From Bacillus sp. F19 (lineage in GTDB: Bacteria > Bacillota > Bacilli > Bacillales > Bacillaceae): 64,000 bases of DNA. Both the position numbers and the translations under genes were made by a program. The DNA lies in contig CP085710.1 in NCBI GenBank assembly GCA_023823795.1, forward strand, positions 4,118,001 to 4,182,000, in the 5' to 3' direction. Below are positions 1-64,000 of the stretch, piece by piece. Position 1 is the stretch's first letter. Each line of letters begins with the position of its first letter. Under the pieces are notes generated by a model, which did not search any database, was not told where the DNA came from, and saw only the letters and a list, made by a program, of their open reading frames with translations.

Positions 1-463
1 CAACAGGGACATCCGCAGTCTGAAAAAGATAGGCTTCTGCACTGCGCTTCGCTTCCTGATAGCCGCTTAACCCTTTATAGGCTTTGCGCTCTTTAAAGGA
101 AGGCTCATACGACAGCGGATCAAAGTCATCTTCTGTCTGCCCTCTCCCAAATTCATAGACTGCCATGGTCGATGTGAAAATATAATGCTTGATTTTGCCC
201 TGAAGCGCTTCATAAGCAGATTTTGCTTCAAGCGGCGAAAAACACGATTGATCATAAACAACGTCCCATTTTTTGTTATCAAAGGCTTTAATCATTGATT
301 CTTTGTTTTCACGATCGATAATCAGACGCTCTACGCCATCTCCAAAGTCATCATTTGTTCTTCCTCTTGTTGCAATCGTCACTTTTGCCCCATTTTTAAG
401 CAGCTTTTGAACAAGTCTTTTGCCGAAAAATTGCGTTCCCCCCAGTATTAATGCTCGATTCAC
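1..463 (-). CDS. NAD-dependent epimerase/dehydratase, N-terminal part (cut by window edge)
   Basis: This is the first ~154 residues of an NAD(P)-binding Rossmann protein of the extended short-chain dehydrogenase type; the rest lies beyond the left edge. It begins with a GTG codon at 463, giving an N-terminus with the dinucleotide-binding pattern LILGGTQFFGKRLV. Further on there is a TSTMAVYE strand and a Y-x-x-x-K-like stretch (GYQEAKR) where the catalytic Tyr/Lys of this superfamily sit. The GTG overlaps the TGA stop of the acetyltransferase upstream (GTGA, 460-463), so the two are translationally coupled. Substrate is not inferable. The family is seen in sequence; the reaction is inference. 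Confidence 0.8.
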   Translation of the reverse strand, partial: MNRALILGGTQFFGKRLVQKLLKNGAKVTIATRGRTNDDFGDGVERLIIDRENKESMIKAFDNKKWDVVYDQSCFSPLEAKSAYEALQGKIKHYIFTSTMAVYEFGRGQTEDDFDPLSYEPSFKERKAYKGLSGYQEAKRSAEAYLFQTADVPV

Positions 464-999
464 AGTGATTCCTCTTTCCTTTTCAATGCAGCTGACAGTT
501 TCGTCAAATCACGCCATCCCAATGCGGTCTCCTGATGATCTGTTCCCTCAATTGTGTAGAAGTCCTCAGCGATCCTTTCAGGTAAAAAGCGTTCGTAGAA
601 TCCTTTTGAAGGATTCGCATTCATTACCCACAGCAGCATAGATTGATAGTTTTTCCGAAGCAGTTCATCTGCAGTTGCCTCTACAAGCCTGCGCCCGATG
701 CCTGCTCCCTGCACTTCTTTTAATAGATAGATCGCATATAATTCTCCATCAATTCCATGTTCCTTTGACCGTTCTGGTCCGAAGCCTGCAAACCCTACTA
801 TTTGGCCATCCTGATTTTCTGCAACAAAAACAGTCTCCGGATCAATAGACCTCCACATTTTTTCTTTGCTTTCATATGTAAGACTTTCAAGATATGCATC
901 TGCTACAATACCTTTATAGGTTGTTCTCCAGCTGTCCACGTGAACAACTGCAATTTGCTTCGCATCTTCTTTAACAGCTTTTCTTATCCTATAATTCAT
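460..999 (-). CDS. GNAT-family N-acetyltransferase
   Basis: A 179-residue acetyltransferase of the GNAT superfamily, which transfers acetyl from acetyl-CoA to an amine. The N-terminus (IRKAVKEDAKQIAVVHVDSW) is the typical first strand and helix. The acetyl-CoA pyrophosphate loop is GAGIGRRLV at about 99-107, followed by LWVMNANPSKGFYERF, the usual beta5-alpha4 region. ATG at 999 is preferred because AAGGAG lies eight bases upstream; a GTG nine bases earlier would touch the ribosome site. The stop overlaps the start of the epimerase gene by four bases. Target substrate unknown. Confidence 0.85.
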   Translation of the reverse strand: MNYRIRKAVKEDAKQIAVVHVDSWRTTYKGIVADAYLESLTYESKEKMWRSIDPETVFVAENQDGQIVGFAGFGPERSKEHGIDGELYAIYLLKEVQGAGIGRRLVEATADELLRKNYQSMLLWVMNANPSKGFYERFLPERIAEDFYTIEGTDHQETALGWRDLTKLSAALKRKEESL

Positions 1000-1117
1000 T
1001 TTCAACACTCCTTGCTGATAAAATTCGACAAGCGAAAATTAAATCCCTACCTCTAAAAGGAGTTTCTTTTCCAAAAACAGAATATGTTCATAGACTAAGA
1101 CAAAACGGAGGCTGCAA

Positions 1118-2200
1118 GTGAAAATACTTCTGCATAGTTTCTTATCAATCCTGTATATCGTTTATTTCACCGGGGTGTTTTACGTCCTGTTTCTCTTTTT
1201 GAATATACCTGCAAGCGTAATCGCAGGAAGCGTTATGACGCTTTTGCTGCTTGGCTTGTTTATCTATTCTATATACGAGATGATCCACCGCAAAGAGAGG
1301 AATCTGCTCTTTTTCAAGGGACTGTCAGGATCCATCTTCCTTTCCATCACAACCATCAGTTTAATTATTACCTTGTTTTTCGTAGTCCTAATGAATGTGA
1401 TGACGACTTATTTTAACTATCAAAATATCAGCCCCAGGGAGAAATTTGAGTTTCAGGTGAACGCTTTTTTGCCGATTGACCCTTACGAAGAATACAAAGA
1501 GTCTGCTGAAACGAAGAAAATTTCACATCTTACTGTTTACTATTCCTCTCTTGATAAAAGGGATATCCAGCTGGTTGAGGACGAATTCGATCACGCAAGG
1601 AGCATCAGCACCCGCTTGTTCGGCAAGATCGAGGATCAGCCCATTGACCTGATTCTGCTAGATGAATCGCCGGACTCGCTGCAGGAGCTTGAGTATTTGG
1701 ATTATATGGGGTTTTACGATCATGTGAAAGAAACCATGGCCATCGTGATTCCGGATGATCTCGATACCGCATCTCCGCTTGTTGTGGAGACCTTTTACCA
1801 TGAATATGCCCATTATTATATGGAGAAAGCATTAGAGAAAATGGAAATTGACTCGCTGAAAATTCCAATCTGGTTTAATGAAGGCGTTGCAGAATATGCT
1901 GGCTATAACGGAGAGGATGCAAAAATCCCTATTGACACGGTGATCCCTTTCGATAAGCTCAGAAATCCCGGAAGCTGGGCAAATGCATTGGAAGACAGTC
2001 CGGAAGCGGAAGTGTATACTCAAAGCTACTACGCCATTAAAATTTTGGCAGATGAATTTGGAGAAGACATTATCCGGGACCTTCTTCTTGAAACAGGTAA
2101 AACAAACAACTTTGAAGAAGCTTTAAAAAAGAAGACGAAGTATACGTTTAAAGATCTGGAAAAGAAAATCATGGAAAAACAAAAAAGGACTCGGAATTGA
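1118..2200 (+). CDS. Membrane-anchored gluzincin-type metallopeptidase (peptidase MA-like)
   Basis: A 360-residue protein with three hydrophobic segments at the N-terminus (about residues 5-25, 33-52, 68-93) and a soluble C-terminal domain. That domain has a zinc-binding HEYAH at about 228-232 and WFNEGVAEY some 22-26 residues later, which supplies the Glu ligand of gluzincins and matches the peptidase MA-like family. It probably cleaves proteins at the outer face of the membrane; substrates are unknown. The start is GTG with GGAGG upstream. The TGA stop at 2198-2200 is also the first three bases of the IS3 element inserted here; the empty site would also have read TGA, so the protein end is unchanged. 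Confidence 0.75.
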   Translation: MKILLHSFLSILYIVYFTGVFYVLFLFLNIPASVIAGSVMTLLLLGLFIYSIYEMIHRKERNLLFFKGLSGSIFLSITTISLIITLFFVVLMNVMTTYFNYQNISPREKFEFQVNAFLPIDPYEEYKESAETKKISHLTVYYSSLDKRDIQLVEDEFDHARSISTRLFGKIEDQPIDLILLDESPDSLQELEYLDYMGFYDHVKETMAIVIPDDLDTASPLVVETFYHEYAHYYMEKALEKMEIDSLKIPIWFNEGVAEYAGYNGEDAKIPIDTVIPFDKLRNPGSWANALEDSPEAEVYTQSYYAIKILADEFGEDIIRDLLLETGKTNNFEEALKKKTKYTFKDLEKKIMEKQKRTRN

Positions 2201-2247
2201 ACTGCACCCCAATTGTTAGACAACATCTAACAATTGGAGGTGCAGTT
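2200..2247 (+). promoter_or_regulatory. IS left-end hairpin holding the orfA ribosome site, followed by a T-run
   Basis: Bases 2200-2220 pair with 2226-2247 (one bulged A) to make a ~21-bp stem with a five-base loop, followed by TTTTT. The right arm contains the GGAGG that serves orfA. RNA entering from outside would fold this arm away, either ending transcription or hiding the ribosome site. This is a known way for insertion sequences to stay silent under read-through. The structure is seen; the function is inference. Confidence 0.7.
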
Positions 2248-2250
2248 TTT

Positions 2251-2760
2251 TTGACTAAATATACGATAGACGAAAAATCACATGCAGTTTTAGAGTACTT
2301 AGAAGGGGAAAAATCCTATAAATCTATTGCTCAAGAAAGAAATGTAGGTTTATCCCCTCTGAAAAGATGGGTCGCTCGCTATCTAAAACATGGGATGGAA
2401 GGACTTGTTTCATCCTATACAAATTACACTCTGCCCTTTAAACTAGAGGTACTTAAATATATGAACGAATATGGGGCATCGATCAACGAGACCGCTGTAC
2501 ACTATAACCTTCCTTCCGATTCTACACTTTTGAATTGGGCAAATCAGTTTAAGGAAGGAGGTATAGACGCCCTTAAACCAAAGAAAAAGGGGCGTCTATC
2601 CATGAAAAAAGAAACTAAGAAAAAATCGCCAGCTAATGGCTCTCAAGAAGCACTTCTTGCCGAATTAGAATACTTACGTGCAGAGAATGCCTATCTAAAA
2701 AAGTTGAATGCCTTAGTTCAAGAAAAGGATGCCTTACAAAAAAAGAAAAAGCGAAAGTAG
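2251..2760 (+). CDS. IS3-family transposase OrfA
   Basis: A 169-residue DNA-binding subunit with two helix-turn-helix blocks: a first near residues 5-45 (YKSIAQERNVGLSPLKRWV) and a second near 60-95 (SINETAVHYNLPSDSTLLNWANQF). A basic stretch and a leucine-rich coiled segment (EALLAELEYLRAENAYLKKL) follow, as in the IS150 group. The start is taken as TTG 2251, ten bases after GGAGG. A -1 slip on A-AAA-AAG at its 3' end joins it to OrfB to give the OrfAB transposase. Confidence 0.88.
   Translation: MTKYTIDEKSHAVLEYLEGEKSYKSIAQERNVGLSPLKRWVARYLKHGMEGLVSSYTNYTLPFKLEVLKYMNEYGASINETAVHYNLPSDSTLLNWANQFKEGGIDALKPKKKGRLSMKKETKKKSPANGSQEALLAELEYLRAENAYLKKLNALVQEKDALQKKKKRK
2739..2745 (+). other. Programmed -1 frameshift site (A AAA AAG)
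   Basis: The heptamer A-AAA-AAG is in the correct phase of orfA (CAA AAA AAG codons). Slipping back one base opens a reading frame that runs without a stop straight into orfB. It is the standard IS3-family signal for making the fused transposase. Confidence 0.75.
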
Positions 2761-2813
2761 TCCATGAACTAAGGAAACAATTTGATTTAAATCTGCTTCT
2801 ATCCATTTCTAAA

Positions 2814-3599
2814 ATGGCGCGGAGTACGTACTATTATTGGGTAAACGCCTTCGGGCGTGAGGATAAATACACAGAAATTAAATCCCTTATCAAAGAGATT
2901 TTCCATACGCATAAAGGGCGTTATGGGTATCGGCGTATCACCCTAGAATTACGTAATCGAGGTGCTCGCATCAATCATAAAACAGTTCTCAGATTGATGA
3001 ATGAATTAGGATTGAAGTCATTGGTTTGCATGAAGAAATACCGTTCGTACAAAGGGAAAATCGGCAAGATTGCGCCCAACATTCTAGCACGTGATTTCAA
3101 GGCGGCAAAGTCCAATGAAAAATGGGTGACAGACGTCACAGAATTCCATATAGCTGGGGAGAAACTATACTTATCGGCCATTCTTGACCTGTTTAATGGA
3201 GAAATCATCGCCTATAATATCGAATCTCGGCCTGTTTATCCGCTCGTTTCCAAAATGCTGGATAAAGCCTTTGATCGCTTGGAATCGAAAGATTCACCCA
3301 TTCTCCATTCAGATCAGGGCTGGCATTATCAGATGAAACAATACTCGCATGATTTGAAAAAACATAACATTACACAAAGCATGTCACGCAAAGGAAATTG
3401 TCTCGATAATGCGGTCATTGAAAACTTCTTTGGCTTAATAAAATCCGAATTACTCTATCTTCAAGAATTTAAAAGCATGGAGCATTTCAAACAAGAACTA
3501 GAAGAATATATCCATTACTACAATCATCAACGAATCAAGGTAAAATTAAAAGGCATGAGCCCGGTTGATTACCGGATTCATGCCCTCAAGGCTGCCTAA
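2814..3599 (+). CDS. IS3-family transposase OrfB (DDE integrase)
   Basis: The catalytic subunit, 261 residues from ATG 2814, or part of a fusion that enters this frame at 2745. It has an HTH_21-like region (RYGYRRITLELRNRG) and an rve integrase core with the three acidic residues in WVTDVTEF, HSDQGWHYQ and NAVIENFFG. The basic C-terminus (YYNHQRIKVKLKGMSPVDYR) is typical. It carries out strand transfer of the element by way of a circular intermediate, as known for IS3 elements. Confidence 0.92.
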   Translation: MARSTYYYWVNAFGREDKYTEIKSLIKEIFHTHKGRYGYRRITLELRNRGARINHKTVLRLMNELGLKSLVCMKKYRSYKGKIGKIAPNILARDFKAAKSNEKWVTDVTEFHIAGEKLYLSAILDLFNGEIIAYNIESRPVYPLVSKMLDKAFDRLESKDSPILHSDQGWHYQMKQYSHDLKKHNITQSMSRKGNCLDNAVIENFFGLIKSELLYLQEFKSMEHFKQELEEYIHYYNHQRIKVKLKGMSPVDYRIHALKAA

Positions 3600-3652
3600 G
3601 TAAATAAAGTGTCTAACTTTTTGGGTTCACTTCAAATTGAGTCCTTTTTTGT

Positions 3653-4555
3653 TTACAGTGCTTGTTCACTGGAAATCTCTTCCACTTCTTTCTTTTCAAA
3701 AAGAAACAGCATGACGCCAATGATAATGATTGCTCCGCCAATTAATTGCGTAAGAATAACCGTCTCTTCAAGGAAGTAATACGCAAGAATAATCGATCCA
3801 ACCGGCTCAAACAGAATCGCGACAGAAATGACATTTGTCGAAATCCATTTCAGCGACCAGTTGAATAGCGAATGCCCAAGCAATGTCGGTACAATCGCAA
3901 GCAGTAAAAAGTACAGCCAATCCTGCTTCGGAAAACCTGATAGCGGATAGCTTAATATCACACAGTAAAGGAATAGTGTCACAGAGCTGACCGCATAAAC
4001 GATAAACGTATAAAGTGTCAATGTATGACGCTTTCTTACACCTTGGCCAAACAGCAGGTAAGCCGTGACCATCGCACAGGCCGCAAGTGCAAGAAAGTCT
4101 CCAAACAGCGCAAGCCCGCTAATCCGGAAATCTCCCCAGCTGATCACAACACTCCCTGCAATTGCAAGCATCGCACTGAGTATAGCCCTCGATGACACCC
4201 TCTCTTTAAAAAAGAAATAGGTTCCAATAAACGCAAACAGCGGCTGAAGGGTTACCAGTACAACCGAACTCGCTACAGAGGTGTAGTTCAGCGATTCGAA
4301 CCAGAGAATAAAATGAAACGCAAGCAGCACACCCGCTAAAATCGAATAGCTCCAGTCTTTCTTCGTTAACGTTTTAATATAAGGCAGCGATTTTGCCAAA
4401 AACAGCGGCAGAACGATAAGCGTTGAGAAAAACAGGCGATAAAATGCGATAACTGGAGCAGGTGCAGAGGTCAGCTTTACGAAAATCGCAGATGTTGAGA
4501 CCGCCGCAACTCCAATCGCGAGTGCCAGATAAGGATAAAATGTTGTTTTATTCAT
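3653..4555 (-). CDS. EamA/DMT-family transporter
   Basis: A 300-residue integral membrane protein with ten hydrophobic helices in two five-helix EamA repeats (about residues 7-145 and 155-290). The second repeat ends with the usual motif that includes EPVGSIILAYYFLEE. Members export amino acids, nucleotides or metabolites, or are of unknown specificity. Expression is monocistronic, with the gene ending just inside the terminator that the IS3 element split. Substrate cannot be inferred. Confidence 0.88.
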   Translation of the reverse strand: MNKTTFYPYLALAIGVAAVSTSAIFVKLTSAPAPVIAFYRLFFSTLIVLPLFLAKSLPYIKTLTKKDWSYSILAGVLLAFHFILWFESLNYTSVASSVVLVTLQPLFAFIGTYFFFKERVSSRAILSAMLAIAGSVVISWGDFRISGLALFGDFLALAACAMVTAYLLFGQGVRKRHTLTLYTFIVYAVSSVTLFLYCVILSYPLSGFPKQDWLYFLLLAIVPTLLGHSLFNWSLKWISTNVISVAILFEPVGSIILAYYFLEETVILTQLIGGAIIIIGVMLFLFEKKEVEEISSEQAL

Positions 4556-4630
4556 GATTGATCCCCTTTTGAAAATACGTCTCGTCTATTATACTCCAAC
4601 TGCTACTGCATACATTAGGGAATAATAGTT

Positions 4631-4659
4631 TTCAAAACTTTCTAAAAATAGTTTATAAT
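4631..4659 (+). promoter_or_regulatory. Probable sigma-A promoter for the acyl-CoA ligase gene
   Basis: TTCAAA at 4631-4636 and a perfect TATAAT at 4654-4659 are separated by 17 bp, with the gene start 37 bp downstream of the -10. The -35 is weak. Confidence 0.5.
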
Positions 4660-4695
4660 GAAAGCGTAATCATTCTTTTTGTCCAGGGAGGTCCC

Positions 4696-6348
4696 ATGCA
4701 ATCACTAAAAAATAAAACCATCGGCCAATTATTGAAGGAAACTGTGTCAAAATACGGAAGCCAGGATGCCGTTGTCTATTCAAAGGAAAACATCCGCTAT
4801 ACGTATGATGAGTTTTACAGCGAAACGACGAAGCTCGCAAAAGCCTTAATGGGTCTTGGCGTGAAAAAGGGTGAAAACATTGCCATCTGGGCAACCAACG
4901 TCCCTGAGTGGCTCCTGCTTCAGTTCGCATCTGCACGCATTGGCGCCGTACTTGTTACCGTCAACACAAGCTACCAAAGCAGCGAGCTTGAATACCTGCT
5001 GAAGCAGTCTGACTCCACCACTCTATTCTTAATTGACGGCTTTAAAGGAACATCTTATGTGGACATTGTCCGCTCCATCACGAATTCAGCTTCTGCAGAG
5101 AAATACAAACAAATTGAAGCACTGCCGCACTTAAAAAACCTCATTTACATAGGAAATCAGAAAGCACCCCATGAAATGTACAGCTGGAATGAGCTACTCG
5201 ATCACGGATCTAGGGTTACAGATGAAGAGCTTGCCGAGCGTGAGAGCCTACTAACTCCTGAGGGCGTCATCAATATGCAATACACCTCAGGCACAACAGG
5301 CTTTCCTAAAGGTGTCATGCTTACTCATCACAATATTGTCAACAATGGGTTCCTTGTCGCAAGCTCAATGAATTTAACGAATCATGACCGTTTATGCATC
5401 CCGGTTCCATTCTTCCACTGCTTCGGCTGCGTACTTGGCGTTCTGGCATGTGTATCTGTCGGAGCAGCCATGGTGCCAATCGTTGAGTTTGATCCTGACC
5501 TTGTCCTTCAGACCGTTGAAAAAGAAAAATGCACAGGACTTCACGGAGTGCCAACAATGTTTATTGCTGAACTGAACTCTCCTAACTTTAAAAACTATGA
5601 TCTCTCAACCTTGAGAACAGGGATAATGGCGGGCTCAACCTGTCCAATCGAAGTCATGAAAAAAGTCATCAATGAAATGGGCATGTCACAAGTAACGATT
5701 GCCTACGGCCAAACAGAGTCCTCACCTGTCATAACACAGACAACAGTGACAGACTCCATTGAACGCAAAGTTGAAACAGTCGGCAAAGCCCATCCTCATG
5801 TAGAAGTGAAAATCATTGACCCGCTTACAGGAGAGGAAACAGCACCAGGTGTTCAGGGAGAGCTTTGCACAAGGGGCTACCTCGTCATGAAAGGCTACTA
5901 CAAAATGCCTGAAGCAACAGAAGAAGCGATTGATAAAGAAGGCTGGCTTCATACCGGTGATCTGGCTACGATGGATGAACACGGCTATGTCGTCATTACC
6001 GGTCGCCTGAAAGACATGATCATCCGCGGCGGTGAAAACGTCTACCCGCGTGAAATTGAAGAATTCCTTTATCGTCATGAAGATATCATGGATGTTCAGG
6101 TAATTGGCGTTCCTGATGAAAAATATGGAGAAAAAGTAGCTGCCTGCATCGTTCCAAAAGAAGGCATCACCCTGACTGCAGAAGACATTAAAGCATTCTG
6201 CAAAGGACAGCTCTCCCATTATAAAATTCCTGAATACTATTATTTCGTCAATGACTACCCGATGACCGCTTCAGGAAAAATCCAAAAATACAAGCTCAGA
6301 GAGCATGTAAAAAACCATTTAACACAGGAACTGTCAGGAAGAAGCTGA
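4696..6348 (+). CDS. AMP-binding acyl-CoA synthetase (fatty acid-CoA ligase type)
   Basis: A 550-residue ANL-superfamily adenylating enzyme. It activates a carboxylic acid with ATP and transfers it to coenzyme A. The P-loop-like motif is YTSGTTGFPKGVM at about 194-206. The A5 motif is YGQTESSPV, the hinge region is HTGDLATMDEHGYVVITGRLKDMIIRGGENVYPREIE, and the C-terminal catalytic lysine is in MTASGKIQKYKL. Length and motifs fit medium/long-chain or FadD-like ligases. The ribosome site is GGGAGGTCCC-ATG. A DinB-like gene follows 49 bp later and may be cotranscribed. Chain-length preference is not readable. Confidence 0.88.
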   Translation: MQSLKNKTIGQLLKETVSKYGSQDAVVYSKENIRYTYDEFYSETTKLAKALMGLGVKKGENIAIWATNVPEWLLLQFASARIGAVLVTVNTSYQSSELEYLLKQSDSTTLFLIDGFKGTSYVDIVRSITNSASAEKYKQIEALPHLKNLIYIGNQKAPHEMYSWNELLDHGSRVTDEELAERESLLTPEGVINMQYTSGTTGFPKGVMLTHHNIVNNGFLVASSMNLTNHDRLCIPVPFFHCFGCVLGVLACVSVGAAMVPIVEFDPDLVLQTVEKEKCTGLHGVPTMFIAELNSPNFKNYDLSTLRTGIMAGSTCPIEVMKKVINEMGMSQVTIAYGQTESSPVITQTTVTDSIERKVETVGKAHPHVEVKIIDPLTGEETAPGVQGELCTRGYLVMKGYYKMPEATEEAIDKEGWLHTGDLATMDEHGYVVITGRLKDMIIRGGENVYPREIEEFLYRHEDIMDVQVIGVPDEKYGEKVAACIVPKEGITLTAEDIKAFCKGQLSHYKIPEYYYFVNDYPMTASGKIQKYKLREHVKNHLTQELSGRS

Positions 6349-6397
6349 AAAGAGAACTTTGCACATCACTAGAATGAAGGTGAAGGGAGAGAGCAAG

Positions 6398-6886
6398 ATG
6401 CTGGAACATTCACAGGCAGTACGCTCTGAATTACTGAACGAAGTCAAAAACATGACAGATAAACAGCTCAACCAAAAACCTTCACAGGACTTTTGGAGCC
6501 CAGGCCAAATCCTTCAACATCTCTACTTAATGGAGCGTGTCATCACAGGAGGCATGAAACAGGTTCTCATGTCGGGCGAAAAGAAAGAAGTAACCGAAAA
6601 ACCGCTGGAATTGGTCATCGATCGTTCCCGCAAAGTCCCGGCACCCGAAAACCTCAAACCAGCCGAAGAATCATACGTAAAAGAAGAACTCTTATTAAAA
6701 CTTGAAGAATCACGCAGGGAGCTGATTAACTTTGCAAAAACGGCACCCGTCCAAGCCCTGAACGAAAAAGCAATGAAGCACCCTCACCTTGGCGAGCTTT
6801 CCTTAAAGCAATGGGTTGAGTTTATTGGGTATCATGAAAAAAGGCATTTGCTGCAAATAGCAGAAGTGAAAAGTGAGGCTAATTAA
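6398..6886 (+). CDS. DinB-family protein (putative metal-dependent enzyme)
   Basis: A 162-residue four-helix DinB/DUF664-type protein. The three conserved histidines of the family are visible: one in ILQHLYLMERV and two near the C-terminus in GYHEKRHLLQI. In other members these bind a divalent metal and some use bacillithiol. ATG 6398 is chosen because GGGAGAG lies just upstream; an earlier TTG at 6359 has no ribosome site. A terminator follows immediately. The reaction is unknown. Confidence 0.8.
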   Translation: MLEHSQAVRSELLNEVKNMTDKQLNQKPSQDFWSPGQILQHLYLMERVITGGMKQVLMSGEKKEVTEKPLELVIDRSRKVPAPENLKPAEESYVKEELLLKLEESRRELINFAKTAPVQALNEKAMKHPHLGELSLKQWVEFIGYHEKRHLLQIAEVKSEAN

Positions 6887-6891
6887 GAAGT

Positions 6892-6920
6892 AAGAGGATT
6901 TTCCTCTTGCTTTTTTTCTT
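6892..6920 (+). terminator. Intrinsic terminator after the DinB-like gene
   Basis: AAGAGG and CCTCTT form a stem around a five-base loop, followed by GC and seven T. Confidence 0.7.
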
Positions 6921-6962
6921 TTTTATAACAGTCATATCGTATAATAATGTAATTTAAGTGAA

Positions 6963-7285
6963 AAACCCGAGTATACAGACGCTGGAGAATTCATTGCCGA
7001 TTTCCACGCTTTCTCTACCGAAACCACTGGCTGGGACCGAATCTACAGCTTAAACATGTCCGATCAAACCGCCCGCGCCGCCGCAGCAAAGCATATGCCT
7101 CACACTTCGTCCCGCTTGTTGAAGATCCAGCATTAAAAACGGACCTTGAATCCATTATCCGCCATCCCGAAAGTGTCATAAACGCCGACACCTTCCAAAC
7201 CCTCCATCGCTATTTTCATGACTTGGATATCGTTTTTAATGGGTATGTGCATGTGGACTTTTTTGGAGTGATTGAGAGTGAGTGA
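6963..7285 (+). pseudogene. Frameshifted remnant of a small conserved gene
   Basis: No intact gene lies here, but two adjacent frames read as protein. The first (from about 6963) gives YTDAGEFIADFHAF...GWDRIYSLNMSD. After about 7085 the coding continues in another frame as AYASHFVPLVEDPALKTDLE and ends VDFFGVIESE at TGA 7283-7285. A single-base change near 7080-7090 explains the switch, and no good start codon is present. I do not recognise the family. Confidence 0.55.
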
Positions 7286-7308
7286 GGCTTTTATAGTCTA
7301 TTTTGAAA

Positions 7309-7342
7309 TTAACAGTCAAAATATTTTTGTTTTGACTGTTAA
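7309..7342. repeat. Perfect 13-bp inverted repeat upstream of tRNA-Ala
   Basis: TTAACAGTCAAAA (7309-7321) and TTTTGACTGTTAA (7330-7342) pair perfectly around an eight-base T-rich loop. It lies between the remnant gene and the tRNA promoter. It may insulate the tRNA unit as a weak bidirectional terminator. Confidence 0.6.
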
Positions 7343-7348
7343 TTCCTA

Positions 7349-7377
7349 TTGCAAGTATGCTTCAGAGGCGGTATAAT
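7349..7377 (+). promoter_or_regulatory. Promoter of tRNA-Ala
   Basis: TTGCAA (7349-7354) and TATAAT (7372-7377) are spaced by 17 bp, about 43 bp ahead of the mature tRNA. Confidence 0.65.
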
Positions 7378-7419
7378 TTATAATATCGCAAATGAAATTT
7401 TGCAGATTCCTTATTATAC

Positions 7420-7492
7420 GGGGCATTAGCTCAGCTGGGAGAGCGCTACGCTGGCAGCGTAGAGGTCATCGGTTCGATCCCGTTATGCTCCA
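7420..7492 (+). tRNA. tRNA-Ala (anticodon GGC)
   Basis: A full cloverleaf is present: acceptor GGGGCAT/ATGCTCC, D-arm GCTC/GAGC, anticodon stem CTACG/CGTAG with loop CTGGCAG (anticodon GGC), T-loop TTCGATC, and discriminator A at 7492. CCA is not encoded. The T-stem has one T-T mismatch, which is also in the second copy at the other end of the element and so was there before integration. The 3' part from 7448 on is the left attachment repeat of the integrated element. Confidence 0.92.
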
Positions 7493-7493
7493 T
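7448..7493 (+). repeat. attL: left 46-bp direct repeat of the integrated element
   Basis: These 46 bases, from the anticodon stem to one base past the tRNA 3' end, recur exactly at 22893-22938. An integrase gene starts ~120 bp inside. The 5' tRNA half is present only here, so this is the reconstituted tRNA. Confidence 0.92.
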
Positions 7494-7511
7494 CTATTGA
7501 TTTACCAACGT

Positions 7512-7547
7512 TTTTACAACGTAATATGTTCGGCAGCGTTACGGTAC
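7512..7547 (+). repeat. Candidate integrase arm sites, left end
   Basis: TTTTACAACG (7512-7521) is matched in inverted orientation at 22831-22840 near the other end. AGCGTTACGGTAC (7535-7547) is matched, with two or three changes, at 22759-22771 and 22782-22794. Short motifs shared only by the two ends suggest integrase arm-binding sites. Confidence 0.5.
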
Positions 7548-7562
7548 TAATTCCGACAGCGC

Positions 7563-7610
7563 AACGCCCTCTTGTACGGTGACATTATCGTATAGGAGGG
7601 CGTTTTTTAT
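7563..7610 (+). terminator. Terminator-like hairpin just inside attL, overlapping the int ribosome site
   Basis: AACGCCCTC (7563-7571) pairs with GAGGGCGTT (around 7595-7603) and is followed by a T-rich tract. The downstream arm contains the AGGAGGG ribosome site of the integrase. It can stop tRNA-Ala transcription, whose native terminator has been displaced to 22943, and can also hold down integrase translation. Confidence 0.6.
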
Positions 7611-7611
7611 T

Positions 7612-8661
7612 TTGCATTCGGAGAACAGGCGCGGAAAGCGTGTTAAGACGGACAGAACGATTAAAGGTTCGCGCAAGAATATCTATTCGATCAGTGCGTT
7701 ATTGGAGAAGGCTTATTTCGCAAAAAAGGCGGAAGGTTTAGCGGAAGGAACGCTATTCAGATATAAACATTCACATTCGCTTTTATTGGAATACTTAACG
7801 CAAAATGACGTCACTGATATTCGGGACTTGTCGCTAGATATCTGTCGCAAATTTGTTACATGGCTCCTAGAGGAACGCGTTAAAAATGACGGTCATAAAT
7901 ACAAGCCGGATTATGAAAAAACCAACGGAGTATCTCCTCGATATGCAAACGATATTATTAAGACGTTGAAAACATCATTCAGCGTGCTTGTAGCGGATGA
8001 ATTAATCGTAGGGAATCCGTTTGAAAAGGTTAAAGTGGTAAAGCAGCCAGAAAAATTAATCGAGGTACTTTCGGTAGATGACCTGAAACGTTTATTAGGC
8101 GTAATGGATCGTAGAGATTATGCCTCCTTTCGCGATTATGTAGTAGTTAACGTAATACTAGATACGCTTTGTCGCGTTGGAGAAATACTGTCTTTGCGGC
8201 TTACAGACGTCGACTTATCTCGTAAAGAAATCGTTATCCAGGCGCAGAATACTAAGACACGCAAAGGACGAATACTCCCGATACAATCAAGAACTGCGCG
8301 GTTAATAGGCGAGCTTATTACCGAAGTATCCGAATTTGAGAGCGAATATATCTTCCTCGCGAATTACGGCGAGCTACTTACGACTAATAATTTCCGCAAA
8401 AGGTTATCGGCTCATGCGAAGAAGGCCGGCATTAAGAAGAAAGTTCATCCACATCTATTGCGCCATACAGCAGCGACTCTTTACCTCGAAGCTGGCGGTA
8501 ATTTACGCTATCTTCAAGCGCTACTAGGACACACTGACCAACGGATGACGTCACGCTACACTCACATATCTAGGGCGTCAATTGCGGATAACCATAGCCT
8601 ATACTCGCCGCTCAACCAAGTAGTTGGAAACTTAAATAAACCGCGTAAAACTAAGCGGTAA
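7612..8661 (+). CDS. int: Tyrosine recombinase/integrase of the element
   Basis: A 349-residue phage-type integrase. It has an N-terminal SAM-like core-binding domain (about 25-125), then the catalytic domain. Active-site residues are visible: Arg in CRVGEILSL, His-x-x-Arg at about 281-284 (HLLRH), His at about 307 (LLGHT), and the nucleophile Tyr at about 316 (SRYTHIS). It would excise and insert the element at tRNA-Ala through the 46-bp repeats. The start is taken as TTG 7612, eleven bases after AGGAGGG; a GTG at 7579 in the same frame lies before the ribosome site and is unlikely. Confidence 0.92.
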   Translation: MHSENRRGKRVKTDRTIKGSRKNIYSISALLEKAYFAKKAEGLAEGTLFRYKHSHSLLLEYLTQNDVTDIRDLSLDICRKFVTWLLEERVKNDGHKYKPDYEKTNGVSPRYANDIIKTLKTSFSVLVADELIVGNPFEKVKVVKQPEKLIEVLSVDDLKRLLGVMDRRDYASFRDYVVVNVILDTLCRVGEILSLRLTDVDLSRKEIVIQAQNTKTRKGRILPIQSRTARLIGELITEVSEFESEYIFLANYGELLTTNNFRKRLSAHAKKAGIKKKVHPHLLRHTAATLYLEAGGNLRYLQALLGHTDQRMTSRYTHISRASIADNHSLYSPLNQVVGNLNKPRKTKR

Positions 8662-8665
8662 TGTA

Positions 8666-8691
8666 GGGACGTCTCCGGACGTCTTTTATTT
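8666..8691. terminator. Terminator between int and the convergent small gene
   Basis: Two GACGTC blocks (8668-8673, 8678-8683) pair across TCCG and are followed by TTTTATTT. Confidence 0.6.
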
Positions 8692-8904
8692 GTATTTGCC
8701 GGTATAATCCCACTTTCCCGCTTCAATCTTTTCGAGGTTATCCGATATCAGTTGGCGCAGTTCCTCCGGAAACGTTTCATCGTCCAATCGCTTTAACGGA
8801 ACCTGCCATATTCCTCCGCGGCCAAAGTCCATCGCCTGGACAACGATATCTAAATTACCGTGAATGTCTGATTTCTTTTGCGTTAACATAATTGCGTAAC
8901 TCAA
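8686..8904 (-). CDS. Small element protein of unknown function
   Basis: About 72 residues, convergent with int. The start is probably TTG 8904, eight bases after GGAGG; ATG 8889 is the alternative. The sequence has a short beta-rich N-terminal part (LDIVVQAMDFGRGGIWQVPL) and an acidic helical end. No family is recognised. The composition matches the element backbone. Confidence 0.55.
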   Translation of the reverse strand: MSYAIMLTQKKSDIHGNLDIVVQAMDFGRGGIWQVPLKRLDDETFPEELRQLISDNLEKIEAGKWDYTGKYK

Positions 8905-9034
8905 CGCAATCACCTCCGTATAGTTATTATATACGAATGTACGTTCTTTTATATAGCTCTAAAATATTTATTATATTTAAAGTTTTTCCAATTAATAGTA
9001 TAATAAGTGCAACTTGATATATGGAGCTGGAGTA

Positions 9035-9934
9035 ATGTCTAGATTTGGAATACTTGTTGGAAATGGTTTCACTTTAGATTATTCAATACCACGAGAATTA
9101 CACTCTTCTTACCCATTAAGCACTTTCAGAAGTAGTAAAATAAGTTATAAAGATTTCATTAACAAGCTACCTGATGTAAAAAAGGACTTGTTACAACAAA
9201 AAGGAAGCTCTCATTTTAACCGAATAAGTGACTATATTGATAAAAACTGGTCAGACGCTAATAAAAACTGTCAACTAAGAAGATTCTTAGCACTAGCTTA
9301 TTCAACTTTTCAACTTACTCTTGATAATCATGATATCAATGAGTGGAGATGGACTGACTGGTTAAGGGAAAATAAAGAAAATCTCGTTTGTGCTATATCT
9401 TTTAATTATGATTTAGTTCTTGAAAATGCATTTAGAGCGGCAGATACTTCATTTTATCGAGTTGGAACTAATGAAGATATAGGTAATATCCCAATTTTAA
9501 AACCACATGGATCACTTGATTTTGATCTTCCAGATAAAATTATTAGCTGCCCTATAGAACAGAGATGGAATATTTCAACTAAACTAAATGATGCGCAGTA
9601 TGTTCAAACAATTCCAAAGTCTGACTGGTTGATACCAAGAATGGAAGCCGACATAATACCACCATCTTTGCATAACATACAATTAAGATTAAGTTGGATT
9701 CAAAAAATGTTTAATATTTATTTAGAGCAAGTCCGTCAAATGGATTCTTTTGTTATTGTAGGATCTTCGTATTGGGGAGTCGATAGAAATGAAATAGATT
9801 TCTTTTTAAAAAATTTAAAAAAAGGATCAAAAGTTTACATAATTGACCCTAATCCAAACATTGACCTTATAAGAAAAGTCCATTCCTTAGAGTTATTATT
9901 TTCGGAGCCAACTAAAAAAGGATTACCTTGGTAA
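9035..9934 (+). CDS. SIR2-like NAD-binding protein (candidate antiphage NADase)
   Basis: A 299-residue stand-alone SIR2-fold protein. It has a glycine-rich NAD loop GILVGNGFTLDYS (about 5-17) and FNYDLVLE (about 123-130, the NYD form of the sirtuin Asn-x-Asp). KPHGSLDF places the catalytic His at about 158. FVIVGSSYWGVD (about 240-252) and VYIIDPNP are the last Rossmann strands. SIR2-like proteins of this kind consume NAD+ in several bacterial defence systems (ThsA, DSR1, SIR2-Argonaute). No sensor domain or partner gene is obvious here. The gene is clearly more AT-rich than the element backbone and has its own terminator, so it reads as imported cargo. The start at ATG 9035 follows GGAG. The NADase role is inference. 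Confidence 0.75.
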   Translation: MSRFGILVGNGFTLDYSIPRELHSSYPLSTFRSSKISYKDFINKLPDVKKDLLQQKGSSHFNRISDYIDKNWSDANKNCQLRRFLALAYSTFQLTLDNHDINEWRWTDWLRENKENLVCAISFNYDLVLENAFRAADTSFYRVGTNEDIGNIPILKPHGSLDFDLPDKIISCPIEQRWNISTKLNDAQYVQTIPKSDWLIPRMEADIIPPSLHNIQLRLSWIQKMFNIYLEQVRQMDSFVIVGSSYWGVDRNEIDFFLKNLKKGSKVYIIDPNPNIDLIRKVHSLELLFSEPTKKGLPW

Positions 9935-9936
9935 TT

Positions 9937-9971
9937 AAAAGCATCTACGTTATGTAGGTGTTTTTAATTTA
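9937..9971. terminator. Bidirectional terminator after the SIR2-like gene
   Basis: GCATCTAC and GTAGGTGT pair around a short loop, with A-run before and T-run after. It serves the convergent genes on both sides. Confidence 0.7.
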
Positions 9972-10197
9972 TCACAATGTAATCCTTTGAATATATACCA
10001 TATTGATTTCCATCACATACTACAAGCCCAGTCTTCGGAGATAATACCTCCTTAACAATCCAAACACTTCCTAAAGGATACCTTATTTCACCCCAACCAG
10101 GATGATTTTCTCTGACTACCATTATTTTATCCCCGACATTGGCTGTTTTCTTTAATCCAGCTATGACAACCACCCCTTGGTTATATTGTATTCTCAT
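9964..10197 (-). CDS. Small protein of unknown function beside the SIR2-like gene
   Basis: 77 residues, beta-rich (VVVIAGLKKTANVGDKIMVV, GSVWIVKEVL, NQYGIYSKDYIVI), suggesting a small SH3-like or OB-like barrel, but no family is recognised. The ribosome site before ATG 10197 is weak; GTG at about 10173 is possible. Its base composition resembles the SIR2-like gene, with which it shares a terminator, so it may have arrived with it. No functional link is shown. Confidence 0.5.
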   Translation of the reverse strand: MRIQYNQGVVVIAGLKKTANVGDKIMVVRENHPGWGEIRYPLGSVWIVKEVLSPKTGLVVCDGNQYGIYSKDYIVIN

Positions 10198-10303
10198 TAA
10201 TATTGTAATTCCATAGAAATATAATACTTATAACTCTTTTTTATTCTAAAGCATTAACATATTAGCATGTATTTTAAAAGCCCAGCCGAAGCCAGGCGTA
10301 TAT

Positions 10304-10759
10304 TTACTGTAGTCTAGCTTTCATTTCTTTGATTTTCTCTGCAACCTCATCGTCTGTAAGTGGGCGGTATTCTCTATTTATGGCGTCTGTGTTCGTAACT
10401 TCCGATTTATTAACGAGTAATCCCATGCGCTTATAGTAGAGCTCAAGCGCTTTGATGGATCCGAGTCCGTTCGCCCCGCCCCTTAAACATAACTCGCGTA
10501 GCATAGCGTCTGCTTCTGATTGGAAAGAATCCGTAACACGATATGAGATGGCGTTACAGTACGCTATAAACTTCGCATCCTTTGAACGCCAGTTGTAGAG
10601 TGTTTTCGTATCAATGCCGCATTCTTCCGCGATTTCATCATACGTCTTGGACTTGGCGCCTCCGATCGATTCGATATCGCCATTGACGAGCAGCCATGCA
10701 GCTTTTCTTTGGACTCCGCTTATCTGAACCTCTAATTGGTCAAATGTAAGATTGTTCAT
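10304..10759 (-). CDS. phBC6A51-type helix-turn-helix protein (terminase small subunit-like)
   Basis: A 151-residue DNA-binding protein. The central helix-turn-helix is KTYDEIAEECGIDTKTLYNW (about 38-57), followed by an RSKDAKFIAY helix and a C-terminal helical tail. Proteins of this form are annotated as phBC6A51-family HTH proteins and resemble phage small terminase subunits, which select DNA for packaging. In a satellite such a protein could redirect helper packaging. It is the last gene of the leftward operon, 11 bp after its neighbour. HTH seen; packaging role is inference. Confidence 0.65.
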   Translation of the reverse strand: MNNLTFDQLEVQISGVQRKAAWLLVNGDIESIGGAKSKTYDEIAEECGIDTKTLYNWRSKDAKFIAYCNAISYRVTDSFQSEADAMLRELCLRGGANGLGSIKALELYYKRMGLLVNKSEVTNTDAINREYRPLTDDEVAEKIKEMKARLQ

Positions 10760-10770
10760 AATTTCCTCCT

Positions 10771-11364
10771 TTATATAATTACGTTGTGGTTTACTTCGTC
10801 TAACTCGGATTCGATTTCGTTATAGTAAGCGAGAGCTTCGTCATAATCACTTATCGAAGGTCCGGAATGATCTGCCTTTTCTTCTAATATCTCTTGTACC
10901 GATTTAGTATCGTAAATGTCCGTCATTATGTCATCGATGCGGAAAACGTTGGCGATCCCTCTAACTGCGGACTTAGCTTCGATACTTCCGTTTGAGTATA
11001 ATTCCATCACATGCAGTAAATCTGTAGCGTTTACCCATTGACCGCAATGCTCCGGATTTATAGACATACGCAAAAGTTTCAAGTCATTCTCGTATTTATC
11101 GAAGTCGCCCATTTCTACTGGAAGATCGCTATAGAGTAAGACGTCAGCTAAGTCTGCTGCGAAACCAAATATCGGCTTTACTCGCTCAACTAGGATCGCA
11201 CTTAACTCAGGCGATACAAAGTCGCGCGGCGCTTCCGGTTTCTGTCCTTTTGATAAACGAAGTGCTAATCGTTTCTCTTCATTTTCCTCAATAAGTTCAT
11301 CTAATTTCTGAATCTCCGCAAATATATCTTCGTTTGTTTGACTACCTTCAGGTAAATAAGACAT
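10771..11364 (-). CDS. Element protein of unknown function
   Basis: 197 residues, acidic, with a helical N-terminus (QKLDELIEENEEKRLALRL) and a mostly helical remainder ending in SDYDEALAYYNEIESELDE. No transmembrane segment, signal peptide or known motif. It lies between the HTH gene and a frameshifted gene in the leftward operon, so it probably belongs to the element's replication or packaging module. Function unknown. Confidence 0.6.
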   Translation of the reverse strand: MSYLPEGSQTNEDIFAEIQKLDELIEENEEKRLALRLSKGQKPEAPRDFVSPELSAILVERVKPIFGFAADLADVLLYSDLPVEMGDFDKYENDLKLLRMSINPEHCGQWVNATDLLHVMELYSNGSIEAKSAVRGIANVFRIDDIMTDIYDTKSVQEILEEKADHSGPSISDYDEALAYYNEIESELDEVNHNVII

Positions 11365-11367
11365 TAC

Positions 11368-11691
11368 TTAAACCCCCTTCATGCCGCCTATGCGCGCTTT
11401 ATAGCTGAGTTCTGTCGATAACTTACGCGAGATAATATCTGCCAATCCGTTTGGATCGCCTTGATCGACGTTTTGAAACAATCGCTTAATAGGCTGATAT
11501 GTCTCCGATCGGCCTTGCTCAACTTTAGAGCGTTAATCTTGCGCAATCCCTCTGCGACTTTCTTTTCTGCATCCTTGAACGCGGCGATAATGATTTCGTC
11601 ACTACCGGACTTACTGGCTACGGTTAACTGGCGACCTGGTACCGTAATGTTTTCGTCAATGATACGTTTAACATCGTGTAGAATTGTTCAT
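11368..11691 (-). pseudogene. Frameshifted element gene
   Basis: A good ribosome site (AAGGAGCTGACAAA-ATG, start 11691) leads into a frame that stops after seven codons. The coding signal continues in a second frame (LHDVKRIIDENITVPG...DEIIIAAFKDAEKKVAEG) and then switches again near 11520 to end with ADIISRKLSTELSYKARIGG before TAA at 11368. Two single-base changes are needed to make one ~108-residue protein. Family not recognised. Confidence 0.6.
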
Positions 11692-11716
11692 TTTGTCAGC
11701 TCCTTTTCGGTAATAG

Positions 11717-11748
11717 AAAAAGGGCCTCCGATTATGGAGAACCCTTTG
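11717..11748 (-). terminator. Terminator downstream of the HEPN gene
   Basis: Read leftward, AAAGGG-CTCC pairs with GGAG-CCCTTTTT. It isolates the HEPN gene from the downstream operon genes. Confidence 0.6.
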
Positions 11749-11816
11749 ACCTTTTTAGAATTAAAAAGAACGCCGGTGAGGGCGTCCGATAAATGGCGCT
11801 ATAGAATTACGAGTTC

Positions 11817-12722
11817 TTAACAATTCTTTAAATCTTTAAACAACTGTGGCTCTTTAAGAGCCTGTTTCAATGTTGTTTTTAAAATCTTATGAATTACTTT
11901 TGAAACATGATCAAACTTAACTAAAACCTTCAAATCGCCATTAAAGTCTGCAAAATCACCATGTGCAATATCACTACGATACTCATATAATTTGGCAATA
12001 ACCTTTTCATATCGAACATCCCCAAAAAATTCAGAGAAATTTATCGGATCTTCAAAACGATTATTTAATAAATTTAACTTTGTTTTTATCTGGTGTGTAA
12101 TAGAGACTTGGCCTTTATGAACTAATAACGCCTCTAAGATGGAGAACATCCCAAGTATATAAAAAGGAGATTGATTTGGAATATTCCTCAATTGATAATA
12201 ATCATCTAGAGCTTTTGCAATATAAGTATATTCAACTTTATTAAATTGCTCTAATAAATTATAAATATCTTGAATTTCAATGATGTTAGTTTGGGAAATT
12301 TCTTTGAACTCATAATTTGCTCTAGTAGTATTTTCTGCTATAAAATTTGAATAGGAAAACTGCTGGTACATACTTACTAACTTGGGTAACTTTTCGAACA
12401 AACTGAATAAATCACTTGTTGAAAGAAGTAAGGCTAATTTTATATTAAATCTTGATTGTGATTCATTGTGCTCAACTATCCAATAATTCCAATCCTCAAA
12501 ATTTTCAGTATGGTAATATCTAACATTGTCGTCTTCCTCACCCTTTATTAGCTCATAATTCATTGAGAAGAAACTAATGTTACCTGTTGTGTTTTTAATA
12601 AATTCTACCTGTTGTCTATTAGCTTTTTTCAAGTAATAATCTTGAATTAATTGAACTTCCTGTTCTTCCATTAATAACTTTATTCTGTCGCCGAGAAAAA
12701 TGAAACCTTTGTTATTGGTCAC
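11817..12722 (-). CDS. HEPN-domain protein (ApeA-like), candidate RNase/defence gene
   Basis: 301 residues from GTG 12722, placed nine bases after AAGGAG; a TTG at 12773 has no ribosome site. The C-terminal half is helical and contains an R-x4-H motif (RSDIAH, about 249-254), the hallmark of HEPN ribonucleases. The N-terminal half is beta-rich, as in ApeA/HEPN proteins found in abortive-infection loci. HEPN nucleases cut RNA in toxin-antitoxin and phage defence systems. The gene is strongly AT-rich, sits between two phage-like backbone genes, and has a terminator on each side, like a moron. The HEPN assignment rests on one motif and layout; the defence role is inference. Confidence 0.6.
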   Translation of the reverse strand: MTNNKGFIFLGDRIKLLMEEQEVQLIQDYYLKKANRQQVEFIKNTTGNISFFSMNYELIKGEEDDNVRYYHTENFEDWNYWIVEHNESQSRFNIKLALLLSTSDLFSLFEKLPKLVSMYQQFSYSNFIAENTTRANYEFKEISQTNIIEIQDIYNLLEQFNKVEYTYIAKALDDYYQLRNIPNQSPFYILGMFSILEALLVHKGQVSITHQIKTKLNLLNNRFEDPINFSEFFGDVRYEKVIAKLYEYRSDIAHGDFADFNGDLKVLVKFDHVSKVIHKILKTTLKQALKEPQLFKDLKNC

Positions 12723-12783
12723 TAAGATAATCTCCTTTTTGCTAATTATCTTACAACTATCAATTTTATTCAATTTGATAAAT

Positions 12784-12811
12784 AAAAAGAGCCCTCGCGA
12801 TGAGAGCTCCG
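12784..12811 (-). terminator. Terminator between backbone gene and HEPN cargo
   Basis: Read leftward, GAGCTCTC-atcg-CGAGGGCTC then TTTTTATT. It ends the upstream backbone transcript just before the HEPN gene. Confidence 0.65.
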
Positions 12812-12824
12812 ATTGTGTTATTTC

Positions 12825-13541
12825 TTATTCGGTTTCTTCTGCTTGTTTTGCTTCAAAGTAACTCTCCGGATTATTCATTTGCTCGAATGTACCGCGCTCG
12901 AATTGTTGGCCTACGCTATCGGATACGGCAAAGTTAAAAATTCTTGCATCCATCATACCTTCGACGGCTTCGATAACTTCCTTCGCTTCTTTCTGTTCAT
13001 CAGTTGCGAATGAGCTGTTTAATCTTCCGTATACTTCGCTAAGAGCAAGCTTTATTTCTCCGGCTTCTGCTCCTGTTGCGCTACTGATGATCGGAGTAAT
13101 TACGCTAGAAAACTGACTGCAGAAATCACTCGCAATAAAAGGATCCGAGATTGATTTTACGAAGTCTTGGACTAGCGCTTTCGCAGATGAAGGCTTTAGC
13201 GATAGCATGACGTTTGTTCTAAGTTCCTCAACTTGTGCGCGGTACTTGGTCATCGTCTTTTCGTCAGGCTGTTTTAATGGCGCATCCAGGAGTTTTTCTG
13301 CGGTTGCTTTGGCTTTATTTAACTCGCCCTGATATTCATCTTTGATTTGCTTTGATAGCCTTAAAAGGTCTTCTTTGTAATCATCTTTAAGACTCTGGAT
13401 TGCTAGGTCTTTACCAATCCTAGATAGTGTTTTACTTGTTCTGATTTGCGCGATATCAGCCTGCATCTTCTTCATTAATTCTAAATACTTAGTTGTTGAA
13501 TTTTGCTTGATTAAGTGAGCTGCTTCGATATTTGTTTTCAT
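12825..13541 (-). CDS. Element coiled-coil protein of unknown function (paralogue of the next gene)
   Basis: 238 residues, highly charged and helical, with a predicted coiled coil over about residues 20-100. The region SEVYGRLNSSFATDEQKEAKE resembles DLYGRLEEVKSGDM in the neighbouring 248-residue protein; both share a long helical N-terminus, a ~60-residue hinge and this YGRL segment. The ribosome site is AAGGGGATT before ATG 13541. Possibly a structural or DNA-associated protein; family not recognised. Confidence 0.6.
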   Translation of the reverse strand: MKTNIEAAHLIKQNSTTKYLELMKKMQADIAQIRTSKTLSRIGKDLAIQSLKDDYKEDLLRLSKQIKDEYQGELNKAKATAEKLLDAPLKQPDEKTMTKYRAQVEELRTNVMLSLKPSSAKALVQDFVKSISDPFIASDFCSQFSSVITPIISSATGAEAGEIKLALSEVYGRLNSSFATDEQKEAKEVIEAVEGMMDARIFNFAVSDSVGQQFERGTFEQMNNPESYFEAKQAEETE

Positions 13542-13607
13542 GTGATAATCCCCTTTATAGTTGGTTTTTTAATAAATAAACGCCGAATCAATTAAGACTC
13601 GACGCGG

Positions 13608-14354
13608 TTATCTCTTATTCGGATTGTGTTGGTTGTGCTTATGATCCTTGAACGTCTTATGTGTCATCTGTAATCGTCTGAACGCTCCGTCTGCTGATCC
13701 CGGCAGTGATTGCGCAATCTTTACGGCAAGCATATCGCCCGACTTAACCTCTTCTAACCTTCCGTATAAGTCCTTCGCTTTTCTCGTTAATTCATCCGCA
13801 AATTTATGTCCATGTGTTGCCTCAGTAACACGGCTAATTTCCTGCAGTAACGCCAGCTTGCGAGTGTCCGTCATATAGGGTACTTGGGCGATCAGGCTGT
13901 CTAGCGTGACTCTGCCGTCTCCTAGTTTAATTGCGGTAACTGTCTCGGAAACTACATCTCTCGCTGCCTTGCGCTCATCATCTGAAATAAATCGGCGCTT
14001 GTTTGCCGCATCTCTCATCGCTTCCTCTTTCATAGCTTCAACGATTCCGGAATACTGACGATTGAGCTCCGTTACTTCCTTCTCTAATTCGGATTTCATT
14101 TCAGCAGCATAGAAATCGATGGCGCCTTCGACTTTATATTCCGGACGCGGACTTTTAATCATCTCGTCATACTTCTTTCGATATCTTGCTACCGCATTAT
14201 TAATGCCGTTTTCTAGCTCATCTAATTTGTTAAACTCTACGACGATCCCATTTCCGCTACGCTCGATTTGATATGCTGAACTCGGATCCATTGACTGTAA
14301 TGATTGACTAGGTAATCCGTTTACTTCGCTTGTTAAAAATACTTTCTTTTCCAT
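13608..14354 (-). CDS. Element coiled-coil protein of unknown function
   Basis: 248 residues. A short N-terminal segment is followed by a helical, charged body (NAVARYRKKYDEMIKS...MKSELEKEVTELNRQY) and a basic, His/Asn-rich tail (DHKHNQHNPNKR). It shares layout and a DLYGRL-type segment with the 238-residue gene just downstream, so the two are probably ancient duplicates. CGGAGGAATT precedes ATG 14354. Function unknown. Confidence 0.6.
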   Translation of the reverse strand: MEKKVFLTSEVNGLPSQSLQSMDPSSAYQIERSGNGIVVEFNKLDELENGINNAVARYRKKYDEMIKSPRPEYKVEGAIDFYAAEMKSELEKEVTELNRQYSGIVEAMKEEAMRDAANKRRFISDDERKAARDVVSETVTAIKLGDGRVTLDSLIAQVPYMTDTRKLALLQEISRVTEATHGHKFADELTRKAKDLYGRLEEVKSGDMLAVKIAQSLPGSADGAFRRLQMTHKTFKDHKHNQHNPNKR

Positions 14355-14395
14355 GTGTAATTCCTCCGTTTTATAATTTTTCTACTATTGATGTT

Positions 14396-14515
14396 TTATA
14401 TTTCTCGGAACAATGCGGCGATCAATCGGTCCTCTTTAAAAATCTCGGCTACAAGTTCGTAACCTTCAGTAAATGTCAGGCGGTGAATTTCGTATAAATT
14501 GGTAGTGTAAATCAT
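14396..14515 (-). CDS. Very small element protein (39 residues), translationally coupled
   Basis: A 39-codon gene starting MIYTTNLYEIHRLTF. Its ATG overlaps the TGA of the upstream 78-residue gene (ATGA, 14512-14515), the usual arrangement for coupled translation, and both match the operon direction. The composition is normal for the element. No family recognised. Confidence 0.55.
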   Translation of the reverse strand: MIYTTNLYEIHRLTFTEGYELVAEIFKEDRLIAALFREI

Positions 14516-14748
14516 AGCGCTGTACCTTCAATCATCGCTTTGTACGGCGAGTCTATATCGATAACTTCGTAACCTTCTTTAGTTGCGTATTTTATGGCGT
14601 CTTCTATCGTTGCCTCAATGATGCTTGCGAAGTAAGAGGACGGCCGGATAAGCGTCTCCTGTCCGTATATTTCTCCGGTTCCTATGTCGACAACTGATGT
14701 TTTTAATATTGATTTGTTAATAGCTTGATGGATTACGACTTGTTTCAT
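14512..14748 (-). CDS. Small element protein of unknown function
   Basis: 78 residues (MKQVVIHQAINKSILKTSVV...). The second half (ASIIEATIEDAIKYATKEGYEVIDID) is a helix followed by a strand. It is chained by four-base overlaps to a 33-residue gene upstream and a 39-residue gene downstream. Function unknown. Confidence 0.6.
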   Translation of the reverse strand: MKQVVIHQAINKSILKTSVVDIGTGEIYGQETLIRPSSYFASIIEATIEDAIKYATKEGYEVIDIDSPYKAMIEGTAL

Positions 14749-14846
14749 TTGTGATCACTTCCTTTTGAGATAACGTCGATCTTGTCGTTAATCCCTTTTA
14801 GTTGGCTCAATAACTCATCTAATTGTTTAACCGCGTCTTTCTTCAT
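14745..14846 (-). CDS. Very small helical element protein (33 residues)
   Basis: A 33-codon gene whose product is one amphipathic helix (KKDAVKQLDELLSQLKGI...). Its TGA overlaps the next ATG (ATGA). The leader has a GGGGG run about eleven bases upstream of ATG 14846, the same unusual leader as the neighbouring gene at 15011. Confidence 0.5.
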   Translation of the reverse strand: MKKDAVKQLDELLSQLKGINDKIDVISKGSDHK

Positions 14847-14873
14847 CCCTCATCCATCCCCCATCATTTTTGT

Positions 14874-15011
14874 TTAGTTCAGTCCTAGCACTGTTTGAAT
14901 CTGCTTGATTACTTTTTTAATCTCAACGTTCGCGTAATAATCTGCAGCCTTTAACTCTCCAAGCACGCGTAGAAAGTCAATCAGCAGTTCTGTGCGTTTT
15001 TTCTCCTCCAT
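14874..15011 (-). CDS. Small element protein of unknown function
   Basis: 45 residues from ATG 15011 (MEEKKRTELLIDFLRVLGEL...), helical. This start is chosen because a GGGGG run lies ten bases upstream, as in its neighbours; longer forms from 15017 or 15068 are possible. It is the first of four tiny genes in the cluster. Confidence 0.5.
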   Translation of the reverse strand: MEEKKRTELLIDFLRVLGELKAADYYANVEIKKVIKQIQTVLGLN

Positions 15012-15075
15012 CCTCATCCATCCCCCTTTCGATTTATGTAGCGTCTCTCCACGTTTCAGCTTCATCAAGACATAA

Positions 15076-15103
15076 TAAAAAGCCCCGCGATTGCGAAGGC
15101 TCT
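15076..15103 (-). terminator. Terminator after the RepL-like gene
   Basis: Read leftward, AGCC-TTCGC-aat-CGCGGGGCT followed by TTTTATTA. Confidence 0.6.
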
Positions 15104-15112
15104 AGTTTCGTA

Positions 15113-16075
15113 TTAATTTAAATTGTCGCTAAGAGTGAATAATGCCTTTGCTACAGCTAACGTCTCAGGTTTTCCCGCGAATACTAAGTCAGGGCTTATG
15201 ATGACGCCTTTCTTACCGGCTGCCTTGTAGCTTGTTCCGTAATACCCGAATACCGGCTTACCTTCGTACTTGATTTTCTCGATTATGCTGACGAGATTTT
15301 CTGTCCGTTTGTATCCAAGTAATGCCGCAAGCTTCGATACTGACATCGGCTTGATTAGTTCTAAATTGCTTTCAGTCGGATTAAAGCAGATAACGTTGTA
15401 ACCGAAGTTAACAAATGGCAATACAGCGTAGAGAGTCGCCAGCTGCTTAATCGTCCGTCCGTTATATGCGTGATAAAGCTCTCGCGCAGTATTCCGGAAT
15501 AATCTAACGTAAGACTTATCGCTGATATCGTAGTTGTTTTCTTTCATATTACCGCGATAGAATAACGTCGGATTCATAAAAAGATGACCTGTTTCTTTAT
15601 CTTCCGCGATTATCTCCGCATCCAATAGCCGATGAAAGAGCTCCGCAAATCCGCCGTGAGACATCCGCGTTAAGGTTTCTAGCCCTCTCCGGTCGATCGG
15701 TACGCCGTTATCGTACTTTAGCTGACCGTCACCCCATCCGGTATAAGTTCCGATAAACATAACCCTCGCGAAATCAGACTGAGTTAAATTGGGAAAAGTC
15801 GCGTCCATAGTCGAAAGTGAATTAAACATCGCGAATACAAACCCCCCGTTTTCATTTTCGTGGTCAGCCATATCTGAATTGTTCTTGAATGCCGTAACCT
15901 GTGCTTCCGTTGTTTTTAATACGATTTCTACGCGGTCAGATACATCGTTTCCTTCATTGTCAGTAATTACCCCGTTTTTAATGGTCGCATTCTGCTTAAT
16001 AGATAGATGGCGCGCTTTTTGCTTAGTTGATAGGTTGCTCCATACCCTTTGTTCTTCCATCCCGTTTCTGCTCAT
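15113..16075 (-). CDS. Winged-helix protein, probable replication initiator (RepL-like)
   Basis: 320 residues from ATG 16075, which has AAAGGGGAAAG upstream. The central region (about 85-170) runs FNSLSTMDATFPNLTQSDFARVMFIGTY ... GLETLTRMSHGGFAELFHRLLDAEII ... GHLFMNPTLFYRGN. This is the order of helices and the 'xxxNPxxFxRG' wing seen in plasmid RepL proteins and related MarR-like initiators. A second helical DNA-binding-like block follows (MSVSKLAALLGYKRTENLVSIIEKI). Two direct repeats, each with inverted halves, lie just upstream and may be its binding sites. The role in replication versus regulation is not settled. Confidence 0.5.
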   Translation of the reverse strand: MSRNGMEEQRVWSNLSTKQKARHLSIKQNATIKNGVITDNEGNDVSDRVEIVLKTTEAQVTAFKNNSDMADHENENGGFVFAMFNSLSTMDATFPNLTQSDFARVMFIGTYTGWGDGQLKYDNGVPIDRRGLETLTRMSHGGFAELFHRLLDAEIIAEDKETGHLFMNPTLFYRGNMKENNYDISDKSYVRLFRNTARELYHAYNGRTIKQLATLYAVLPFVNFGYNVICFNPTESNLELIKPMSVSKLAALLGYKRTENLVSIIEKIKYEGKPVFGYYGTSYKAAGKKGVIISPDLVFAGKPETLAVAKALFTLSDNLN

Positions 16076-16091
16076 TTTCTTTCCCCTTTCC

Positions 16092-16146
16092 AAAAAGTTC
16101 GTTTTTCATGAACAAATCAGCCAAAAGTTTCGTTTTTCGTGAACAA
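16092..16146 (-). repeat. Two direct repeats (operator or iteron-like) upstream of the RepL-like gene
   Basis: 16092-16115 and 16122-16146 are near-identical ~24-bp units. Each has GTTC/GAAC-type inverted halves around a T-rich centre (GTTTTTCATGAAC and GTTTTTCGTGAAC). They lie directly before the ribosome site of the winged-helix gene, suiting either autoregulation or an origin. Confidence 0.6.
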
Positions 16147-16348
16147 GCTAAAAGCGCCTTCAACCTTACAGCCGCAAGGGTTACAGCGTTTTTTGCGTTT
16201 GCTGGTATATCTTAGTCATCTAAGACCTTGCGCCTTCACATTCGTTCGGCGCCATACTTTTTCTCTTTAAAACCTTTTCGCAATAAGAATATATAATACA
16301 TACCGTTGAGGGCGGTTTTACCCGAAACGGAGGGCGCCTTTTGCCCTG

Positions 16349-16582
16349 TTACTTACCGTTATTAAACGTTTTAATAAGATCGTCTAACTGGCGCAATAAC
16401 TCCGGAGTAAGTCCGAATTCACCCGTTACCTTCTTGCGCACATCATCCGATATTATTCTTTCGCCGCGCTCAAGCTTCGTAATCAGCGACTGACTTACGT
16501 TAAGCCGGTCCGCCATCCCTTTTTGCGATAATCCGCTTAAACCGCGAATAACGTTTAAAAGCTCTGGGTTCATCCCGTGCAT
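16349..16582 (-). CDS. XRE-family helix-turn-helix regulator
   Basis: 77 residues. The Cro/C1-type HTH is VIRGLSGLSQKGMADRLNVSQSLITKLERGERIISDDVRKKV (about 11-52) and fills most of the protein. It would bind DNA as a small repressor or anti-repressor inside the leftward operon. A hairpin-rich stretch separates it from the RepL-like gene. Target sites not identified. Confidence 0.75.
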   Translation of the reverse strand: MHGMNPELLNVIRGLSGLSQKGMADRLNVSQSLITKLERGERIISDDVRKKVTGEFGLTPELLRQLDDLIKTFNNGK

Positions 16583-16762
16583 AATGCGTCATCCTTTCGT
16601 TTGTCATTTTTAGTACAATTAAGTAAATAAAAAGCGCCTTAATCCGTTAGGCATTCGGATCAAGATCCTCTATATAAAGGCTAGATAACTAAAGCCTTAA
16701 AAGTTGCATACTACTTTAAAAACCCTCTTCCCACATATTTAAAAATACTGCATTTTGTGACG

Positions 16763-17746
16763 TTATTTTACCTTCTTTCGAATCCTGGATAACTTTTTTC
16801 TAAATCCATCGTAAGAAACGCCCATCTTTTCCGCGATGTACTTGCTAGATATGCGCAGTTCTCCTTCTTCGTTGCATGTGTAGTTATCCGTTTCTCTACT
16901 GTCGAAGTCCGCTAGTACAATCTGCATGATTGCGTCCATGAAGTCGCGCTGACTCTTCGATAATTTATCCGCGTGTCCTCTATAGTCAACGCCTAGAATC
17001 GTCTCATACAAGTTCTCCGGAAAGTGAGGATTTATGATACTGCTGTTCGTTCTCCCATAACCACTCTTCCTGCGGATCCGGCGCAATCCATTCCTTTTAA
17101 TCTCATCGTCGGAAAGCTTGCTGCTAAACGTTTGATTGATATACTTAACGATTTCACTGTCCGTCTTGCTTGCGTCAACATACTTTAGAGCGTATTCTAG
17201 CGCCTTTATTGCCGATTGATTAACTTCTGCTATACGAGCATCTTTCTCTTCCTTAGAACGCATCATAGATGAATAGAATTGTTCGAATAAGCTTTCGAAA
17301 TGTGCACGCTGGCTCTTGTTAAACATATCTTCGAATCGCTCACCGATATCCTTTAACTGCGGCTTCAACTGTTCGAACAGGTCGGCCGTTAGGGTAAAGT
17401 AATACTGATAGTAATCTTTATCGTAGATTTCCGCGTCAAACTTAATGCCAAAGTCTATATAGATAATCGATAGTAGGCGCTGGAAATCCTTTTCGTAGCT
17501 GGCCCAAACGTGCTCCTCTTTACCGACACTTTTCATAATTAACTCGCGCATAGCTCTAATGCGATATGCAATGTAATCTTCCGGATTCTTTAGCGAGATC
17601 GTTATATCGCCGCTCGGACTCTTACCTTTAACCCTTTCGCGTGTCCAATTCTCCATGAAGCGCTGCTCTACCGCAGTCATAATTTTATTGATTATCGTTC
17701 TATCTCCGATCGCCTGATATCGTCTTATATCGTCCTGTATCGTCAA
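16763..17746 (-). CDS. Sigma-factor-like protein with C-terminal HTH
   Basis: 327 residues. The N-terminal two thirds are helical and unmatched. The C-terminus (SKYIAEKMGVSYDGFRKKLSRIRKKVK) is a helix-turn-helix like sigma-70 region 4 or phage sigma-like regulators. Starts at TTG 17746, ten bases after GGGGG. It could direct transcription of element genes; inference from the HTH only. Confidence 0.5.
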   Translation of the reverse strand: MTIQDDIRRYQAIGDRTIINKIMTAVEQRFMENWTRERVKGKSPSGDITISLKNPEDYIAYRIRAMRELIMKSVGKEEHVWASYEKDFQRLLSIIYIDFGIKFDAEIYDKDYYQYYFTLTADLFEQLKPQLKDIGERFEDMFNKSQRAHFESLFEQFYSSMMRSKEEKDARIAEVNQSAIKALEYALKYVDASKTDSEIVKYINQTFSSKLSDDEIKRNGLRRIRRKSGYGRTNSSIINPHFPENLYETILGVDYRGHADKLSKSQRDFMDAIMQIVLADFDSRETDNYTCNEEGELRISSKYIAEKMGVSYDGFRKKLSRIRKKVK

Positions 17747-17853
17747 AGTAGTTCATCCCCCATCACCCATCAATTATAACGCAGAAAAAAGACAGTTGCC
17801 GCTGCCGTTTTTCTTGAATTTTCAATCTATTTATGGTATAATAAGTATATCAT

Positions 17854-18168
17854 TTAAGACTTAAATAGTAATTTCAGAAGTTCGGGAACCGTGAGACTCG
17901 CCAAAGCCAACGGATCTTCGAGCTTTTTTGTTTTGCCCGCCAGGTTTAAATCAAAGCGATTGCCGTCGCTATCTACATCGATAAACACTACGTAATCTTC
18001 ATTACTTACCGCATCTACTTCGCGGAAAACTATCTCGTCATCATTAATTTCATAAACGATTGTCGGAGCGATTAGATAACCGATTGCCGTCTCGGTAAAA
18101 CGCTCTTTTGTATCGCTAAATCTGCCGTTAAATACTATCGTTATCTTGCGCGGTTGAAATTCCGTCAT
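17854..18168 (-). CDS. Element protein of unknown function
   Basis: 104 residues, beta-rich and acidic (RKITIVFNGRF, ETAIGYLIAPTIVYEI, DYVVFIDVDSDG) ending in a short Leu-rich helix. Its ATG overlaps the TGA of the upstream gene by four bases (18165-18168). No family recognised. Confidence 0.6.
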   Translation of the reverse strand: MTEFQPRKITIVFNGRFSDTKERFTETAIGYLIAPTIVYEINDDEIVFREVDAVSNEDYVVFIDVDSDGNRFDLNLAGKTKKLEDPLALASLTVPELLKLLFKS

Positions 18169-18542
18169 ATCTCTATCGCTCCTAAAACTTCTTCTAGCGA
18201 CATTGTGCTGTTTAATTGACGCCGTATCTCGCAGGATGTTCGGACCGCTTTACCGTACTGAGTTTCTACCGTCTGGACTTGATCGCGCAGCATATAGTAC
18301 ACCGGCTGAATCTTTTTCATTTCGTCCTTCACAACGCGTCTATGCGTAAGGGTAGTTTTAAGTTTCTGCATTAAATCGCGACCTTCTGCGCCATCTACTG
18401 AATCCAAGCGCTCGATATCGTGGTAAGTATCCGCCAGTTGTCTGTCGAGAGCAGATTGTAATCCGTTTAATTTTTCGAATCCTGATTTAACTTCCGCATT
18501 CAGCTGCGTTAGTTGTAGGAAAAATTGCTCCGAATAGCTCAT
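18165..18542 (-). CDS. Element helical protein of unknown function
   Basis: 125 residues from ATG 18542, with AAAGGAG upstream inside the end of the previous gene. Entirely helical, with probable coiled coils (QLTQLNAEVKSGFEKLNGL and QVQTVETQYGKAVRTS). Coupled to the next gene by ATGA. No family recognised. Confidence 0.6.
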   Translation of the reverse strand: MSYSEQFFLQLTQLNAEVKSGFEKLNGLQSALDRQLADTYHDIERLDSVDGAEGRDLMQKLKTTLTHRRVVKDEMKKIQPVYYMLRDQVQTVETQYGKAVRTSCEIRRQLNSTMSLEEVLGAIEI

Positions 18543-18546
18543 ACGT

Positions 18547-18891
18547 TTAGTTCGCTCCTTTACCCTTTTCGACATAACCGGATGCTCTCGCGATTGCAAA
18601 GATAAGGTCTGCAGCTGACATCGTTTCAAGCATCCATAAATCGAATTGTTCCGTATCAAACGCAATACCGTGAATGCTGAATACTTCATCAAGAATCAGT
18701 CCGGCAGAGTCAATCTTCTCAACCTTAATTTCGTTTTCGTAAATTGTTGCGACAAGACCGTCGGCCAGTTTTAGCGACACCTGTTGCTCCACATACACTT
18801 CATAAGGCTCAGGATCGTACCATGTGAAATGCGTATTCACTTCCTCGAAGCTTTCTTTCGGTTCGTTACTGATCCATTCAAATTTACTCAT
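18547..18891 (-). CDS. First gene of the leftward operon, unknown function
   Basis: 114 residues from ATG 18891, eight bases after GGAGG. The middle is beta-rich (VYVEQQVSLKLADGLVATIYENEIKVEKI) and the end is a helix (DLIFAIARASGYVEKG). It sits directly downstream of the operator cluster at 18918-19029 and is likely the first product made when repression is lifted. Confidence 0.6.
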   Translation of the reverse strand: MSKFEWISNEPKESFEEVNTHFTWYDPEPYEVYVEQQVSLKLADGLVATIYENEIKVEKIDSAGLILDEVFSIHGIAFDTEQFDLWMLETMSAADLIFAIARASGYVEKGKGAN

Positions 18892-18917
18892 TTTACATTC
18901 CTCCAAAGTTTTTTTAT

Positions 18918-19029
18918 GGAGTATTACGCCTTTCGTATAACTCCTAATTTGATTATATTACTACAGGAGTAATACGTCAACAGTATATTCGAACTTTTTT
19001 CGATTATTTTTAACTTGTGTAGTAATACG
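18918..19029. promoter_or_regulatory. Divergent control region with four copies of a GGAGTwATACG-like site
   Basis: Sites: GGAGTATTACG (18918-18928), the same motif inverted (18934-18944), GGAGTAATACG (18966-18976, itself in the palindrome TATTACTACAGGAGTAATA) and GTAGTAATACG (19019-19029). The first two form an inverted pair. The region separates the leftward operon from the rightward regulator gene, whose -10 TATAAT is at 19043-19048. This is the layout of a lysis-lysogeny-type switch. Confidence 0.7.
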
Positions 19030-19079
19030 TGTGAGGTCTATGTATAATAGGGATAACGAAGCATAGGGAGAGGATTATT

Positions 19080-19334
19080 ATGCCGTACAAGTTCTTCTTA
19101 AAGGAAGTATTAGAGGAAATCGATCAGTCCAGGAATTCAATCGCAGTTGAAGCGAAGGTCAGACCGGCGTCTTTATACGATATATACCACGGGAAAATGA
19201 AGAGGATTGAGCTCGAAAGCTTCGGCCGGATCCTTGATACGATTAACATGTTCGCGGAAAAGAAGGGAATCGATAAGCGCTATACGATCGAAAGCATTGT
19301 CCGGTATGAATACGAAGGCGAGGGCGTTAACTGA
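19080..19334 (+). CDS. Small HTH regulator (Cro/C1-like), probable master repressor of the element
   Basis: 84 residues. The N-terminal half reads as a compact XRE-type HTH (LEEIDQSRNSIAVEAKVRPASLYDIYHGK) followed by a helical dimerisation-like part. It is divergent from the long leftward operon and lies next to the four repeated operator-like sites, so it likely binds them. The ribosome site is AGGGAGAGG. Confidence 0.65.
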   Translation: MPYKFFLKEVLEEIDQSRNSIAVEAKVRPASLYDIYHGKMKRIELESFGRILDTINMFAEKKGIDKRYTIESIVRYEYEGEGVN

Positions 19335-19351
19335 CGTCAGAATACATAAAG

Positions 19352-19384
19352 AAGGCCCCGACAATGACGTCGAGGCTTTTTTAT
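19352..19384 (+). terminator. Terminator after the regulator gene
   Basis: GCCCCGAC and GTCGAGGC pair around a short loop, followed by TTTTTTATTT. Confidence 0.65.
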
Positions 19385-19519
19385 TTGGCGTATTAGTTGG
19401 CGCATACAGTCATTTGATTCGCCAGGATAAACCGCGCTATGTCAGGCTGGGATTGCGTTAAATGATGGCGTTATGATCGGGACTATACTACGCATATAAC
19501 GGTGGAAACAGTTTTCCTA

Positions 19520-19996
19520 TTAAGCACCCTTTACTGATTTCCTAATTACAATTACAGTTTCGAAGTATGATAGTATTGCTTGGAAATCGTCCTCTATATG
19601 TTCCCTAGAGTGCACTACGTAATCACCATTATTATATGGACTTATAATTATTTCTCTATCTTCAAAGAATATCGTGGCTCTTACTGCTTTTATACGGCTG
19701 CTGTAATACACATTATTATATTCCACATTCATCCTAACAATTGAATTTAAGTTAACCACTTCCCTAGAGATATCCATTTCCAACTGATGTTGATCTTCCG
19801 TTGGTTTAGCGGTGTAACTATAGATTTCTAAACTGTCTTCATTTGCGACCATAACCTTTCCCTCATAGTCAGCATTTGATAAATCAACTTCAATTCCAAT
19901 AGGACTCGATTTACTATAAAAGTTTTCTTTAATAATTGCGCAGAATTTCCTTATAGCTAATTGATCCGAATAATTTAGTCTTGTTAATAACTTCAA
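19520..19996 (-). CDS. AT-rich cargo protein of unknown function
   Basis: 158 residues from TTG 19996 with a strong AAGGAGGTT upstream. It alternates strands and helices (GIEVDLSNADYEGKVMVANEDSLEIYSY ... RATIFFEDREIIISPYNNGDYVV) with no membrane segment. The base composition is like the SIR2-like and HEPN genes rather than the element backbone. It may be another accessory gene; family not recognised. Confidence 0.55.
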   Translation of the reverse strand: MKLLTRLNYSDQLAIRKFCAIIKENFYSKSSPIGIEVDLSNADYEGKVMVANEDSLEIYSYTAKPTEDQHQLEMDISREVVNLNSIVRMNVEYNNVYYSSRIKAVRATIFFEDREIIISPYNNGDYVVHSREHIEDDFQAILSYFETVIVIRKSVKGA

Positions 19997-20118
19997 TGCT
20001 TATAACCTCCTTTTTTTGTAATGATTCGACAATTTTTTACCAAAAACCTCCTATAAATTAACATGAAATTAAAATATTTAATTTATAATTATATTTATTT
20101 ATATCTTGGAGGGACAAT

Positions 20119-20331
20119 ATGAGTTTAGAGAGCGCGAATCGCAATATTTTAGAATTTATGAGGTTCGGTAAAATCCGCATTGATATCTTTGAATTTCCGG
20201 AATCATACGAAGTGGTTGCGAAGATCGGTCGCTGCAGCTATATTGCAAGAGGTTCCGATAAGTGGGAAACGATTAACAAGGCGCTTGCCCGTGTCGCTCG
20301 ATTACACCGCGAAATGCAGGAGCCGAAGTAA
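20119..20331 (+). CDS. Small element protein of unknown function
   Basis: 70 residues (MSLESANRNILEFMRFGKIR...), a helix, a three-stranded region (IDIFEFPESYEVVAKIGRCSYIARG) and a C-terminal helix. GGAGGGACAAT precedes the ATG. The composition matches the backbone. It ends exactly where the direct repeat flanking the next cargo gene begins. Confidence 0.6.
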   Translation: MSLESANRNILEFMRFGKIRIDIFEFPESYEVVAKIGRCSYIARGSDKWETINKALARVARLHREMQEPK

Positions 20332-20359
20332 TCCCGAGGTTTGAAAATACTGCGCAAAA
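20332..20359 (+). repeat. Left copy of an imperfect direct repeat flanking the cargo gene
   Basis: TCCCGAGGTTTGAAAATACT-GCGCA at 20332-20359 matches 21472-21500 (TCCTGAGGTTTAAATTTTAC-TGCGCA) in the same orientation. A second, shorter pair (AATTTTCACCGC near 20379 and AATTTTACCGCC near 21533) follows each in the same order. Confidence 0.55.
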
Positions 20360-20531
20360 TAAATCCGGCTTATGTCTAATTTTCACCGCGGATTTGTTTC
20401 GTATACTTGTTGAGTCATATGCAGGAGTCTATAAATTTATTTATTTGTAAAAATTATCTTTTTTTGTCTATTAATATCATTTTTTGATAAAATATAACTA
20501 TTACAAATATCATATAGATTGGGGACAAATT

Positions 20532-21455
20532 ATGGAAATTACTGGAGTGAAAAGAATAAGGAACTGTATGAATTATCTTATTGGTGTTGGAGACTCAGAC
20601 GTATTTTATTTAGGAATTAAGATAGATGAAACAATTAAATCAAAATTAATCGAATTGGGGTTTAGTGACAAGCAAAATAATGGGGAGTCCCTATGCCCTA
20701 AAAATACCTATGGTTCAGTAAGTAAGTTTAATTCATTAGGTGGTCATCTTAAAAGACCTGATTTACCTAAACAAACCACTTATTATTCTTATTGGAGTGA
20801 ATGGACTCTGAATGGATATTATTATAATGGGATCCAATTTCGCAGTAGAGAAATTATTCATAGAGAAATTATCCCTCCACCATCTTTCGAGTTAACCATT
20901 TTAGAAAAAGACCGTAACAAATATATAGTTATTGATAAGCTGTTTAATAACTCAGAGGAATTTTATAAAGAAATAACTCATGGAATAAATTTATTATTAG
21001 AGATATTCAAGTCAGCAACTGTGTATAAAGAAGATTTTTCGAATTTTACAACCACTACGAGACAGAAGTTAGATTGGATTGTCCTCCCGAGTGGGGACAG
21101 ACCATGGGAAACCAGTACACCAGTTATAAAAGAATTTATTGATTCACTTTCAAGAAAGAATCAGCCTGTAATTGTGGATAGATGGTCTAAAATTAAAGAG
21201 CATAAGCCTGATAAAGAAATCTTAGGTACAAAAGGGTATAGAGGTTATATAGTTTTTGTTTTCAAAGAAAAAAACATTTCGATATTTGAGAGCGCTTTAT
21301 ATGGCAATGCAACTTATGTTTTTGAAGGTGACTGGGAAGATCTGTCTAAACTTACCAAAGCTGAAATAATAAATGAAAATCTATATAAAGACAGAATAAT
21401 CCATACTAGAGAATGGTCAACTAAGATTAATAATTTACTTCAAGATCCTGCTTAA
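20532..21455 (+). CDS. AT-rich cargo protein of unknown function
   Basis: 307 residues from ATG 20532 (TTGGGGACAAAT upstream). No signal peptide or membrane segment. The C-terminal ~90 residues (GYRGYIVFVFKEKNISIFES, ALYGNATYVFEGDWEDLSKLTKAEI) look like a distinct domain found at the end of uncharacterised bacterial proteins, with a conserved YGNATYVF core. The N-terminal part has a W/Y-rich stretch near 80-100. It has its own terminator and is flanked by imperfect direct repeats, so it appears to be an insertion into the element. A defence role is possible but unsupported by any motif I know. Confidence 0.6.
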   Translation: MEITGVKRIRNCMNYLIGVGDSDVFYLGIKIDETIKSKLIELGFSDKQNNGESLCPKNTYGSVSKFNSLGGHLKRPDLPKQTTYYSYWSEWTLNGYYYNGIQFRSREIIHREIIPPPSFELTILEKDRNKYIVIDKLFNNSEEFYKEITHGINLLLEIFKSATVYKEDFSNFTTTTRQKLDWIVLPSGDRPWETSTPVIKEFIDSLSRKNQPVIVDRWSKIKEHKPDKEILGTKGYRGYIVFVFKEKNISIFESALYGNATYVFEGDWEDLSKLTKAEIINENLYKDRIIHTREWSTKINNLLQDPA

Positions 21456-21470
21456 TGCGGGATTTTTTTT
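21444..21470 (+). terminator. Terminator of the cargo gene
   Basis: GATCCTGC-ttaat-GCGGGAT followed by eight T. Confidence 0.75.
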
Positions 21471-21471
21471 A

Positions 21472-21500
21472 TCCTGAGGTTTAAATTTTACTGCGCATAA
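21472..21500 (+). repeat. Right copy of the imperfect direct repeat flanking the cargo gene
   Basis: See the left copy at 20332-20359. The copies are 1,140 bp apart with only the 307-residue gene and its signals between them. Confidence 0.55.
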
Positions 21501-21658
21501 GTTTTATACCCCTGGTGAAACGGATTTGAATTTTACCGCCCCGCCCCTTAATTCGATCGATTTGTAAACGACTGTCTTGCTCAGTTGTATGCATAACGCT
21601 GCATAGACACGACATTTCTTGTTTACATAATAGAACCTATAGGCAGTTGATACTTACG

Positions 21659-21778
21659 ATGAACCGTGTCAGATCAACGTTTGTTTACTACGAAATATTA
21701 TACGATATGCACGTTCTTATACATCGTAGTGATACCAACGGTTGCGAGCGCTACATCATCCGTTATTTCCCGCAATAA
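21659..21778 (+). CDS. Possible 39-residue gene in an otherwise gene-poor stretch
   Basis: An open frame MNRVRSTFVYYEILYDMHVL... ends in TAA at 21776. Amino-acid content is protein-like, but there is no convincing ribosome site. The remainder of 21501-22005 holds no recognisable gene; it is GC-richer than the cargo and contains CCCCGCCCC near 21545. Confidence 0.3.
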   Translation: MNRVRSTFVYYEILYDMHVLIHRSDTNGCERYIIRYFPQ

Positions 21779-22005
21779 CTGCATAAACTTTGCGCATGAT
21801 CGACCGCCTTGACCCCGAGGTTTTGGCAGCGTCTCTCCGTCCGGACCACACAGCCGATAAAATGGGTAGTGTTGCACGGTGTGAGTGCGCTAATATCGGC
21901 AAATATCGGCAACTAAAGTAATGTTCCGTAATACTGTCATAGTCGCACGATAGACGTCATACATATGTAGTGTAACGCTAATCGAATTACGGGAGGCTAT
22001 ACGCT

Positions 22006-22128
22006 ATGACTAAAGAGAACGCTATTATCTTACTTACGCAGGATAACGTTTACCTTACTGAAGAGGGCCGGTTAATGCTCGAATCACTACTTGCGGAGGA
22101 AAGCGAATGTGTTATCGCCCAACCGTAA
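22006..22128 (+). CDS. Small element protein (40 residues)
   Basis: MTKENAIILLTQDNVYLTEEGRL..., helical. GGGAGG lies ten bases before the ATG. It overlaps the next gene's start by 22 bases, so it heads a compact rightward operon of three overlapping genes at the right end of the element. Confidence 0.55.
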   Translation: MTKENAIILLTQDNVYLTEEGRLMLESLLAEESECVIAQP

Positions 22129-22472
22129 GATATGACGATGTGTACCGCTCCTATATCAATTCCCTTTTCCGCGCTACTAATCTCGATCGCAATCAACTCA
22201 TAAGACTTGCGCTATTCACTGCCGGTCACTCAGGCGAATATTACACAATCTTACGTCAGCACAAACGCAAAGACGTCCCTACCCTTCCCTCTCCGATATG
22301 GAAGCCGAATCAGCACGGTTATTGGACGGAGCAGGTATTCGCGGTAGAAGAGGAGGTGGATACGGATGCGAGACGTCAGCAAGCGCCAGAGAGACGAGAA
22401 AGGCCGCTTCACAATTCAGCCGAACCAATCCGAATTACTAACGCAGGAGGCATTAGATTCTCGCTGGAATAA
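22107..22472 (+). CDS. Element protein of unknown function
   Basis: 121 residues. GGAGGAAAGCGA precedes ATG 22107. The N-terminal part (YRSYINSLFRATNLDRNQLIRLALFTAGHS) resembles a ribbon- or helix-type DNA-binding segment. The last third overlaps the next gene in another frame and is less protein-like (Arg/Pro-rich). Family not recognised. Confidence 0.55.
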   Translation: MCYRPTVRYDDVYRSYINSLFRATNLDRNQLIRLALFTAGHSGEYYTILRQHKRKDVPTLPSPIWKPNQHGYWTEQVFAVEEEVDTDARRQQAPERRERPLHNSAEPIRITNAGGIRFSLE

Positions 22473-22599
22473 AGTCGTCATTAAAAAGATCCCGGACACT
22501 CACGCAAGCTATCTGATTAAGCAGCGGTTGTTTACCGAGATAGAATCAGAGATTGCACTCATAATTAGTGCAACGCTTGTCTTATCGATATTCATTTAA
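22366..22599 (+). CDS. Small element protein with a C-terminal hydrophobic segment
   Basis: 77 residues. Basic N-terminus (RDVSKRQRDEKGRF) and a hydrophobic stretch at the end (IALIISATLVLSIFI) that could be a membrane anchor. GGAGGTGG precedes the ATG at 22366 inside the previous gene, an overlap of 107 bases. Convergent with a 42-residue gene, whose last four bases it overlaps. Confidence 0.5.
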   Translation: MRDVSKRQRDEKGRFTIQPNQSELLTQEALDSRWNKVVIKKIPDTHASYLIKQRLFTEIESEIALIISATLVLSIFI

Positions 22600-22724
22600 C
22601 TTTTACGGCCGGACGTTGAATCGTCTGGTCTATTTTTATCCGCGTTTTCTTTTGCGATTCTAATTAGTGCTGGCTTGATCGCATTGTAGAAGTTCTTTAA
22701 CGCATCTTCTGACGGTTTATTCAT
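22596..22724 (-). CDS. Small element protein (42 residues)
   Basis: MNKPSEDALKNFYNAIKPAL..., one helix and a charged tail. An excellent AAGGAGGTGAGCG precedes ATG 22724. It reads away from the right attachment site, and the pair of arm-type motifs lies in its leader. Function unknown; possibly an excisionase-like or regulatory peptide, from position only. Confidence 0.5.
   Translation of the reverse strand: MNKPSEDALKNFYNAIKPALIRIAKENADKNRPDDSTSGRKS
22607..22637. terminator. Hairpin at the convergent gene ends
   Basis: GGCCGGACG and CGTCTGGTC pair around six bases, followed by TATTTTT. It overlaps the 3' part of the 42-residue gene. Confidence 0.55.
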
Positions 22725-22758
22725 ATACGCTCACCTCCTTGTCGCGAAAAAAGTCGAC

Positions 22759-22840
22759 AGCGTAACGGTATGAAACGTTGAAGCGTAACGGTGCTATGCG
22801 GTATAATGCGAGTATAATCGTATAAGAGGTCGTTGTAAAA
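22759..22840. repeat. Candidate integrase arm sites, right end
   Basis: AGCGTAACGGTAT (22759-22771) and AGCGTAACGGTGC (22782-22794) repeat the left-end motif AGCGTTACGGTAC. CGTTGTAAAA (22831-22840) is the inverted copy of TTTTACAACG at 7512. About 50-130 bp from attR. Confidence 0.5.
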
Positions 22841-22892
22841 CCGTGTGCGCACGCCATTCTTGGCGAATGACATTTCGGAGAGGTATTAACGG

Positions 22893-22938
22893 ACGCTGGC
22901 AGCGTAGAGGTCATCGGTTCGATCCCGTTATGCTCCAT
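22893..22938 (+). repeat. attR: right 46-bp direct repeat of the integrated element
   Basis: Identical to 7448-7493. It is the displaced original 3' part of tRNA-Ala; the upstream bases do not form the 5' half of a tRNA, so this is not a second tRNA gene. Confidence 0.92.
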
Positions 22939-22942
22939 ATCC

Positions 22943-22975
22943 GAAAACCCTTGTGCAGCAAGGGTTTTTTCTTTT
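22943..22975 (+). terminator. Displaced native terminator of tRNA-Ala
   Basis: AACCCTTG-tgcag-CAAGGGTT then TTTTCTTTTTTT, directly after attR. Before integration it would have ended the tRNA transcript. Confidence 0.8.
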
Positions 22976-23050
22976 TTTCCTACTTCTGTTTTTTGCTCCT
23001 GATAGGATACATCTTAGTAAACAAGGATCTCAAATGATGGCTTTTTTGAT

Positions 23051-23101
23051 AGCCTGCCGATATTAATACATAGAGAAAAGATGTATTAATATCGGCAGGC
23101 T
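23051..23101. repeat. Perfect 21-bp inverted repeat with nine-base loop
   Basis: The arm 23051-23071 (starting AGCCTGCCGATATTAATA) is the exact reverse complement of 23081-23101. No T-run follows on either strand, so it is not a standard terminator. It lies between the element's right border and the SMI1/KNR4 remnant. Confidence 0.75.
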
Positions 23102-23122
23102 CATCTTGGAGAGGATATTCCA

Positions 23123-24065
23123 TTATTCCTCTTCTCTAAAGTCAATCATCACTCCAACAACCTCTTTAGAAACGTTATATTTTACTTTCACTTCGTACAT
23201 TCCGTCACCATAACCAGACATTGAAACCGCACCACCTGGAACAACTCCGCCCTGTGCATCAGAAGCAACTATATCACAACATGCAACATAATATTTTAAT
23301 CCATCTTCAGCAATCTCAATGTCATTGACATTTTTCAATTCAAATTGGATAGTATCACCTCTACCAAATGCTTCCAGATCGAAAATTCCAGCTTGTGCAG
23401 AGTCAACTCCAATTAGTTTATCGCAATCATGCCATTTCCCACTCGGTTTGTTTTCTCCATAAAATACAAGTAAACTTTTAACCACTTCTTCATTAGAGTA
23501 AGAGATGGATGTTGTCCAATTCCCTTTTTTTACATTTGAAAGTATGATTTGCATCTCATTTTCATCATCCACCTGATAACATGGATCAGTAACAATTAAC
23601 TCTCCACTTTCTACTGTAAAAGTACCAACTGTTTTGGGCTTATTAGTATTCGCTCTCGGTACATACCAATCAATAAATTGGCTTAATGTTGATGCTTTGC
23701 AATCGCTTATTCCAGTTTTATCATTCCAGAGATAGATTTGTTCCTGCATAAATCTTTTTCTAATACGGTAGCAGAGTATATCACCATTCATTTTTTCACC
23801 AATACAGATCATATCACTAGGTAAATTTTTCGGTCTTTTCTCTCGATTTCGTTTTACAATATCAAATCGTAAATTCTAAATGTTCATCTGTTGGAATAGG
23901 GAACAAAGTCCAATCACCAAATTTTGCTCCATTCGTTTCTAAAAAGAGTTCCTTGTATTCATCTGGAAAAATAGCACCAAGTTCTTTTTCTGTTTTTTTC
24001 AATTCAAGCAACGACACTCTTGGCACTTTCGAACTTGAATCAATCATGTTAATTACTTTCTTCAT
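23123..24065 (-). pseudogene. SMI1/KNR4-family protein with DUF4241-like C-terminus, frameshifted
   Basis: Reading starts at 24065 with an SMI1/KNR4 N-terminus (TEKELGAIFPDEYKELFLETNGAKFGDWTLFPIP) and stops at 23862. One base out of phase, the domain continues as FDIVKRNREKRP...DMICIGEKMNGDILCY and then a second domain (FTVESGELIVTDPC ... IGVDSAQAGIFD ... YGDGMYEVKV), which looks like DUF4241, down to 23123. A single indel near 23855-23870 accounts for it. SMI1/KNR4 proteins in bacteria are commonly immunity proteins against contact-dependent toxins; no toxin gene is visible nearby. Either a decayed orphan immunity gene or an assembly error. Confidence 0.75.
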
Positions 24066-24152
24066 CTCTTCTCCTCAATGATAATATTCTAACGTGTTTC
24101 CAACTTAACTATATCTTATTTGCAATATTAATTTCTTATATACCTTTTAAGA

Positions 24153-24380
24153 ATGCCTATTATTAACGTTGATTGTTGGGAAGTTTTTAATGAAGAACAA
24201 AAACAGGAATGGATCAAGGAGCTGACAGAGGTAACGGTTAACTTGTTTAACATCCCTCCAGACAAAGTTTTAGTTCTTTTAAGAGAGGTTCCACTATCGA
24301 ATTGGGGGCAAGCAGGGACTGTAGCATCCGATCAAGATTTTTTAGCTATAAGCCGCATTACTGAACTGCCAATTAAATAA
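24153..24380 (+). CDS. Tautomerase-family protein (4-oxalocrotonate tautomerase-like)
   Basis: 75 residues. After Met comes Pro-2 (MPIINVDCWEVF), the catalytic base of the tautomerase superfamily, followed by the beta-alpha-beta unit (EEQKQEWIKELTEVTVNLFNIPPDKVLVLLREV). The family isomerises 2-hydroxymuconate or similar enols as a hexamer; the true substrate is unknown. The ribosome site is weak. A strong terminator follows. Confidence 0.75.
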   Translation: MPIINVDCWEVFNEEQKQEWIKELTEVTVNLFNIPPDKVLVLLREVPLSNWGQAGTVASDQDFLAISRITELPIK

Positions 24381-24395
24381 AAGACTAATAATCAA

Positions 24396-24430
24396 AAGGA
24401 ATCCCTTTAGATTAAGGGATTCCTTATAAG
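24396..24430. terminator. Terminator after the tautomerase gene
   Basis: AAGGAATCCCTT and AAGGGATTCCTT form a 12-bp stem with a short loop, with A- and T-rich flanks. Confidence 0.7.
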
Positions 24431-24762
24431 TTAATTTAGGAAGGCAGTTGTTTTTCCAGGGATCTTGCATTTGAACAATTCAACTGGAGGATTTATGAGA
24501 CGGTATCAGTTTTTAAGCAATTGTACTAATCTGTGTATTCAAAAACTCTGGATAAAAAAGATGCAGCTTTCTAACTGGAAATTTTACCAGCTTTTCGATA
24601 TAAACCTGCAGGTCATGTTTAAATATTACTAACGATTTTAAAGCCGAAACGATTTCGGAGAAAATCAGGAAGACGTAATATTCTTCTACTGCAGTTCCAC
24701 CAAACGTACTGGTCCTATGAATATATTCTCTTCCTCCCATACGTTCATAAAATCCAAGTTTC
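24431..24762. other. Intergenic stretch with no convincing gene
   Basis: Two open frames overlap on opposite strands: a 75-codon one leftward from 24740, and a 46-codon one rightward from 24494 with GGAGGATTT before its ATG. Neither resembles a known protein. I would not call either. Confidence 0.4.
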
Positions 24763-25776
24763 CTACTTTTTTGTCAATTGATTTCGATCCTCAACGTGTG
24801 GCGGTTCTTCCATCCAACCATTTTTGACCATAATTTTTCCACCTTGTTTTGCAAAATCAAAAATATTTTTTGCAAGCAGCGCCATTTTCGCCGGCAGATC
24901 ACTTCGTAAACTAAAGGCGCCGCCAAGTGCATTACTTCCTAGCCCAAATGTACTTAACAAACTGGTATTATACATCATCAATTTATCGGAAAAAGGAGCA
25001 ACGGTTGAATTGGTTGCTTTTCCGGCATGAGTGGCTGGTGGTTCAATGTAATCTTGACGTAAAAATTCACCTAACGATGTTTCGATTTTCTTTGCTAGTT
25101 CCATTCCTTTAATAAAATGGTTTCGGACCTCTTGATCATGTGCTACTTGCGCAAATCCGATCATTAATTGCATCCCCGTAAGGTTTGTCTCAATGGAATG
25201 ATGAATAAGAGAAATCTCAATTGTATTTAAGGATCTTTCATTACTAAACCAATTCAACCCCCCGGACATATAATTTTTATCTTGTACAAACTTCACTTCC
25301 TTTGGCATCGAAACAAATGGGGGTCGAGAAAGAACACCTGTTTCTAAAAGAATATTTGTCGCTTGGTCATATGCCTCTTGTGCTTCAGTTGTTAAACGTC
25401 TGAAAAATTGTCTTATATCTTGACGGTAAGACATAGTCGAATAGAGCGCGTAAAGACCAGTTCCTAATTTAGCCATCATATGTAAATACATGACATCATA
25501 CATAAAATCGAATAACTTGGGAGCCCCTTTATTCACGTCGTTTTCAGTAAACCCAACTGGAATAACCGCACCTTCCTGTTGAAAAATAGATTTCACAAAC
25601 TCTACACTTTCAGCAGAACGTTCATAATAAGACTGCAGAATTTGCCGTGTTTCCTCTTTTTCAACGTGTTCAAGAAAGTATTCCAGAAATCTCATAATCA
25701 TTGTTTTGTCTTGATACGTCATCCACAAGTTTCCTAATTCTGAAGATGTAATTGGGACTCGATTTGAACTGCTCAT
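24763..25776 (-). CDS. DUF3231 family protein (ferritin-like, CotF-related)
   Basis: 337 residues made of two tandem ~160-residue all-helical halves (SELGNLWMTYQDKTMIMRFLEYFLEH near residue 11 and SLNTIEISLIHHSIETNLTGMQLMIGF near 180), the typical DUF3231 arrangement with spore-coat CotF-like folds. It has a glycine-rich hydrophobic tail segment near 268-285. Common in spore-formers; the role is unknown. GGAGGC precedes the ATG. Confidence 0.85.
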   Translation of the reverse strand: MSSSNRVPITSSELGNLWMTYQDKTMIMRFLEYFLEHVEKEETRQILQSYYERSAESVEFVKSIFQQEGAVIPVGFTENDVNKGAPKLFDFMYDVMYLHMMAKLGTGLYALYSTMSYRQDIRQFFRRLTTEAQEAYDQATNILLETGVLSRPPFVSMPKEVKFVQDKNYMSGGLNWFSNERSLNTIEISLIHHSIETNLTGMQLMIGFAQVAHDQEVRNHFIKGMELAKKIETSLGEFLRQDYIEPPATHAGKATNSTVAPFSDKLMMYNTSLLSTFGLGSNALGGAFSLRSDLPAKMALLAKNIFDFAKQGGKIMVKNGWMEEPPHVEDRNQLTKK

Positions 25777-26248
25777 CTAAAGCCTCCTAACCCATTCGTT
25801 TTCTTTAACTTTACCAACTTGAAAAATTTTATTAATCCATCTTGTTTTTTTAGTATTAATTTAGAAAAGCACAAATCCAACGGGTGCTTATAATCACACG
25901 GCATGTCTTGGCTATTAGTGTTGGGAACACCGTCTATTTAGGGTATAGCAGCCAAAACGAAATAAGGGGCCATTGTAATTTTTATGCACTTTTCATCAAA
26001 CATTCTTACTCCATAAACTGGCCTTTTAATGGAATTAAATGATCAAACTTTATTTTAAATCTACGTCTTTTATCTATTAAATCGAAAAGTTCTACATTAC
26101 AGGAATGCTGCCTTTTTAGTTAATCAAAGAAAAATCAAACAACTTTATTATCCACTCAACATTTGGAAGTATTTTAAATACAACAAGTATATCTAAGTAA
26201 TTTGGAACAAATATTATAACTGTTGCAAATCCAAAGGAGGTGGCTACA
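25777..26248. other. Intergenic stretch, no gene seen
   Basis: AT-rich with many stops on both strands. It contains one copy (about 26093-26120) of a dispersed ATTACAGGAATGCTGCC motif that recurs near 38305 as ATTACTGGAATGCTGCCC and, in part, near 32682. Confidence 0.5.
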
Positions 26249-26428
26249 ATGAACGCACAACGAGCACAGGAAATTACTTCTTCGCCAAGTATGATTAATG
26301 TAACCTATAATGGAGAAAGTATCTACATTGAGCACGTGGATGAACAAAATGGAAAAGCTACAATCCATCCCCTTGATGAACCAAATAATAAACAAAGTGT
26401 TTCTGTAACCAACTTAAAAGAACAGTAA
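26249..26428 (+). CDS. sspH: Small acid-soluble spore protein, H type
   Basis: 59 residues from ATG 26249, seven bases after AAGGAGGT. The sequence follows the SspH family throughout: N-terminal AQEITSSPSMINVTYNGESI, then EHVDEQNGKATIHPLDEPNNKQSVSV. SspH is made in the developing spore under sigma-G and is a minor spore-core protein. Single gene with its own terminator. It marks the host as a spore-former. Confidence 0.9.
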   Translation: MNAQRAQEITSSPSMINVTYNGESIYIEHVDEQNGKATIHPLDEPNNKQSVSVTNLKEQ

Positions 26429-26452
26429 TTTGTTATATTTCCTAGATACATT

Positions 26453-26484
26453 AATAAACCTCTACCTACGGGTGGTGGTTTATT
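26453..26484 (+). terminator. Terminator of sspH
   Basis: AATAAACC and GGTTTATT pair, with an inner imperfect stem and a TACG tetraloop. Confidence 0.6.
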
Positions 26485-26584
26485 GGTCATGGAATAACTA
26501 CAATATGGCCTCAGTCCTAAAATTGCTCAACTCACAATTCTCCTTTAACTAAACCAGCTAATAGGATGTCAATATCTTTCTCTA

Positions 26585-26628
26585 ATTGTCGTTTTTCGGA
26601 GTTACAGAAGTTTATTTTCATGGTAGTT
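26585..26628 (+). repeat. Left copy of a 44-bp perfect direct repeat flanking the ileS2 locus
   Basis: Bases 26585-26628 (starting ATTGTCGTTTTTCGGAGTTA) are identical to 30375-30418. The copies bracket the promoter, T-box, synthetase gene and terminator. Confidence 0.85.
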
Positions 26629-26681
26629 CTATAAAAAAAGCGAACCTTATTAAAGATTCGCTCCCTAATTTCAAGACCTAT

Positions 26682-26710
26682 TTGACAACTATTTTTTTGT
26701 CTGTTACAAT
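26682..26710 (+). promoter_or_regulatory. Sigma-A promoter of the ileS2 leader
   Basis: TTGACA (26682-26687) and TACAAT (26705-26710) with a 17-bp spacer. Confidence 0.75.
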
Positions 26711-26734
26711 AAATTCCAATAAAAGCATACAAAT

Positions 26735-26985
26735 TCGTTGATGAGAAAAAGTAGCGTTTCGTCTTGATCCACAGAGAGCTGACATTTTGGTGCAAGTCAG
26801 TGTTCGAGTGTCACGTGAAAATCCTCTCTGAGAAGTTAGGCCGAATCTTTTAGTAGGTCTGACCGGGTGTCTACCGTTAAAAGGAACACGTATGATTGTA
26901 CGTTGCTAAGTGCTATTGATCGGATCAATAGAATTAGGGTGGTATCGCGGTTAACCCCGTCCCTTTATGGGACGGGGTTTTTGTA
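26735..26985 (+). promoter_or_regulatory. T-box riboswitch, Ile-specific
   Basis: The leader has the AGTAG and AGAGAGCTG / GGTGCAAGTCAG elements of Stem I and a GAA-AATC stretch with ATC at 26821-26823 as the probable specifier codon. The T-box AGGGTGGTATCGCGG is at 26936-26950. Its TGGT bulge fits a tRNA ending ACCA. The terminator CCCCGTCCC-tttat-GGGACGGGG plus T-run spans 26955-26983. Uncharged tRNA-Ile would favour the antiterminator and switch on the synthetase. Confidence 0.92.
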
Positions 26986-27018
26986 TGCTTTTTAAAAAAA
27001 TTTATAGGAGCGATATCT

Positions 27019-30000
27019 ATGAACTCTAATGAAAGTAAAGAAACAGTTGTACAGCGTGAGGAACAAATACGTAATTATTGGTCAAAAGAAAATACTTTTA
27101 AACAATCTGTTCATATAAGAAAAGGTAAGGCACCTTTTGTTTTTTACGAAGGACCACCAACGGCAAATGGACTGCCCCATGTAGGTCATGCCTTTGGGCG
27201 AACGATTAAAGATGTCGTGGCACGGTACAAAACTATGCAGGGCTTTCAAGTGGAAAGAAAAGCCGGCTGGGATACACATGGTCTTCCGGTCGAGCTAGGT
27301 GTTGAAAAACAACTCGGTATTTCAGGAAAACATGAAATTGAACGCTATGGTGTAGAGTCGTTTATCAATAAATGCAAGGAGAGCGTATTCACCTATGAGA
27401 AGAAATGGCGATCATTTACAGAAGAGTTAGGCTATTGGGTTGATATGGACAGTCCTTATATGACATTAAGCAATGAGTACATTGAAAGTGTCTGGAACAT
27501 TTTAAGTAAGGTTCATAAGGATCGTCTATTGTATAAAGGTCATCGCGTATCTCCATACTGCCCTAGCTGTCAAACTTCTTTAAGTTCCCATGAGGTAGCA
27601 CAAGGCTATAAAGATGTAAAAGATTTATCGGCTACAGTAAAATTTAAACGTCTTGATGTGGAAGAAGAATATTTCTTAGGTTGGACAACGACACCTTGGA
27701 CATTACCTGCAAACGTTGCACTAGCGATGAACCCCGCATTAACGTATGTGCGTGTCAAAAAAGAGAATGTGGTTTATATCATTGCCAAATCATTAGCAGA
27801 AAAAGTGCTTGGTGAAAATGCAAATGTCTTAAGTGAACATAGTGGCAAAGAATTTGAAGGAGTACATTATGCCCCACCATTTAATTACGTGTCTGTTGAG
27901 AACGGACATCATATCGTATTAGCCGATTATGTAACAGAAGATAGTGGAACAGGTATTGTTCATATTGCTCCTGCTTATGGTGAAGATGATTATAAAACCG
28001 TTAGGCAAAATGGTTTATCCTTTATCAATGTTGTTGATCAACAAGGACGTTACACAGCTGACGTTGTAGAGCTTTCAGGAAGATTTGTGAAAGACTGTGA
28101 TGTTGATATCATTAAAATGCTTTCTGAACAAGACACTCTTTTTCATAAGGAAAAATACGAGCACAGCTACCCACATTGTTGGAGATGTGACTCTCCTTTA
28201 CTTTACTACGCTACGGATAGCTGGTTTATCAAGATGTCGTCTTTAAAGGAGAAAATGCTTGCGAACAATGCAACTGTTGCTTGGTATCCAGAGCATATTA
28301 AAGATGGGCGTTTCGGTAACTTCCTTGAAAATCTGGTTGATTGGAATATAAGTAGAAATCGATACTGGGGAACACCTTTAAATGTTTGGATATGCTCGGA
28401 TTGTCATCATGAAGAAGCACCTGGCAGTATCGAAGAACTACAAAAATTAGCGACAACACCGGTAACAAACGATATCGAGTTGCATAAGCCCTATATTGAC
28501 CAAGTAAAGTGTACTTGCCCGAAATGTAAAAGTGTCATGCACCGAACGCCTGAAGTCATTGATGTATGGTTTGATAGTGGATCGATGCCATTTGCACAGC
28601 ATCACTATCCATTTGGAAATAACGAAAAATTCGCATCACAATTCCCTGCTGATGTCGTCATCGAAGGAATTGACCAAACGAGAGGATTTTTCTACAGCCT
28701 ACTCGCTGTTTCCACTCTATTTACAGGTAAAACACCGTATAAAAATGTCTTGTCACTTGGACACGTACTTGATGAGCATGGTCAGAAAATGTCTAAAAGT
28801 AAAGGAAATGCATTAGATCCTCTTGAACTCATAAGCGAATACGGTGCGGATGCACTTCGCTGGTCCTTCCTAGTCGATAGTTCACCTTGGAATCCGAAAC
28901 GCTTTTCAAAAAAGATTGTGCAAGATGCAAAATCAAAACTAATTGACACGCTGGATAATACGTATAAGTTTTATGCGATGTACTCGAAAATAGATAGCTT
29001 TGTGTATGATGGACAGCAAACAGGTAAGAGAACAATCCTAGATGAATGGATACTTTCACGCCTGAATAGTACAGTCAGACTGGTTAATGGCTATATGGAT
29101 CGCTTTCAATTTACTCAAGCAACACGCGAAATTGCAGCATTAGTCGATGAATTGAGCAATTGGTATGTACGGCGATCAAGAAATCGATTTTGGGCTTCTG
29201 GACTTTCTGAGGATAAACAAGCAGCTTACTCAACATTATTTGAAACGCTTACGACAATCAGTCGCTTATTAGCTCCATTTGTACCCTATATGGCAGAAGA
29301 TATCCATTTGGAGTTACACAAAGACAGTGTTCATTTACAAGACTATCCAAAATCTAACGATTTAATGATCAATTCTGAGTTAGAGGCCGATATGCAAACC
29401 ATTTTGAAAATAGTGGAACTCGGTCGTAGTATTCGTAATGCCAAAAACATGAAGGTTAAGCAGCCTTTACAGCAAATAATTGTATGGCGTAGTAACGGAG
29501 AACGTTTTTTAAACGCTTATACAGCAATCATTAAAGACGAACTTAATGTTAAAGATGTTGTTTATACAGAGGATATATCACAATATGAATCGAATATTTT
29601 TAAATTGAATTTTAAAACAGCAGGTGCTGCATTTGGTAAACTGGTAAACTCGATCAAAGAATATGTTGACCACATAACTGATAATGAGAAGAAGGTATTA
29701 CTAGATCATGGCCAACTACAAATTGAAGTAAAGAATCAAACGGTAATATTAAAGAAGGAGCATATAAACGTTGAATATATAGTTTCATCTGGCTTTGAAA
29801 TAGCAGGTGATCAGCAGTTAAGGGTGTTATTAGATATAAAACTCACACCTCAACTAGTGGAGGAAGGTCAAGTCAGAGAATTAATCAGAGCAGTACAAGA
29901 TACACGAAAAAAATTAGATTTGCCTGTCGAGATGTATATATCGATCAAGATCTTCGCAACAGAGGATATTAAAGAAAAATTTCAACGTTTTGAGGGACTA

Positions 30001-30114
30001 ATTAAAGAAAACGTACTTGTTCATCACATTAACTTTGGAATACTAAATGATTCCGAACAGCAGATTGAAGTGAAATTTGATGATGATATAATGAAGGTTT
30101 CGTTGGAATATTAG
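27019..30114 (+). CDS. ileS: Isoleucyl-tRNA synthetase, type 2 (mupirocin-resistance type)
   Basis: 1,031 residues, class I synthetase charging tRNA-Ile. The HIGH motif is HVGH at 54-57 and KMSKS is at 590-594. The GWDTHGLPVE motif and the editing (CP1) domain with GWTTTPWTLPANVALA are present. WFDSGSMPFAQHHYPFG and the anticodon-binding domain follow. Length beyond ~920, the eukaryote-like C-terminal region and lack of the C-terminal zinc ribbon with paired CxxC fit the IleRS2 group, which in known cases tolerates mupirocin. It is monocistronic behind a T-box, and flanked by 44-bp direct repeats. Probably a second copy beside a housekeeping ileS elsewhere. Resistance is inference from type. 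Confidence 0.9.
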   Translation: MNSNESKETVVQREEQIRNYWSKENTFKQSVHIRKGKAPFVFYEGPPTANGLPHVGHAFGRTIKDVVARYKTMQGFQVERKAGWDTHGLPVELGVEKQLGISGKHEIERYGVESFINKCKESVFTYEKKWRSFTEELGYWVDMDSPYMTLSNEYIESVWNILSKVHKDRLLYKGHRVSPYCPSCQTSLSSHEVAQGYKDVKDLSATVKFKRLDVEEEYFLGWTTTPWTLPANVALAMNPALTYVRVKKENVVYIIAKSLAEKVLGENANVLSEHSGKEFEGVHYAPPFNYVSVENGHHIVLADYVTEDSGTGIVHIAPAYGEDDYKTVRQNGLSFINVVDQQGRYTADVVELSGRFVKDCDVDIIKMLSEQDTLFHKEKYEHSYPHCWRCDSPLLYYATDSWFIKMSSLKEKMLANNATVAWYPEHIKDGRFGNFLENLVDWNISRNRYWGTPLNVWICSDCHHEEAPGSIEELQKLATTPVTNDIELHKPYIDQVKCTCPKCKSVMHRTPEVIDVWFDSGSMPFAQHHYPFGNNEKFASQFPADVVIEGIDQTRGFFYSLLAVSTLFTGKTPYKNVLSLGHVLDEHGQKMSKSKGNALDPLELISEYGADALRWSFLVDSSPWNPKRFSKKIVQDAKSKLIDTLDNTYKFYAMYSKIDSFVYDGQQTGKRTILDEWILSRLNSTVRLVNGYMDRFQFTQATREIAALVDELSNWYVRRSRNRFWASGLSEDKQAAYSTLFETLTTISRLLAPFVPYMAEDIHLELHKDSVHLQDYPKSNDLMINSELEADMQTILKIVELGRSIRNAKNMKVKQPLQQIIVWRSNGERFLNAYTAIIKDELNVKDVVYTEDISQYESNIFKLNFKTAGAAFGKLVNSIKEYVDHITDNEKKVLLDHGQLQIEVKNQTVILKKEHINVEYIVSSGFEIAGDQQLRVLLDIKLTPQLVEEGQVRELIRAVQDTRKKLDLPVEMYISIKIFATEDIKEKFQRFEGLIKENVLVHHINFGILNDSEQQIEVKFDDDIMKVSLEY

Positions 30115-30125
30115 TTAATCGAATA

Positions 30126-30180
30126 AAAAGATGCACTGCAAACAGTTATATTTTAAAGGCTGTTCACAGTGCTTTTTTTT
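30126..30180 (+). terminator. Terminator of ileS2
   Basis: GCACTG..AACAG pairs with CTGTT..CAGTGC, followed by nine T. Confidence 0.8.
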
Positions 30181-30504
30181 TACCACAATGCCCATATTCA
30201 AACAAGGAAAATATCCATGTTTAGAAATATCATTCTTCTTGCACTATCCTGCTTAAGGCAGCTCTGATCTGTAAGTAAACCAGCTCCTGGTTCTTAATCC
30301 AGTCAACCAATCCATAGATCAATGAATTGCGGCTCTCTTCATTTTTTTAACGAATGAGAGGGGTCTTCTTTGATATTGTCGTTTTTCGGAGTTACAGAAG
30401 TTTATTTTCATGGTAGTTAATAAGAAAGTTATTTGTCCTATTTTAACCTTCTGGTTGTTTATTCATATAATGTTGAAGACCTATCTGAAAAGGAGTGAAA
30501 TCAT
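30181..30504. other. Intergenic stretch with the second repeat copy
   Basis: No gene. It holds a degenerate stretch (about 30215-30260) resembling bases near 38340 (AGAAATATCATTC-like words) and the right 44-bp repeat at 30375-30418. Confidence 0.5.
30375..30418 (+). repeat. Right copy of the 44-bp direct repeat
   Basis: Identical to 26585-26628; 3,790 bp apart, same orientation. Confidence 0.85.
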
Positions 30505-30786
30505 ATGGTATTTTTGCCACCACAAGGTCCAATGAGACAACAGCCACAATCGCCTCCCCCGACATTCATTCCACCCAAGCCTTCTGTATCCTATATAATT
30601 GACTGTTTATACCAAAACACATATGTTTGGCTAATAAATGGAGAACGCTTTTGGTTTTACCCAACTCGCGTCGAGTATGGTGAAATTTCTGGATATAGAT
30701 GGAACGGTGTCTTCTGGGTGTTTTATGGTATTGATCCAAGATATATTGATGCTGTTGCCTGTCCTCCAACCCCTACTCTTTACTAA
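30505..30786 (+). CDS. Small proline-rich protein of Bacillaceae, function unknown
   Basis: 93 residues. A Pro/Gln-rich N-terminus (LPPQGPMRQQPQSPPPTFIPPKP) is followed by an aromatic C-terminal domain (CLYQNTYVWLINGERFWFYPTRVEYGEISGYRWNGVFWVFYGIDPRYID). Proteins of this type occur in spore-formers, with no signal peptide and no known role; some are suspected spore surface components. AAAAGGAGTG precedes the ATG. Terminator follows directly. Confidence 0.65.
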   Translation: MVFLPPQGPMRQQPQSPPPTFIPPKPSVSYIIDCLYQNTYVWLINGERFWFYPTRVEYGEISGYRWNGVFWVFYGIDPRYIDAVACPPTPTLY

Positions 30787-30829
30787 ATGCAAAAGCCCCT
30801 TGTGGAAATTAAAAACCACAAGGCTTTTT
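30787..30829 (+). terminator. Strong terminator after the proline-rich gene
   Basis: GCAAAAGCC(CC)TTGTGG pairs with CCACAAGGCTTTTTT around a ~10-base loop. Confidence 0.8.
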
Positions 30830-31319
30830 TACATTTATGGCCTCAATAAAAATACGGGTTCATTGATCTATTCTTGAACTCCTTTATTATGATTAATATT
30901 TCAATCGCCTTCTTATTCCTGTTAAACTCCCTCTGCTAGATGAGTATTTCTCTCGAATGCTCGCTTATTCGCAGGATTTCAATCCACTTGATAGAATATG
31001 AATGAATGAATAAAAGGGGTTATGACCGTTTTGACAATGTGAAGGCAGATGGAAACAGAGGATTCAATATAAATCCTATAATATTCCATATGCTGCACGC
31101 ATACTCCACGATGCCCCTGGAGGCTTTCCCTCCCATGTCTCAACGGGTCATGTTGACATGCCCTTTCATTCCTTCGTCATGCCTATCCAAGGGGTGGAGG
31201 CTGGTTTTGCTAACCTAACGGGTCATTGCCCTTTTGTTTAACACATCCAGTACTCCATGCTTTCTTTGAAATCCTACGAATAAGCCAATACTCGCGAACA
31301 TCTACTCAAATGGCTATTT
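30830..31319. other. Intergenic stretch up to the IS110-type element
   Basis: No convincing gene; a 70-codon frame at 31006 lacks a ribosome site and protein-like content. The last ~100 bases probably form the right non-coding end of the IS110-type element. Confidence 0.4.
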
Positions 31320-32700
31320 TTATGCTGCTTCTTGAGTGATTGGGAATACTCTCTCTGGTACATATTCAGAACCACTTCTAGCCATTCCTACCAAAACTCT
31401 AGCGAGTTTACCGCATAACTTCATGACGGATTTTATTTTCTTCATTTTTTTCACCTTCACATTTTTAGAATGAATCGCTTGAAATTCAGGATTATTCATG
31501 ATGAGGCTCATCGTCGCAATAAACAGGAACCGTCTCAGTCGGGACCTTCCTCGTTTGGACAAAATAATTTGTCCTTTCCATTTACCAGAGCTCGCTTCGG
31601 AGAGATGCAGCCCAACATGGCGAAGTAGAGCATTACCGTGAGCGAATCCACTTAAATCACCTGATTCACCGAGAATTCCAGCTAATGTGATGGTGTGAAT
31701 CCCTTTAATGGCAAGCATCTTTTCAGCAAAAGGTACCTGCATAAGCACATTTGTTACCTCTTGTTCAACGGCTTCAAGTTGGACAGTCGCAAGATCGTAT
31801 TCCTCTAGTAACTGCTTCAATGGAACTTATGGGCGTTAAGAGCTGATTGAGTGCCGACAGATCGGTTTGCAAGAGTGATCAATGAATGAGCCTTGGCAGT
31901 TCCGGCATGTCTCTTCATAACTGTTTTCCATCCTTTCACGATATCATCGGCCTGTAATGAACGAAGTTCAAGTGGAGTAGGAAACAAGCGAAGCGTTGCG
32001 ATGGCGCCTTTACTAGTCACGTCTTTAAATACGTCTCGAAACTCAGGAAAGACAATGTCGACCCATCGGTTAATCTGGTTGATTGAACTCACACGTCGTT
32101 TGTTTACCACGTCCCGATTTGACATGAGGACACGAAGTTTTTCAAATGATTCTGGCGTGTAATAAACGATTGTATAGTAACCATTCTTCACCATATCAGC
32201 AATCACAAGTGCATCTTTTTTATCGCTTTTTGATTGAGTATTATCTCTGTTTTCTTTGTTTCTTTTTACGCGATAAGGGTTTACAGTGACAACCTCTATA
32301 CGTTTTTCAGATAACCATTTTGATAGATTCATCCAGTAATGACCGGTAGGTTCCATCCCGACGGTGGTTTTTCCTAGTTTATATATACGTTTAAGGGAAT
32401 CAATCCACTGAAGAAATTTTGTAAATCCGCCTTCACTGTTTTCGAATGTCAAAGGATCACCTATTATAATACCCCGGTAGTTTACAGCTCTGGCAACGTG
32501 GAAGTGTTGAGCAATATCTACACCCACAACAAGATGGTGATCTGTAATTTTTTCAATCAGTTGATTTTGTTTGTTTTGCATTTTAAAATTCATAGTAGAG
32601 CTTCCTCCTTAAGATGGTTTAGATTGGTGTCTATTTCATCTTACTGAGGGGGCCTCTTTTTTTCAAAGTTGAAATTAACTCACTACAGGAATGCTAACTC
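31230..32700 (-). mobile_element. IS110-family element (approximate limits)
   Basis: Limits are estimated: IS110 elements have no clear inverted repeats. The non-coding stretch upstream of the transposase (32594 to about 32700) is where IS110-group elements encode the bridge RNA that pairs with target and donor DNA. Confidence 0.5.
31320..32593 (-). pseudogene. IS110-family transposase, frameshifted
   Basis: The N-terminal DEDD nuclease part runs from ATG 32593: VVGVDIAQHFHVARAV with the first Asp, GMEPTGHYWMNLSKWL with the Glu, and QSKSDKKDALVIADMV with the last Asp pair. It stops at 31817. Four bases of overlap later, a new phase carries the C-terminal transposase_20 part (EKMLAIKGIHTITLAGILGESGDLSGF ... 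GLHLSEASSGKWKG) to 31320. Intact relatives are one ~420-residue protein, so one base has been lost or gained near 31820. If real, the element cannot move on its own. Confidence 0.85.
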
Positions 32701-33272
32701 AAATTAACTAGGGCTCTCAGTTATGAAAAATCCGAAAAGATTCAACTCATGTAATGACAGGAAAAAACAGCTAAGCATTAAAGCAGGAGAGGAATTAGAT
32801 CCTAAAGTTTGCCAAGATTCATTCATCTCAATCTCTCCTTTAGCTGAATTTCAACCTTGAAGAACAATTCGTTGCACAAAATGAAGGAGTTCTAACATCT
32901 TAATTTAAACAATGGTTTAAAAGCATTCCCATTGAGGAGTGTTTTTTTGGTTCTTTAGTCGCTGAACAAAAGGGGAACGAACGCACTTTTTTAACACGTT
33001 TTCCCATGGGATAATTTTACTGTTAATCTTTTCCGTTGATTAACATTTTTTTATCAGAGGGGGTGTTCAAAAAAAGAAAGGCTGTAGGCAATGAATTTAC
33101 CTTATGTATCCTTTTTCTTTAGTGATAGACGGCCAGCTGCTATTTCACCACAATTAATTCCTTTTTTACAAACTTAACAATCCGAGAATAATAAGAAGAA
33201 TCTTTAGAGGGCAGACTTTATTATTGTCCTGATCCTTGTCATATCATTTGGAAAACATTAGGAGGATGTTAA
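32701..33272. other. Intergenic stretch, no gene seen
   Basis: 570 bp of AT-rich DNA without a supported gene. A 28-codon frame from ATG 33090 lacks a ribosome site. The ribosome site of the protease (TTAGGAGGATG) is at the right end. Confidence 0.45.
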
Positions 33273-35576
33273 ATGAGGATGTCACGTTTGAAAACTGTCA
33301 CGTTGAGTCTAACATTACTTGCTAGTTTGCTAGTTCCGAATATAACTTCAAATGCTGAACTGAAAGCAGAAGCTTCAAGTTCTAAAGAATCAGAAAAACC
33401 ATTAGATGGCGTAAAAATGGTCGTAGAACCGATAAAAAATGAAAAGAAGAAAAATACAACTAATCAAGCGGTGATCAAGCTGAGTTCATCTGCAAATTCG
33501 GCGAAATACCGTGTCCATTTGCAAGCCAAAGGAGATGTGGAACTTCAGGGATTAACAAAATATGAAATCGAAGGTTCTGCACCAGGAGAAGAGGTGCAAA
33601 AGCAATTCTCTTACATAGTGAACGGAGAAGGAGCAGGATCGATCGAAGCAAACGTAGAGGTATTAGATACCCAAGGTATTGTGATAGCAGTAAAGCGCTC
33701 TAAGATTGACGTATTAGCAACGGAGGCAGGTGTTCTACAGGGGAACAGCGGCCTTTTTGCCTTGCAACTGCAAGAGTTAGAAACAAAGAGAACGTCTGGA
33801 AATTTGGACAAGGAAGAATATGAAACTGCGAAAAGGGATTTATTCCGCCAGGGCGCCAAAATAAATGTAGAGGAACAACAACGATTGACAGCAACGAGTG
33901 ATGTCACCGTATCGGGTAAAATACTTTGGACAGATGGTTCTGGGAATACCCATCCAGCAGTAGGTGTTCCGGTGGAGATACTGGACGAGGACGATATCAG
34001 TGATGATCTCATTACAACCGTAAAAACAGATAATAACGGGAATTACAAGGCTACATTCGAGAATGATACAGGATTTTTCGAAGAAGGATATGACTTATTC
34101 GTACGTATCAAAGCAGAAGGCGAAGATTTCTCCGTTGAGCCGGATGGATGGTTTGAAGACGTCTATCAAATGGAAACCAATCCTAAGCAAGATGTGGAAA
34201 ACGGCAGCAGTCATACCATGGATTTCACCTTAAACAATACTTCCGACAACCAGACTGCATTCGGCATTCATCAATCCATGCTGATGGCGACTAAATATGT
34301 AAGGGAAGTCAACGGTGAGGCTTTGGATGATCTTACCGTGTATTTTCCGACAAGCGATGATACCTCAAACTATGATGGCGACATAAACCTGCTCCAACTG
34401 GATCGTTTTGACTGGGATGTTATTCATCATGAATTCGGCCATCACGTTACAGACAGCCTAGACATTGAAGACAGCCCTGGAGGCAGCCATTCTTCAGGAG
34501 AAAATTTAGCAGATAGAATCGGTAAAGATGATGGAGTCCACCTTGCCTGGGGTGAAGGATGGCCTACTTATTTCGCAATTTCCCTTCAGAAGGAGATGAA
34601 TGGTTCATCCCTAGGGCTTTCAAATGTGGGAGATACTCATTATCAAGATACTGAAGATAGTTCGCTTGTATATGACCTTGAAGCTCAAGATAGCTCAAGC
34701 CTGGGAGAAGACAACGAACTCTCTGTACAACGCGTTCTTTGGGATCTATACGATAGTAATAGTGACCATGGTGACAACGGCGTTGTTTTTGGAGATAAAA
34801 ACATATGGGAAACATTAAAAAATGCGGAATCTGTTACACTCTCTGAAGCGATCCAAGCTTTTTACGAGGGGCGATCGATAGCTGAGATCATCAACATTGG
34901 TTCCATATTAACAGAACACAAGATCGCATCTGAACCAACTAAACCAGCAGACGGTCATGTTTTTACATTTAACCAATCCCAGATCCCTGTTTTCAATTGG
35001 GACGTAAATGGAAAAAGTAAAGAGTTTCCGAACAATTCGTTTGTCATAGAGTTTTATAACAGTACATTAGGCAAAAAAATCTTCTCCTCAAAAGAATTGA
35101 ATACCGATTCCTATCAGCCAACGGCAGAAGAATGGAAACAAATTTTAGACGGGACTTCAGATCGTACAATACGCTGGGCAGTTAGGGCGAAACAAACAGC
35201 GGGTCATCTTACAGGTCCATATATAAGCTATAGCCGTCAAATCATGAAGAATCATGCCCCTGATGTAAAAAATGCAAAGCCAAACCCATCTAGACTCTGG
35301 CCTGTTGATGGAAGGATGGTCCCGATCAAAATTGAGGGTGTGGTGGACCCAGACCGTGACCCAGTAACGATTAAAATTAAAAGCATAAAGATAGATGAGC
35401 CTGCAAAAGGAACTGACATCGGTGGCATCGGAACAGATACGGCAAGAGTTCGTGCAACCCGTAACGGCAACGGAGATGGCCGGGAGTACCATATTACTTT
35501 TACCGCCGCAGATGATAAAGGTGGAGTTTCAACGGGAAAAGTAATCGTTTATGTTCCGCACGATCAAGGAAAATAA
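33273..35576 (+). CDS. Secreted zinc metalloprotease with N-terminal domain shared with the next gene
   Basis: 767 residues. The signal peptide (about 1-27, TVTLSLTLLASLLVPNITSNA) is followed by a ~150-residue domain (about 60-205) with beta-rich content and a terminal helical segment (LQLQELETKRTSGNLDKEEYETAKRDLF). A carboxypeptidase-regulatory-like beta domain comes next (TVSGKILWTDGSGN...TTVKTDNNGNYKATF). The catalytic region holds H-E-F-G-H at about 386-390 and GEGWPTYFA about 40 residues on, giving a gluzincin-like active site. The rest resembles Ig/cadherin-like domains. AGGAGG precedes the ATG. A lipoprotein gene follows 52 bp downstream and is probably cotranscribed. Substrate unknown. 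Confidence 0.75.
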   Translation: MRMSRLKTVTLSLTLLASLLVPNITSNAELKAEASSSKESEKPLDGVKMVVEPIKNEKKKNTTNQAVIKLSSSANSAKYRVHLQAKGDVELQGLTKYEIEGSAPGEEVQKQFSYIVNGEGAGSIEANVEVLDTQGIVIAVKRSKIDVLATEAGVLQGNSGLFALQLQELETKRTSGNLDKEEYETAKRDLFRQGAKINVEEQQRLTATSDVTVSGKILWTDGSGNTHPAVGVPVEILDEDDISDDLITTVKTDNNGNYKATFENDTGFFEEGYDLFVRIKAEGEDFSVEPDGWFEDVYQMETNPKQDVENGSSHTMDFTLNNTSDNQTAFGIHQSMLMATKYVREVNGEALDDLTVYFPTSDDTSNYDGDINLLQLDRFDWDVIHHEFGHHVTDSLDIEDSPGGSHSSGENLADRIGKDDGVHLAWGEGWPTYFAISLQKEMNGSSLGLSNVGDTHYQDTEDSSLVYDLEAQDSSSLGEDNELSVQRVLWDLYDSNSDHGDNGVVFGDKNIWETLKNAESVTLSEAIQAFYEGRSIAEIINIGSILTEHKIASEPTKPADGHVFTFNQSQIPVFNWDVNGKSKEFPNNSFVIEFYNSTLGKKIFSSKELNTDSYQPTAEEWKQILDGTSDRTIRWAVRAKQTAGHLTGPYISYSRQIMKNHAPDVKNAKPNPSRLWPVDGRMVPIKIEGVVDPDRDPVTIKIKSIKIDEPAKGTDIGGIGTDTARVRATRNGNGDGREYHITFTAADDKGGVSTGKVIVYVPHDQGK

Positions 35577-35628
35577 ATGATTGACGAAGTAATAAAAAAG
35601 GAAAGGAGGAGGATCGTAAATCACGAAA

Positions 35629-36186
35629 ATGAAATCACGTTTATTGACGACGGGAAAGTTTATCTTATTGTTCATGTTGATAATGGGGTGTTCACACAAA
35701 CAAGGAGGGGATGTGAAGGAAACCCCTCCTCTTAAAGCCTTACTGATCTATCAAGATCGTGATTTTGCTAAACGAGAGAATGTCCTCATTACTGCAGAGT
35801 TACGTCTTTCTGAAGATAAATCAAGAAAAGTAAAAGTAAGAATAGAAGCTAGTGGTGTCATACAGGTTCAGGGGAAAACTTCTTACAAATACGAATTAGC
35901 TCCAAATGAAGTTACGAAAATACCTTTTCATCTTAACGTTAAAGGGCACGATACAGGGATGTTCCGCGTAAAGGTAGATGTGTACGACAATAACAATCAA
36001 CACCTATACGGAAACTACCCAACACGTTTCGTACTATCGACACCTGAGGAGGTGCTCGTGGGCACTCAAGGGTACGATCGGTTGCGCCTTCAACACTTGG
36101 AGCATTTGCTGAAAAGGGGAAAGATTAACCAAGAGCAGTATGAAAAAGAAAAAAAGAAAATTAAATCGGGTGTGACCGATAAGTAG
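35629..36186 (+). CDS. Lipoprotein related to the N-terminal domain of the protease
   Basis: 185 residues. A lipobox LIMGC at about 17-21 follows a hydrophobic signal. The mature part reads like the N-terminal domain of the protease upstream: a beta-rich repeat (VRIEASGVIQVQGKTSYKYEL, FRVKVDVYDNNNQHLYG) and an end helix (LRLQHLEHLLKRGKINQEQYEKEKKKI) that parallels LQLQELETKRTSGNLDKEEYETAKRDL. It may be a membrane-tethered partner or inhibitor of the protease. The AGGAGGAGG site is unusually far (~18 bases) from the ATG. The role is inference. Confidence 0.7.
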   Translation: MKSRLLTTGKFILLFMLIMGCSHKQGGDVKETPPLKALLIYQDRDFAKRENVLITAELRLSEDKSRKVKVRIEASGVIQVQGKTSYKYELAPNEVTKIPFHLNVKGHDTGMFRVKVDVYDNNNQHLYGNYPTRFVLSTPEEVLVGTQGYDRLRLQHLEHLLKRGKINQEQYEKEKKKIKSGVTDK

Positions 36187-36264
36187 ACACAGTAACATTT
36201 TAAAACTTAAATGATAAGCTAGGATGCTGACATGATTTTAAATAGTGCTTTTTCACTGAATAGC

Positions 36265-36307
36265 AAGAACCTGTTAGGAAGTAATATAAACAGGTTCTTT
36301 TTTTGTT
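36265..36307 (+). terminator. Terminator of the protease-lipoprotein operon
   Basis: AAGAACCTGTT and AACAGGTTCTT pair perfectly, followed by seven T. Confidence 0.8.
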
Positions 36308-36416
36308 TGTTGCTGACAGCTTGCTGAATTATTTATCAGTGTGAGATTTTCTATTATTCCTAAAGATTTAAATAGAAAAAGAGAATAAAACAATTCACTC
36401 TTTCCTCTTATTATTC

Positions 36417-36889
36417 TTAGAATTGAAGAAAAGCACCCGTTAGTGAAGATGGAACATTATTTTTTGTTAATTTTCCGCCCTTTGATTGGTAAAGTTTCAA
36501 AGCCTTTCCCTGTTCAGTTAGTGGATAATTCTTCACTTCACAGTAATAACTACCTTCTTGTACACCCTGATAATTCTTAGGAAACGAAATGATGCGGTTT
36601 CCATAGTTGACCTCCATATGTCCTCCTTTTGCATTATCGAATATGACGATTTCACAGTTCCCTTTGTATTGTTTCGTCTTATCAGCTAAAAGGTTAGGCA
36701 GGCCTAACAAAGAATAAACGAACAGGGACCCTGATAGGAAAAATAAAAAGGCAACTGTAAGAATGTCCTTGATCGGTATCTTATACGAATCTCCGTTTTT
36801 CCTTTTATTTTGTAAAAATGCCAAAGATAAGCCACCATCCCCACAAGCATTACAAATGACAAGATCAGTAAAAAGAAATACTGTGCCAA
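36417..36889 (-). pseudogene. Small membrane protein, probably frameshifted
   Basis: Two frames each carry part of one protein. The first, from ATG 36889, gives a membrane helix (MAQYFFLLILSFVMLVGMVAYLWHF) and YKIKGK. The second continues with GDSYKIPIKDILTVAFLFFLSGSLFVYSLLGL (second helix) and a soluble tail to 36417. The switch falls at an A-run near 36795-36805. A 160-codon frame from 36899 is open but lacks the first helix. Family unknown. Confidence 0.5.
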
Positions 36890-37062
36890 TTTTCCTCAAT
36901 TCCTTTTTTAGAGTTTTTTTTTAAACGTACCCCCGAACCAATGATGTTTCAATTCATTTGCTGCCAAATTAACCCACAATATTTTAATCTTGTTAAACTG
37001 CCATTAGTTTAACAAAAAATAAGCGATTACCTATTTAGCTTAGCAATCGCACGTAGTCTTAT

Positions 37063-37530
37063 CTATTCAATATAATTTACGTTATTATTCTGACACCATT
37101 CTGTTGCAATTTGTTTAAAACGCTCGTCACGATAAGAATACCATTGATCTTCAATTCCAAAATCTATTACTTTATCCTTAAATCTTCTAAAGGCACCCTT
37201 TCCCTTAATTGCCCTTAATAAAGAATCTTGTTTACGTCGATCACTAACCGTTAGGCAATAGTCTTCCATGATTTCATATTCATTAACTTCATATTTAGTT
37301 GGTAACTCTATGTAATTTTCAAAGTTTTCAACAACATCATTCGCAACCATTATAATTTCTTGTTGCCATTCAGGTAAATGATCAACTGGTTTTTCATCTT
37401 CAACAGCTCTCAAATCATCAGATGTTACTAGAACTATTTCACCTGTTTTAATATTTAGTAATGAACGAGACTCTTCAAATTGTATTTCCATTTCTTCAAC
37501 TATATCTTTAAGCTTTACTTGAATACTCAT
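37063..37530 (-). CDS. UPF0158 family protein
   Basis: 155 residues matching the UPF0158 layout: N-terminal VKLKDIVEEMEIQFEESRSLLNIKTGEIVLV, central PEWQQEIIMVANDVVENFENYIELPTK, and C-terminal FRRFKDKVIDFGIEDQWYSYRDERFKQIATEWC. Function unknown in all members. AGAAGGTGAT precedes the ATG. Single gene. Confidence 0.85.
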   Translation of the reverse strand: MSIQVKLKDIVEEMEIQFEESRSLLNIKTGEIVLVTSDDLRAVEDEKPVDHLPEWQQEIIMVANDVVENFENYIELPTKYEVNEYEIMEDYCLTVSDRRKQDSLLRAIKGKGAFRRFKDKVIDFGIEDQWYSYRDERFKQIATEWCQNNNVNYIE

Positions 37531-37598
37531 TATATTGGATCACCTTCTATATTTTTACTAATGCCACCCGTTAGTTCAAGTACGATGTTATTTAAAAC

Positions 37599-37714
37599 TT
37601 ACTCTAATTCACCTATAAACCAAATATCCCCTTTATAAATTTCCCCATCTTCATCAGTTATTTCTTCTTTTAATCCTAAAACATTCATATTTTCGGGGAT
37701 ATTTATTCCCATTC
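37599..37714 (-). pseudogene. Gene fragment
   Basis: A leftward frame ends MNVLGLKEEITDEDGEIYKG-DIWFIGELE at TAA 37599. Protein-like sequence continues upstream in other frames (NKEILKVNG) without a start. It looks like the C-terminal tail of a lost gene. Confidence 0.4.
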
Positions 37715-37742
37715 ACTTTCAAAATTTCTTTATTTAAGCTTT

Positions 37743-38159
37743 TTATATTCTTTTTTCCAAATAGTAATGATTATGTCCTTTAGGATGATCTTTACTTACT
37801 CCTATCACTTTATATCCATGCTTCTTATAGAAATCTGGAGCTTGAAAACTAAATGTATCCAAGTTTATCAGTCGACAATCTTTTTCAATTGCAAATTCTT
37901 CAATATGTTTCATCAACTTGCTACCATAGCCTTCGTGTCTATATTCTTCAGAAACCCACAGAAAGTCAATGTGTAAGTGGTGCCAGAATGTTGTCGCCGT
38001 TACTCCTCCTACTATTTCTTCTTTTTCATTTTTCACTACAAAACTAATATTTTCCGAAGGAGTTTTTTCTTCATCTGAAAGATTTTTTAGGTTATGTTCA
38101 ATCACTTTTTTTCTTATGTAATCACTATCTTCTTGTTTCCATTGTTTTATTATTTTCAT
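37743..38159 (-). CDS. GNAT-family N-acetyltransferase
   Basis: 138 residues. GNAT core: SFVVKNEKEEIVGGVTATTF, then IDFLWVSEEYRHEGYGSKLMKHIEEFA with the acetyl-CoA loop (RHEGYGSKL), and FYKKHGYKVIG. GGAGAGAGAT precedes the ATG. Substrate unknown. Confidence 0.85.
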   Translation of the reverse strand: MKIIKQWKQEDSDYIRKKVIEHNLKNLSDEEKTPSENISFVVKNEKEEIVGGVTATTFWHHLHIDFLWVSEEYRHEGYGSKLMKHIEEFAIEKDCRLINLDTFSFQAPDFYKKHGYKVIGVSKDHPKGHNHYYLEKRI

Positions 38160-38345
38160 TTTAAGTATCTCTCTCCTTTTTTAAATTTCTATTTTATTTA
38201 TTCCATTTAATAATCAAATAGTCCTTTCTTATTCAACTAATTTGCCCTTTACTTCAATAAGAAGAGGCGACACTTTGTTAAGTAATCGCGCCCGATTGTG
38301 AAACATATTACTGGAATGCTGCCCTTAAGAAACTGTTCAGAAATA

Positions 38346-38720
38346 TCATTCGCTCTTCTTGAAATAGTGTACAGGACGAATTTCAATACGAAAGCCAAAT
38401 TCCTCTCCCTTACTCACTTGTGTTGTCGGATGCAGTGTGACAATCTGAATGGCTTCTTCAATGTCTTTTGCTTCTATTAGGAATACACTCCCAATCAATT
38501 CTTTGGTTTCTTTAAAAGGTCCATCAGTAACCGTTACGTTTCCGTTTACCCGACTCAAGCATTTTGTCTCCAATTCAAGACCAGCATCTATTATCACTTG
38601 ACCTTTCTTGTAGAATTCCTCTAGGTGGGGCTGACATTCTCCCATAACAGCATCAATCTCTTCTTTTGGACGGGCGTCCATTTTTTCCGGATTAAAATAA
38701 CCCATACATAGAAATATCAT
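38346..38720 (-). CDS. YciI-like/DGPF-domain protein
   Basis: 124 residues with the signature TVTDGPFKETKELIGSVFLIEA (about 60-81) and the YCII fold. In most bacteria these proteins are encoded beside an ECF42-type sigma factor; here only the tail of such a sigma gene remains at 38806-38952. Biochemical role unknown. Confidence 0.85.
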   Translation of the reverse strand: MIFLCMGYFNPEKMDARPKEEIDAVMGECQPHLEEFYKKGQVIIDAGLELETKCLSRVNGNVTVTDGPFKETKELIGSVFLIEAKDIEEAIQIVTLHPTTQVSKGEEFGFRIEIRPVHYFKKSE

Positions 38721-38805
38721 CTTAACCTCTCTTTAAAATTATAAAATTTGTTCATCTACTATAAAGGCGATCAGTAAACAGCGAAATCCACACAATAAAA
38801 AACTA

Positions 38806-38952
38806 CTATTCTTCCCTACAATCGTCGACTTGTTTCAAAAAAAATTCCCTCAGACGCGTATTGGTGGTTAACGACGCCGCACGCATGTATTCTTCACACG
38901 CTTCGCAAAATTGTCCTAACTTCTGCAGAAAGTTGCCTCGAGTACTTGGTAA
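38806..38952 (-). pseudogene. C-terminal remnant of an ECF42-type sigma factor
   Basis: A leftward frame ending at TAG 38806 reads TRGNFLQKLGQFCEACEEYM then RAASLTTNTRLREFFLKQVDD. This is the TPR-like tail typical of sigma factors paired with DGPF proteins. The N-terminal sigma regions are absent upstream. Confidence 0.6.
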
Positions 38953-39320
38953 TAAATAAATAGTTAAAATAGTCTTATTCCTTCTACTTAGAATACCAAT
39001 ACTTTTTTAAAATTTACAGTTTGATAAGTCATCTGATACTTAAAAGAAACATGGGTTTTTAGCGGAATTGTGATGACGAAACCTTGATTATTAAACAATA
39101 TTTTGCAAAGGGAGACATAAAATACAACCAGTACATCAAGCTATTCTAAATGAATATCAACTTCTTTTTCTATTTCCATTTATACAGATTGTAACTTGTT
39201 TAGGTCATTTCATTTACGTTATGTCACATATATTTATTTAAATATTCTGATATTATTTACATATGCAAATTACTCAAGGTTTATTTTTCAGTTGAACAAA
39301 CTAAAAAAGGAGGTTTTTAG
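38953..39320. other. Intergenic stretch, no gene seen
   Basis: AT-rich, with stops in all frames. It should hold the promoter of the amidohydrolase operon, but no clear -35/-10 pair stands out. Confidence 0.4.
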
Positions 39321-40943
39321 ATGGCCGATATCGTCTTTATAAATGGCCAAGTTGTTACAGCAGATTCTAGCAACCGAATTGCAGAAGCTGTAGCGATAAC
39401 GGGCAACCGAATTGTTGCGGTAGGTCAGAACGAGAAAATTAAAAACTTGATTACAGATGCTGCAGCTGTAATTGATCTAAAAGGAAAGAGCTTGCTGCCT
39501 GGATTTATTGACTCTCATTTACATATTACTCTGCATGGTACGAACAAACTGGCAATCAATTGCAAAGAACCTCAAATGAAATCATTGGACGATATTTTTG
39601 ATAAATTAAAACGCAAAGCACAGCAAACACCTAAGGGAGAATGGATACGCGCATGGGGGTTTAATGAGACAACCATTGCTGAACAACGCTATCCCACAAG
39701 AATAGAACTTGAAGAAATTTCTTCTGACCACCCTATTATGATTATGAGAACTTGTGCTCATCACTCGATAGTAAACAGCCAAGCTCTCAAAATCGCTGGA
39801 ATAAACGAGAAAACACCTGACCCGCCAGGCGGAAAATTTGATCGTGACTGTTACGGAAACCTGAACGGTTTCTTAATTGAAACAGCTCATATGCAGATGT
39901 TAAACGCAGCCAAGTATAGTGAAATGGAGCTTAGAAAGGGAATTGCGTTAGCTTCAGATCACTACTTGGAAGCAGGAGACACAAGCATTCATGATGCCGG
40001 CGGAAATGATGCAGACAGTCTTAGAGCAATGCAATTGGCCGTTCAGGCAGGCGAGGTTAAAGTGCGAATCTACGCCATGCTGTCTTCCCTTAACCATTCG
40101 GCCAAATATGTAAGAAGGATTACGGATTCCGGCATGGTAACAGGACTTGGGAATGAGTATTTTAAAATAGGGCCTGCGAAGGTATTTACCGATGGGGCAA
40201 GCAGTGTTCCGACAATGGCTACAAGAGAGCCTTATACAAGCAATCCAAATGAATCCGGAGTCCTTTACTATGATCAGAATGAGCTGAATGAAGTCCTTGG
40301 AAAAGCTCATAAAAAAGGATTTCAAATAACAGCTCACGCTCAGGGAGACCGTGCTATAGACATGCTTCTTACATGTATGGAAACGGCTCTAAAAGAATTT
40401 CCGCGAGATAACCACCGCCACCGAATCGAACATGGCGGGCTTTCTATGCCAGACCTTATTAAACGGATGAAAAAGTTAAATGTCATTCCCATTCCGAATC
40501 CAAACTTCTTTTACGAATTTGGTGATGCATACATTAAGCATATAGGTGAGCGGGTGAATCAAATGTATCCATTGCGGGATTTATTGGATTCAGGGTTAGT
40601 CGTTGCCTGTGGATCGGACAACCCTGTGTCAGATCATAATCCTCTTCTTGGAATTCATTGTGCAGTGAATAGACGTTCCATGTCCGGTCAGGAGGCAGGT
40701 TTAAGTCAGCGGGTTGATGTTCTTGAAGCAATAAAAATGTACACCTGGAATGGGGCTTATGCAAGTTTTGAAGAAGAAATCAAAGGCAGTATTGAGCCTG
40801 GAAAACTGGCAGATTTAGTTGTACTGGATCAAGAAATCCTGACTATACCCACTGAACACATAAAAGAACTGAATGTCGAATCTACCATTATTGACGGAAA
40901 ATTTGTCTATCAAAGTGAAACTTCTAATCTCTCTTATAACTAA
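39321..40943 (+). CDS. Amidohydrolase (amidohydrolase family 3, YtcJ-like)
   Basis: 540 residues. The N-terminal urease-type beta-sandwich (DIVFINGQVVTADSSNRIAEAVAITGNRIVAVG) is followed by GKSLLPGFIDSHLHI with the metal-binding HxH. Later come FTDGASSVPTMATREPY, THAQGD-type ITAHAQGDRAIDMLL, HRIEHGGL and CGSDNPVSDHNP with the final Asp. The family hydrolyses amides or esters of small molecules. It heads an operon with DUF3311 and a sodium:solute symporter, suggesting uptake and hydrolysis of one compound. AAAAAAGGAGG precedes the ATG. Substrate unknown. Confidence 0.88.
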   Translation: MADIVFINGQVVTADSSNRIAEAVAITGNRIVAVGQNEKIKNLITDAAAVIDLKGKSLLPGFIDSHLHITLHGTNKLAINCKEPQMKSLDDIFDKLKRKAQQTPKGEWIRAWGFNETTIAEQRYPTRIELEEISSDHPIMIMRTCAHHSIVNSQALKIAGINEKTPDPPGGKFDRDCYGNLNGFLIETAHMQMLNAAKYSEMELRKGIALASDHYLEAGDTSIHDAGGNDADSLRAMQLAVQAGEVKVRIYAMLSSLNHSAKYVRRITDSGMVTGLGNEYFKIGPAKVFTDGASSVPTMATREPYTSNPNESGVLYYDQNELNEVLGKAHKKGFQITAHAQGDRAIDMLLTCMETALKEFPRDNHRHRIEHGGLSMPDLIKRMKKLNVIPIPNPNFFYEFGDAYIKHIGERVNQMYPLRDLLDSGLVVACGSDNPVSDHNPLLGIHCAVNRRSMSGQEAGLSQRVDVLEAIKMYTWNGAYASFEEEIKGSIEPGKLADLVVLDQEILTIPTEHIKELNVESTIIDGKFVYQSETSNLSYN

Positions 40944-40992
40944 ACGTACACCAAGACTTAATAATTAATTTATAATTCAAAGGAGGTTCATT

Positions 40993-41193
40993 ATGAAACC
41001 GATTTATCTGTTAGGATTGGTACCGTTTATTGGGATGCTTGGGCTATTGCCCATAGTCAATAGGGTTACTCCTTATGTGCTGGGCGTTCCGTTTATTCTG
41101 TTTTGGATTGTCATGTGGGTACTGCTCACTTCCGGCATTATGCTCATAATATTCAAACTGGATCCTGCAAATAAGGAAGGTGATTTTGAATGA
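40993..41193 (+). CDS. DUF3311 membrane protein, small subunit of the symporter
   Basis: 66 residues with two membrane helices (about 5-22 and 31-55) and a short acidic end. DUF3311 proteins are encoded beside SSS-family symporters and probably form a small accessory subunit. Its stop overlaps the symporter start by four bases (41190-41193). AAAGGAGG precedes the ATG. Confidence 0.85.
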   Translation: MKPIYLLGLVPFIGMLGLLPIVNRVTPYVLGVPFILFWIVMWVLLTSGIMLIIFKLDPANKEGDFE

Positions 41194-42674
41194 ATTCAGC
41201 AATGATTATTATTTTCGGATTTATCTTCCTCTCTATTTATCTGGGGATTCTGGCAAGAAAAGGAAAGGATATGGACTTGGAGCAGTGGACCGTTGGCAAA
41301 CGGGGATTTGGCAGTCTCTTCGTCTTCCTCCTGATGGCTGGTGAAACATACACAACAGTTACTTTTCTTGGCGGAAGCGGGTGGGCCTACGATAAGGGTG
41401 GACCAGCACTTTATTTGGTTGCATATATTTCATTGATGTACGTCTTATCTTACTGGCTTCTCCCTGCAATCTGGAAATATGGGAAAGAAAACAATCTGGT
41501 TTCACAACCTGACTTTTATGTAAGCAAATATAAAAGCCCTGCGCTTGGAATAATTGTAGCCCTCATTGGGGTGCTTGCCATCATTCCGTACATCGTTCTT
41601 CAATTAAAAGGACTTGGCATTATTGTGTCAGAGGGGTCTTATGGAAAAATCTCACCCGCGCTTGCTATTTGGATTGGGGCAATCGCAATTACTATTTATG
41701 TCATGATTTCAGGCATTCACGGATCTGCCTGGACTGCCGTTCTTAAGGATATCTTGATCCTTATAGTAGTTGTATTCCTGGGAATTTACATTCCATTCCA
41801 TTACTTCGGAGGCATACAGCCGATGTTTGAGGCAGTTGAAGCTGCCAAACCAGGATTCCTTGCACTTCCTGATAGCGGGTTTAGTATTTCATGGTTTATT
41901 TCAACTGTTCTGCTAACCGTGCTTGGTGTCTATATGTGGCCACATTTTTATGGCGCCATTTATTCAGCCAAAAACGGCAGGTCCTTCCGAAAAAATGCGA
42001 TTATCAGCCCTTTATATACACTTATATTGTTGTTCGTTTTTCTTGTAGGATATACTGCTATCGTGAAAGTGCCGAATTTAAAAGGAACGGAAACCGATCT
42101 TGCTTTGCTCCGGATTTCCATTCAAACCTTCGATCCATGGTTTGTGGGGGTGATTGGAGCAGCTGGCTTATTAACAGCCCTTGTGCCAGGTTCCATGCTG
42201 CTTATGGCAGCATCTACCTCTTTATCTAAAAACGTATATAAAGTGTTTGTGCCAACAGCTACTGAAAAACAAGTATCCGTTCTGGCAAAACTGCTTGTCC
42301 CTGTTGTGACCCTTGTCTGTGTATACTTTACATTCAATGGGGGTGACAGCATCGTAACCCTCCTGTTAATGGGGTATAGTTTTGTCACACAATTGGCACC
42401 TGCCCTGCTTTTAAGCTTAATGAAGAATAATTTTGTAACGAAGCAAGGTGCGGCAGCTGGAATGATTATCGGAGTTGGGGTTGTGGCATATACGACCATT
42501 ACACAAACAACACTTGCTACTCTTTTCCCTTCTCTGCCACAATTCGTTAAGGATATTAATGTAGGTGTTATTGCATTGAGCGTTAATGTTGCCACGATGT
42601 TGATTGTCAGCCTATTAACAAAGAATGTGGCTGTTTTAAAAGATTCTAACGCACCTATTGAAAGCACAAACTAA
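41190..42674 (+). CDS. Sodium:solute symporter (SSS family)
   Basis: 494 residues and about 13 membrane helices. SSS features: EQWTVGKRGFGSLFVFLLMAGETYTTVTFLGGSGWAYDKGG near the N-terminus, and a GMxIGVGVVAYT segment near the end. It couples sodium entry to uptake of an organic solute, likely the substrate of the amidohydrolase encoded first in the operon. Pairing with DUF3311 is typical. Confidence 0.88.
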   Translation: MNSAMIIIFGFIFLSIYLGILARKGKDMDLEQWTVGKRGFGSLFVFLLMAGETYTTVTFLGGSGWAYDKGGPALYLVAYISLMYVLSYWLLPAIWKYGKENNLVSQPDFYVSKYKSPALGIIVALIGVLAIIPYIVLQLKGLGIIVSEGSYGKISPALAIWIGAIAITIYVMISGIHGSAWTAVLKDILILIVVVFLGIYIPFHYFGGIQPMFEAVEAAKPGFLALPDSGFSISWFISTVLLTVLGVYMWPHFYGAIYSAKNGRSFRKNAIISPLYTLILLFVFLVGYTAIVKVPNLKGTETDLALLRISIQTFDPWFVGVIGAAGLLTALVPGSMLLMAASTSLSKNVYKVFVPTATEKQVSVLAKLLVPVVTLVCVYFTFNGGDSIVTLLLMGYSFVTQLAPALLLSLMKNNFVTKQGAAAGMIIGVGVVAYTTITQTTLATLFPSLPQFVKDINVGVIALSVNVATMLIVSLLTKNVAVLKDSNAPIESTN

Positions 42675-42901
42675 ATGTAAAGCTATACCGCTGTTTTGTA
42701 ATTGTAAAAAGTTGGAGCTTAAAATCGTTTAAGACCTTACTTGCTCCATAAACCCTGAAATTGTATAAATAACTCCATATTCTTAATGACATAGAAAAAA
42801 GCAGCTCCTATAAAGATTAAAGAGTTCCGTTTGAGATGCTTTTTCAAAATTAATAAGAAAAATGAGATTGGTTTTGACATTGAAATTGTCTTAGGTTAAA
42901 T

Positions 42902-42931
42902 AAAAAAGACTCGTCATTGACGGGTCTTTTG
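42902..42931. terminator. Terminator between convergent operons
   Basis: AAAAGAC-CGTC and GACGGGTCTTTT pair around attg. The surrounding 42675-43035 has no gene. Confidence 0.65.
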
Positions 42932-43035
42932 ACTTGTATGCGTCTATTTAGATTTATACGGATATTCCATTAAAGCCACTAATAAAAAGAAACACCCCTA
43001 TTCAAGAATGACGTCCATTAATGGAATAACTAACT

Positions 43036-43773
43036 TTATTCAATAAAAATAAGGATCCCCAGTACAACTATTAACAAAGAAAATAAATAGACCCAGTCTT
43101 TTGTTACTATTTTAGTTGATTGATAATAGGTTCGGTGTCTTGTACCCGTAAATCCACGTGCTTCCATTGCTATAGCAATTCGTTCTGATTTTCGTATTCC
43201 TTGAGTAAACAGTGGTAAAGAGTACCTCATAAAAGCTTTCCAACTATTTTTTTGCTTATAGCCTCTTACTTTATGAGCAGTCTTCATTTGGTTTAGTTCA
43301 GATTGGAATAATGGGATAAAGCGGAACCCCGCTAATAGCCCATACGCCCATTTAGGTGAAAGTTTACATTGATGAATTAAACTCATAATGAACAAAGTTA
43401 AGTCTGTTGTAGAGGTGAATAATAGTCCATACGTTACAAACCCTAACATACGTAAAGCTAAAGTTAAGCCATGATTCATACTCTCTTCGGTGATATGGAA
43501 CCAGGCCCATTTCCAAATTGTTTCTTGCCCTTCACCAAAAGCCGCCATCATCCAAAATACAAGAATAAAAAAACCTAAATAAGGAAAAAGCCTTTTCATG
43601 AGGAAGGTAATTCTCCATCCGCCTAAAAAAATCCCGAGTAATACCGCAAAAAACCATATCAAAAAAGTAACTTTTGGATGTGAAATTGTCATCAATATAA
43701 ACATAATCAAAAAATGGGAAAGTAATTTGCATGAAGGATTTAGAGTAGAGAGGAATGAATGGTTAGTCTTCAT
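43036..43773 (-). CDS. ykoC: ECF transporter transmembrane (T) component, YkoC-like
   Basis: 245 residues and five or more membrane helices (CbiQ/EcfT family). The coupling segment includes AMEARGFTGTRHRTYY, the conserved Ala-Arg-Gly motif that contacts the ATPase. It works with the YkoD ATPase and YkoE substrate component to import a thiamine precursor, probably hydroxymethylpyrimidine. It overlaps ykoD by four bases and is last in the TPP-riboswitch operon. Confidence 0.85.
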   Translation of the reverse strand: MKTNHSFLSTLNPSCKLLSHFLIMFILMTISHPKVTFLIWFFAVLLGIFLGGWRITFLMKRLFPYLGFFILVFWMMAAFGEGQETIWKWAWFHITEESMNHGLTLALRMLGFVTYGLLFTSTTDLTLFIMSLIHQCKLSPKWAYGLLAGFRFIPLFQSELNQMKTAHKVRGYKQKNSWKAFMRYSLPLFTQGIRKSERIAIAMEARGFTGTRHRTYYQSTKIVTKDWVYLFSLLIVVLGILIFIE

Positions 43774-45359
43774 AATAAATTACTCTCCTTTCGTGCATGC
43801 ATCAATTGATAATGGAGCGGCGGAATTAACGCACTTTCACATAAAAGATTTTGATCAGAAAACAACCGATAAGGTGTCCCTTGATATGTCACTCTCCCCT
43901 TGTTGAAGAGAATTACTTTATCTGAAAAATCATCAACTAAATCCATATCGTGAGTCACCATGACAATGGTTGTTCCCTGTTCCTGTCTCTCTTTTAGGCG
44001 TTTAATAAGCTCTCTAGCTGTCTTTTCATCCTGACCGAAAGTTGGTTCGTCAAGTAATAATAAATTTTGATCAAACAATAACATAGTCGCAACACTTAAC
44101 CGACGTTTTTGTCCTAAACTCAATGTAAAAGGGTGAGCATTGTGATAAGATTCCAATCCAAACTCCTGCATTAATTGTTTTGTTTTTGTATTAATTAGCT
44201 CTTCAGGCCAATTTCTTTGTCGGCCGCCAAAGGCAATTTCTTCAAATACAGTATCCGTTATAAATTGAAGTTCTGGATTTTGAAAAACAAAGCCCGCTTT
44301 TTCATATAATTCTCGATCTGACCATTTTTTCAGTTCAGTATCTTGAAAGTGAATTTTCCCTTTTTTAATTGGCTCCAAGCGTATAAGACTTTTTAAGAAG
44401 GTGCTTTTCCCGCTTCCATTTTCACCGACGATCGAAATCCATTCCCCTTTATGGATTCTTATATTAATGTCTCTCACTATTGCCTTCTTCCTATAACCAA
44501 TTTCAACATTTTCGATGCTGATAAAAATATCCTCTTTTTTGTATTCTTTGGTTTTTAATATTGACTTCTTATCTCTTATATTTGAAAGTTTGATAGATAG
44601 CGGATGTGAACTATTATCAACAACTTCCATCCATTTTTCCGGAAATAATTTCGGCCGCCAAATACCAGCTTCTTTCATTTGATTATTAAAGTTCAGCAGA
44701 ATCTCTTTTGGCTTTCCATCCCCGATAATACACCCACTTTCATTTATGATAACGACCCTATCCATCCATTCAATGCAGCCGTCTAATACATGTTCTACAA
44801 AAACCATCGTTTGGTTTGTCTTTTGGGAAATTTGATTCAATAAATCAAATATCTCGTTCCTGCCAGCAGGATCTAATTGGGCTGTTGGTTCATCAAAGAA
44901 CAAGACTTCTGGTTCTAATGCTAATAAACAAGCTAATGCCAATCTTTGTTTCATACCACCGGATAATGTTTCAATTGGTGTTTTCTTATCTATCTTTAGC
45001 CCTACTTTATCCATCAAGTCAGAAATCATTTTGTCCATATCGTTTCGCGGAATAGACCGGTTTTCGAGACTAAAAGCAATCTCTTCACCCACATGAAGCA
45101 TACAAAATTGAGAATCAGGATCTTGAAACATAACGCCGGCATCTTTCCTGAGGAATACTTCACCACTTACTTCTGCCTCAATATGCTCAGGGATAATACC
45201 TGCAAGAGCGGAAATCAAAGTAGATTTCCCACTCCCGCTAGGCCCTAGTATTAATACTTTCTCCCCTTTATTTATTGACAATGTAATACAACTGAGTATT
45301 TTTTCAGAACGATTATAAAAGCGAATAGATAGATCCTTACATCCCAGAAACATTTCCAT
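43770..45359 (-). CDS. ykoD: ECF transporter ATPase with two ABC domains, YkoD-like
   Basis: 529 residues containing two complete ATP-binding cassettes. First: Walker A GPSGSGKST (~35-43), signature LSGGMKQRLALA, Walker B VLFFDEPTAQLDP. Second: Walker A GENGSGKST (~315-323), LSLGQKRRLSVATML, LLLLDEPTFGQDE. The fused dual-domain form is typical of YkoD. It powers uptake with YkoC and YkoE. It overlaps ykoE by 23 bases. Confidence 0.9.
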   Translation of the reverse strand: MEMFLGCKDLSIRFYNRSEKILSCITLSINKGEKVLILGPSGSGKSTLISALAGIIPEHIEAEVSGEVFLRKDAGVMFQDPDSQFCMLHVGEEIAFSLENRSIPRNDMDKMISDLMDKVGLKIDKKTPIETLSGGMKQRLALACLLALEPEVLFFDEPTAQLDPAGRNEIFDLLNQISQKTNQTMVFVEHVLDGCIEWMDRVVIINESGCIIGDGKPKEILLNFNNQMKEAGIWRPKLFPEKWMEVVDNSSHPLSIKLSNIRDKKSILKTKEYKKEDIFISIENVEIGYRKKAIVRDINIRIHKGEWISIVGENGSGKSTFLKSLIRLEPIKKGKIHFQDTELKKWSDRELYEKAGFVFQNPELQFITDTVFEEIAFGGRQRNWPEELINTKTKQLMQEFGLESYHNAHPFTLSLGQKRRLSVATMLLFDQNLLLLDEPTFGQDEKTARELIKRLKERQEQGTTIVMVTHDMDLVDDFSDKVILFNKGRVTYQGTPYRLFSDQNLLCESALIPPLHYQLMHARKESNLL

Positions 45360-45933
45360 TTAAGTTTTCCCTTTTCCTTTTTTCCTTCATAATTTCATAT
45401 TGTTCTAAAACACCTGTTTTTGCGAGTGAGTCCACGACTACTTTAGCTAACCAACCACCGAGAATCATTCCGCTTATCACATGAATTACTAACGTAACAA
45501 AAAATACTTCTGTCGTGTAATATCCAAAACCGTTGGCAATTAAGTTATAGATCATGCTTCCAACCGCTGCAAGAGCCCCAGATAGCATTAATGTAAATAG
45601 GTTGTAGCGTTTATATCTGAATATCGCGAATGCGATTTCTGAACCAATACCTTGAAAGACACCAATTAAAAGGGCTGATAGACCAAAATGACTTCCTGTT
45701 AATAACTCTACTGCTGCCGCTGCAACCTCTGCAATAAGGGCCGCACCCGGTTTTCTGATAATATACGCTACAATTGGACTGGCAATCACCCAAATCCCAA
45801 ACATAAAACCTGCACCCACCGGCCCCACAATAGCGGAAATCGGAATCCAAAGAGTAGACCATCCTAAATAAATAACTCCACAAGCCACTGCTAGAATAAC
45901 AGCAAGAACTACTTCTTTCATCTTCCAGCTCAT
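45337..45933 (-). CDS. ykoE: ECF transporter substrate-binding (S) component for HMP/thiamine, YkoE-like
   Basis: 198 residues from ATG 45933, with GGAGGC upstream; the start overlaps the stop of tenA (TGATG). About five or six membrane helices. The motifs MSWKMKEVVLAVILAVACGVIYLGWSTLW and RKPGAALIAEVAAAAVELLTGSHFG fit the YkoE family. It binds the pyrimidine precursor of thiamine and docks on the YkoCD energising module. Confidence 0.88.
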   Translation of the reverse strand: MSWKMKEVVLAVILAVACGVIYLGWSTLWIPISAIVGPVGAGFMFGIWVIASPIVAYIIRKPGAALIAEVAAAAVELLTGSHFGLSALLIGVFQGIGSEIAFAIFRYKRYNLFTLMLSGALAAVGSMIYNLIANGFGYYTTEVFFVTLVIHVISGMILGGWLAKVVVDSLAKTGVLEQYEIMKEKRKRENLNGNVSGM

Positions 45934-46616
45934 CACTTTACTGCCTCCATTTTCACAGGCCATTCTTCGAGTTTATAGGCCATATCCCAAAACATATATT
46001 CAAGCTGACAGCTTATTAAGAAATGTTCTTTCATCTTTTCTTTCTCTCTCTCTGTTGCTTCCTTTGCCCACTCATCTATACGGGCACAAAATTTAGTTGT
46101 GATCGAATCTGTACGATTACCATAAAAATTTATCCAGTCATAAAATGGATGAGAGCGATCTGGATTAACTTCATTTAATATTCTTTTCCCAATCTCCCAA
46201 TACGTCCACGGACATGGTAATAAGACAGCTAAAATTTCCCCTAATGTTCCTTCGTGAGCAACTGTAAGCATATGACGTATGTAATGATGTGAAGATGGTG
46301 ATAACGGATATCCTTGTAATTCCTCATATGGAACACCGGCTACTTGACAAAAGTTATTATGTGGATGGATTTCACTTTTTAATATAAATGAAATTTGCTG
46401 ATTAAACATATCCATATCTTCACGATTCTCACACTTCGCGACCGCTATTCCATAGATTCTGATAAAGGAATTCAAATATTCAAAGTCCTGTTTAACATAA
46501 TGAATTAATTGCTCCTTTTTTAATCCTCCATTGGCAATTCCTTTGACAAAAGGATGTTCGAAAATCGCATTAAAGATTTGATTTGCTTCCTTTCTTAGTT
46601 CTGCTGAAAAACTCAT
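45933..46616 (-). CDS. tenA: Aminopyrimidine aminohydrolase / thiaminase II
   Basis: 227 residues. TenA fold with the active-site Cys in AVLLPCPWTYWEIGKRI (~135-150), and conserved residues in YVKQDFEYLNSF and HPFYDWINFYGN. The enzyme hydrolyses formylaminopyrimidine breakdown products of thiamine to HMP for reuse. It replaces ykoF as the gene preceding ykoEDC here. AAGGGGGC precedes the ATG. Controlled by the TPP riboswitch upstream. Confidence 0.92.
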   Translation of the reverse strand: MSFSAELRKEANQIFNAIFEHPFVKGIANGGLKKEQLIHYVKQDFEYLNSFIRIYGIAVAKCENREDMDMFNQQISFILKSEIHPHNNFCQVAGVPYEELQGYPLSPSSHHYIRHMLTVAHEGTLGEILAVLLPCPWTYWEIGKRILNEVNPDRSHPFYDWINFYGNRTDSITTKFCARIDEWAKEATEREKEKMKEHFLISCQLEYMFWDMAYKLEEWPVKMEAVK

Positions 46617-46679
46617 ACATTTAGCCCCCTTATTGGTTATAACGGGAAGACACTATAGGGAGAGACTATAATTAAATAC

Positions 46680-46708
46680 GAAAAAGCCGCTCCAAAAATG
46701 GAGCGGCA
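46680..46708 (-). terminator. Riboswitch expression-platform terminator
   Basis: Read leftward, GCCGCTCC-attttt-GGAGCGGC then TTTTTCG. It forms when TPP is bound. Confidence 0.85.
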
Positions 46709-46733
46709 GAATAATTATATATATTCATACACT

Positions 46734-46828
46734 GACTCCACTTTCCTACGCTAGTATGAACTAGATCAGGTTCAAAGGGTCCAGGATAACTCCTGTCTCA
46801 GCCATAAAATGGCTCCCCTAGTGGTCTT
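46734..46828 (-). promoter_or_regulatory. TPP riboswitch (thi box)
   Basis: Read leftward it holds P1 CCACT/AGTGG, the CTGAGA loop (in GGCTGAGACAGG), and GGACCCTTTGAACCTGAT, the conserved TPP-binding core. Placed 25 bp before a terminator and ~120 bp before tenA. It turns off the operon at high thiamine pyrophosphate. Confidence 0.95.
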
Positions 46829-46846
46829 CCTATTAATTTAATATTT

Positions 46847-46875
46847 ACTGTACACATGCTTTATAATAAAGTCAA
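46847..46875 (-). promoter_or_regulatory. Promoter of the tenA-ykoEDC operon
   Basis: TTGACT (46870-46875) and TACAGT (46847-46852) on the minus strand with a 17-bp spacer, ~20 bp before the riboswitch. Confidence 0.65.
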
Positions 46876-47535
46876 TCAATTTGGCCTTAATATAATGAAA
46901 GAGCTCAATTCCAGCTGTATAATTGCAGCTGACATCAGACTTTTTAACTATCAAAAAGTGCAGTTCTCACTGCTTTAGTAAAATTTATTAGCTGTATATA
47001 ATCTATATTATTATGTAAATTGAAATTTCATATTTTTATAACTTAGCTCTTTTACCGAAGGTTTGGGTGAAATACAATTTTAACTCAAACTTGAAGTTGA
47101 GGTATATAATTAATACCCTTCTTTCTGGCACTTGCATAAAATTCGACTGGTAATGTGATTAACTAAAATGCAGCTGCTGATGAAAAAAAATGATCACAGA
47201 CCAACAAAATTTAGTACTTGTCGAGCCGCTGTTTAAATAAAACCTCCTGTATTCCTTTCTTTAACCCCGAGCCTGCAAGAAAAGCTTTTGTTTTTGAGTT
47301 TCATGGATATGCTATAGTAATTGAAGCGATTTCTTTTTAATAGCAACTTCTCTTCTCTCATATTTGATGAACACAATTGAATGACTTGTAGACATACTTG
47401 AACAGTAAACTAGAAAATCTGACCTATGGCAAATAGGTCAGCTTAAGTATCGCCTTTCTGCTCTCCATGCACTTAAGTAGATTTAGAGGGCTTTTATTTT
47501 TGATATTCAGATTTCATAGACAATAACCTTTCTTT
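46876..47535. other. Intergenic stretch, no gene seen
   Basis: 660 bp, AT-rich. The only structure noted is a short hairpin GACCTAT-ggcaa-ATAGGTC near 47417-47437. Confidence 0.5.
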
Positions 47536-48024
47536 TCACGTCCAAGCTGATAAAACCTTGACCTTACTTAGTGATAAGAACTGCCTGTGTGGCCTCTGAT
47601 AATACTTTTTGGCTGACATGCCTAAGACCCACTTCTTTATTCTACTTAGTCCTCGGCTTCCCATAACGATAAGGTCAATGTTGTTCTTTTCTGAATACCC
47701 GCAAATGGATGCTGCTGGGTCACCATCTAATAGAGCTGTAGTAACCTTAATATCAGGAGATATTTCGTCTTTAGCTTTTCTAAATATAGCTTCACCTTTA
47801 CCTATCTCAACTTCTTCAGCTCTTTCTACCTCTTCCTGAATAATTTGAGTGCCAGCTTCACTTACGGGGTATACTCCACCATAAAGTGGCAGATGGGTCT
47901 CGTTCTTAACATGAATCAATGTCAATTCTGCCCCATTGTTCATTGCTAGCTCATTTGCATGCTGTAACGCTTGCTTACTTCCCTCTGAACCATCAATAGC
48001 TACCAATATTCTCTTATAAATCAT
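47536..48024 (-). CDS. Universal stress protein A family, C-terminus altered by a frameshift
   Basis: 162 residues. UspA fold: YKRILVAIDGSEGSKQALQHANELA at the start and the nucleotide-binding DLIVMGSRGLSRIKKWVLG near the end. The normal family ending is present in the next frame as VSQKVLSEATQAVLITK, stopping at 47564. The annotated frame instead ends KKYYQRPHRQFLSLSKVKVLSAWT. A one-base loss near 47615-47620 explains this and removes part of the last beta strand that makes the dimer. Real mutation or assembly error. Confidence 0.75.
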   Translation of the reverse strand: MIYKRILVAIDGSEGSKQALQHANELAMNNGAELTLIHVKNETHLPLYGGVYPVSEAGTQIIQEEVERAEEVEIGKGEAIFRKAKDEISPDIKVTTALLDGDPAASICGYSEKNNIDLIVMGSRGLSRIKKWVLGMSAKKYYQRPHRQFLSLSKVKVLSAWT

Positions 48025-48162
48025 AACAACCTCTCCTTGATCTGAAGTATAGAGACATATTATTGCTTTATTTAATTACCTTAATTATTTACCCTATCTC
48101 TTCAGAACTAACACATATTGCCCTTAACTAAATAATATCTGTATCTGATTGATATAAACACA

Positions 48163-48196
48163 AAAAAACCTTCTCTTGAAAGAGAAGATTTTTTTC
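48163..48196. terminator. Intrinsic terminator
   Basis: AACCTTCTCTT-gaa-AGAGAAGATT with A-run before and seven T after. It lies 140 bp upstream of the stress-protein start; the transcript it serves is not clear. The rest of 48025-48587 shows no gene. Confidence 0.6.
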
Positions 48197-48587
48197 AAGG
48201 AATTATGAAATTTTGTTGCTTGTTAGCTTCAGCTTGTTAATCTTTAAGAACAGCTCCCACTGCTCTTCACTGTATATAAAATTGGTATTATACACGAAAT
48301 TAACTTCGATTAATATTCGTTTCATTAAGGTCATATCCCTTTCTTTTAAAATTATTGTTTCTTCGATTGAAATTTTTCAAAGGCAACAATTTTTCAAGTA
48401 ATGACTTTTATTACCACCCTAGCACTTCTCCAAAAGCACTCCTGTTCCTCCACAATCTGACTCTTAACTAAATTCTTGATGCAAAATTGCGAGCGATTGT
48501 GGATGATTTTTCTGCATTACCGTGCTGCAGAATACCCTTCTTTAAACTAATCTGCTTGCTTTTATTTACTTAATTTGCTAATATAAC

Positions 48588-48603
48588 TAACGAACGTTCG
48601 TTA
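48588..48603. promoter_or_regulatory. Palindromic operator of the TetR-MFS operon
   Basis: TAACGAACGTTCGTTA is a perfect 16-bp palindrome ending 18 bp before the regulator start, in the position of an autoregulatory TetR operator. Confidence 0.75.
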
Positions 48604-48621
48604 AATTTGAGGTGATATTTA

Positions 48622-49197
48622 TTGAAAAGCAATGAAATTAAAAAGGCTGCTCTAAAATACTTCACAATTCACGGTTATGAAGGAGCATCTCTTTCTCTAA
48701 TATCTGAAGAAGTCGGCATGAAAAAACAATCCATTTACGCCCATTTTAATGGTAAGGATGATCTTTTTCTGCAAGTTTTACGTGATGCGAAAGAGACGGA
48801 GCTGTCTTCAAAACTCCAATATTTAGTTGATGCAAAAAACCCAGAAAAAGATTTATACGGATTTCTACAATTGGTCATCAATCTTTTCCAACAAAATGAG
48901 CAGTTAAAGTTTTGGCTGCGTATGTCTTTTTTTCCGCCAGCCCATCTTGAAAAAGCAATTGCACGGGAAGTCATAGATATCGAGGAAAAGGTGCAGACGA
49001 TACTGGAAAGAAAATTTCAGGATTGGATCAATGCTAAATTAATCGTCGGAGATGCAGCAATAATACCGACCTTTGCTTTCTTAGGAGTAGTCGATTCCAT
49101 TATGCTAGAGCTTGTATACGGCAATGATGAGAAACGGCTGAAAGATAAATTAGCAGCCTCTTGGATAGTATTTTGGAGAGGTATTTCACATCAATGA
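48622..49197 (+). CDS. TetR-family transcriptional regulator
   Basis: 191 residues from TTG 48622 (TTGAGGTGATAT upstream). The N-terminal HTH is IKKAALKYFTIHGYEGASLSLISEEVGMKKQSIYAHFNGKDDLF (~6-49). The ligand domain is helical (NEQLKFWLRMSFFPPAHLEKAIAREVIDIEE). It probably represses itself and the MFS gene 25 bp downstream by binding the palindrome at 48588, with release by the pump's substrate. Confidence 0.9.
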   Translation: MKSNEIKKAALKYFTIHGYEGASLSLISEEVGMKKQSIYAHFNGKDDLFLQVLRDAKETELSSKLQYLVDAKNPEKDLYGFLQLVINLFQQNEQLKFWLRMSFFPPAHLEKAIAREVIDIEEKVQTILERKFQDWINAKLIVGDAAIIPTFAFLGVVDSIMLELVYGNDEKRLKDKLAASWIVFWRGISHQ

Positions 49198-49222
49198 TTC
49201 ATACAGAAAAAGGTGTTAATAC

Positions 49223-50425
49223 ATGAGGAAACCAATTAATAAACAAAAAGCGGTATTAATTATCCTGCTAAGCAATATATTCATTGCATTTCTGGGAATT
49301 GGACTCATCATACCCGTTATGCCGTCTTTTATGAATATCATGCATTTATCAGGAAGTACGATGGGCTATCTTGTTGCCGTATTTGCGGTAGCTCAACTGC
49401 TTATGTCACCATTCGCAGGTCGTTGGGTTGACCGTTACGGCAGAAAGAAAATCATCATATTCGGTTTATTCCTTTTTGGTGTTTCAGAACTTATCTTTGG
49501 TGTAGGCACGAATGTATCGGTGCTTTATATATCAAGGATTCTAGGGGGTATAAGTGCCGCCTTTATTATGCCAGGTGTTACTGCATATGTTGCAGATATT
49601 ACGTCAGTTCAGGAACGGGCAAAAGCGATGGGCTATATTTCGGCCGCAATTAGCACTGGCTTTATTATAGGACCTGGTATCGGTGGCTTTATTGCAGAAT
49701 ATGGTGTACGCTTGCCCTTCTTCTTTGCAGCAGCCATTGCTTTTTTAGCATGCATTACATCGATATTTATTTTAAAAGAGCCGCTAACAAAGGAACAGCT
49801 TGCAGAAATTTCTGCTAATACAAAGCAAACAAACTTTATAAGCGATTTAAAAAGATCACTTAATCCGCTTTACTTTATTGCATTTATCATTGTATTTGTA
49901 CTTGCTTTCGGTTTATCAGCATATGAAACTGTTTTTAGCCTATTTTCTGATCATAAGTTCGGCTTTACGCCTAAGGACCTTGCAGCTATTATTACAATAA
50001 GCTCAATCTTTGGAGTTGTTGTGCAAATATTTATGTTTGGAAAAATGGTAGATATACTCGGTGAAAAGAAAATGATCCAATTATGTTTAATTATAGGTTC
50101 AATATTGGCAGTGGCGTCCACCGTTGTCTCTAGCCTTTTAGGAGTACTAGTGGTAACTTGCTTCATCTTCCTCGCATTTGACTTGCTTCGTCCGGCATTG
50201 ACGACATTTTTATCGAAAGCTGGCGGTAAAGAACAAGGATTTGTTGCAGGAATGAACTCAACATATACAAGCTTAGGTAATATCGTCGGGCCAGCCATGG
50301 GCGGAATACTTTTTGACGTAAACATCCACTATCCTTATCTTTTCGCAGCTGTCATTATGATCATTGGCCTTGGTATTACAGTCATGTGGAAAGAAAACCA
50401 ATTGGCTGAAAGCTTAGCGGAATAA
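49223..50425 (+). CDS. MFS multidrug efflux transporter (NorA/Bmr/TetA-like)
   Basis: 400 residues and 12 membrane helices. MFS signatures: motif A GRWVDRYGRKKIIIFG (~65-80), motif B region LYISRILGGISAAFIMPGV, and motif C GFIIGPGIGGFIAEYG (~145-160), the antiporter motif of drug exporters. Closest in layout to Bmr/NorA. Cotranscribed with the TetR regulator. Substrates not inferable. Confidence 0.88.
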   Translation: MRKPINKQKAVLIILLSNIFIAFLGIGLIIPVMPSFMNIMHLSGSTMGYLVAVFAVAQLLMSPFAGRWVDRYGRKKIIIFGLFLFGVSELIFGVGTNVSVLYISRILGGISAAFIMPGVTAYVADITSVQERAKAMGYISAAISTGFIIGPGIGGFIAEYGVRLPFFFAAAIAFLACITSIFILKEPLTKEQLAEISANTKQTNFISDLKRSLNPLYFIAFIIVFVLAFGLSAYETVFSLFSDHKFGFTPKDLAAIITISSIFGVVVQIFMFGKMVDILGEKKMIQLCLIIGSILAVASTVVSSLLGVLVVTCFIFLAFDLLRPALTTFLSKAGGKEQGFVAGMNSTYTSLGNIVGPAMGGILFDVNIHYPYLFAAVIMIIGLGITVMWKENQLAESLAE

Positions 50426-50550
50426 TTAGAAAAGCACCAGACGCCCTAGAACAATTAAAGGCACAGATTATTCCTGCGATGATCATTCAAAGTAGCTTTC
50501 CTTGTGGAGCTACAAACCTAACTCCAAAACCTATACTCTTATCTTTGAAT

Positions 50551-50590
50551 CTAAACCCCTTGTCCATATTGAACAAGAGGTTTAGATTTT
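50551..50590 (+). terminator. Terminator of the TetR-MFS operon
   Basis: CTAAACC-CTTGT and ACAAG-GGTTTAG pair, followed by ATTTT. A further weaker hairpin lies at about 50607-50635. Confidence 0.6.
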
Positions 50591-50688
50591 AGTCCAGAAT
50601 ACCGAAAAAAACCCGTCTCTTAATGGAGAGGTTTTGTAACTTAGTCAGATGTACACTCTTTAATTTCACCCTGCAGACCGCCTAATGT

Positions 50689-50733
50689 AAAAAGAAGATC
50701 CCAACCATTAACTGGTTGAGGATCTTCTTTTTT
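50689..50733. terminator. Terminator of the 98-residue gene
   Basis: AAAAAGAAGATCC..AACCA pairs with TGGTT..GGATCTTCTTTTTT, a strong stem with A- and T-runs on either side. Confidence 0.8.
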
Positions 50734-50737
50734 ATGA

Positions 50738-51034
50738 TTAAAAAACCCTTAGTTGCTGCTTTGTCTTTTCAAACTTAAGTCTTGCTTGATAATAAACTTC
50801 TATAAGGTTGCTTATTTTTAATTTGATTTCTTCTACATTCCCATCACAATTTGAAATTACCTGTTCAATATTGCAGTGTAGGAATTCACTTAGAAGATTG
50901 TTTATTCTTTCGCTGTAAACATCTTTAAAGTATTTTGCAGAACCAAATTCAACTTGTTCCTGCTCTTTTTCAAATGTGAACAAATGAGGCAGCTCAATTT
51001 CTTCAATTGAAACGCTTTTTATTTCTTTATCCAT
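50738..51034 (-). CDS. Conserved-looking small protein of unknown function
   Basis: 98 residues, acidic, helical in its second half (YFKDVYSERINNLLSEFL, VEEIKLKISNLIEVYYQARLKFEKT). AAGGGGGAGATTAC precedes the ATG. Own terminator. No family recognised. Confidence 0.6.
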   Translation of the reverse strand: MDKEIKSVSIEEIELPHLFTFEKEQEQVEFGSAKYFKDVYSERINNLLSEFLHCNIEQVISNCDGNVEEIKLKISNLIEVYYQARLKFEKTKQQLRVF

Positions 51035-51130
51035 GTAATCTCCCCCTTCGTAAACAGTACCACTTAAGAATATGAAGGGGAGGATATCTTTATAACCTAA
51101 AATTTGACTATAGAATTGGAAACTGAAGCA

Positions 51131-51286
51131 TCATAATTCATCTTGATTCTTCACCACAATTTCATTTGGATCAATACCGTTTTTCTTTTTTTTATTTTTA
51201 GCCCAATTCACAAAAACTGTTATGATATAAATCCCGACTAGGAACATGATTATACCCAATAAAAGCGGAGCTGATATTACATCCAT
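51131..51286 (-). CDS. Small single-pass membrane protein
   Basis: About 51 residues from ATG 51286. One membrane helix (APLLLGIIMFLVGIYIITVFV) followed by a Lys-rich stretch and an acidic tail. The ribosome site is weak. No family recognised; the stretch to 51591 contains only a hairpin (ACC-CTATC / GATAG-GGT, about 51490-51516). Confidence 0.45.
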   Translation of the reverse strand: MDVISAPLLLGIIMFLVGIYIITVFVNWAKNKKKKNGIDPNEIVVKNQDEL

Positions 51287-51591
51287 TACTACCACACCAA
51301 TCTTTAATTTGTCTATTATCATTAGCTGTTTTACAATTTTCATACAAATTAATGTAAAATTTTACGAATTCAGATTGTATAAGTGACTGCGCAGTTTTAT
51401 CCTGATATGCAATAAAAAAAGCCAACAAGTATTTGTCGACTTCATCCTACTTCACTATAGATCTGCAAATCTCCACGAGTTACGAATAGAACCACCTATC
51501 AGGGCGATAGATGGTTTTTCCATTTATTCCATTTCAGCATTGGCTCTGCAGACATTTTAACCGTTGAAAATATCTTCATTCTCGCCATAAC

Positions 51592-53163
51592 TTAGCTTTG
51601 TAAACTCCCCTGTAACCAAGGGCGAGGTCGATAGGGACCAATCGGGATTTGGATTAGGCTGGTTTTTCCTTGATTATCCATCTTATATATTTCATCACTC
51701 AATTTCGCATCAAATCCTAGTAGTGGATGTCCTCCCATCTCGAGGGCTGAAGCCACTAACAATAATCGTTGCACGAGCATACCCGCTTCCATTTGCTGGA
51801 TACGATACCCTCTGTACCCCAGTTCCGATATGAGGTGATCTTTGTTGCCTGCCACATGAAAGCAGAGTGGAACTTGGAATAAATTTACATTACCTACTGG
51901 CATTCCGTATTGTAAATGAAGTCGATGATCACCTGGATCTGCCTGTCGTAACGCATGATCATCGCAATCATAATAATAAGCACCGTCCGGAATGCCTTCT
52001 ACATTATACAAACAGCCATACAGTGAGACACGCGGCTCGATTTTCTTATGTGCTTCATCCAAATCATTTCGATACAAGTATGCGGACGTTGCTTCCTGCA
52101 GAAGAGTTGCCAACTGCGATTGACTGACCTTTCCTAAGATGAAATCCATGTCCGGTGAAAATCGCTTTTGACATACCGAAGCCAGATCGTACGATAACCT
52201 CTTCATATGAGGGAGAGATAACGCTTGACTCTCAACATTCACATTCTCCCTCGCCTTTATTTGCCGAAACGATTGGGCTGATTCTAGCATGGACGCTTCA
52301 TTCATCTTCGTTAACATCGGAAACGTTTTGATCCTCTGTGATCGGACGTAGTAATTAGGTTGAATTGCTTGCAGCTCTCGACACAGTTCAGCAGCAGAAA
52401 CAAGCTCATCTCTGCCGCTCCCATTAGTAAACCAGCTTGTAGGTTCCACTGTCAGCGGGATAACTGCATACACACTCTCTTTTTCTTCGATTAGTCCAAG
52501 CAGATGGTTGATCGCCCGATCCAGATATTGGAAGTACACCCCCGAAGCAAAACCAAACCGTTTTGCTACTTCCAATAACTGTCCAATCAGCACCCCGGCA
52601 TCTAACCCTTGCAGACGGTAGGCAAAGTTATTGTATTTATAGAAGTTTTTCCAAAACATTGTCGACACAAAAACGGTACCAAAACAAGCAGACACATCAC
52701 AGCGATTACCAAGAGCCTTGGCTATATATGAATCGAAATTGCCTTCTCTCAACAGCACCAAGCGATGGTGTGCCACATCATAATGGTAAACACCAGCAGG
52801 CAAATCCTCCATCTTCAGATACACATACAATTCGTTTGGATATAACGCCCCGCCGGAAGGAACAAACCGCCGATACGACTGCATTAGTTCCGGTGCCTGA
52901 TCTGCAGTGGAAAAAGCTGACTGGGAAAATTGAGTAAGGCCGAATACATACCAGAGAAAGTGACTGATTCTCCGAAGGTTAGGCTGTTCTGGTTCTTCCC
53001 ATTCTTCAAGCGTCAGCGGTACTTCCAGAGATAATGAAAAAACAGGCAAGCCACGGTAAATCTTATACGGAAGCGGTGCATCTTCCCAATCCACTTCCCA
53101 GTCCGTTGGGCTTGCCTTGTCGATGTCAAAATGCAGATTGTGCAGAAATGTATCGAGACTCAT
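51592..53163 (-). CDS. SagB-type FMN dehydrogenase of the heterocycloanthracin-like cluster
   Basis: 523 residues, nitroreductase-like fold in two related halves. The first half has RRFVPSGGALYPNELYVYL and a GLDAGVLIGQLLEVAKRFGF helix. The second has GCLYNVEGIPDGAYYYDC and MEAGMLVQRLLLVASALEMGGHPLLGFD. In TOMM pathways this FMN enzyme oxidises azolines to thiazoles or oxazoles. It is last in the cluster, 24 bp after the cyclodehydratase gene. Role is from family and context. Confidence 0.85.
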   Translation of the reverse strand: MSLDTFLHNLHFDIDKASPTDWEVDWEDAPLPYKIYRGLPVFSLSLEVPLTLEEWEEPEQPNLRRISHFLWYVFGLTQFSQSAFSTADQAPELMQSYRRFVPSGGALYPNELYVYLKMEDLPAGVYHYDVAHHRLVLLREGNFDSYIAKALGNRCDVSACFGTVFVSTMFWKNFYKYNNFAYRLQGLDAGVLIGQLLEVAKRFGFASGVYFQYLDRAINHLLGLIEEKESVYAVIPLTVEPTSWFTNGSGRDELVSAAELCRELQAIQPNYYVRSQRIKTFPMLTKMNEASMLESAQSFRQIKARENVNVESQALSLPHMKRLSYDLASVCQKRFSPDMDFILGKVSQSQLATLLQEATSAYLYRNDLDEAHKKIEPRVSLYGCLYNVEGIPDGAYYYDCDDHALRQADPGDHRLHLQYGMPVGNVNLFQVPLCFHVAGNKDHLISELGYRGYRIQQMEAGMLVQRLLLVASALEMGGHPLLGFDAKLSDEIYKMDNQGKTSLIQIPIGPYRPRPWLQGSLQS

Positions 53164-53187
53164 CCTCCTGCCCCTCCTAGTTACCGT

Positions 53188-55128
53188 TTATGGAAACGGA
53201 TGTGGATGTGGATTGAGCTGTTCAAGTGTGAGCGGCTGCTTGGTATATCCAAGTTCCATTGGTACCCTCAGCACCCTCTCAAGCCCTGTTACTCTCGTAA
53301 GGTGATGTCCGAATGTCATTGGCAGCATCCCCGGAATCAGCACTTTCACGCAATACAGTCCGTTTCGTTTCGTTTCCGATGTTGACTGATCCACCACAAT
53401 CACATCGAGGTTCAATCGACGAAACTTCTGAAGAATGTCCTGCAGGTCATCGGTCAGATCTGCATGAGTCGATTTCCACTTGAATTCCTCATCAAACGAC
53501 CGCAACGGACGATTATCGTCCAGCAAAAACTGCAGGCGCTCCTGCGCTTGCGGCAAACCGTACAGCATGCCATGATCATCCATCTTCTGCACCAAGGAAG
53601 AATCTTGCAGCATTCGCACAAACTCCTCATGGTCCGTCTCTAATTTCTCATCAAGCGTCAGCATCATGGCAGCCAACTCGTGAACCGTGCTTTTCACCGC
53701 CCGTACTGGATCCAGATGAGCTCCGGCTGCACAGATGATATTCACTCCCTTTTGCTTCCTGTTTTTTGCCATCGCCCAAACGCTTGGAATTCCGTGCTCC
53801 ATCGTCGAGTTATAAATATGCAGATCATATCCCCCCACTGCCCGCACACGGTCGATCATTAACTGCAATTCTTTATCATTAGCCGAATAAGGATCAAGAC
53901 GCGGGAGGGGCAGCTCTGCGTACCAAGTCATCAGGAACGAATCACGTTCCACCACTTCCAAAATACCGTAGAAAATGGCTTCCTCCAAACTTCCTCCTAA
54001 TGCGCATCCGTTGGAAGTTTCATAGACAAATCCATGTCCGCACCCCAAGCTGTAATAGGCAAGCAGCTCTGGAACCAAAATTGGACGCTCTTGCAAAAAC
54101 GAATAGCCCCATACCCAATTTATCGGACGATCAGGGTTAAACTGTTCAAATGGAAAACCAGGCCGGGCATACTGATCCTTCGCGTGCACTCCTACATTAA
54201 TAGGATTGAGCGCTTGATCTTTCAGATTACGGTAACTATCATAGACCACCGTCCGCTTTCCACGGGGCGTTATACCGCAGGACCGCTCCAAGCCCTCCAA
54301 AATAGCAGTTAACTCACTTACTGCGTATGAATGAGTCCGTCCAGCTACTCCCTCATCCCCTGTGAATAACGGCAAATTCACACCTACATCAGCAAACGGC
54401 GGTACTAGGTCATACATTTTCCCATTCAAAATGCCCGTCCGGTGATCCAGATAGTCTTTCACTAGAACTTTACTTAGATCGTCCATCGAACGGCAGCGGT
54501 AACTGCCTTCCATTTTTGGACTTGGTTTTAGGGAAATTCGGGCTGCGTCCGGTGAATCATCAGGTAATTGACTGCAAACCGGACATAACGGATCGGGCAG
54601 AAAAGGATGCCATGAACCCTTTAATGTTTTCAGATTCATTAAAAATACCCGTCCTTCTGAGTACGCCATATCCCCTTGCAAGATCCTCTGAACCTCCGCC
54701 CCAAGCAGATAGGCGATCTGCATAAGCCCCGTGCTGGATGCCCACGCGTCACGCGGTATTCCATCGCCCGCAGCCAGCCTCTGCCCAATTTCCCACATCT
54801 CTTTACGGTCTCGTCCTGCCATGAGATGTCGCATGTCCGCACATTGGGAGCACCCCTGTGTATCCGGGCGAATCAGCGGTCCTACAACGCCTTCTCCAAA
54901 TGAGACGAATCCACGCAGCCAAGGAATGCCGGTTGGACGTAACACTTCTTCCGCTTTTTGATGAACGGAAGGATTCCAGGCATCGTGCAACACTAGAACT
55001 AAATCAGTCGCTTCAGGTACTCCTGCCTCGAAATCAATATGTCGAACTACCTGGTATTGTGCTGATAATTCTTCACACAAGTGGTCAGCTAACATTCCTT
55101 CTCCGACAACCACTACGACTGCACTCAC
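53188..55128 (-). CDS. Fused TOMM cyclodehydratase (E1-like/YcaO protein)
   Basis: 646 residues. The N-terminal E1-like domain (~1-190) has two CxxC pairs (QGCSQCADM and DPLCPVCSQ) that would hold zinc. The YcaO domain follows (~240-646), with ATP-binding Glu-rich segments such as LEEAIFYGILEVVERDSFL and AVKSTVHELAAMMLTLDE. The C-terminus is NPHPHPFP, matching the PxPxP end needed for cyclodehydration. It turns Cys (and Ser/Thr) of the precursor into azolines using ATP. The start overlaps the stop of the ThiF-like gene by four bases. Confidence 0.9.
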   Translation of the reverse strand: MSAVVVVVGEGMLADHLCEELSAQYQVVRHIDFEAGVPEATDLVLVLHDAWNPSVHQKAEEVLRPTGIPWLRGFVSFGEGVVGPLIRPDTQGCSQCADMRHLMAGRDRKEMWEIGQRLAAGDGIPRDAWASSTGLMQIAYLLGAEVQRILQGDMAYSEGRVFLMNLKTLKGSWHPFLPDPLCPVCSQLPDDSPDAARISLKPSPKMEGSYRCRSMDDLSKVLVKDYLDHRTGILNGKMYDLVPPFADVGVNLPLFTGDEGVAGRTHSYAVSELTAILEGLERSCGITPRGKRTVVYDSYRNLKDQALNPINVGVHAKDQYARPGFPFEQFNPDRPINWVWGYSFLQERPILVPELLAYYSLGCGHGFVYETSNGCALGGSLEEAIFYGILEVVERDSFLMTWYAELPLPRLDPYSANDKELQLMIDRVRAVGGYDLHIYNSTMEHGIPSVWAMAKNRKQKGVNIICAAGAHLDPVRAVKSTVHELAAMMLTLDEKLETDHEEFVRMLQDSSLVQKMDDHGMLYGLPQAQERLQFLLDDNRPLRSFDEEFKWKSTHADLTDDLQDILQKFRRLNLDVIVVDQSTSETKRNGLYCVKVLIPGMLPMTFGHHLTRVTGLERVLRVPMELGYTKQPLTLEQLNPHPHPFP

Positions 55129-57056
55129 CGGGATTCCTCCTCTCGTAACAACGTACCATACACACCTACCGGTTCCTTTTTCAAAAATGGTTCCAATTCA
55201 AGTTCAAAAACCAAGATTCGCTTGCGGTTCCGTTTCAGGACCTGCATTGCGGACTGCAAAACCTTGGATATTTCTTCACTCGTACGGATTACAAGGCTTT
55301 GTGGTGCCTTTTCTGCCAGAAACACGGACGAATCCGGCAACGCTTGTGCCGATTGATTTTTTCCATTCATCAGCGCCTGTTGCAGCGCTTTTTGCAGCGC
55401 CATTGTTGTATTCAGATCTGCACTGCCATACCAGCGATCATTCGTGCCGACCCATACAACAGGGAAACCGGAGACTTCCTTACCCAAACCGATGATCGGT
55501 GCGCCCTGCATGGTGGTCAGTGCCTGTAAATAATACCGGCAACGTTCATCTTCTACATCACTTAACTGCACCCGGGAGACAACATTCTTCTGTTCCACCA
55601 GTTGTTTGTTCAGTTCCGCTGTTAAACACTTTTGCAATCCGCGGCAGACGCCTTCTGCAATTGTTTCTCCCGCTCCAACACCAACATATTCTCCGGTTTC
55701 TGCTTTCTGTCGTAGAGGAAGAGTGGCAACGAGCACATCGGCCATTTGAGACACATACGCTTCAATTCCAGTTAGACCCGCTTCTTTCCGTGCCTTCTCA
55801 TGTGTCAATTCTGTACAGACAATGCTTGGCAGAAGCTCGGCTGGTCCCACAGACAACGGGTCAACTGCCTGTACGCGGCACTGTGCTAACGGTAATTGCT
55901 TTAAATCCTCCTCTTCTAAAATATGAAAAATACCAGATTCCGCAGATGTCAAATGGCTTAAATAGAGAAGCAGCCCGCCAAGCTCACCTTTGCCCGAACT
56001 CTGTTTGAGTCCCAAATCAAAATCTTGAATCCATTCAGCTGTAATACGTCCGGTCACAAGCGGATGAGGGATGAAATAATGCCAATTTCCTTCCAGCGTA
56101 TCCGGATCAAGCAGGAAGAATTGATTCCCCTGTTCTGATTCAGTAACTCCCGTAACGTTTTTAAACAATTCAAACACGATCACATTGGCCAACATCGCTC
56201 CTGCTGTAGAAGTGAAACTTTGTAATTGCTCATCTTTACCAAACACTGATACGTGTATGCTGCGCCAAGCAGACTCCCAGCATCCTTCAGAGTCTGGATG
56301 AACCAGAGGACCTGCCAGACCCACCTGGTGCAGAAATAGAGCTGGGACAAACAGCTTTTTCTCTTCCCTGCAAATCTTATGAAGAGCTCGCAGTTCCTCT
56401 ACATTGCCTTCCTGCGACACATACAAAATCGAATCAAACGACTTCACGATCTCCCGCCAAGAACTTTCCCCCTCCTTTTTCAGGATGACTTCCTCTACTG
56501 CTACCTCGGGGTCCGTTTTACGAGCATGTACCACCAATTCTTCTAACCGCATCCGATTGGTCGGTACTGAGTCCGTTATCAGCACATGGAACTTGGGCAA
56601 TCCAGATTCAACCAACGAAGAAACCAACGAGACAAAAAAAGGGCCAGAGCCGATCGCAAGCACTTTGGCCTGACGATAGGCTTGAAAACGGTACGCACTT
56701 GAATCGCCGAAACTTTCTAAAAATTCAATTTGAGAAGCATAATTTTTAAGAACCTGATCTGCCAATTGATGAGGACGGTCTAGACTTGCATCCCGAACAT
56801 ACCCATTTTTATACAGAACTTCTGCAATTTCATATACACGATCTCGATATTGGTCCGGCAATCCGTGTGTCAAATTCCCCAATGTGTACTCTCCATTAAA
56901 CATTGGCATCAGCTTGTTTACCCACTGATCGATCGTACTGCCTTTCATATGGAATGAACTTACATTATTTCGAAAATAAACACCGCTGTTTGGATCAGGG
57001 AGAAAAAAAGTGTCCCTTTTCACTTTCAGACGCATAGAAGGTTTCAAATTTGTCAT
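55125..57056 (-). CDS. Ocin-ThiF-like leader-binding partner protein (thiazole-containing bacteriocin maturation)
   Basis: 643 residues of the family annotated as putative thiazole-containing bacteriocin maturation protein. The N-terminal region (MRLKVKRDTFFLPDPNSGVYFRNN) is a peptide-binding-like fold. A Rossmann E1-like segment follows (RQAKVLAIGSGPFFVSLVSSLVE), then a YcaO-like C-terminal region. In the studied Bacillus heterocycloanthracin system this F protein binds the leader peptide and activates the cyclodehydratase. Coupled to the next gene by ATGA. Role is established for the family, inferred here. Confidence 0.85.
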   Translation of the reverse strand: MTNLKPSMRLKVKRDTFFLPDPNSGVYFRNNVSSFHMKGSTIDQWVNKLMPMFNGEYTLGNLTHGLPDQYRDRVYEIAEVLYKNGYVRDASLDRPHQLADQVLKNYASQIEFLESFGDSSAYRFQAYRQAKVLAIGSGPFFVSLVSSLVESGLPKFHVLITDSVPTNRMRLEELVVHARKTDPEVAVEEVILKKEGESSWREIVKSFDSILYVSQEGNVEELRALHKICREEKKLFVPALFLHQVGLAGPLVHPDSEGCWESAWRSIHVSVFGKDEQLQSFTSTAGAMLANVIVFELFKNVTGVTESEQGNQFFLLDPDTLEGNWHYFIPHPLVTGRITAEWIQDFDLGLKQSSGKGELGGLLLYLSHLTSAESGIFHILEEEDLKQLPLAQCRVQAVDPLSVGPAELLPSIVCTELTHEKARKEAGLTGIEAYVSQMADVLVATLPLRQKAETGEYVGVGAGETIAEGVCRGLQKCLTAELNKQLVEQKNVVSRVQLSDVEDERCRYYLQALTTMQGAPIIGLGKEVSGFPVVWVGTNDRWYGSADLNTTMALQKALQQALMNGKNQSAQALPDSSVFLAEKAPQSLVIRTSEEISKVLQSAMQVLKRNRKRILVFELELEPFLKKEPVGVYGTLLREEESR

Positions 57057-57151
57057 TCCGCTCCTCCTTACCCGTGAGCTGTCCTCAAATCTATAGCATC
57101 ATTTTTCATTTCACTATAAGCCTATGTACCGTAATTTGTCTCTTATGTCTC

Positions 57152-57200
57152 TTTAAAGAGAAAAACCCCTGCAATTCTGCAGGAGCTTTTCTCTTTAAGA
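57152..57200 (-). terminator. Partial terminator/attenuator between the precursor and enzyme genes
   Basis: Read leftward, CTCCTGCAG-aat-TGCAGGGG followed by TTTTTCTC, inside a longer AAAGAGAAAA/TTTTCTCTTT pairing. It would make precursor mRNA more abundant than enzyme mRNA. Confidence 0.75.
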
Positions 57201-57218
57201 TCACTTATACGAAAATTA

Positions 57219-57518
57219 TCAGCCGCCGCAGCGTCCCCCGCCGCAACGACCGCCACAATTACCGCCGCAGTGACCGCCGCAATTTCCACCGCATCTAAAG
57301 CAATTAGAGCAGCGAAAACAATTAAAGCATCGAAAACAATTAAAGCAGCGAAAACAATTAAAGCAATTAAAGCAGTTAAAGCAGCTAAAACATCGGAAAA
57401 AAACTCCAATTTGTCGATCTTGATCCATATTGTATTGGTTTGGATCCCAAGGAATGGCTTCGTTAGCCTGGAAATCACCAACATTCAACGATTGAAGTTC
57501 ATTTTGGAAATAATTCAT
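57219..57518 (-). CDS. Heterocycloanthracin/sonorensin-family bacteriocin precursor
   Basis: 99 residues. Leader about 1-38 (MNYFQNELQSLNVGDFQANE, the family's conserved start). The core has 17 Cys in two blocks: period-3 CFx units from Cys43 to Cys76 and period-4 CGGx units from Cys80 to Cys97. Only Cys is available as an azole source except one or two Ser. Cys would become thiazoles by the cyclodehydratase and SagB enzyme encoded downstream. CGGAGGTATG precedes the ATG. No exporter or immunity gene is adjacent. The mature product and activity are unknown. Confidence 0.92.
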   Translation of the reverse strand: MNYFQNELQSLNVGDFQANEAIPWDPNQYNMDQDRQIGVFFRCFSCFNCFNCFNCFRCFNCFRCFNCFRCSNCFRCGGNCGGHCGGNCGGRCGGGRCGG

Positions 57519-57679
57519 TTTTCATACCTCCGAATTTTATTTAATCAGGTTTCCTAACATAAAAGGGATTAGAACGAAAACAACTGTGTAACAAGAGAGA
57601 CTCAACTAATACTTCAAATACTTTTCTCAACAAAATATGAAGACTGCTTGGGTATTGTTCCTGATTCAAATACCTATTT

Positions 57680-57853
57680 TTATTCGAAATAGTCATCCAG
57701 ATTCTCTGCCCCTTCTTCCACTAACAGATTGAAGACTTCCTTAAACAGGTTATCAATTAATCCTTTCAACTTTTTGGAACGGAATCGATTGATTGTACGG
57801 TTTGAAATCCTCTGAGCCACATAAAGGGAAGATGTTGAGTCAGTTCTTATTTT
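57680..57853 (-). pseudogene. IS1182-type transposase remnant
   Basis: A leftward frame reads AQRISNRTINRFRSKKLKGL then IDNLFKEVFNLLVEEGAENL and stops at 57680. It resembles the N-terminal TINRFRS...LVEEG segment of IS1182-family transposases. The rest is gone. Confidence 0.55.
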
Positions 57854-57868
57854 AAGATCTTGATAATA

Positions 57869-57927
57869 AAAAAAAGGCTGACCCCAAAAAGGTCACTTTA
57901 AGTGTCCTTTTGGGTCAGCCCCTTTTC
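57869..57927 (-). terminator. Strong terminator ending the sugar operon
   Basis: AAAAGGCTGACCC..AAAAGG pairs with CCTTTT..GGGTCAGCC, with T- or A-runs on both sides. It lies 80 bp past the last gene of the leftward operon. Confidence 0.75.
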
Positions 57928-58005
57928 ACTAGATTTATAGAATAAATTAAAGGTTTTTTTTGTTTTTTCATTTACATCTGCATAATAAACCCAGCTGAGC
58001 AATTT

Positions 58006-59085
58006 TTAAACTTGAACCTTTCCTTTTTCAAACTGAATTTCCATCCCTTTTTTACTCGATTCATAAATCGCAGTTAATATTTTCATCATTTCAACACCAT
58101 CGTCCACTGAACTTAATGGGGATGATTCACCTAAGCAGCTTGAGATAAAACAATCAATTTCATTTTGAAATCCTGAAGCGAAATCGAAACCTGCGCTGTC
58201 AACCTGTGGGGTGATGTTCAAAATTGTATTGTATTTTTCCGTAATGATTTTGAATTCAGGATCGATTTCTGCTCCACCTTTATCACCATATAGTTTGATT
58301 ATGCTTTCATCTTTTTGAGCATGGAGAGTATAACATACGTCTACAAGAAAAGAGGCACCGTTTTCAAAACGGATGATTGCATTCGCCAAATCCTCAACTG
58401 TGTTTTTGGTTGGATCATAATCAGCTGCTTTATAAAAAGATAGATTTTGAATGTTTGAACGATTTCCGAGCTTAGAATACGTGTTTCCGCTAATCGATTT
58501 TACTTTTGGCCTCCCCATTAGGTACCAGCATAAGTCAATGATATGGACTCCAACGTCAAGGAGAGGACCCCCTCCAGATATGTCCTTGTCAGAAAACCAG
58601 CCGCCTGGATTTCCTAGACGGCGAAGTGATGATGCCTTCGCATAATAAATGTTACCTATATCACCATTGTCGATGAACTTCTTTAAAGTATGGATGTTAT
58701 TGTCATAGCGGCGTACGAAGCCAACCTGCAATACTTTTCCACTGTCTCCTGCAGCTTGTTTTACCTTTAGCGCTTCGTCTAATGTTTTACTTAATGGTTT
58801 TTCAACTAGTACATGCTTCCCATTTTCAAGTGCTGCAATTGCAATTTCTGCATGTGTATTATTCCATGTGCAAATACTGACTGCTTCAATTTCATCGTCA
58901 TGAAGAAGCTCTCTGTATTCCGTATATACTTTTGAAGCACCATACTTTTTTGCTTTTAATCTTGCCCGTTCTTCATTTAAATCACAGACGGCGGTAAGCT
59001 CTGCCCGATCATTTTGTACATAAGATTGTAAATGCGCATCAGAAATTGATCCTGTTCCGATTACTCCTACCTTTACTTTTCTCAT
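58006..59085 (-). CDS. Gfo/Idh/MocA-family oxidoreductase
   Basis: 359 residues from ATG 59085, with AAGGGAGC upstream. N-terminal Rossmann fold (KVGVIGTGSISDAHLQSY), then VLVEKPLSKTLDEALKVKQAA with the catalytic-site EKP motif. The C-terminal beta-sheet domain includes GGGPLLDVGVHIIDLCWYLMG. The family oxidises or reduces sugars and cyclitols with NAD(P). Its start overlaps the end of the isomerase gene by four bases. It is last in a sugar ABC operon; substrate unknown. Confidence 0.9.
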   Translation of the reverse strand: MRKVKVGVIGTGSISDAHLQSYVQNDRAELTAVCDLNEERARLKAKKYGASKVYTEYRELLHDDEIEAVSICTWNNTHAEIAIAALENGKHVLVEKPLSKTLDEALKVKQAAGDSGKVLQVGFVRRYDNNIHTLKKFIDNGDIGNIYYAKASSLRRLGNPGGWFSDKDISGGGPLLDVGVHIIDLCWYLMGRPKVKSISGNTYSKLGNRSNIQNLSFYKAADYDPTKNTVEDLANAIIRFENGASFLVDVCYTLHAQKDESIIKLYGDKGGAEIDPEFKIITEKYNTILNITPQVDSAGFDFASGFQNEIDCFISSCLGESSPLSSVDDGVEMMKILTAIYESSKKGMEIQFEKGKVQV

Positions 59086-59975
59086 CTTATTATGCTCCCT
59101 TCTTTTGCGTCTGAAAAAATTCGTTTCACATTTTCCAAGGAAATTCTTGCCCCTTTTTTGCAATCTTCCATCCCTTCAAACTCTACTGATATGAAGCCAT
59201 CATAGGCAGAATCCTTGATTATCTTTATGATTTCCCGAATATCAACATCCCCATTTCCAGCAATTGCACCCCGCAAATAATTCGATGAAGCTGTTTTAAA
59301 CCAGCCTTCCCCGGGATTTTGAACAGCAGGACGATAATAAAAATCTTTGATATGAATCATGGAGGCGTATTAAATCGACTTCTTTACAGCAGACACAGGA
59401 TTTTCTTCAACACAAAGGAAGTTTCCCACATCGAGTGTCGTTTTAAAGTTAGCTCTGTTTACTTCTTCCACTATCCTCAGCACTCTATTACTCGCTTGGA
59501 TATAATAACCATGATTTTCAACACTAGTTGTGATCCCATATTTTTTTGCATGATCTGCAATCCGTTGACAAGCAGCAGCAATTGCAGGCAAATCTTGTTC
59601 AAAATGTTGAATCGATGTTTCATTTAATGGGCGTGATGCTACATCGTGGCGCATGAGTTTGACACCGAGCTGATTCGCTATATCTACTTCCTTCAATACT
59701 CTATCAATCTCAGCTTCATATGACTCTTCCGACTCTTTCACAAAGTTAGCCCCAATTGCATAGTTAGAAATTTCGATTCCAGTGTCCTCACATGTCTTGC
59801 AAATTTGCTCGATAAGCTCCTCATTGCCATTTATGGAAAAGTCTAAAGGAACAATTTCAATGTGTTCACTTCCATGATCTGCAGCCCACCGTATCACATC
59901 TAAAATGGTCATTTCCCCTGATCGAAGCGCCTCTTGTAAACTATAGGAACTTAGTCCAAATTTCATTTTTCTCAC
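59082..59975 (-). pseudogene. Sugar phosphate isomerase/epimerase with an in-frame stop
   Basis: From ATG 59975 the frame gives a TIM-barrel AP-endonuclease-2-type protein (MKFGLSSYSLQEALRSGEMTILDVIRWAADHG, GITTSVENHGYYIQASNRV, TTLDVGNFLCVEENP). It meets TAA at 59370-59372. The same frame continues without shift as YASMIHIKDFYYRPAVQNPG...DGFISVEFEGMED to 59082, restoring a normal ~297-residue length. One base substitution explains the break. The missing part holds conserved His and Glu metal ligands (IHIKD, SVEFEG), so the short product should be inactive. Confidence 0.85.
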
Positions 59976-59987
59976 CGCCTATTCATT

Positions 59988-60803
59988 TTACTTTCTGACA
60001 CCGCTTAGCGTAATTCCCTCAATCAGATATTTTTGCAGGAAAAGAAACAAAAGAATCATCGGTACAGTAGCCATTAATGCTCCAGCCATAAGCAGCGGAT
60101 AATCAGTTGCATGTTGTCCCTGGAACGTTGCAATTCCAACTGAAAGAACTCTCATATCCTCTGAGTTCGTCATCGTTAACGGCCACAGGAAATCATTCCA
60201 AGAAGCAAGAATGGTGAAGATAGCCAGCGCTACAAGAGCCGGCTTTGATAATGGCAGGATAATTCTCCAATAAATGCCCCATAGTGTACAGCCGTCAATT
60301 TTCGCTGCCTCATCCAGCTCTTTTGGGATTGACATAAAGAATTGCCGCAGTAAAAAGACACCGAATGCACTAAACATTCCAGGAACAATTAATGCATAAA
60401 ACGTGTTAATCCATCCTAGTTTGCTCATGATCACAAAGCTTGGAATCATGACTACTTGAGCAGGTACCATTAGAACGGATAAAAGGAGGATAAAAATAAC
60501 ATTTTTAAAAGGAAACTTTAAACGTGCAAAGGCAAATGCGGCTAATGAACATAATAATAATTGAGCAGCTGTTCTGCCGACTGTAACAAAGATTGTATTT
60601 GAGTAATATTTCAAATAATCAACCGCTGTAAAAACTTCCAGATAATTATCAAACTTCCACTCTTTAGGAAAAATTGTTGGCGGTACTTGCATCGATTCAG
60701 TAAATGTTTTTAGTGATGTTGATAACATCCACAAGAATGGGATCACCATTATAAAAGCTCCGAAGATTAACAAAATATGAATATACCACTTTTGTATTTT
60801 CAT
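59988..60803 (-). CDS. Carbohydrate ABC transporter permease (MalG/YesQ-like)
   Basis: 271 residues and six membrane helices. The EAA coupling loop is EAAKIDGCTLWGIYWRIILPLSKPALVALAIF, which docks on the ATPase. MalG-type ending (GLxLSGVRK). Forms the channel with the permease encoded just upstream. The shared ATPase (MsmX-like) is not in the window, as is usual for such operons. Confidence 0.9.
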   Translation of the reverse strand: MKIQKWYIHILLIFGAFIMVIPFLWMLSTSLKTFTESMQVPPTIFPKEWKFDNYLEVFTAVDYLKYYSNTIFVTVGRTAAQLLLCSLAAFAFARLKFPFKNVIFILLLSVLMVPAQVVMIPSFVIMSKLGWINTFYALIVPGMFSAFGVFLLRQFFMSIPKELDEAAKIDGCTLWGIYWRIILPLSKPALVALAIFTILASWNDFLWPLTMTNSEDMRVLSVGIATFQGQHATDYPLLMAGALMATVPMILLFLFLQKYLIEGITLSGVRK

Positions 60804-60821
60804 TTCCCATCTCTCCTTCCT

Positions 60822-61772
60822 TTAGGAATCATAGTGTACCCATTTATTTTGCAAACGCATCTGTATCACTGTAATAATTAAGATGATGATAAACAAAATG
60901 AATGCTTTGGCTGATGCATATCCCATTTCAAAGTATTTAAATCCGGATTCCCACACGCCATAAACAACTGTTCTCATTGGGTCAAGCAAAGAGTTCTCAG
61001 TGCCGACCATGATGAAGATCAAATCAAACATCTGCAGGGCGCTGATCATGGACATGACGAAGACGAAAAAAATGCTTGGCGTCAATAAAGGAACTGTTAT
61101 ATGAAAGAATTGACTTATTCTTGATGCACCATCTAGCTTGGCTGCTTCATAATAAGAGGTGCCGATCCCTTGAAGCCCTGCAAGTAAAAGCACTATATTG
61201 TTCCCGATGCTCATCCATACACTTACTAGAATAATAGAGATTAGTGCAATTTTTTCATCAAACAGCCATTCAGGCTGCGGGAGATGAAAGATTCCCAGCA
61301 CATAATTTATTAACCCGAATTCTGAGTTATACAGCCATTTCCAAACCATACCCACGGCAACAGGCATAGTGACAACAGGTAAGAAATAGAGTGTCCTGTA
61401 AATAACCATTCCTTTTATTTTTTGGTTCAGCAGAACAGCTACAAGAACCGCTAAGACGATAGAGAGCGGAACAGAGAGAAAGGTAAAGATCACCGTGTTT
61501 TTCATGGAACGAATAAACGTTTCGTCCTTCATTAAATTCATCATATTCTCAAAGCCATTGAAAACTGGTGCTGTTAACCCATCCCATTCTGTAAAGGATA
61601 AATAAAATGAAGCAGCTGCTGGTACCATATAAAAAATAAAAAGACCAAGGACAACTGGAGCGATAAACAGATATGCGCCTATCGCTTCCTTATTTAGCTT
61701 CTTTCTTTTCTGTTTGATAACAACTGCCTCTTTTCTTTCAATCTTTAATGCTGGAGGATAGTTGTTCAACAT
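60822..61772 (-). CDS. Carbohydrate ABC transporter permease (MalF/YesP-like)
   Basis: 316 residues from ATG 61772 with AAAGGAGAG upstream. Six or more membrane helices. EAA loop YYEAAKLDGASRISQFFHITVPLLTPSIFFVFVMS. Partner of the MalG-like permease 18 bp downstream. Substrate set by the binding protein encoded before it. Confidence 0.9.
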   Translation of the reverse strand: MLNNYPPALKIERKEAVVIKQKRKKLNKEAIGAYLFIAPVVLGLFIFYMVPAAASFYLSFTEWDGLTAPVFNGFENMMNLMKDETFIRSMKNTVIFTFLSVPLSIVLAVLVAVLLNQKIKGMVIYRTLYFLPVVTMPVAVGMVWKWLYNSEFGLINYVLGIFHLPQPEWLFDEKIALISIILVSVWMSIGNNIVLLLAGLQGIGTSYYEAAKLDGASRISQFFHITVPLLTPSIFFVFVMSMISALQMFDLIFIMVGTENSLLDPMRTVVYGVWESGFKYFEMGYASAKAFILFIIILIITVIQMRLQNKWVHYDS

Positions 61773-61834
61773 AAACTCTCCTTTCAAGGAAAGGTAATAG
61801 AATACAGCATTCTATTACCTTTCGTTTTTATGTT

Positions 61835-63097
61835 TTACTTTTCGTTTTTAAGAATTTCATCCATTTCTTTTTGTACTGTTTCCGCTGCTTCATCAATTGA
61901 TTTTTTTCCTAATAAGGCTTCCTTAAACTCTTTAACCTCAACATTTTGCCATTTTTCTGTATCCTTAGAAATTGGATAAGGAACTCCAAATTCTAAGGAA
62001 TCTGTAAATACCTTAAGGTTGATTGAAGGGATTGATTCTACCCATAGGGATTCTGCCTCCTGATAAGCTGGAATGGAAAAACCAGATTCACCCATGTATT
62101 GACCTGCTTCTTTACCAGAAAGCTTTTTTAATAGTTCCCAAGCTAATTCTTCATGTTTGGTCTTGTCATTCATTGACCAGCTTAAGCCATGAACAATTGT
62201 TGCTTTTTGTTTGCCTTTAGGCAGAGGCGCTATGCCAAGATCTTCTCCCAGCATCTCATAATAGGTTGGAGCGATAACAGAAATGGCCGGTGCCATGGCT
62301 GCTTTACCTGAACCAAAAATCTGATCACCTTTTGTTTCAACCTGCGTTTTTGCGGAAGGAGAAATCCCTTTATCCATTAACCTTTTCGTGAATTCAAATG
62401 CTTCTTTTGTTTCTGGCAGGTTATATCCAGATTTTGTTTTGTCCTCGTTAATAACATAACCGCCAGCCTGGTGAATTAAGTTGTAGTAACCTTGCTGACT
62501 GAGGTTTGAAGCAATATATCCATAGATTTTCTTATCTTTGTCCGTTAATTTCTCTCCTACTTCTTCAATTGTCTCCCAGGTCCATGTTTCATCGGGATAC
62601 GGAAGACCTGCATCATCAAACATTTTTTTGTTATAGTAAAGTCCTACTGAGTCTAAAAAGTATGGCATTCCATATAAGTGGTCTTCATACGTATATAAGT
62701 CCACTAATGCCGGTGTATAGACACTTGTATCAATCTTGTCTTTTTCAATAAGAGGCTGCAGATCTTTAATCAAACCGTTTGAAGCATATTGATGAAAGTT
62801 TGGTCCATTCATCCAAAAAATATCTGGTCCGCTGCCGCCCGCTGCACTTGTTTTTATCTTTGCCCAATAATCAGCAAAAGGCGTATAGGTAATGTTCACT
62901 TTTACATTTGGATGTTCTTTCTCGAATAATGCAACTGATTTATCCACAACTTCACTCACATTTTCGTCCCAGAGAGCAACATTTAAGGTTGCTTTTTCAT
63001 CACCTGAAGATTTTTCATTTCCGCTGCAGCCTGCTAAAACCACTCCAAATATCAATATAATGCTCAATATGAACGAATAAGACTTTTTCATGTTCAT
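61835..63097 (-). CDS. Extracellular sugar-binding lipoprotein of the ABC transporter
   Basis: 420 residues. Signal with lipobox VLAGC (~19-23). Family 1 solute-binding protein: LNVALWDENVSEVVDKSVALFEKEHPNVKVNITYTPFADYWAKIKT and later GSGPDIFWMNGPNFHQYASNGLI. Captures a sugar or oligosaccharide outside the membrane for the two permeases. First transport gene of the operon, four bases after the dehydrogenase. The ligand is not inferable. Confidence 0.9.
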   Translation of the reverse strand: MNMKKSYSFILSIILIFGVVLAGCSGNEKSSGDEKATLNVALWDENVSEVVDKSVALFEKEHPNVKVNITYTPFADYWAKIKTSAAGGSGPDIFWMNGPNFHQYASNGLIKDLQPLIEKDKIDTSVYTPALVDLYTYEDHLYGMPYFLDSVGLYYNKKMFDDAGLPYPDETWTWETIEEVGEKLTDKDKKIYGYIASNLSQQGYYNLIHQAGGYVINEDKTKSGYNLPETKEAFEFTKRLMDKGISPSAKTQVETKGDQIFGSGKAAMAPAISVIAPTYYEMLGEDLGIAPLPKGKQKATIVHGLSWSMNDKTKHEELAWELLKKLSGKEAGQYMGESGFSIPAYQEAESLWVESIPSINLKVFTDSLEFGVPYPISKDTEKWQNVEVKEFKEALLGKKSIDEAAETVQKEMDEILKNEK

Positions 63098-63101
63098 CCC
63101 C

Positions 63102-64000
63102 CTATTCTCTTATTAATGTGATTACTGATTTTTCTTTTGCAGATTGGTAAGCGGCTTGAACCACCTCTAATGTACGAAGACCGTCTTCTCCTGAAATCGA
63201 TGGAGTCCGCATTCCTTGTACACAATCAATGAAGTCATTTACAAGTCCAGAATCCATGTCGTCTCCCCATCCAATATGCTGTACCTTTTTCAGTTGGTCA
63301 TTAAATAACACAAGATGCTGTTTAAAGGCATCGAGTGAGATTGTCCCTTTCGTTCCGACAATTTCCATCGTCACATCTCCCCATGTCGGGAATGTTTTCG
63401 GACGGGACCAGCTAGGATCGATCGTCACAATCGCACCTGACTCTAGTTCTAATGTGACAATTCCGCAATCCTCGACATCGATATCATAAAATCGGGTATC
63501 AAGTTCGGCATACGCTTTCTTCGCTTCTTCGTCTAACATCCACCTGATAAGATCCATCACATGAACAATATGGTCAACAGCTGCTCCTCCGCCTGATAGA
63601 TCCTTTTGAACAAACCATCCCCCTGGCATTTGCCCATGATTTGTTGCATCAATTGCTACAATTTCTCCCAGTCCTCCACTGCGAATCACTTCTCTTACCT
63701 TTTGAACAGCAGGAACAAAACGAACGGGAAAGGCCACTTGCAGGATTACGCCGTGATCTTTGCATATGCCGATCATTTCTTTTGCATCCTTGACTTCTGT
63801 TGAAATTGGTTTTTCACACAAAATATGTTTTTTAGCCTTTGCCGCTTCAATTACATGGTTTTTATGGTTCGCGTTTTCTGAACAAATGACAACGGCTATA
63901 AGATCTGTTTGGAGGAAGCTAGTGAGATTCGAATAGTACTCGCAGTTAAAACGTTCAGCCATCATGCTTCCTCTTTCAATATCCTCATCCCAAATCGCTG
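63102..64000 (-). CDS. Gfo/Idh/MocA-family oxidoreductase, N-terminus beyond window edge
   Basis: At least 299 residues; the frame stays open to base 64000, where it reads AIWDEDIERGSMMAERF, so the nucleotide-binding start is outside. Visible are VICSENANHKNHVIEAAKAKKHILCEKPISTEV with the EKP motif and DLSGGGAAVDHIVHVMDLIRWML. Second dehydrogenase of this operon, beside the sugar transporter and the broken isomerase. With them it suggests catabolism of a cyclitol or unusual sugar via oxidation and isomerisation. Confidence 0.88.
   Translation of the reverse strand, partial: AIWDEDIERGSMMAERFNCEYYSNLTSFLQTDLIAVVICSENANHKNHVIEAAKAKKHILCEKPISTEVKDAKEMIGICKDHGVILQVAFPVRFVPAVQKVREVIRSGGLGEIVAIDATNHGQMPGGWFVQKDLSGGGAAVDHIVHVMDLIRWMLDEEAKKAYAELDTRFYDIDVEDCGIVTLELESGAIVTIDPSWSRPKTFPTWGDVTMEIVGTKGTISLDAFKQHLVLFNDQLKKVQHIGWGDDMDSGLVNDFIDCVQGMRTPSISGEDGLRTLEVVQAAYQSAKEKSVITLIRE

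Follow-up and report, generated by a model that had tools for sequence, protein, structure and literature searches.

Gram-positive phage-inducible chromosomal islands (PICIs) of the SaPI type are elements of about 15 kb that carry an integrase, a divergent repressor, a replication protein, a terminase small subunit (TerS) and cargo and lack a virion shell, and their att sites are not known to be used by phages. The capsid-forming PICIs (cf-PICIs) encode a capsid of their own and a packaging module with TerL and portal. Vibrio PLEs encode a tail tape-measure protein (TMP) whose role was tested by experiment. PMC12987554 describes them as the first satellites known to make tails that are chimeras of satellite and phage parts, and also reports putative tmp genes for PLE-like elements and for some cf-PICIs, which carry them with other virion genes, a likeness to the elements described below.

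We analysed a window of 64,000 nucleotides from Bacillus sp. F19 (contig CP085710.1, positions 4,118,001 to 4,182,000), which holds an integrated element. As far as sequence goes, this element is quite probably a helper-dependent phage satellite, and represents a branch of a family with exchangeable virion-assembly genes at the operon end; the satellite reading, already offered in a preliminary description of this DNA, is supported by synteny in other elements and by the virion genes missing from its relatives, as detailed below. Boundaries, gene content and family are read directly from the DNA. The tRNA-Ala(ggc) gene lies at 7420-7492, and an exact 46-bp direct repeat (7448-7493 and 22893-22938) brackets the element, in agreement with the tRNA-Ala element of about 15.5 kb proposed earlier. 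Between 7300 and 23300 there are two families of direct repeats of at least 20 nt, the one besides the att pair being 30 nt at 77%, and in the rest of the host genome the 46-bp repeat is matched at 76-83% only. The left flank is present in all eight genomes of the genus, the host genome counted. In alignments, genome G002 shows the empty site, with a single repeat copy and 77 bp of right flank; in G006 the same repeats enclose another insert, of 2.9 kb. An Rfam scan of the element returned the tRNA, one match below the gathering score inside the element and two matches just outside it. Integration, an integrase and defined boundaries, as expected of a phage satellite, are all present. The features are as follows.

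7448..22938, unstranded: whole integrated element, 15,445 bp from repeat start to repeat start
7448..7493, plus strand: attL, the 3' part of tRNA-Ala, one copy of the 46-bp repeat
7579..8661, plus strand: tyrosine integrase (PF00589, E 8e-38; start may be 7612)
8686..8913, minus strand: 75-aa att-proximal protein, homologues in G003 and in the G006 insert
9014..9934, plus strand: SIR2-like protein, probable defence cargo (PF13289, E 1.8e-4, narrowly missing the curated cut-off; 31.3% GC)
9964..10197, minus strand: 77-aa protein after TerS, no family matched
10304..10759, minus strand: TerS homologue, near the end of the leftward operon (phrog_7344, E 1.8e-15; HTH_Tnp_1_2, E 8e-22)
10771..11364, minus strand: 197-aa operon protein before TerS, 31% homologue at the same place in G022
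11817..12773, minus strand: AT-rich operon insertion, probable defence cargo (28.4% GC; no family matched)
12825..13541, minus strand: 238-aa protein of the elements, homologues in 8 of 151 genomes (family alignment made)
13608..14354, minus strand: 248-aa operon protein, 29% homologue in G244
14512..14748, minus strand: small operon ORF, no family matched
14874..15068, minus strand: small operon ORF, 71-75% in G003
15113..16093, minus strand: Rep-like core protein (phrog_9501, E 4e-26; probable start 16075)
16094..16190, minus strand: noncoding site directly upstream of rep, with a core (16165-16188) and two direct repeats
16349..16582, minus strand: XRE-type regulator (HTH_3, E 3e-9)
16763..17746, minus strand: 327-aa operon protein with a weak sigma-factor-like C-terminus (phrog_1190, E 1.5e-5)
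17854..18906, minus strand: first leftward-operon genes (17854-18168, 18165-18692, 18547-18906), homologues in G065, G043 and G080
19080..19334, plus strand: divergent repressor-like gene (HTH_26, E 0.015)
19520..20331: gene pair, 19520-19996 (minus) and 20119-20331 (plus), common to G003 (38% and 72%)
20484..21455, plus strand: AT-rich gene, probable cargo (30.9% GC; no family matched)
22107..22472, plus strand: 121-aa backbone protein, 55% in G003 and 49% in G358
22893..22938, plus strand: attR, second copy of the 46-bp repeat

In size, integrase, divergent repressor, replication protein, TerS, cargo and want of a shell, the window element resembles SaPIs. It differs from them in that no SaPI-type primase was recognised in the window ORFs scanned, the Rep belonging to phrog_9501; in the place of its integrase, next to attL where the operon ends; perhaps in its att, which has 84% identity over 45 bp with a site beside the phi18-2 integrase; and in the tail genes that its sister elements carry. 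The SaPI-type combination of divergent repressor switch and TerS is present; a PICI-type primase module was not seen in the ORFs scanned. The integrase, the small-terminase-like protein and the divergent switch of the preliminary description were all recovered, the last as XRE-type genes flanking the divergent gap 18907-19079 on both sides. The best promoter-like match (18980-18952, 11/12) is inside this gap, although such matches in the region show no excess over shuffles (43 vs 43.7). The repressor-like protein recurs at 40-42% in G080 and 45% in G155, the 327-aa protein at 44-45% in G065, and the att-proximal protein at 89-90% in G003 and 48% in the insert that G006 carries at the same site; homologues of the regulator at 16349-16582 adjoin rep in G043, G080 and G024. 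Six other close homologues of the Rep-like protein occur among the 151 genomes; a tree was also made for this protein. Its earlier designation as RepL-like had to be dropped, since it matches no Pfam or NCBIfam family and only phrog_9501, a family of unknown function, and no PDB relative was found (best E 0.26). The noncoding core upstream of rep recurs in three other elements (only 4 of 13 overall, which counts against the satellite reading) and in both phi18-2 and KLEB27-1, and is contained in none of 100 shuffles of the window; the site is a candidate origin or packaging (pac/cos) site.

Four AT-rich genes (31.3, 28.4, 32.7 and 30.9% GC vs 42.0% for the rest) had been described as each bearing its own terminator and as including scattered defence-type cargo. 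The genes themselves stand, but terminator-like sequences were found only at the ends of 11817-12773 (11787-11768) and 20484-21455 (21442-21466). A defence role remains probable for the SIR2-like gene and for 11817-12773, whose product has one R-x4-H motif, at residue 266, which we take to be HEPN-like; 19520-19996 is rather backbone than free cargo, since G003 holds the same pairing of this gene with 20119-20331.

The family to which we assign the element counts 15 repeat-bracketed members, 12 of 15.2-17.8 kb and three of 7.8-9.3 kb, and is apparently undescribed, as far as a limited literature search reached. Conserved synteny, which the preliminary description had proposed looking for at other tRNA-Ala sites, was found: backbone proteins recur together in further elements that repeats bracket, that are similar in size and that occupy other tRNA genes and the ends of genes. 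Across the family, the last part of the operon holds exchangeable virion-assembly genes. In the window this is TerS; in relatives one finds a TMP, a chaperone, a Dit piece, a fragment of a scaffold or a gene like that of a tail spike, the TMP standing with or without the chaperone. L057 and L059 are missing one end or both and stand outside the 15 bounded elements, distant Rep matches (e.g. G007, G084, G109, G121, G198, G234, L056, L062) were excluded, G046 has a homologue of the 238-aa protein and no att repeat and was not counted, and L055 was left out of further family analysis. Thirteen elements hold 288 ORFs, of which 182 were listed for a scan of sister proteins (at least 75 aa, assigned to none of Int, Rep, TerS and TMP, and not straddling a fetched boundary, two being dropped). 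Of these, 144 were scanned, the 16 proteins of the window having been left out along with 22 that were near-duplicates or belonged to HTH_36.

Two isolated temperate siphophages, vB_BauS_KLEB27-1 (OM654379) and phi18-2 (OR208547), with whole genomes of 64.5-65.0 kb, are the nearest phage relatives of the window integrase (45%), and the window TerS is at 39% to that of KLEB27-1 and 50% to that of G074. The att and the noncoding core of the window element lead to the same phage group as its integrase and TerS. The elements share with the two phages relatives of TerS, TMP, Dit piece, scaffold piece, spike N-terminus, integrase and noncoding core, and differ from them in having neither the shell and motor genes nor most of the tail genes. 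Against the satellite reading, no prophage of the helper group was found in the host genome (G000; no PF10145 match, and no portal match at the limit used), and co-residence of satellites with helper-type prophages in the family showed no significant excess (2/9 vs 8/72, Fisher p 0.31).

In agreement with the preliminary description, the window element shows no recognisable structural genes: neither a scan of 20 of its 22 listed ORFs nor homology to KLEB27-1 and phi18-2 revealed any gene for shell, motor, tail or lysis. For the sister proteins, the scan covered the 25 commonest of 35 Pfam and of 129 PHROG families, which cannot exclude rare virion genes, and for this reason the 13 elements were searched by homology with phage proteins. 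The two phages supplied 42 queries, proteins of structure, packaging and lysis; 33 of these had no match in the elements, and 36 matched five control prophage stretches. The matches were to TMP (8 of 13), full TerS (4 of 13) and otherwise single pieces. TerL, portal, minor capsid, major capsid, major tail, baseplate, tail fibre and holin homologues were found in none of the 13, although the absence of holin and of most lysis genes says little because the control stretches were also silent for them; the want of capsid, portal and TerL sets the elements apart from cf-PICIs. Partial virion pieces in G065, G358 and G080 count against the satellite reading, and the Dit half, the endolysin end and the scaffold fragment may have been left behind by phage recombination.

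These pieces bear on the alternative that the elements are decaying prophages, independent remnants of KLEB27-1/phi18-2-type prophages from which most virion genes were lost and whose remaining tail and terminase genes are leftovers. Integrase, Rep, TerS, TMP and other genes common to these phages fit such an origin, as do two damaged genes (the G155 rep, with two stops, and the G065 TMP, with an altered 5' end). Yet gene order and length are alike across separate genera and sites, with intact repeats, and the same 33 queries are missing from all 13 elements. Furthermore, TMP dN/dS is 0.11-0.16 in three pairs of one subgroup, which indicates purifying selection there, and the operon proteins, including the 238-aa protein, have no match in 50,697 phage records; viral contigs scanned for the 238-aa family gave no match either, which is no evidence of absence as contig L057 holds a member. 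A deleted prophage should leave traces of more than one virion module or, as the preliminary description noted, virion genes in its close relatives; the homology search over the 13 elements supported neither, the partial pieces named above apart. We regard decay as improbable.

The satellite reading brings the family close to Vibrio PLEs, with which it shares a satellite TMP, accompanied in one member (L059) by a tail chaperone, as in PLEs (PMC12987554). It differs from PLEs in hosts and phage group, in a TMP whose role is here predicted, and in that the window member has TerS and neither TMP nor chaperone. Tail genes in sister elements were not foreseen in the preliminary description. The G024 TMP is 88% identical to that of KLEB27-1 over its length, and between G024 and L057, otherwise very similar satellites, a swapped TMP block follows two phage alleles, which indicates that TMP segments are exchanged with phage alleles. 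The idea that shortened satellite TMPs give short tails was dropped for the main groups (933 aa in G024 vs 934 in KLEB27-1, 1032 in G043 vs 1043 in phi18-2); shorter satellite TMPs of 701, 644 and 486 aa exist.

That most satellite TMPs are near phage TMP length would also suit an anti-phage island, whose assembly genes serve as poisons or decoys that spoil helper tails or packaging and protect the host, particle spread being secondary or absent. The AT-rich SIR2-like gene and the gene with the HEPN-like motif agree with this, but integrases and intact repeats in 15 elements do not, and TMP segments that follow phage alleles are expected of parts that need to work in a virion; PADLOC called no defence system on the element, with weak matches only, and we find such a role quite improbable. 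Least credible, and very improbable, is a mobilizable or conjugation-dependent integrative element with transfer functions lost or borrowed, because, although 10771-11364 has a weak NikA-like match (E 0.026), sister G155 encodes an FtsK/SpoIIIE-like protein, and integrase, tRNA site, repressor and cargo are usual in integrative mobilizable elements too, neither the window families nor the 25 commonest of 35 sister families include a recognised relaxase or mating-pair gene, and TerS and TMP have no role in conjugation.

For a helper-dependent satellite, we infer induction, replication, packaging, chimeric particles and the identity of the helper as follows. The element would stay in tRNA-Ala under its divergent repressor until a KLEB27-1/phi18-2-type phage infects the cell or is induced, which would turn on the leftward operon. 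Int would then excise the element, Rep would replicate it from the site just upstream of rep, and the satellite TerS would direct the helper large terminase to satellite DNA, which would exit in helper-made particles; the operon-end genes of relatives would re-route packaging, capsid or tail assembly. Each element apparently uses one or a few borrowed virus-building genes to make one phage group carry it to new cells. Our wider model, which is tentative and falls somewhat short of being probable, is that Gram-positive satellites hijack one 65-kb siphophage group at interchangeable assembly points, where operon-end sets (TerS, TMP with chaperone, Dit, scaffold, tail spike) and TMP domains are swapped, the latter with the helper, where chimeric tails with satellite parts deliver the satellite, and where packaging accounts for element lengths near 16.4 kb and 8 kb, roughly a quarter and an eighth of the helper genome. 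This would be a second family of satellites with tail genes, apparently unrelated to the PLEs and found in Bacillus, for which isolated temperate phages are the likely helpers and in which a TMP block has been swapped naturally; if this is true, one could ask what a satellite gains from a TMP of its own, and which assembly step suffices to divert a phage.

The element at 7448-22938 is a terminase-small-subunit (TerS)-bearing member of a real family, found in Bacillaceae and families related to it, whose members are probably phage satellites. That it is an integrated element follows from its site. The sole tRNA gene in the window, tRNA-Ala(ggc) at 7420-7492, has a 46-bp 3' part repeated without mismatch at 22893-22938, 15,445 bp apart, and the left flank was found in 8/8 genomes of the genus, its own included. 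Two other genomes of the genus were aligned (G-numbers denote searched genomes and their elements, L-numbers single stretches or contigs): G002 carries the repeat once, next to the left flank and 77 bp of the right flank; in G006 the flanks and repeats are those of the window, and a different insert, of 2.9 kb, lies between the repeats. Exact repeat, single-copy site and alternative insert therefore bear out the tRNA-Ala element of about 15.5 kb. The G006 insert (L161, G006:C1:1404001-1420000, about 9,900-12,900) encodes a 48% homologue of the window 8686-8913 protein, gave no match to the window-type integrase, and is possibly a mini-element or remnant at this site. An extra perfect copy of the 46-bp attachment (att) sequence, with 38 bp of right-flank sequence, lies at an unrelated G006 locus (L163, G006:C1:3250001-3266500, 15334-15416).

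The repeats enclose an integrase, a divergent repressor, a leftward operon running from 18906 down to 9964 and four genes rich in AT (28-33% GC vs 42.0% for the rest of the element), the preliminary description having counted at least four. Pfam and PHROGs were searched with 20 of the 22 listed ORFs, PADLOC with 9 and NCBIfam with 10.

Genes recognised in the window element
Integrase: PF00589, E 8e-38
SIR2-like protein: PF13289, E 1.8e-4, slightly under the cut-off
Terminase-small-subunit homologue: phrog_7344, E 1.8e-15
Rep-like protein: only as phrog_9501
Regulator: HTH_3
327-aa protein: weak sigma-like end

Integrase, divergent repressor and small-terminase-like protein were thus all recognised as described. 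The reported absence of structural genes also held: nothing among the 20 scanned ORFs pointed to virion shell, lysis or conjugation genes, bar a NikA-like match at E 0.026. PADLOC called no defence system among its 9 ORFs; the SIR2-like gene and the gene with an HEPN-like motif are probably anti-phage cargo. Outside the element, the minus-strand genes at 51592-57518 (cyclodehydratase, YcaO-like, nitroreductase-like) read as what is presumably a thiazole/oxazole-modified peptide cluster, with a CFNCF-repeat precursor that we take to resemble heterocycloanthracin, and putative transposase ORFs, IS3 and IS110 types by eye, lie at 2197-3599 and 31320-32593.

A Rep search of 151 genomes gave matches in 19, with six other close homologues at E 4.5e-59 or better; the 30-36 kb around these six have a gene order in common with the window element, and all six are bracketed by exact direct repeats of 36-94 bp. 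The 238-aa operon protein (12825-13541), used as an independent query, matched in 8/151 genomes, and four of five new places were bracketed.

Bracketed elements besides that of the window
Rep search: G024, 16.8 kb; G043 (Bacillus glycinifermentans GO-13), 16.4; G065 (B. paralicheniformis KJ-16), 16.1; G080 (Bacillus sp. WMMC1349), 16.8; G074, 15.2; G003, 16.4
Wider searches: G358, 17.8 kb; G155, 16.5; G244, 9.3; Paenibacillus amylolyticus L051, 16.6 (repeat of two exact pieces, 29 and 26 bp, in one register)
238-aa protein search: G022, 17.2 kb; G115, 16.7; G130, 7.8; G017, 8.1

The 15 bracketed elements comprise 12 of 15.2-17.8 kb (mean 16.5, SD 0.7) and three of 7.8-9.3 kb; the IMG/VR contigs L057 and L059 also belong, without both ends. 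The conserved synteny that was to be looked for at other tRNA-Ala sites recurs in other bracketed elements; insertion sites in the family are genes for tRNA-Ala, tRNA-Arg or tRNA-Leu and protein-gene 3' ends. As an observation only, element lengths lie near a quarter (16.1-17.0 kb) of phage genomes of 64-68 kb, and those of three elements near one eighth. Some members are damaged; in G155, rep has two stops.

The last part of the leftward operon is where the family varies. Where the window has TerS, the operon end of G024, G043, G065 and G080 encodes a tail tape-measure protein (TMP), recognised in G043 (phrog_5493, E 6e-152; PF10145, E 2e-50) and G024 (phrog_1533, E 3e-115; PF10145, E 3e-48), and, from their identity to that of G043 (89 and 74%, respectively) as well as a genome search, in G065 and G080. 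The nearest phages, and likely helper group, are the temperate siphophages vB_BauS_KLEB27-1 (KLEB27-1; OM654379) and phi18-2 (OR208547). Their structural, packaging and lysis proteins (23 and 19, respectively) were searched against the DNA of 13 elements (11 bounded, L057 and L059), with five prophage stretches as controls. The preliminary description would have given way to a deleted prophage had close relatives carried virion genes; 33/42 queries matched none of the 13 elements, and 36/42 matched at least one control, the six without control match being four from KLEB27-1 (gp21, XhlA, endolysin, holin) and two from phi18-2 (amidase, holin). TerL, portal, minor capsid, major capsid, major tail, baseplate and tail fibres were found in 0/13 elements, as was holin, but the holin queries were silent in the control prophages too. 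With 15 bracketed elements and most of the virion gene set unmatched in the 13 searched, the proposed satellite family in Bacillaceae is supported as probable.

What did match was mostly TMP (8/13: G024, L057, G358, L059, G155, G043, G080, G065) and TerS, full-length in 4/13 (window, G074, G155, L051) and as N-terminal fragments in G003 and L059. Furthermore, a 130-aa ORF of G358 matches scaffold residues 119-187 of 228 (also phrog_2303), G065 has the N-terminal half of Dit, and G080 has 49 residues of an endolysin end. The start of a 712-aa ORF of G358 corresponds to the N-terminal 146 residues of a tail protein of phi18-2; the remainder of the ORF looks like a beta-helix spike, a candidate by look that no PHROG or PDB match backs, and its matches among phage records are three phages of the phi18-2 group and a Caldibacillus phage. 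In L051, a 486-aa protein (Pfam silent, unnamed PHROG only) resembling the TMPs of L059 (33%) and G155 (39%) is followed by a DUF2577 protein, a 191-aa ORF and TerS; in G022 the TMP-like, DUF2577 and TerS genes all have relatives, and a relative of window 10771-11364 precedes TerS. L059 encodes a tail assembly chaperone (PF08890, E 4e-20) upstream of TMP, one ORF between, and G115 has a stretch weakly resembling TMP (22-28%) and weakly matches a protein of the head-tail-joining type. Among the 15 bounded elements, nine have a TMP or TMP-like gene (three weak), five a full TerS (three of them with TMP as well), and four neither (G003, G244, G130, G017); the genes therefore alternate or combine and are not mutually exclusive. 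Alongside TerS and TMP, G155 carries an FtsK/SpoIIIE-like ATPase (L090 8466-9761; phrog_1358, E 8e-105), with a weak relative in phi18-2. A protein of 475 aa that weakly matches Lipase_3 (PF01764, E 1e-4, L032 10401-11825) lies near the repressor in G043 and G065 (also L033 3333-4757, L035 3678-5105); copies are alike C-terminally, and G043 has one directly outside the left att.

Pairwise dN/dS of satellite TMPs (G043/G065 0.16; G043/G080 0.12; G065/G080 0.11; G024/L057 0.36, swapped block included) suggests function rather than decay; the G065 TMP is damaged, about 70 residues shorter with an altered 5' end. The G024 and L057 elements share 98% identity over 8.2 kb and 95-99% over two further stretches; the differences are an accessory stretch (in G024 at about 24.9-27.6 kb) and one TMP block: residues 1-40 are 98% identical, bins 81-358 18-50%, and from residue 399 onwards every bin reaches 90% or more. 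Within the block, the G024 sequence follows KLEB27-1 (92-100% identity) and that of L057 the prophage on G065 contig 2 (44-80%), which we read as a segment swap with phage alleles.

Further ties lead to the same phages. Over 934 residues the G024 TMP shares 88% identity with its counterpart in KLEB27-1, the sole record in the 80-90% band among 321 matching phage records, and the G043 and G080 TMPs match that of phi18-2 end to end (46-47%). The nearest phage relative of the window TerS is KLEB27-1 (39%; one other phage record matches), and those of the window integrase are KLEB27-1 and phi18-2 (45%). The window att shares 84% identity, across 45 bp, with a site adjoining the phi18-2 integrase, where no tRNA gene was found. 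Directly upstream of the window rep lies a 24-bp noncoding core, shared by G024, G080, L057, phi18-2 and the distant G109 and, with two mismatches, by KLEB27-1; it was absent from the other 9/13 elements and turned up in 0/100 shuffles, both for the window and for the phi18-2 piece.

Portals of the phage group occur in 10/81 family genomes (KLEB27-1 type 8, phi18-2 type 3, G065 both), including G007 of the window's own genus; portal and TMP-type searches saw no helper prophage in G000, the genome holding the window. Six of the ten (G018, G033, G061, G076, G047, G007) also encode a distant Rep homologue, 4.8-10.3 kb away from the portal. One branch (support 98/97) splits 13 element Rep sequences from four phage-type contigs (L049, L050, L058, L061; type set by homology of neighbouring genes), with seven further rows in neither group, in a tree that is unrooted for the element-versus-phage question and gives no order of origin. 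Co-residence of satellite and helper-type prophage was not beyond chance (2/9 vs 8/72, p 0.31); the two may meet only by infection. PMC9476937 describes the 268TH phages as temperate; PMC8347963, in which the word satellite is not used, has a table listing a B. pumilus prophage whose proteins of 934, 475, 463 and 626 aa agree in size with KLEB27-1 genes. A 180-aa tyrosine-recombinase-like protein adjoins TerL in KLEB27-1 (gp114, L167 42231-42776) and phi18-2 (gp02, L165 985-1536), and recurs in the G024, L057, G358, G155, G244 and G115 elements. GP93 of phi18-2 (L168 35702-36088; 63701-64087), annotated helix-turn-helix only, resembles satellite and prophage TerS and is probably the small terminase of phi18-2.

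From homology and gene order, our reading is that the window element would be mobilised by a helper: Int would excise it, the repressor pair control it, Rep replicate it and TerS select its DNA for packaging, while sister elements would re-route the helper tail or capsid. It is proposed to work like a PICI; however, no PICI-type primase was recognised, its integrase sits at the operon end and its att resembles phage att, and it is therefore not filed as one. Identity with cf-PICIs fails, the capsid module being absent. Our literature search found no account of the present family, and the accessible main text of PMC12987554, on the PLEs (Vibrio satellites with their own tape measure), lacks the word Bacillus. 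Because a single family has TMP and further tail genes either in alternation with TerS or combined with it, we regard it as a new variety of probable satellite.
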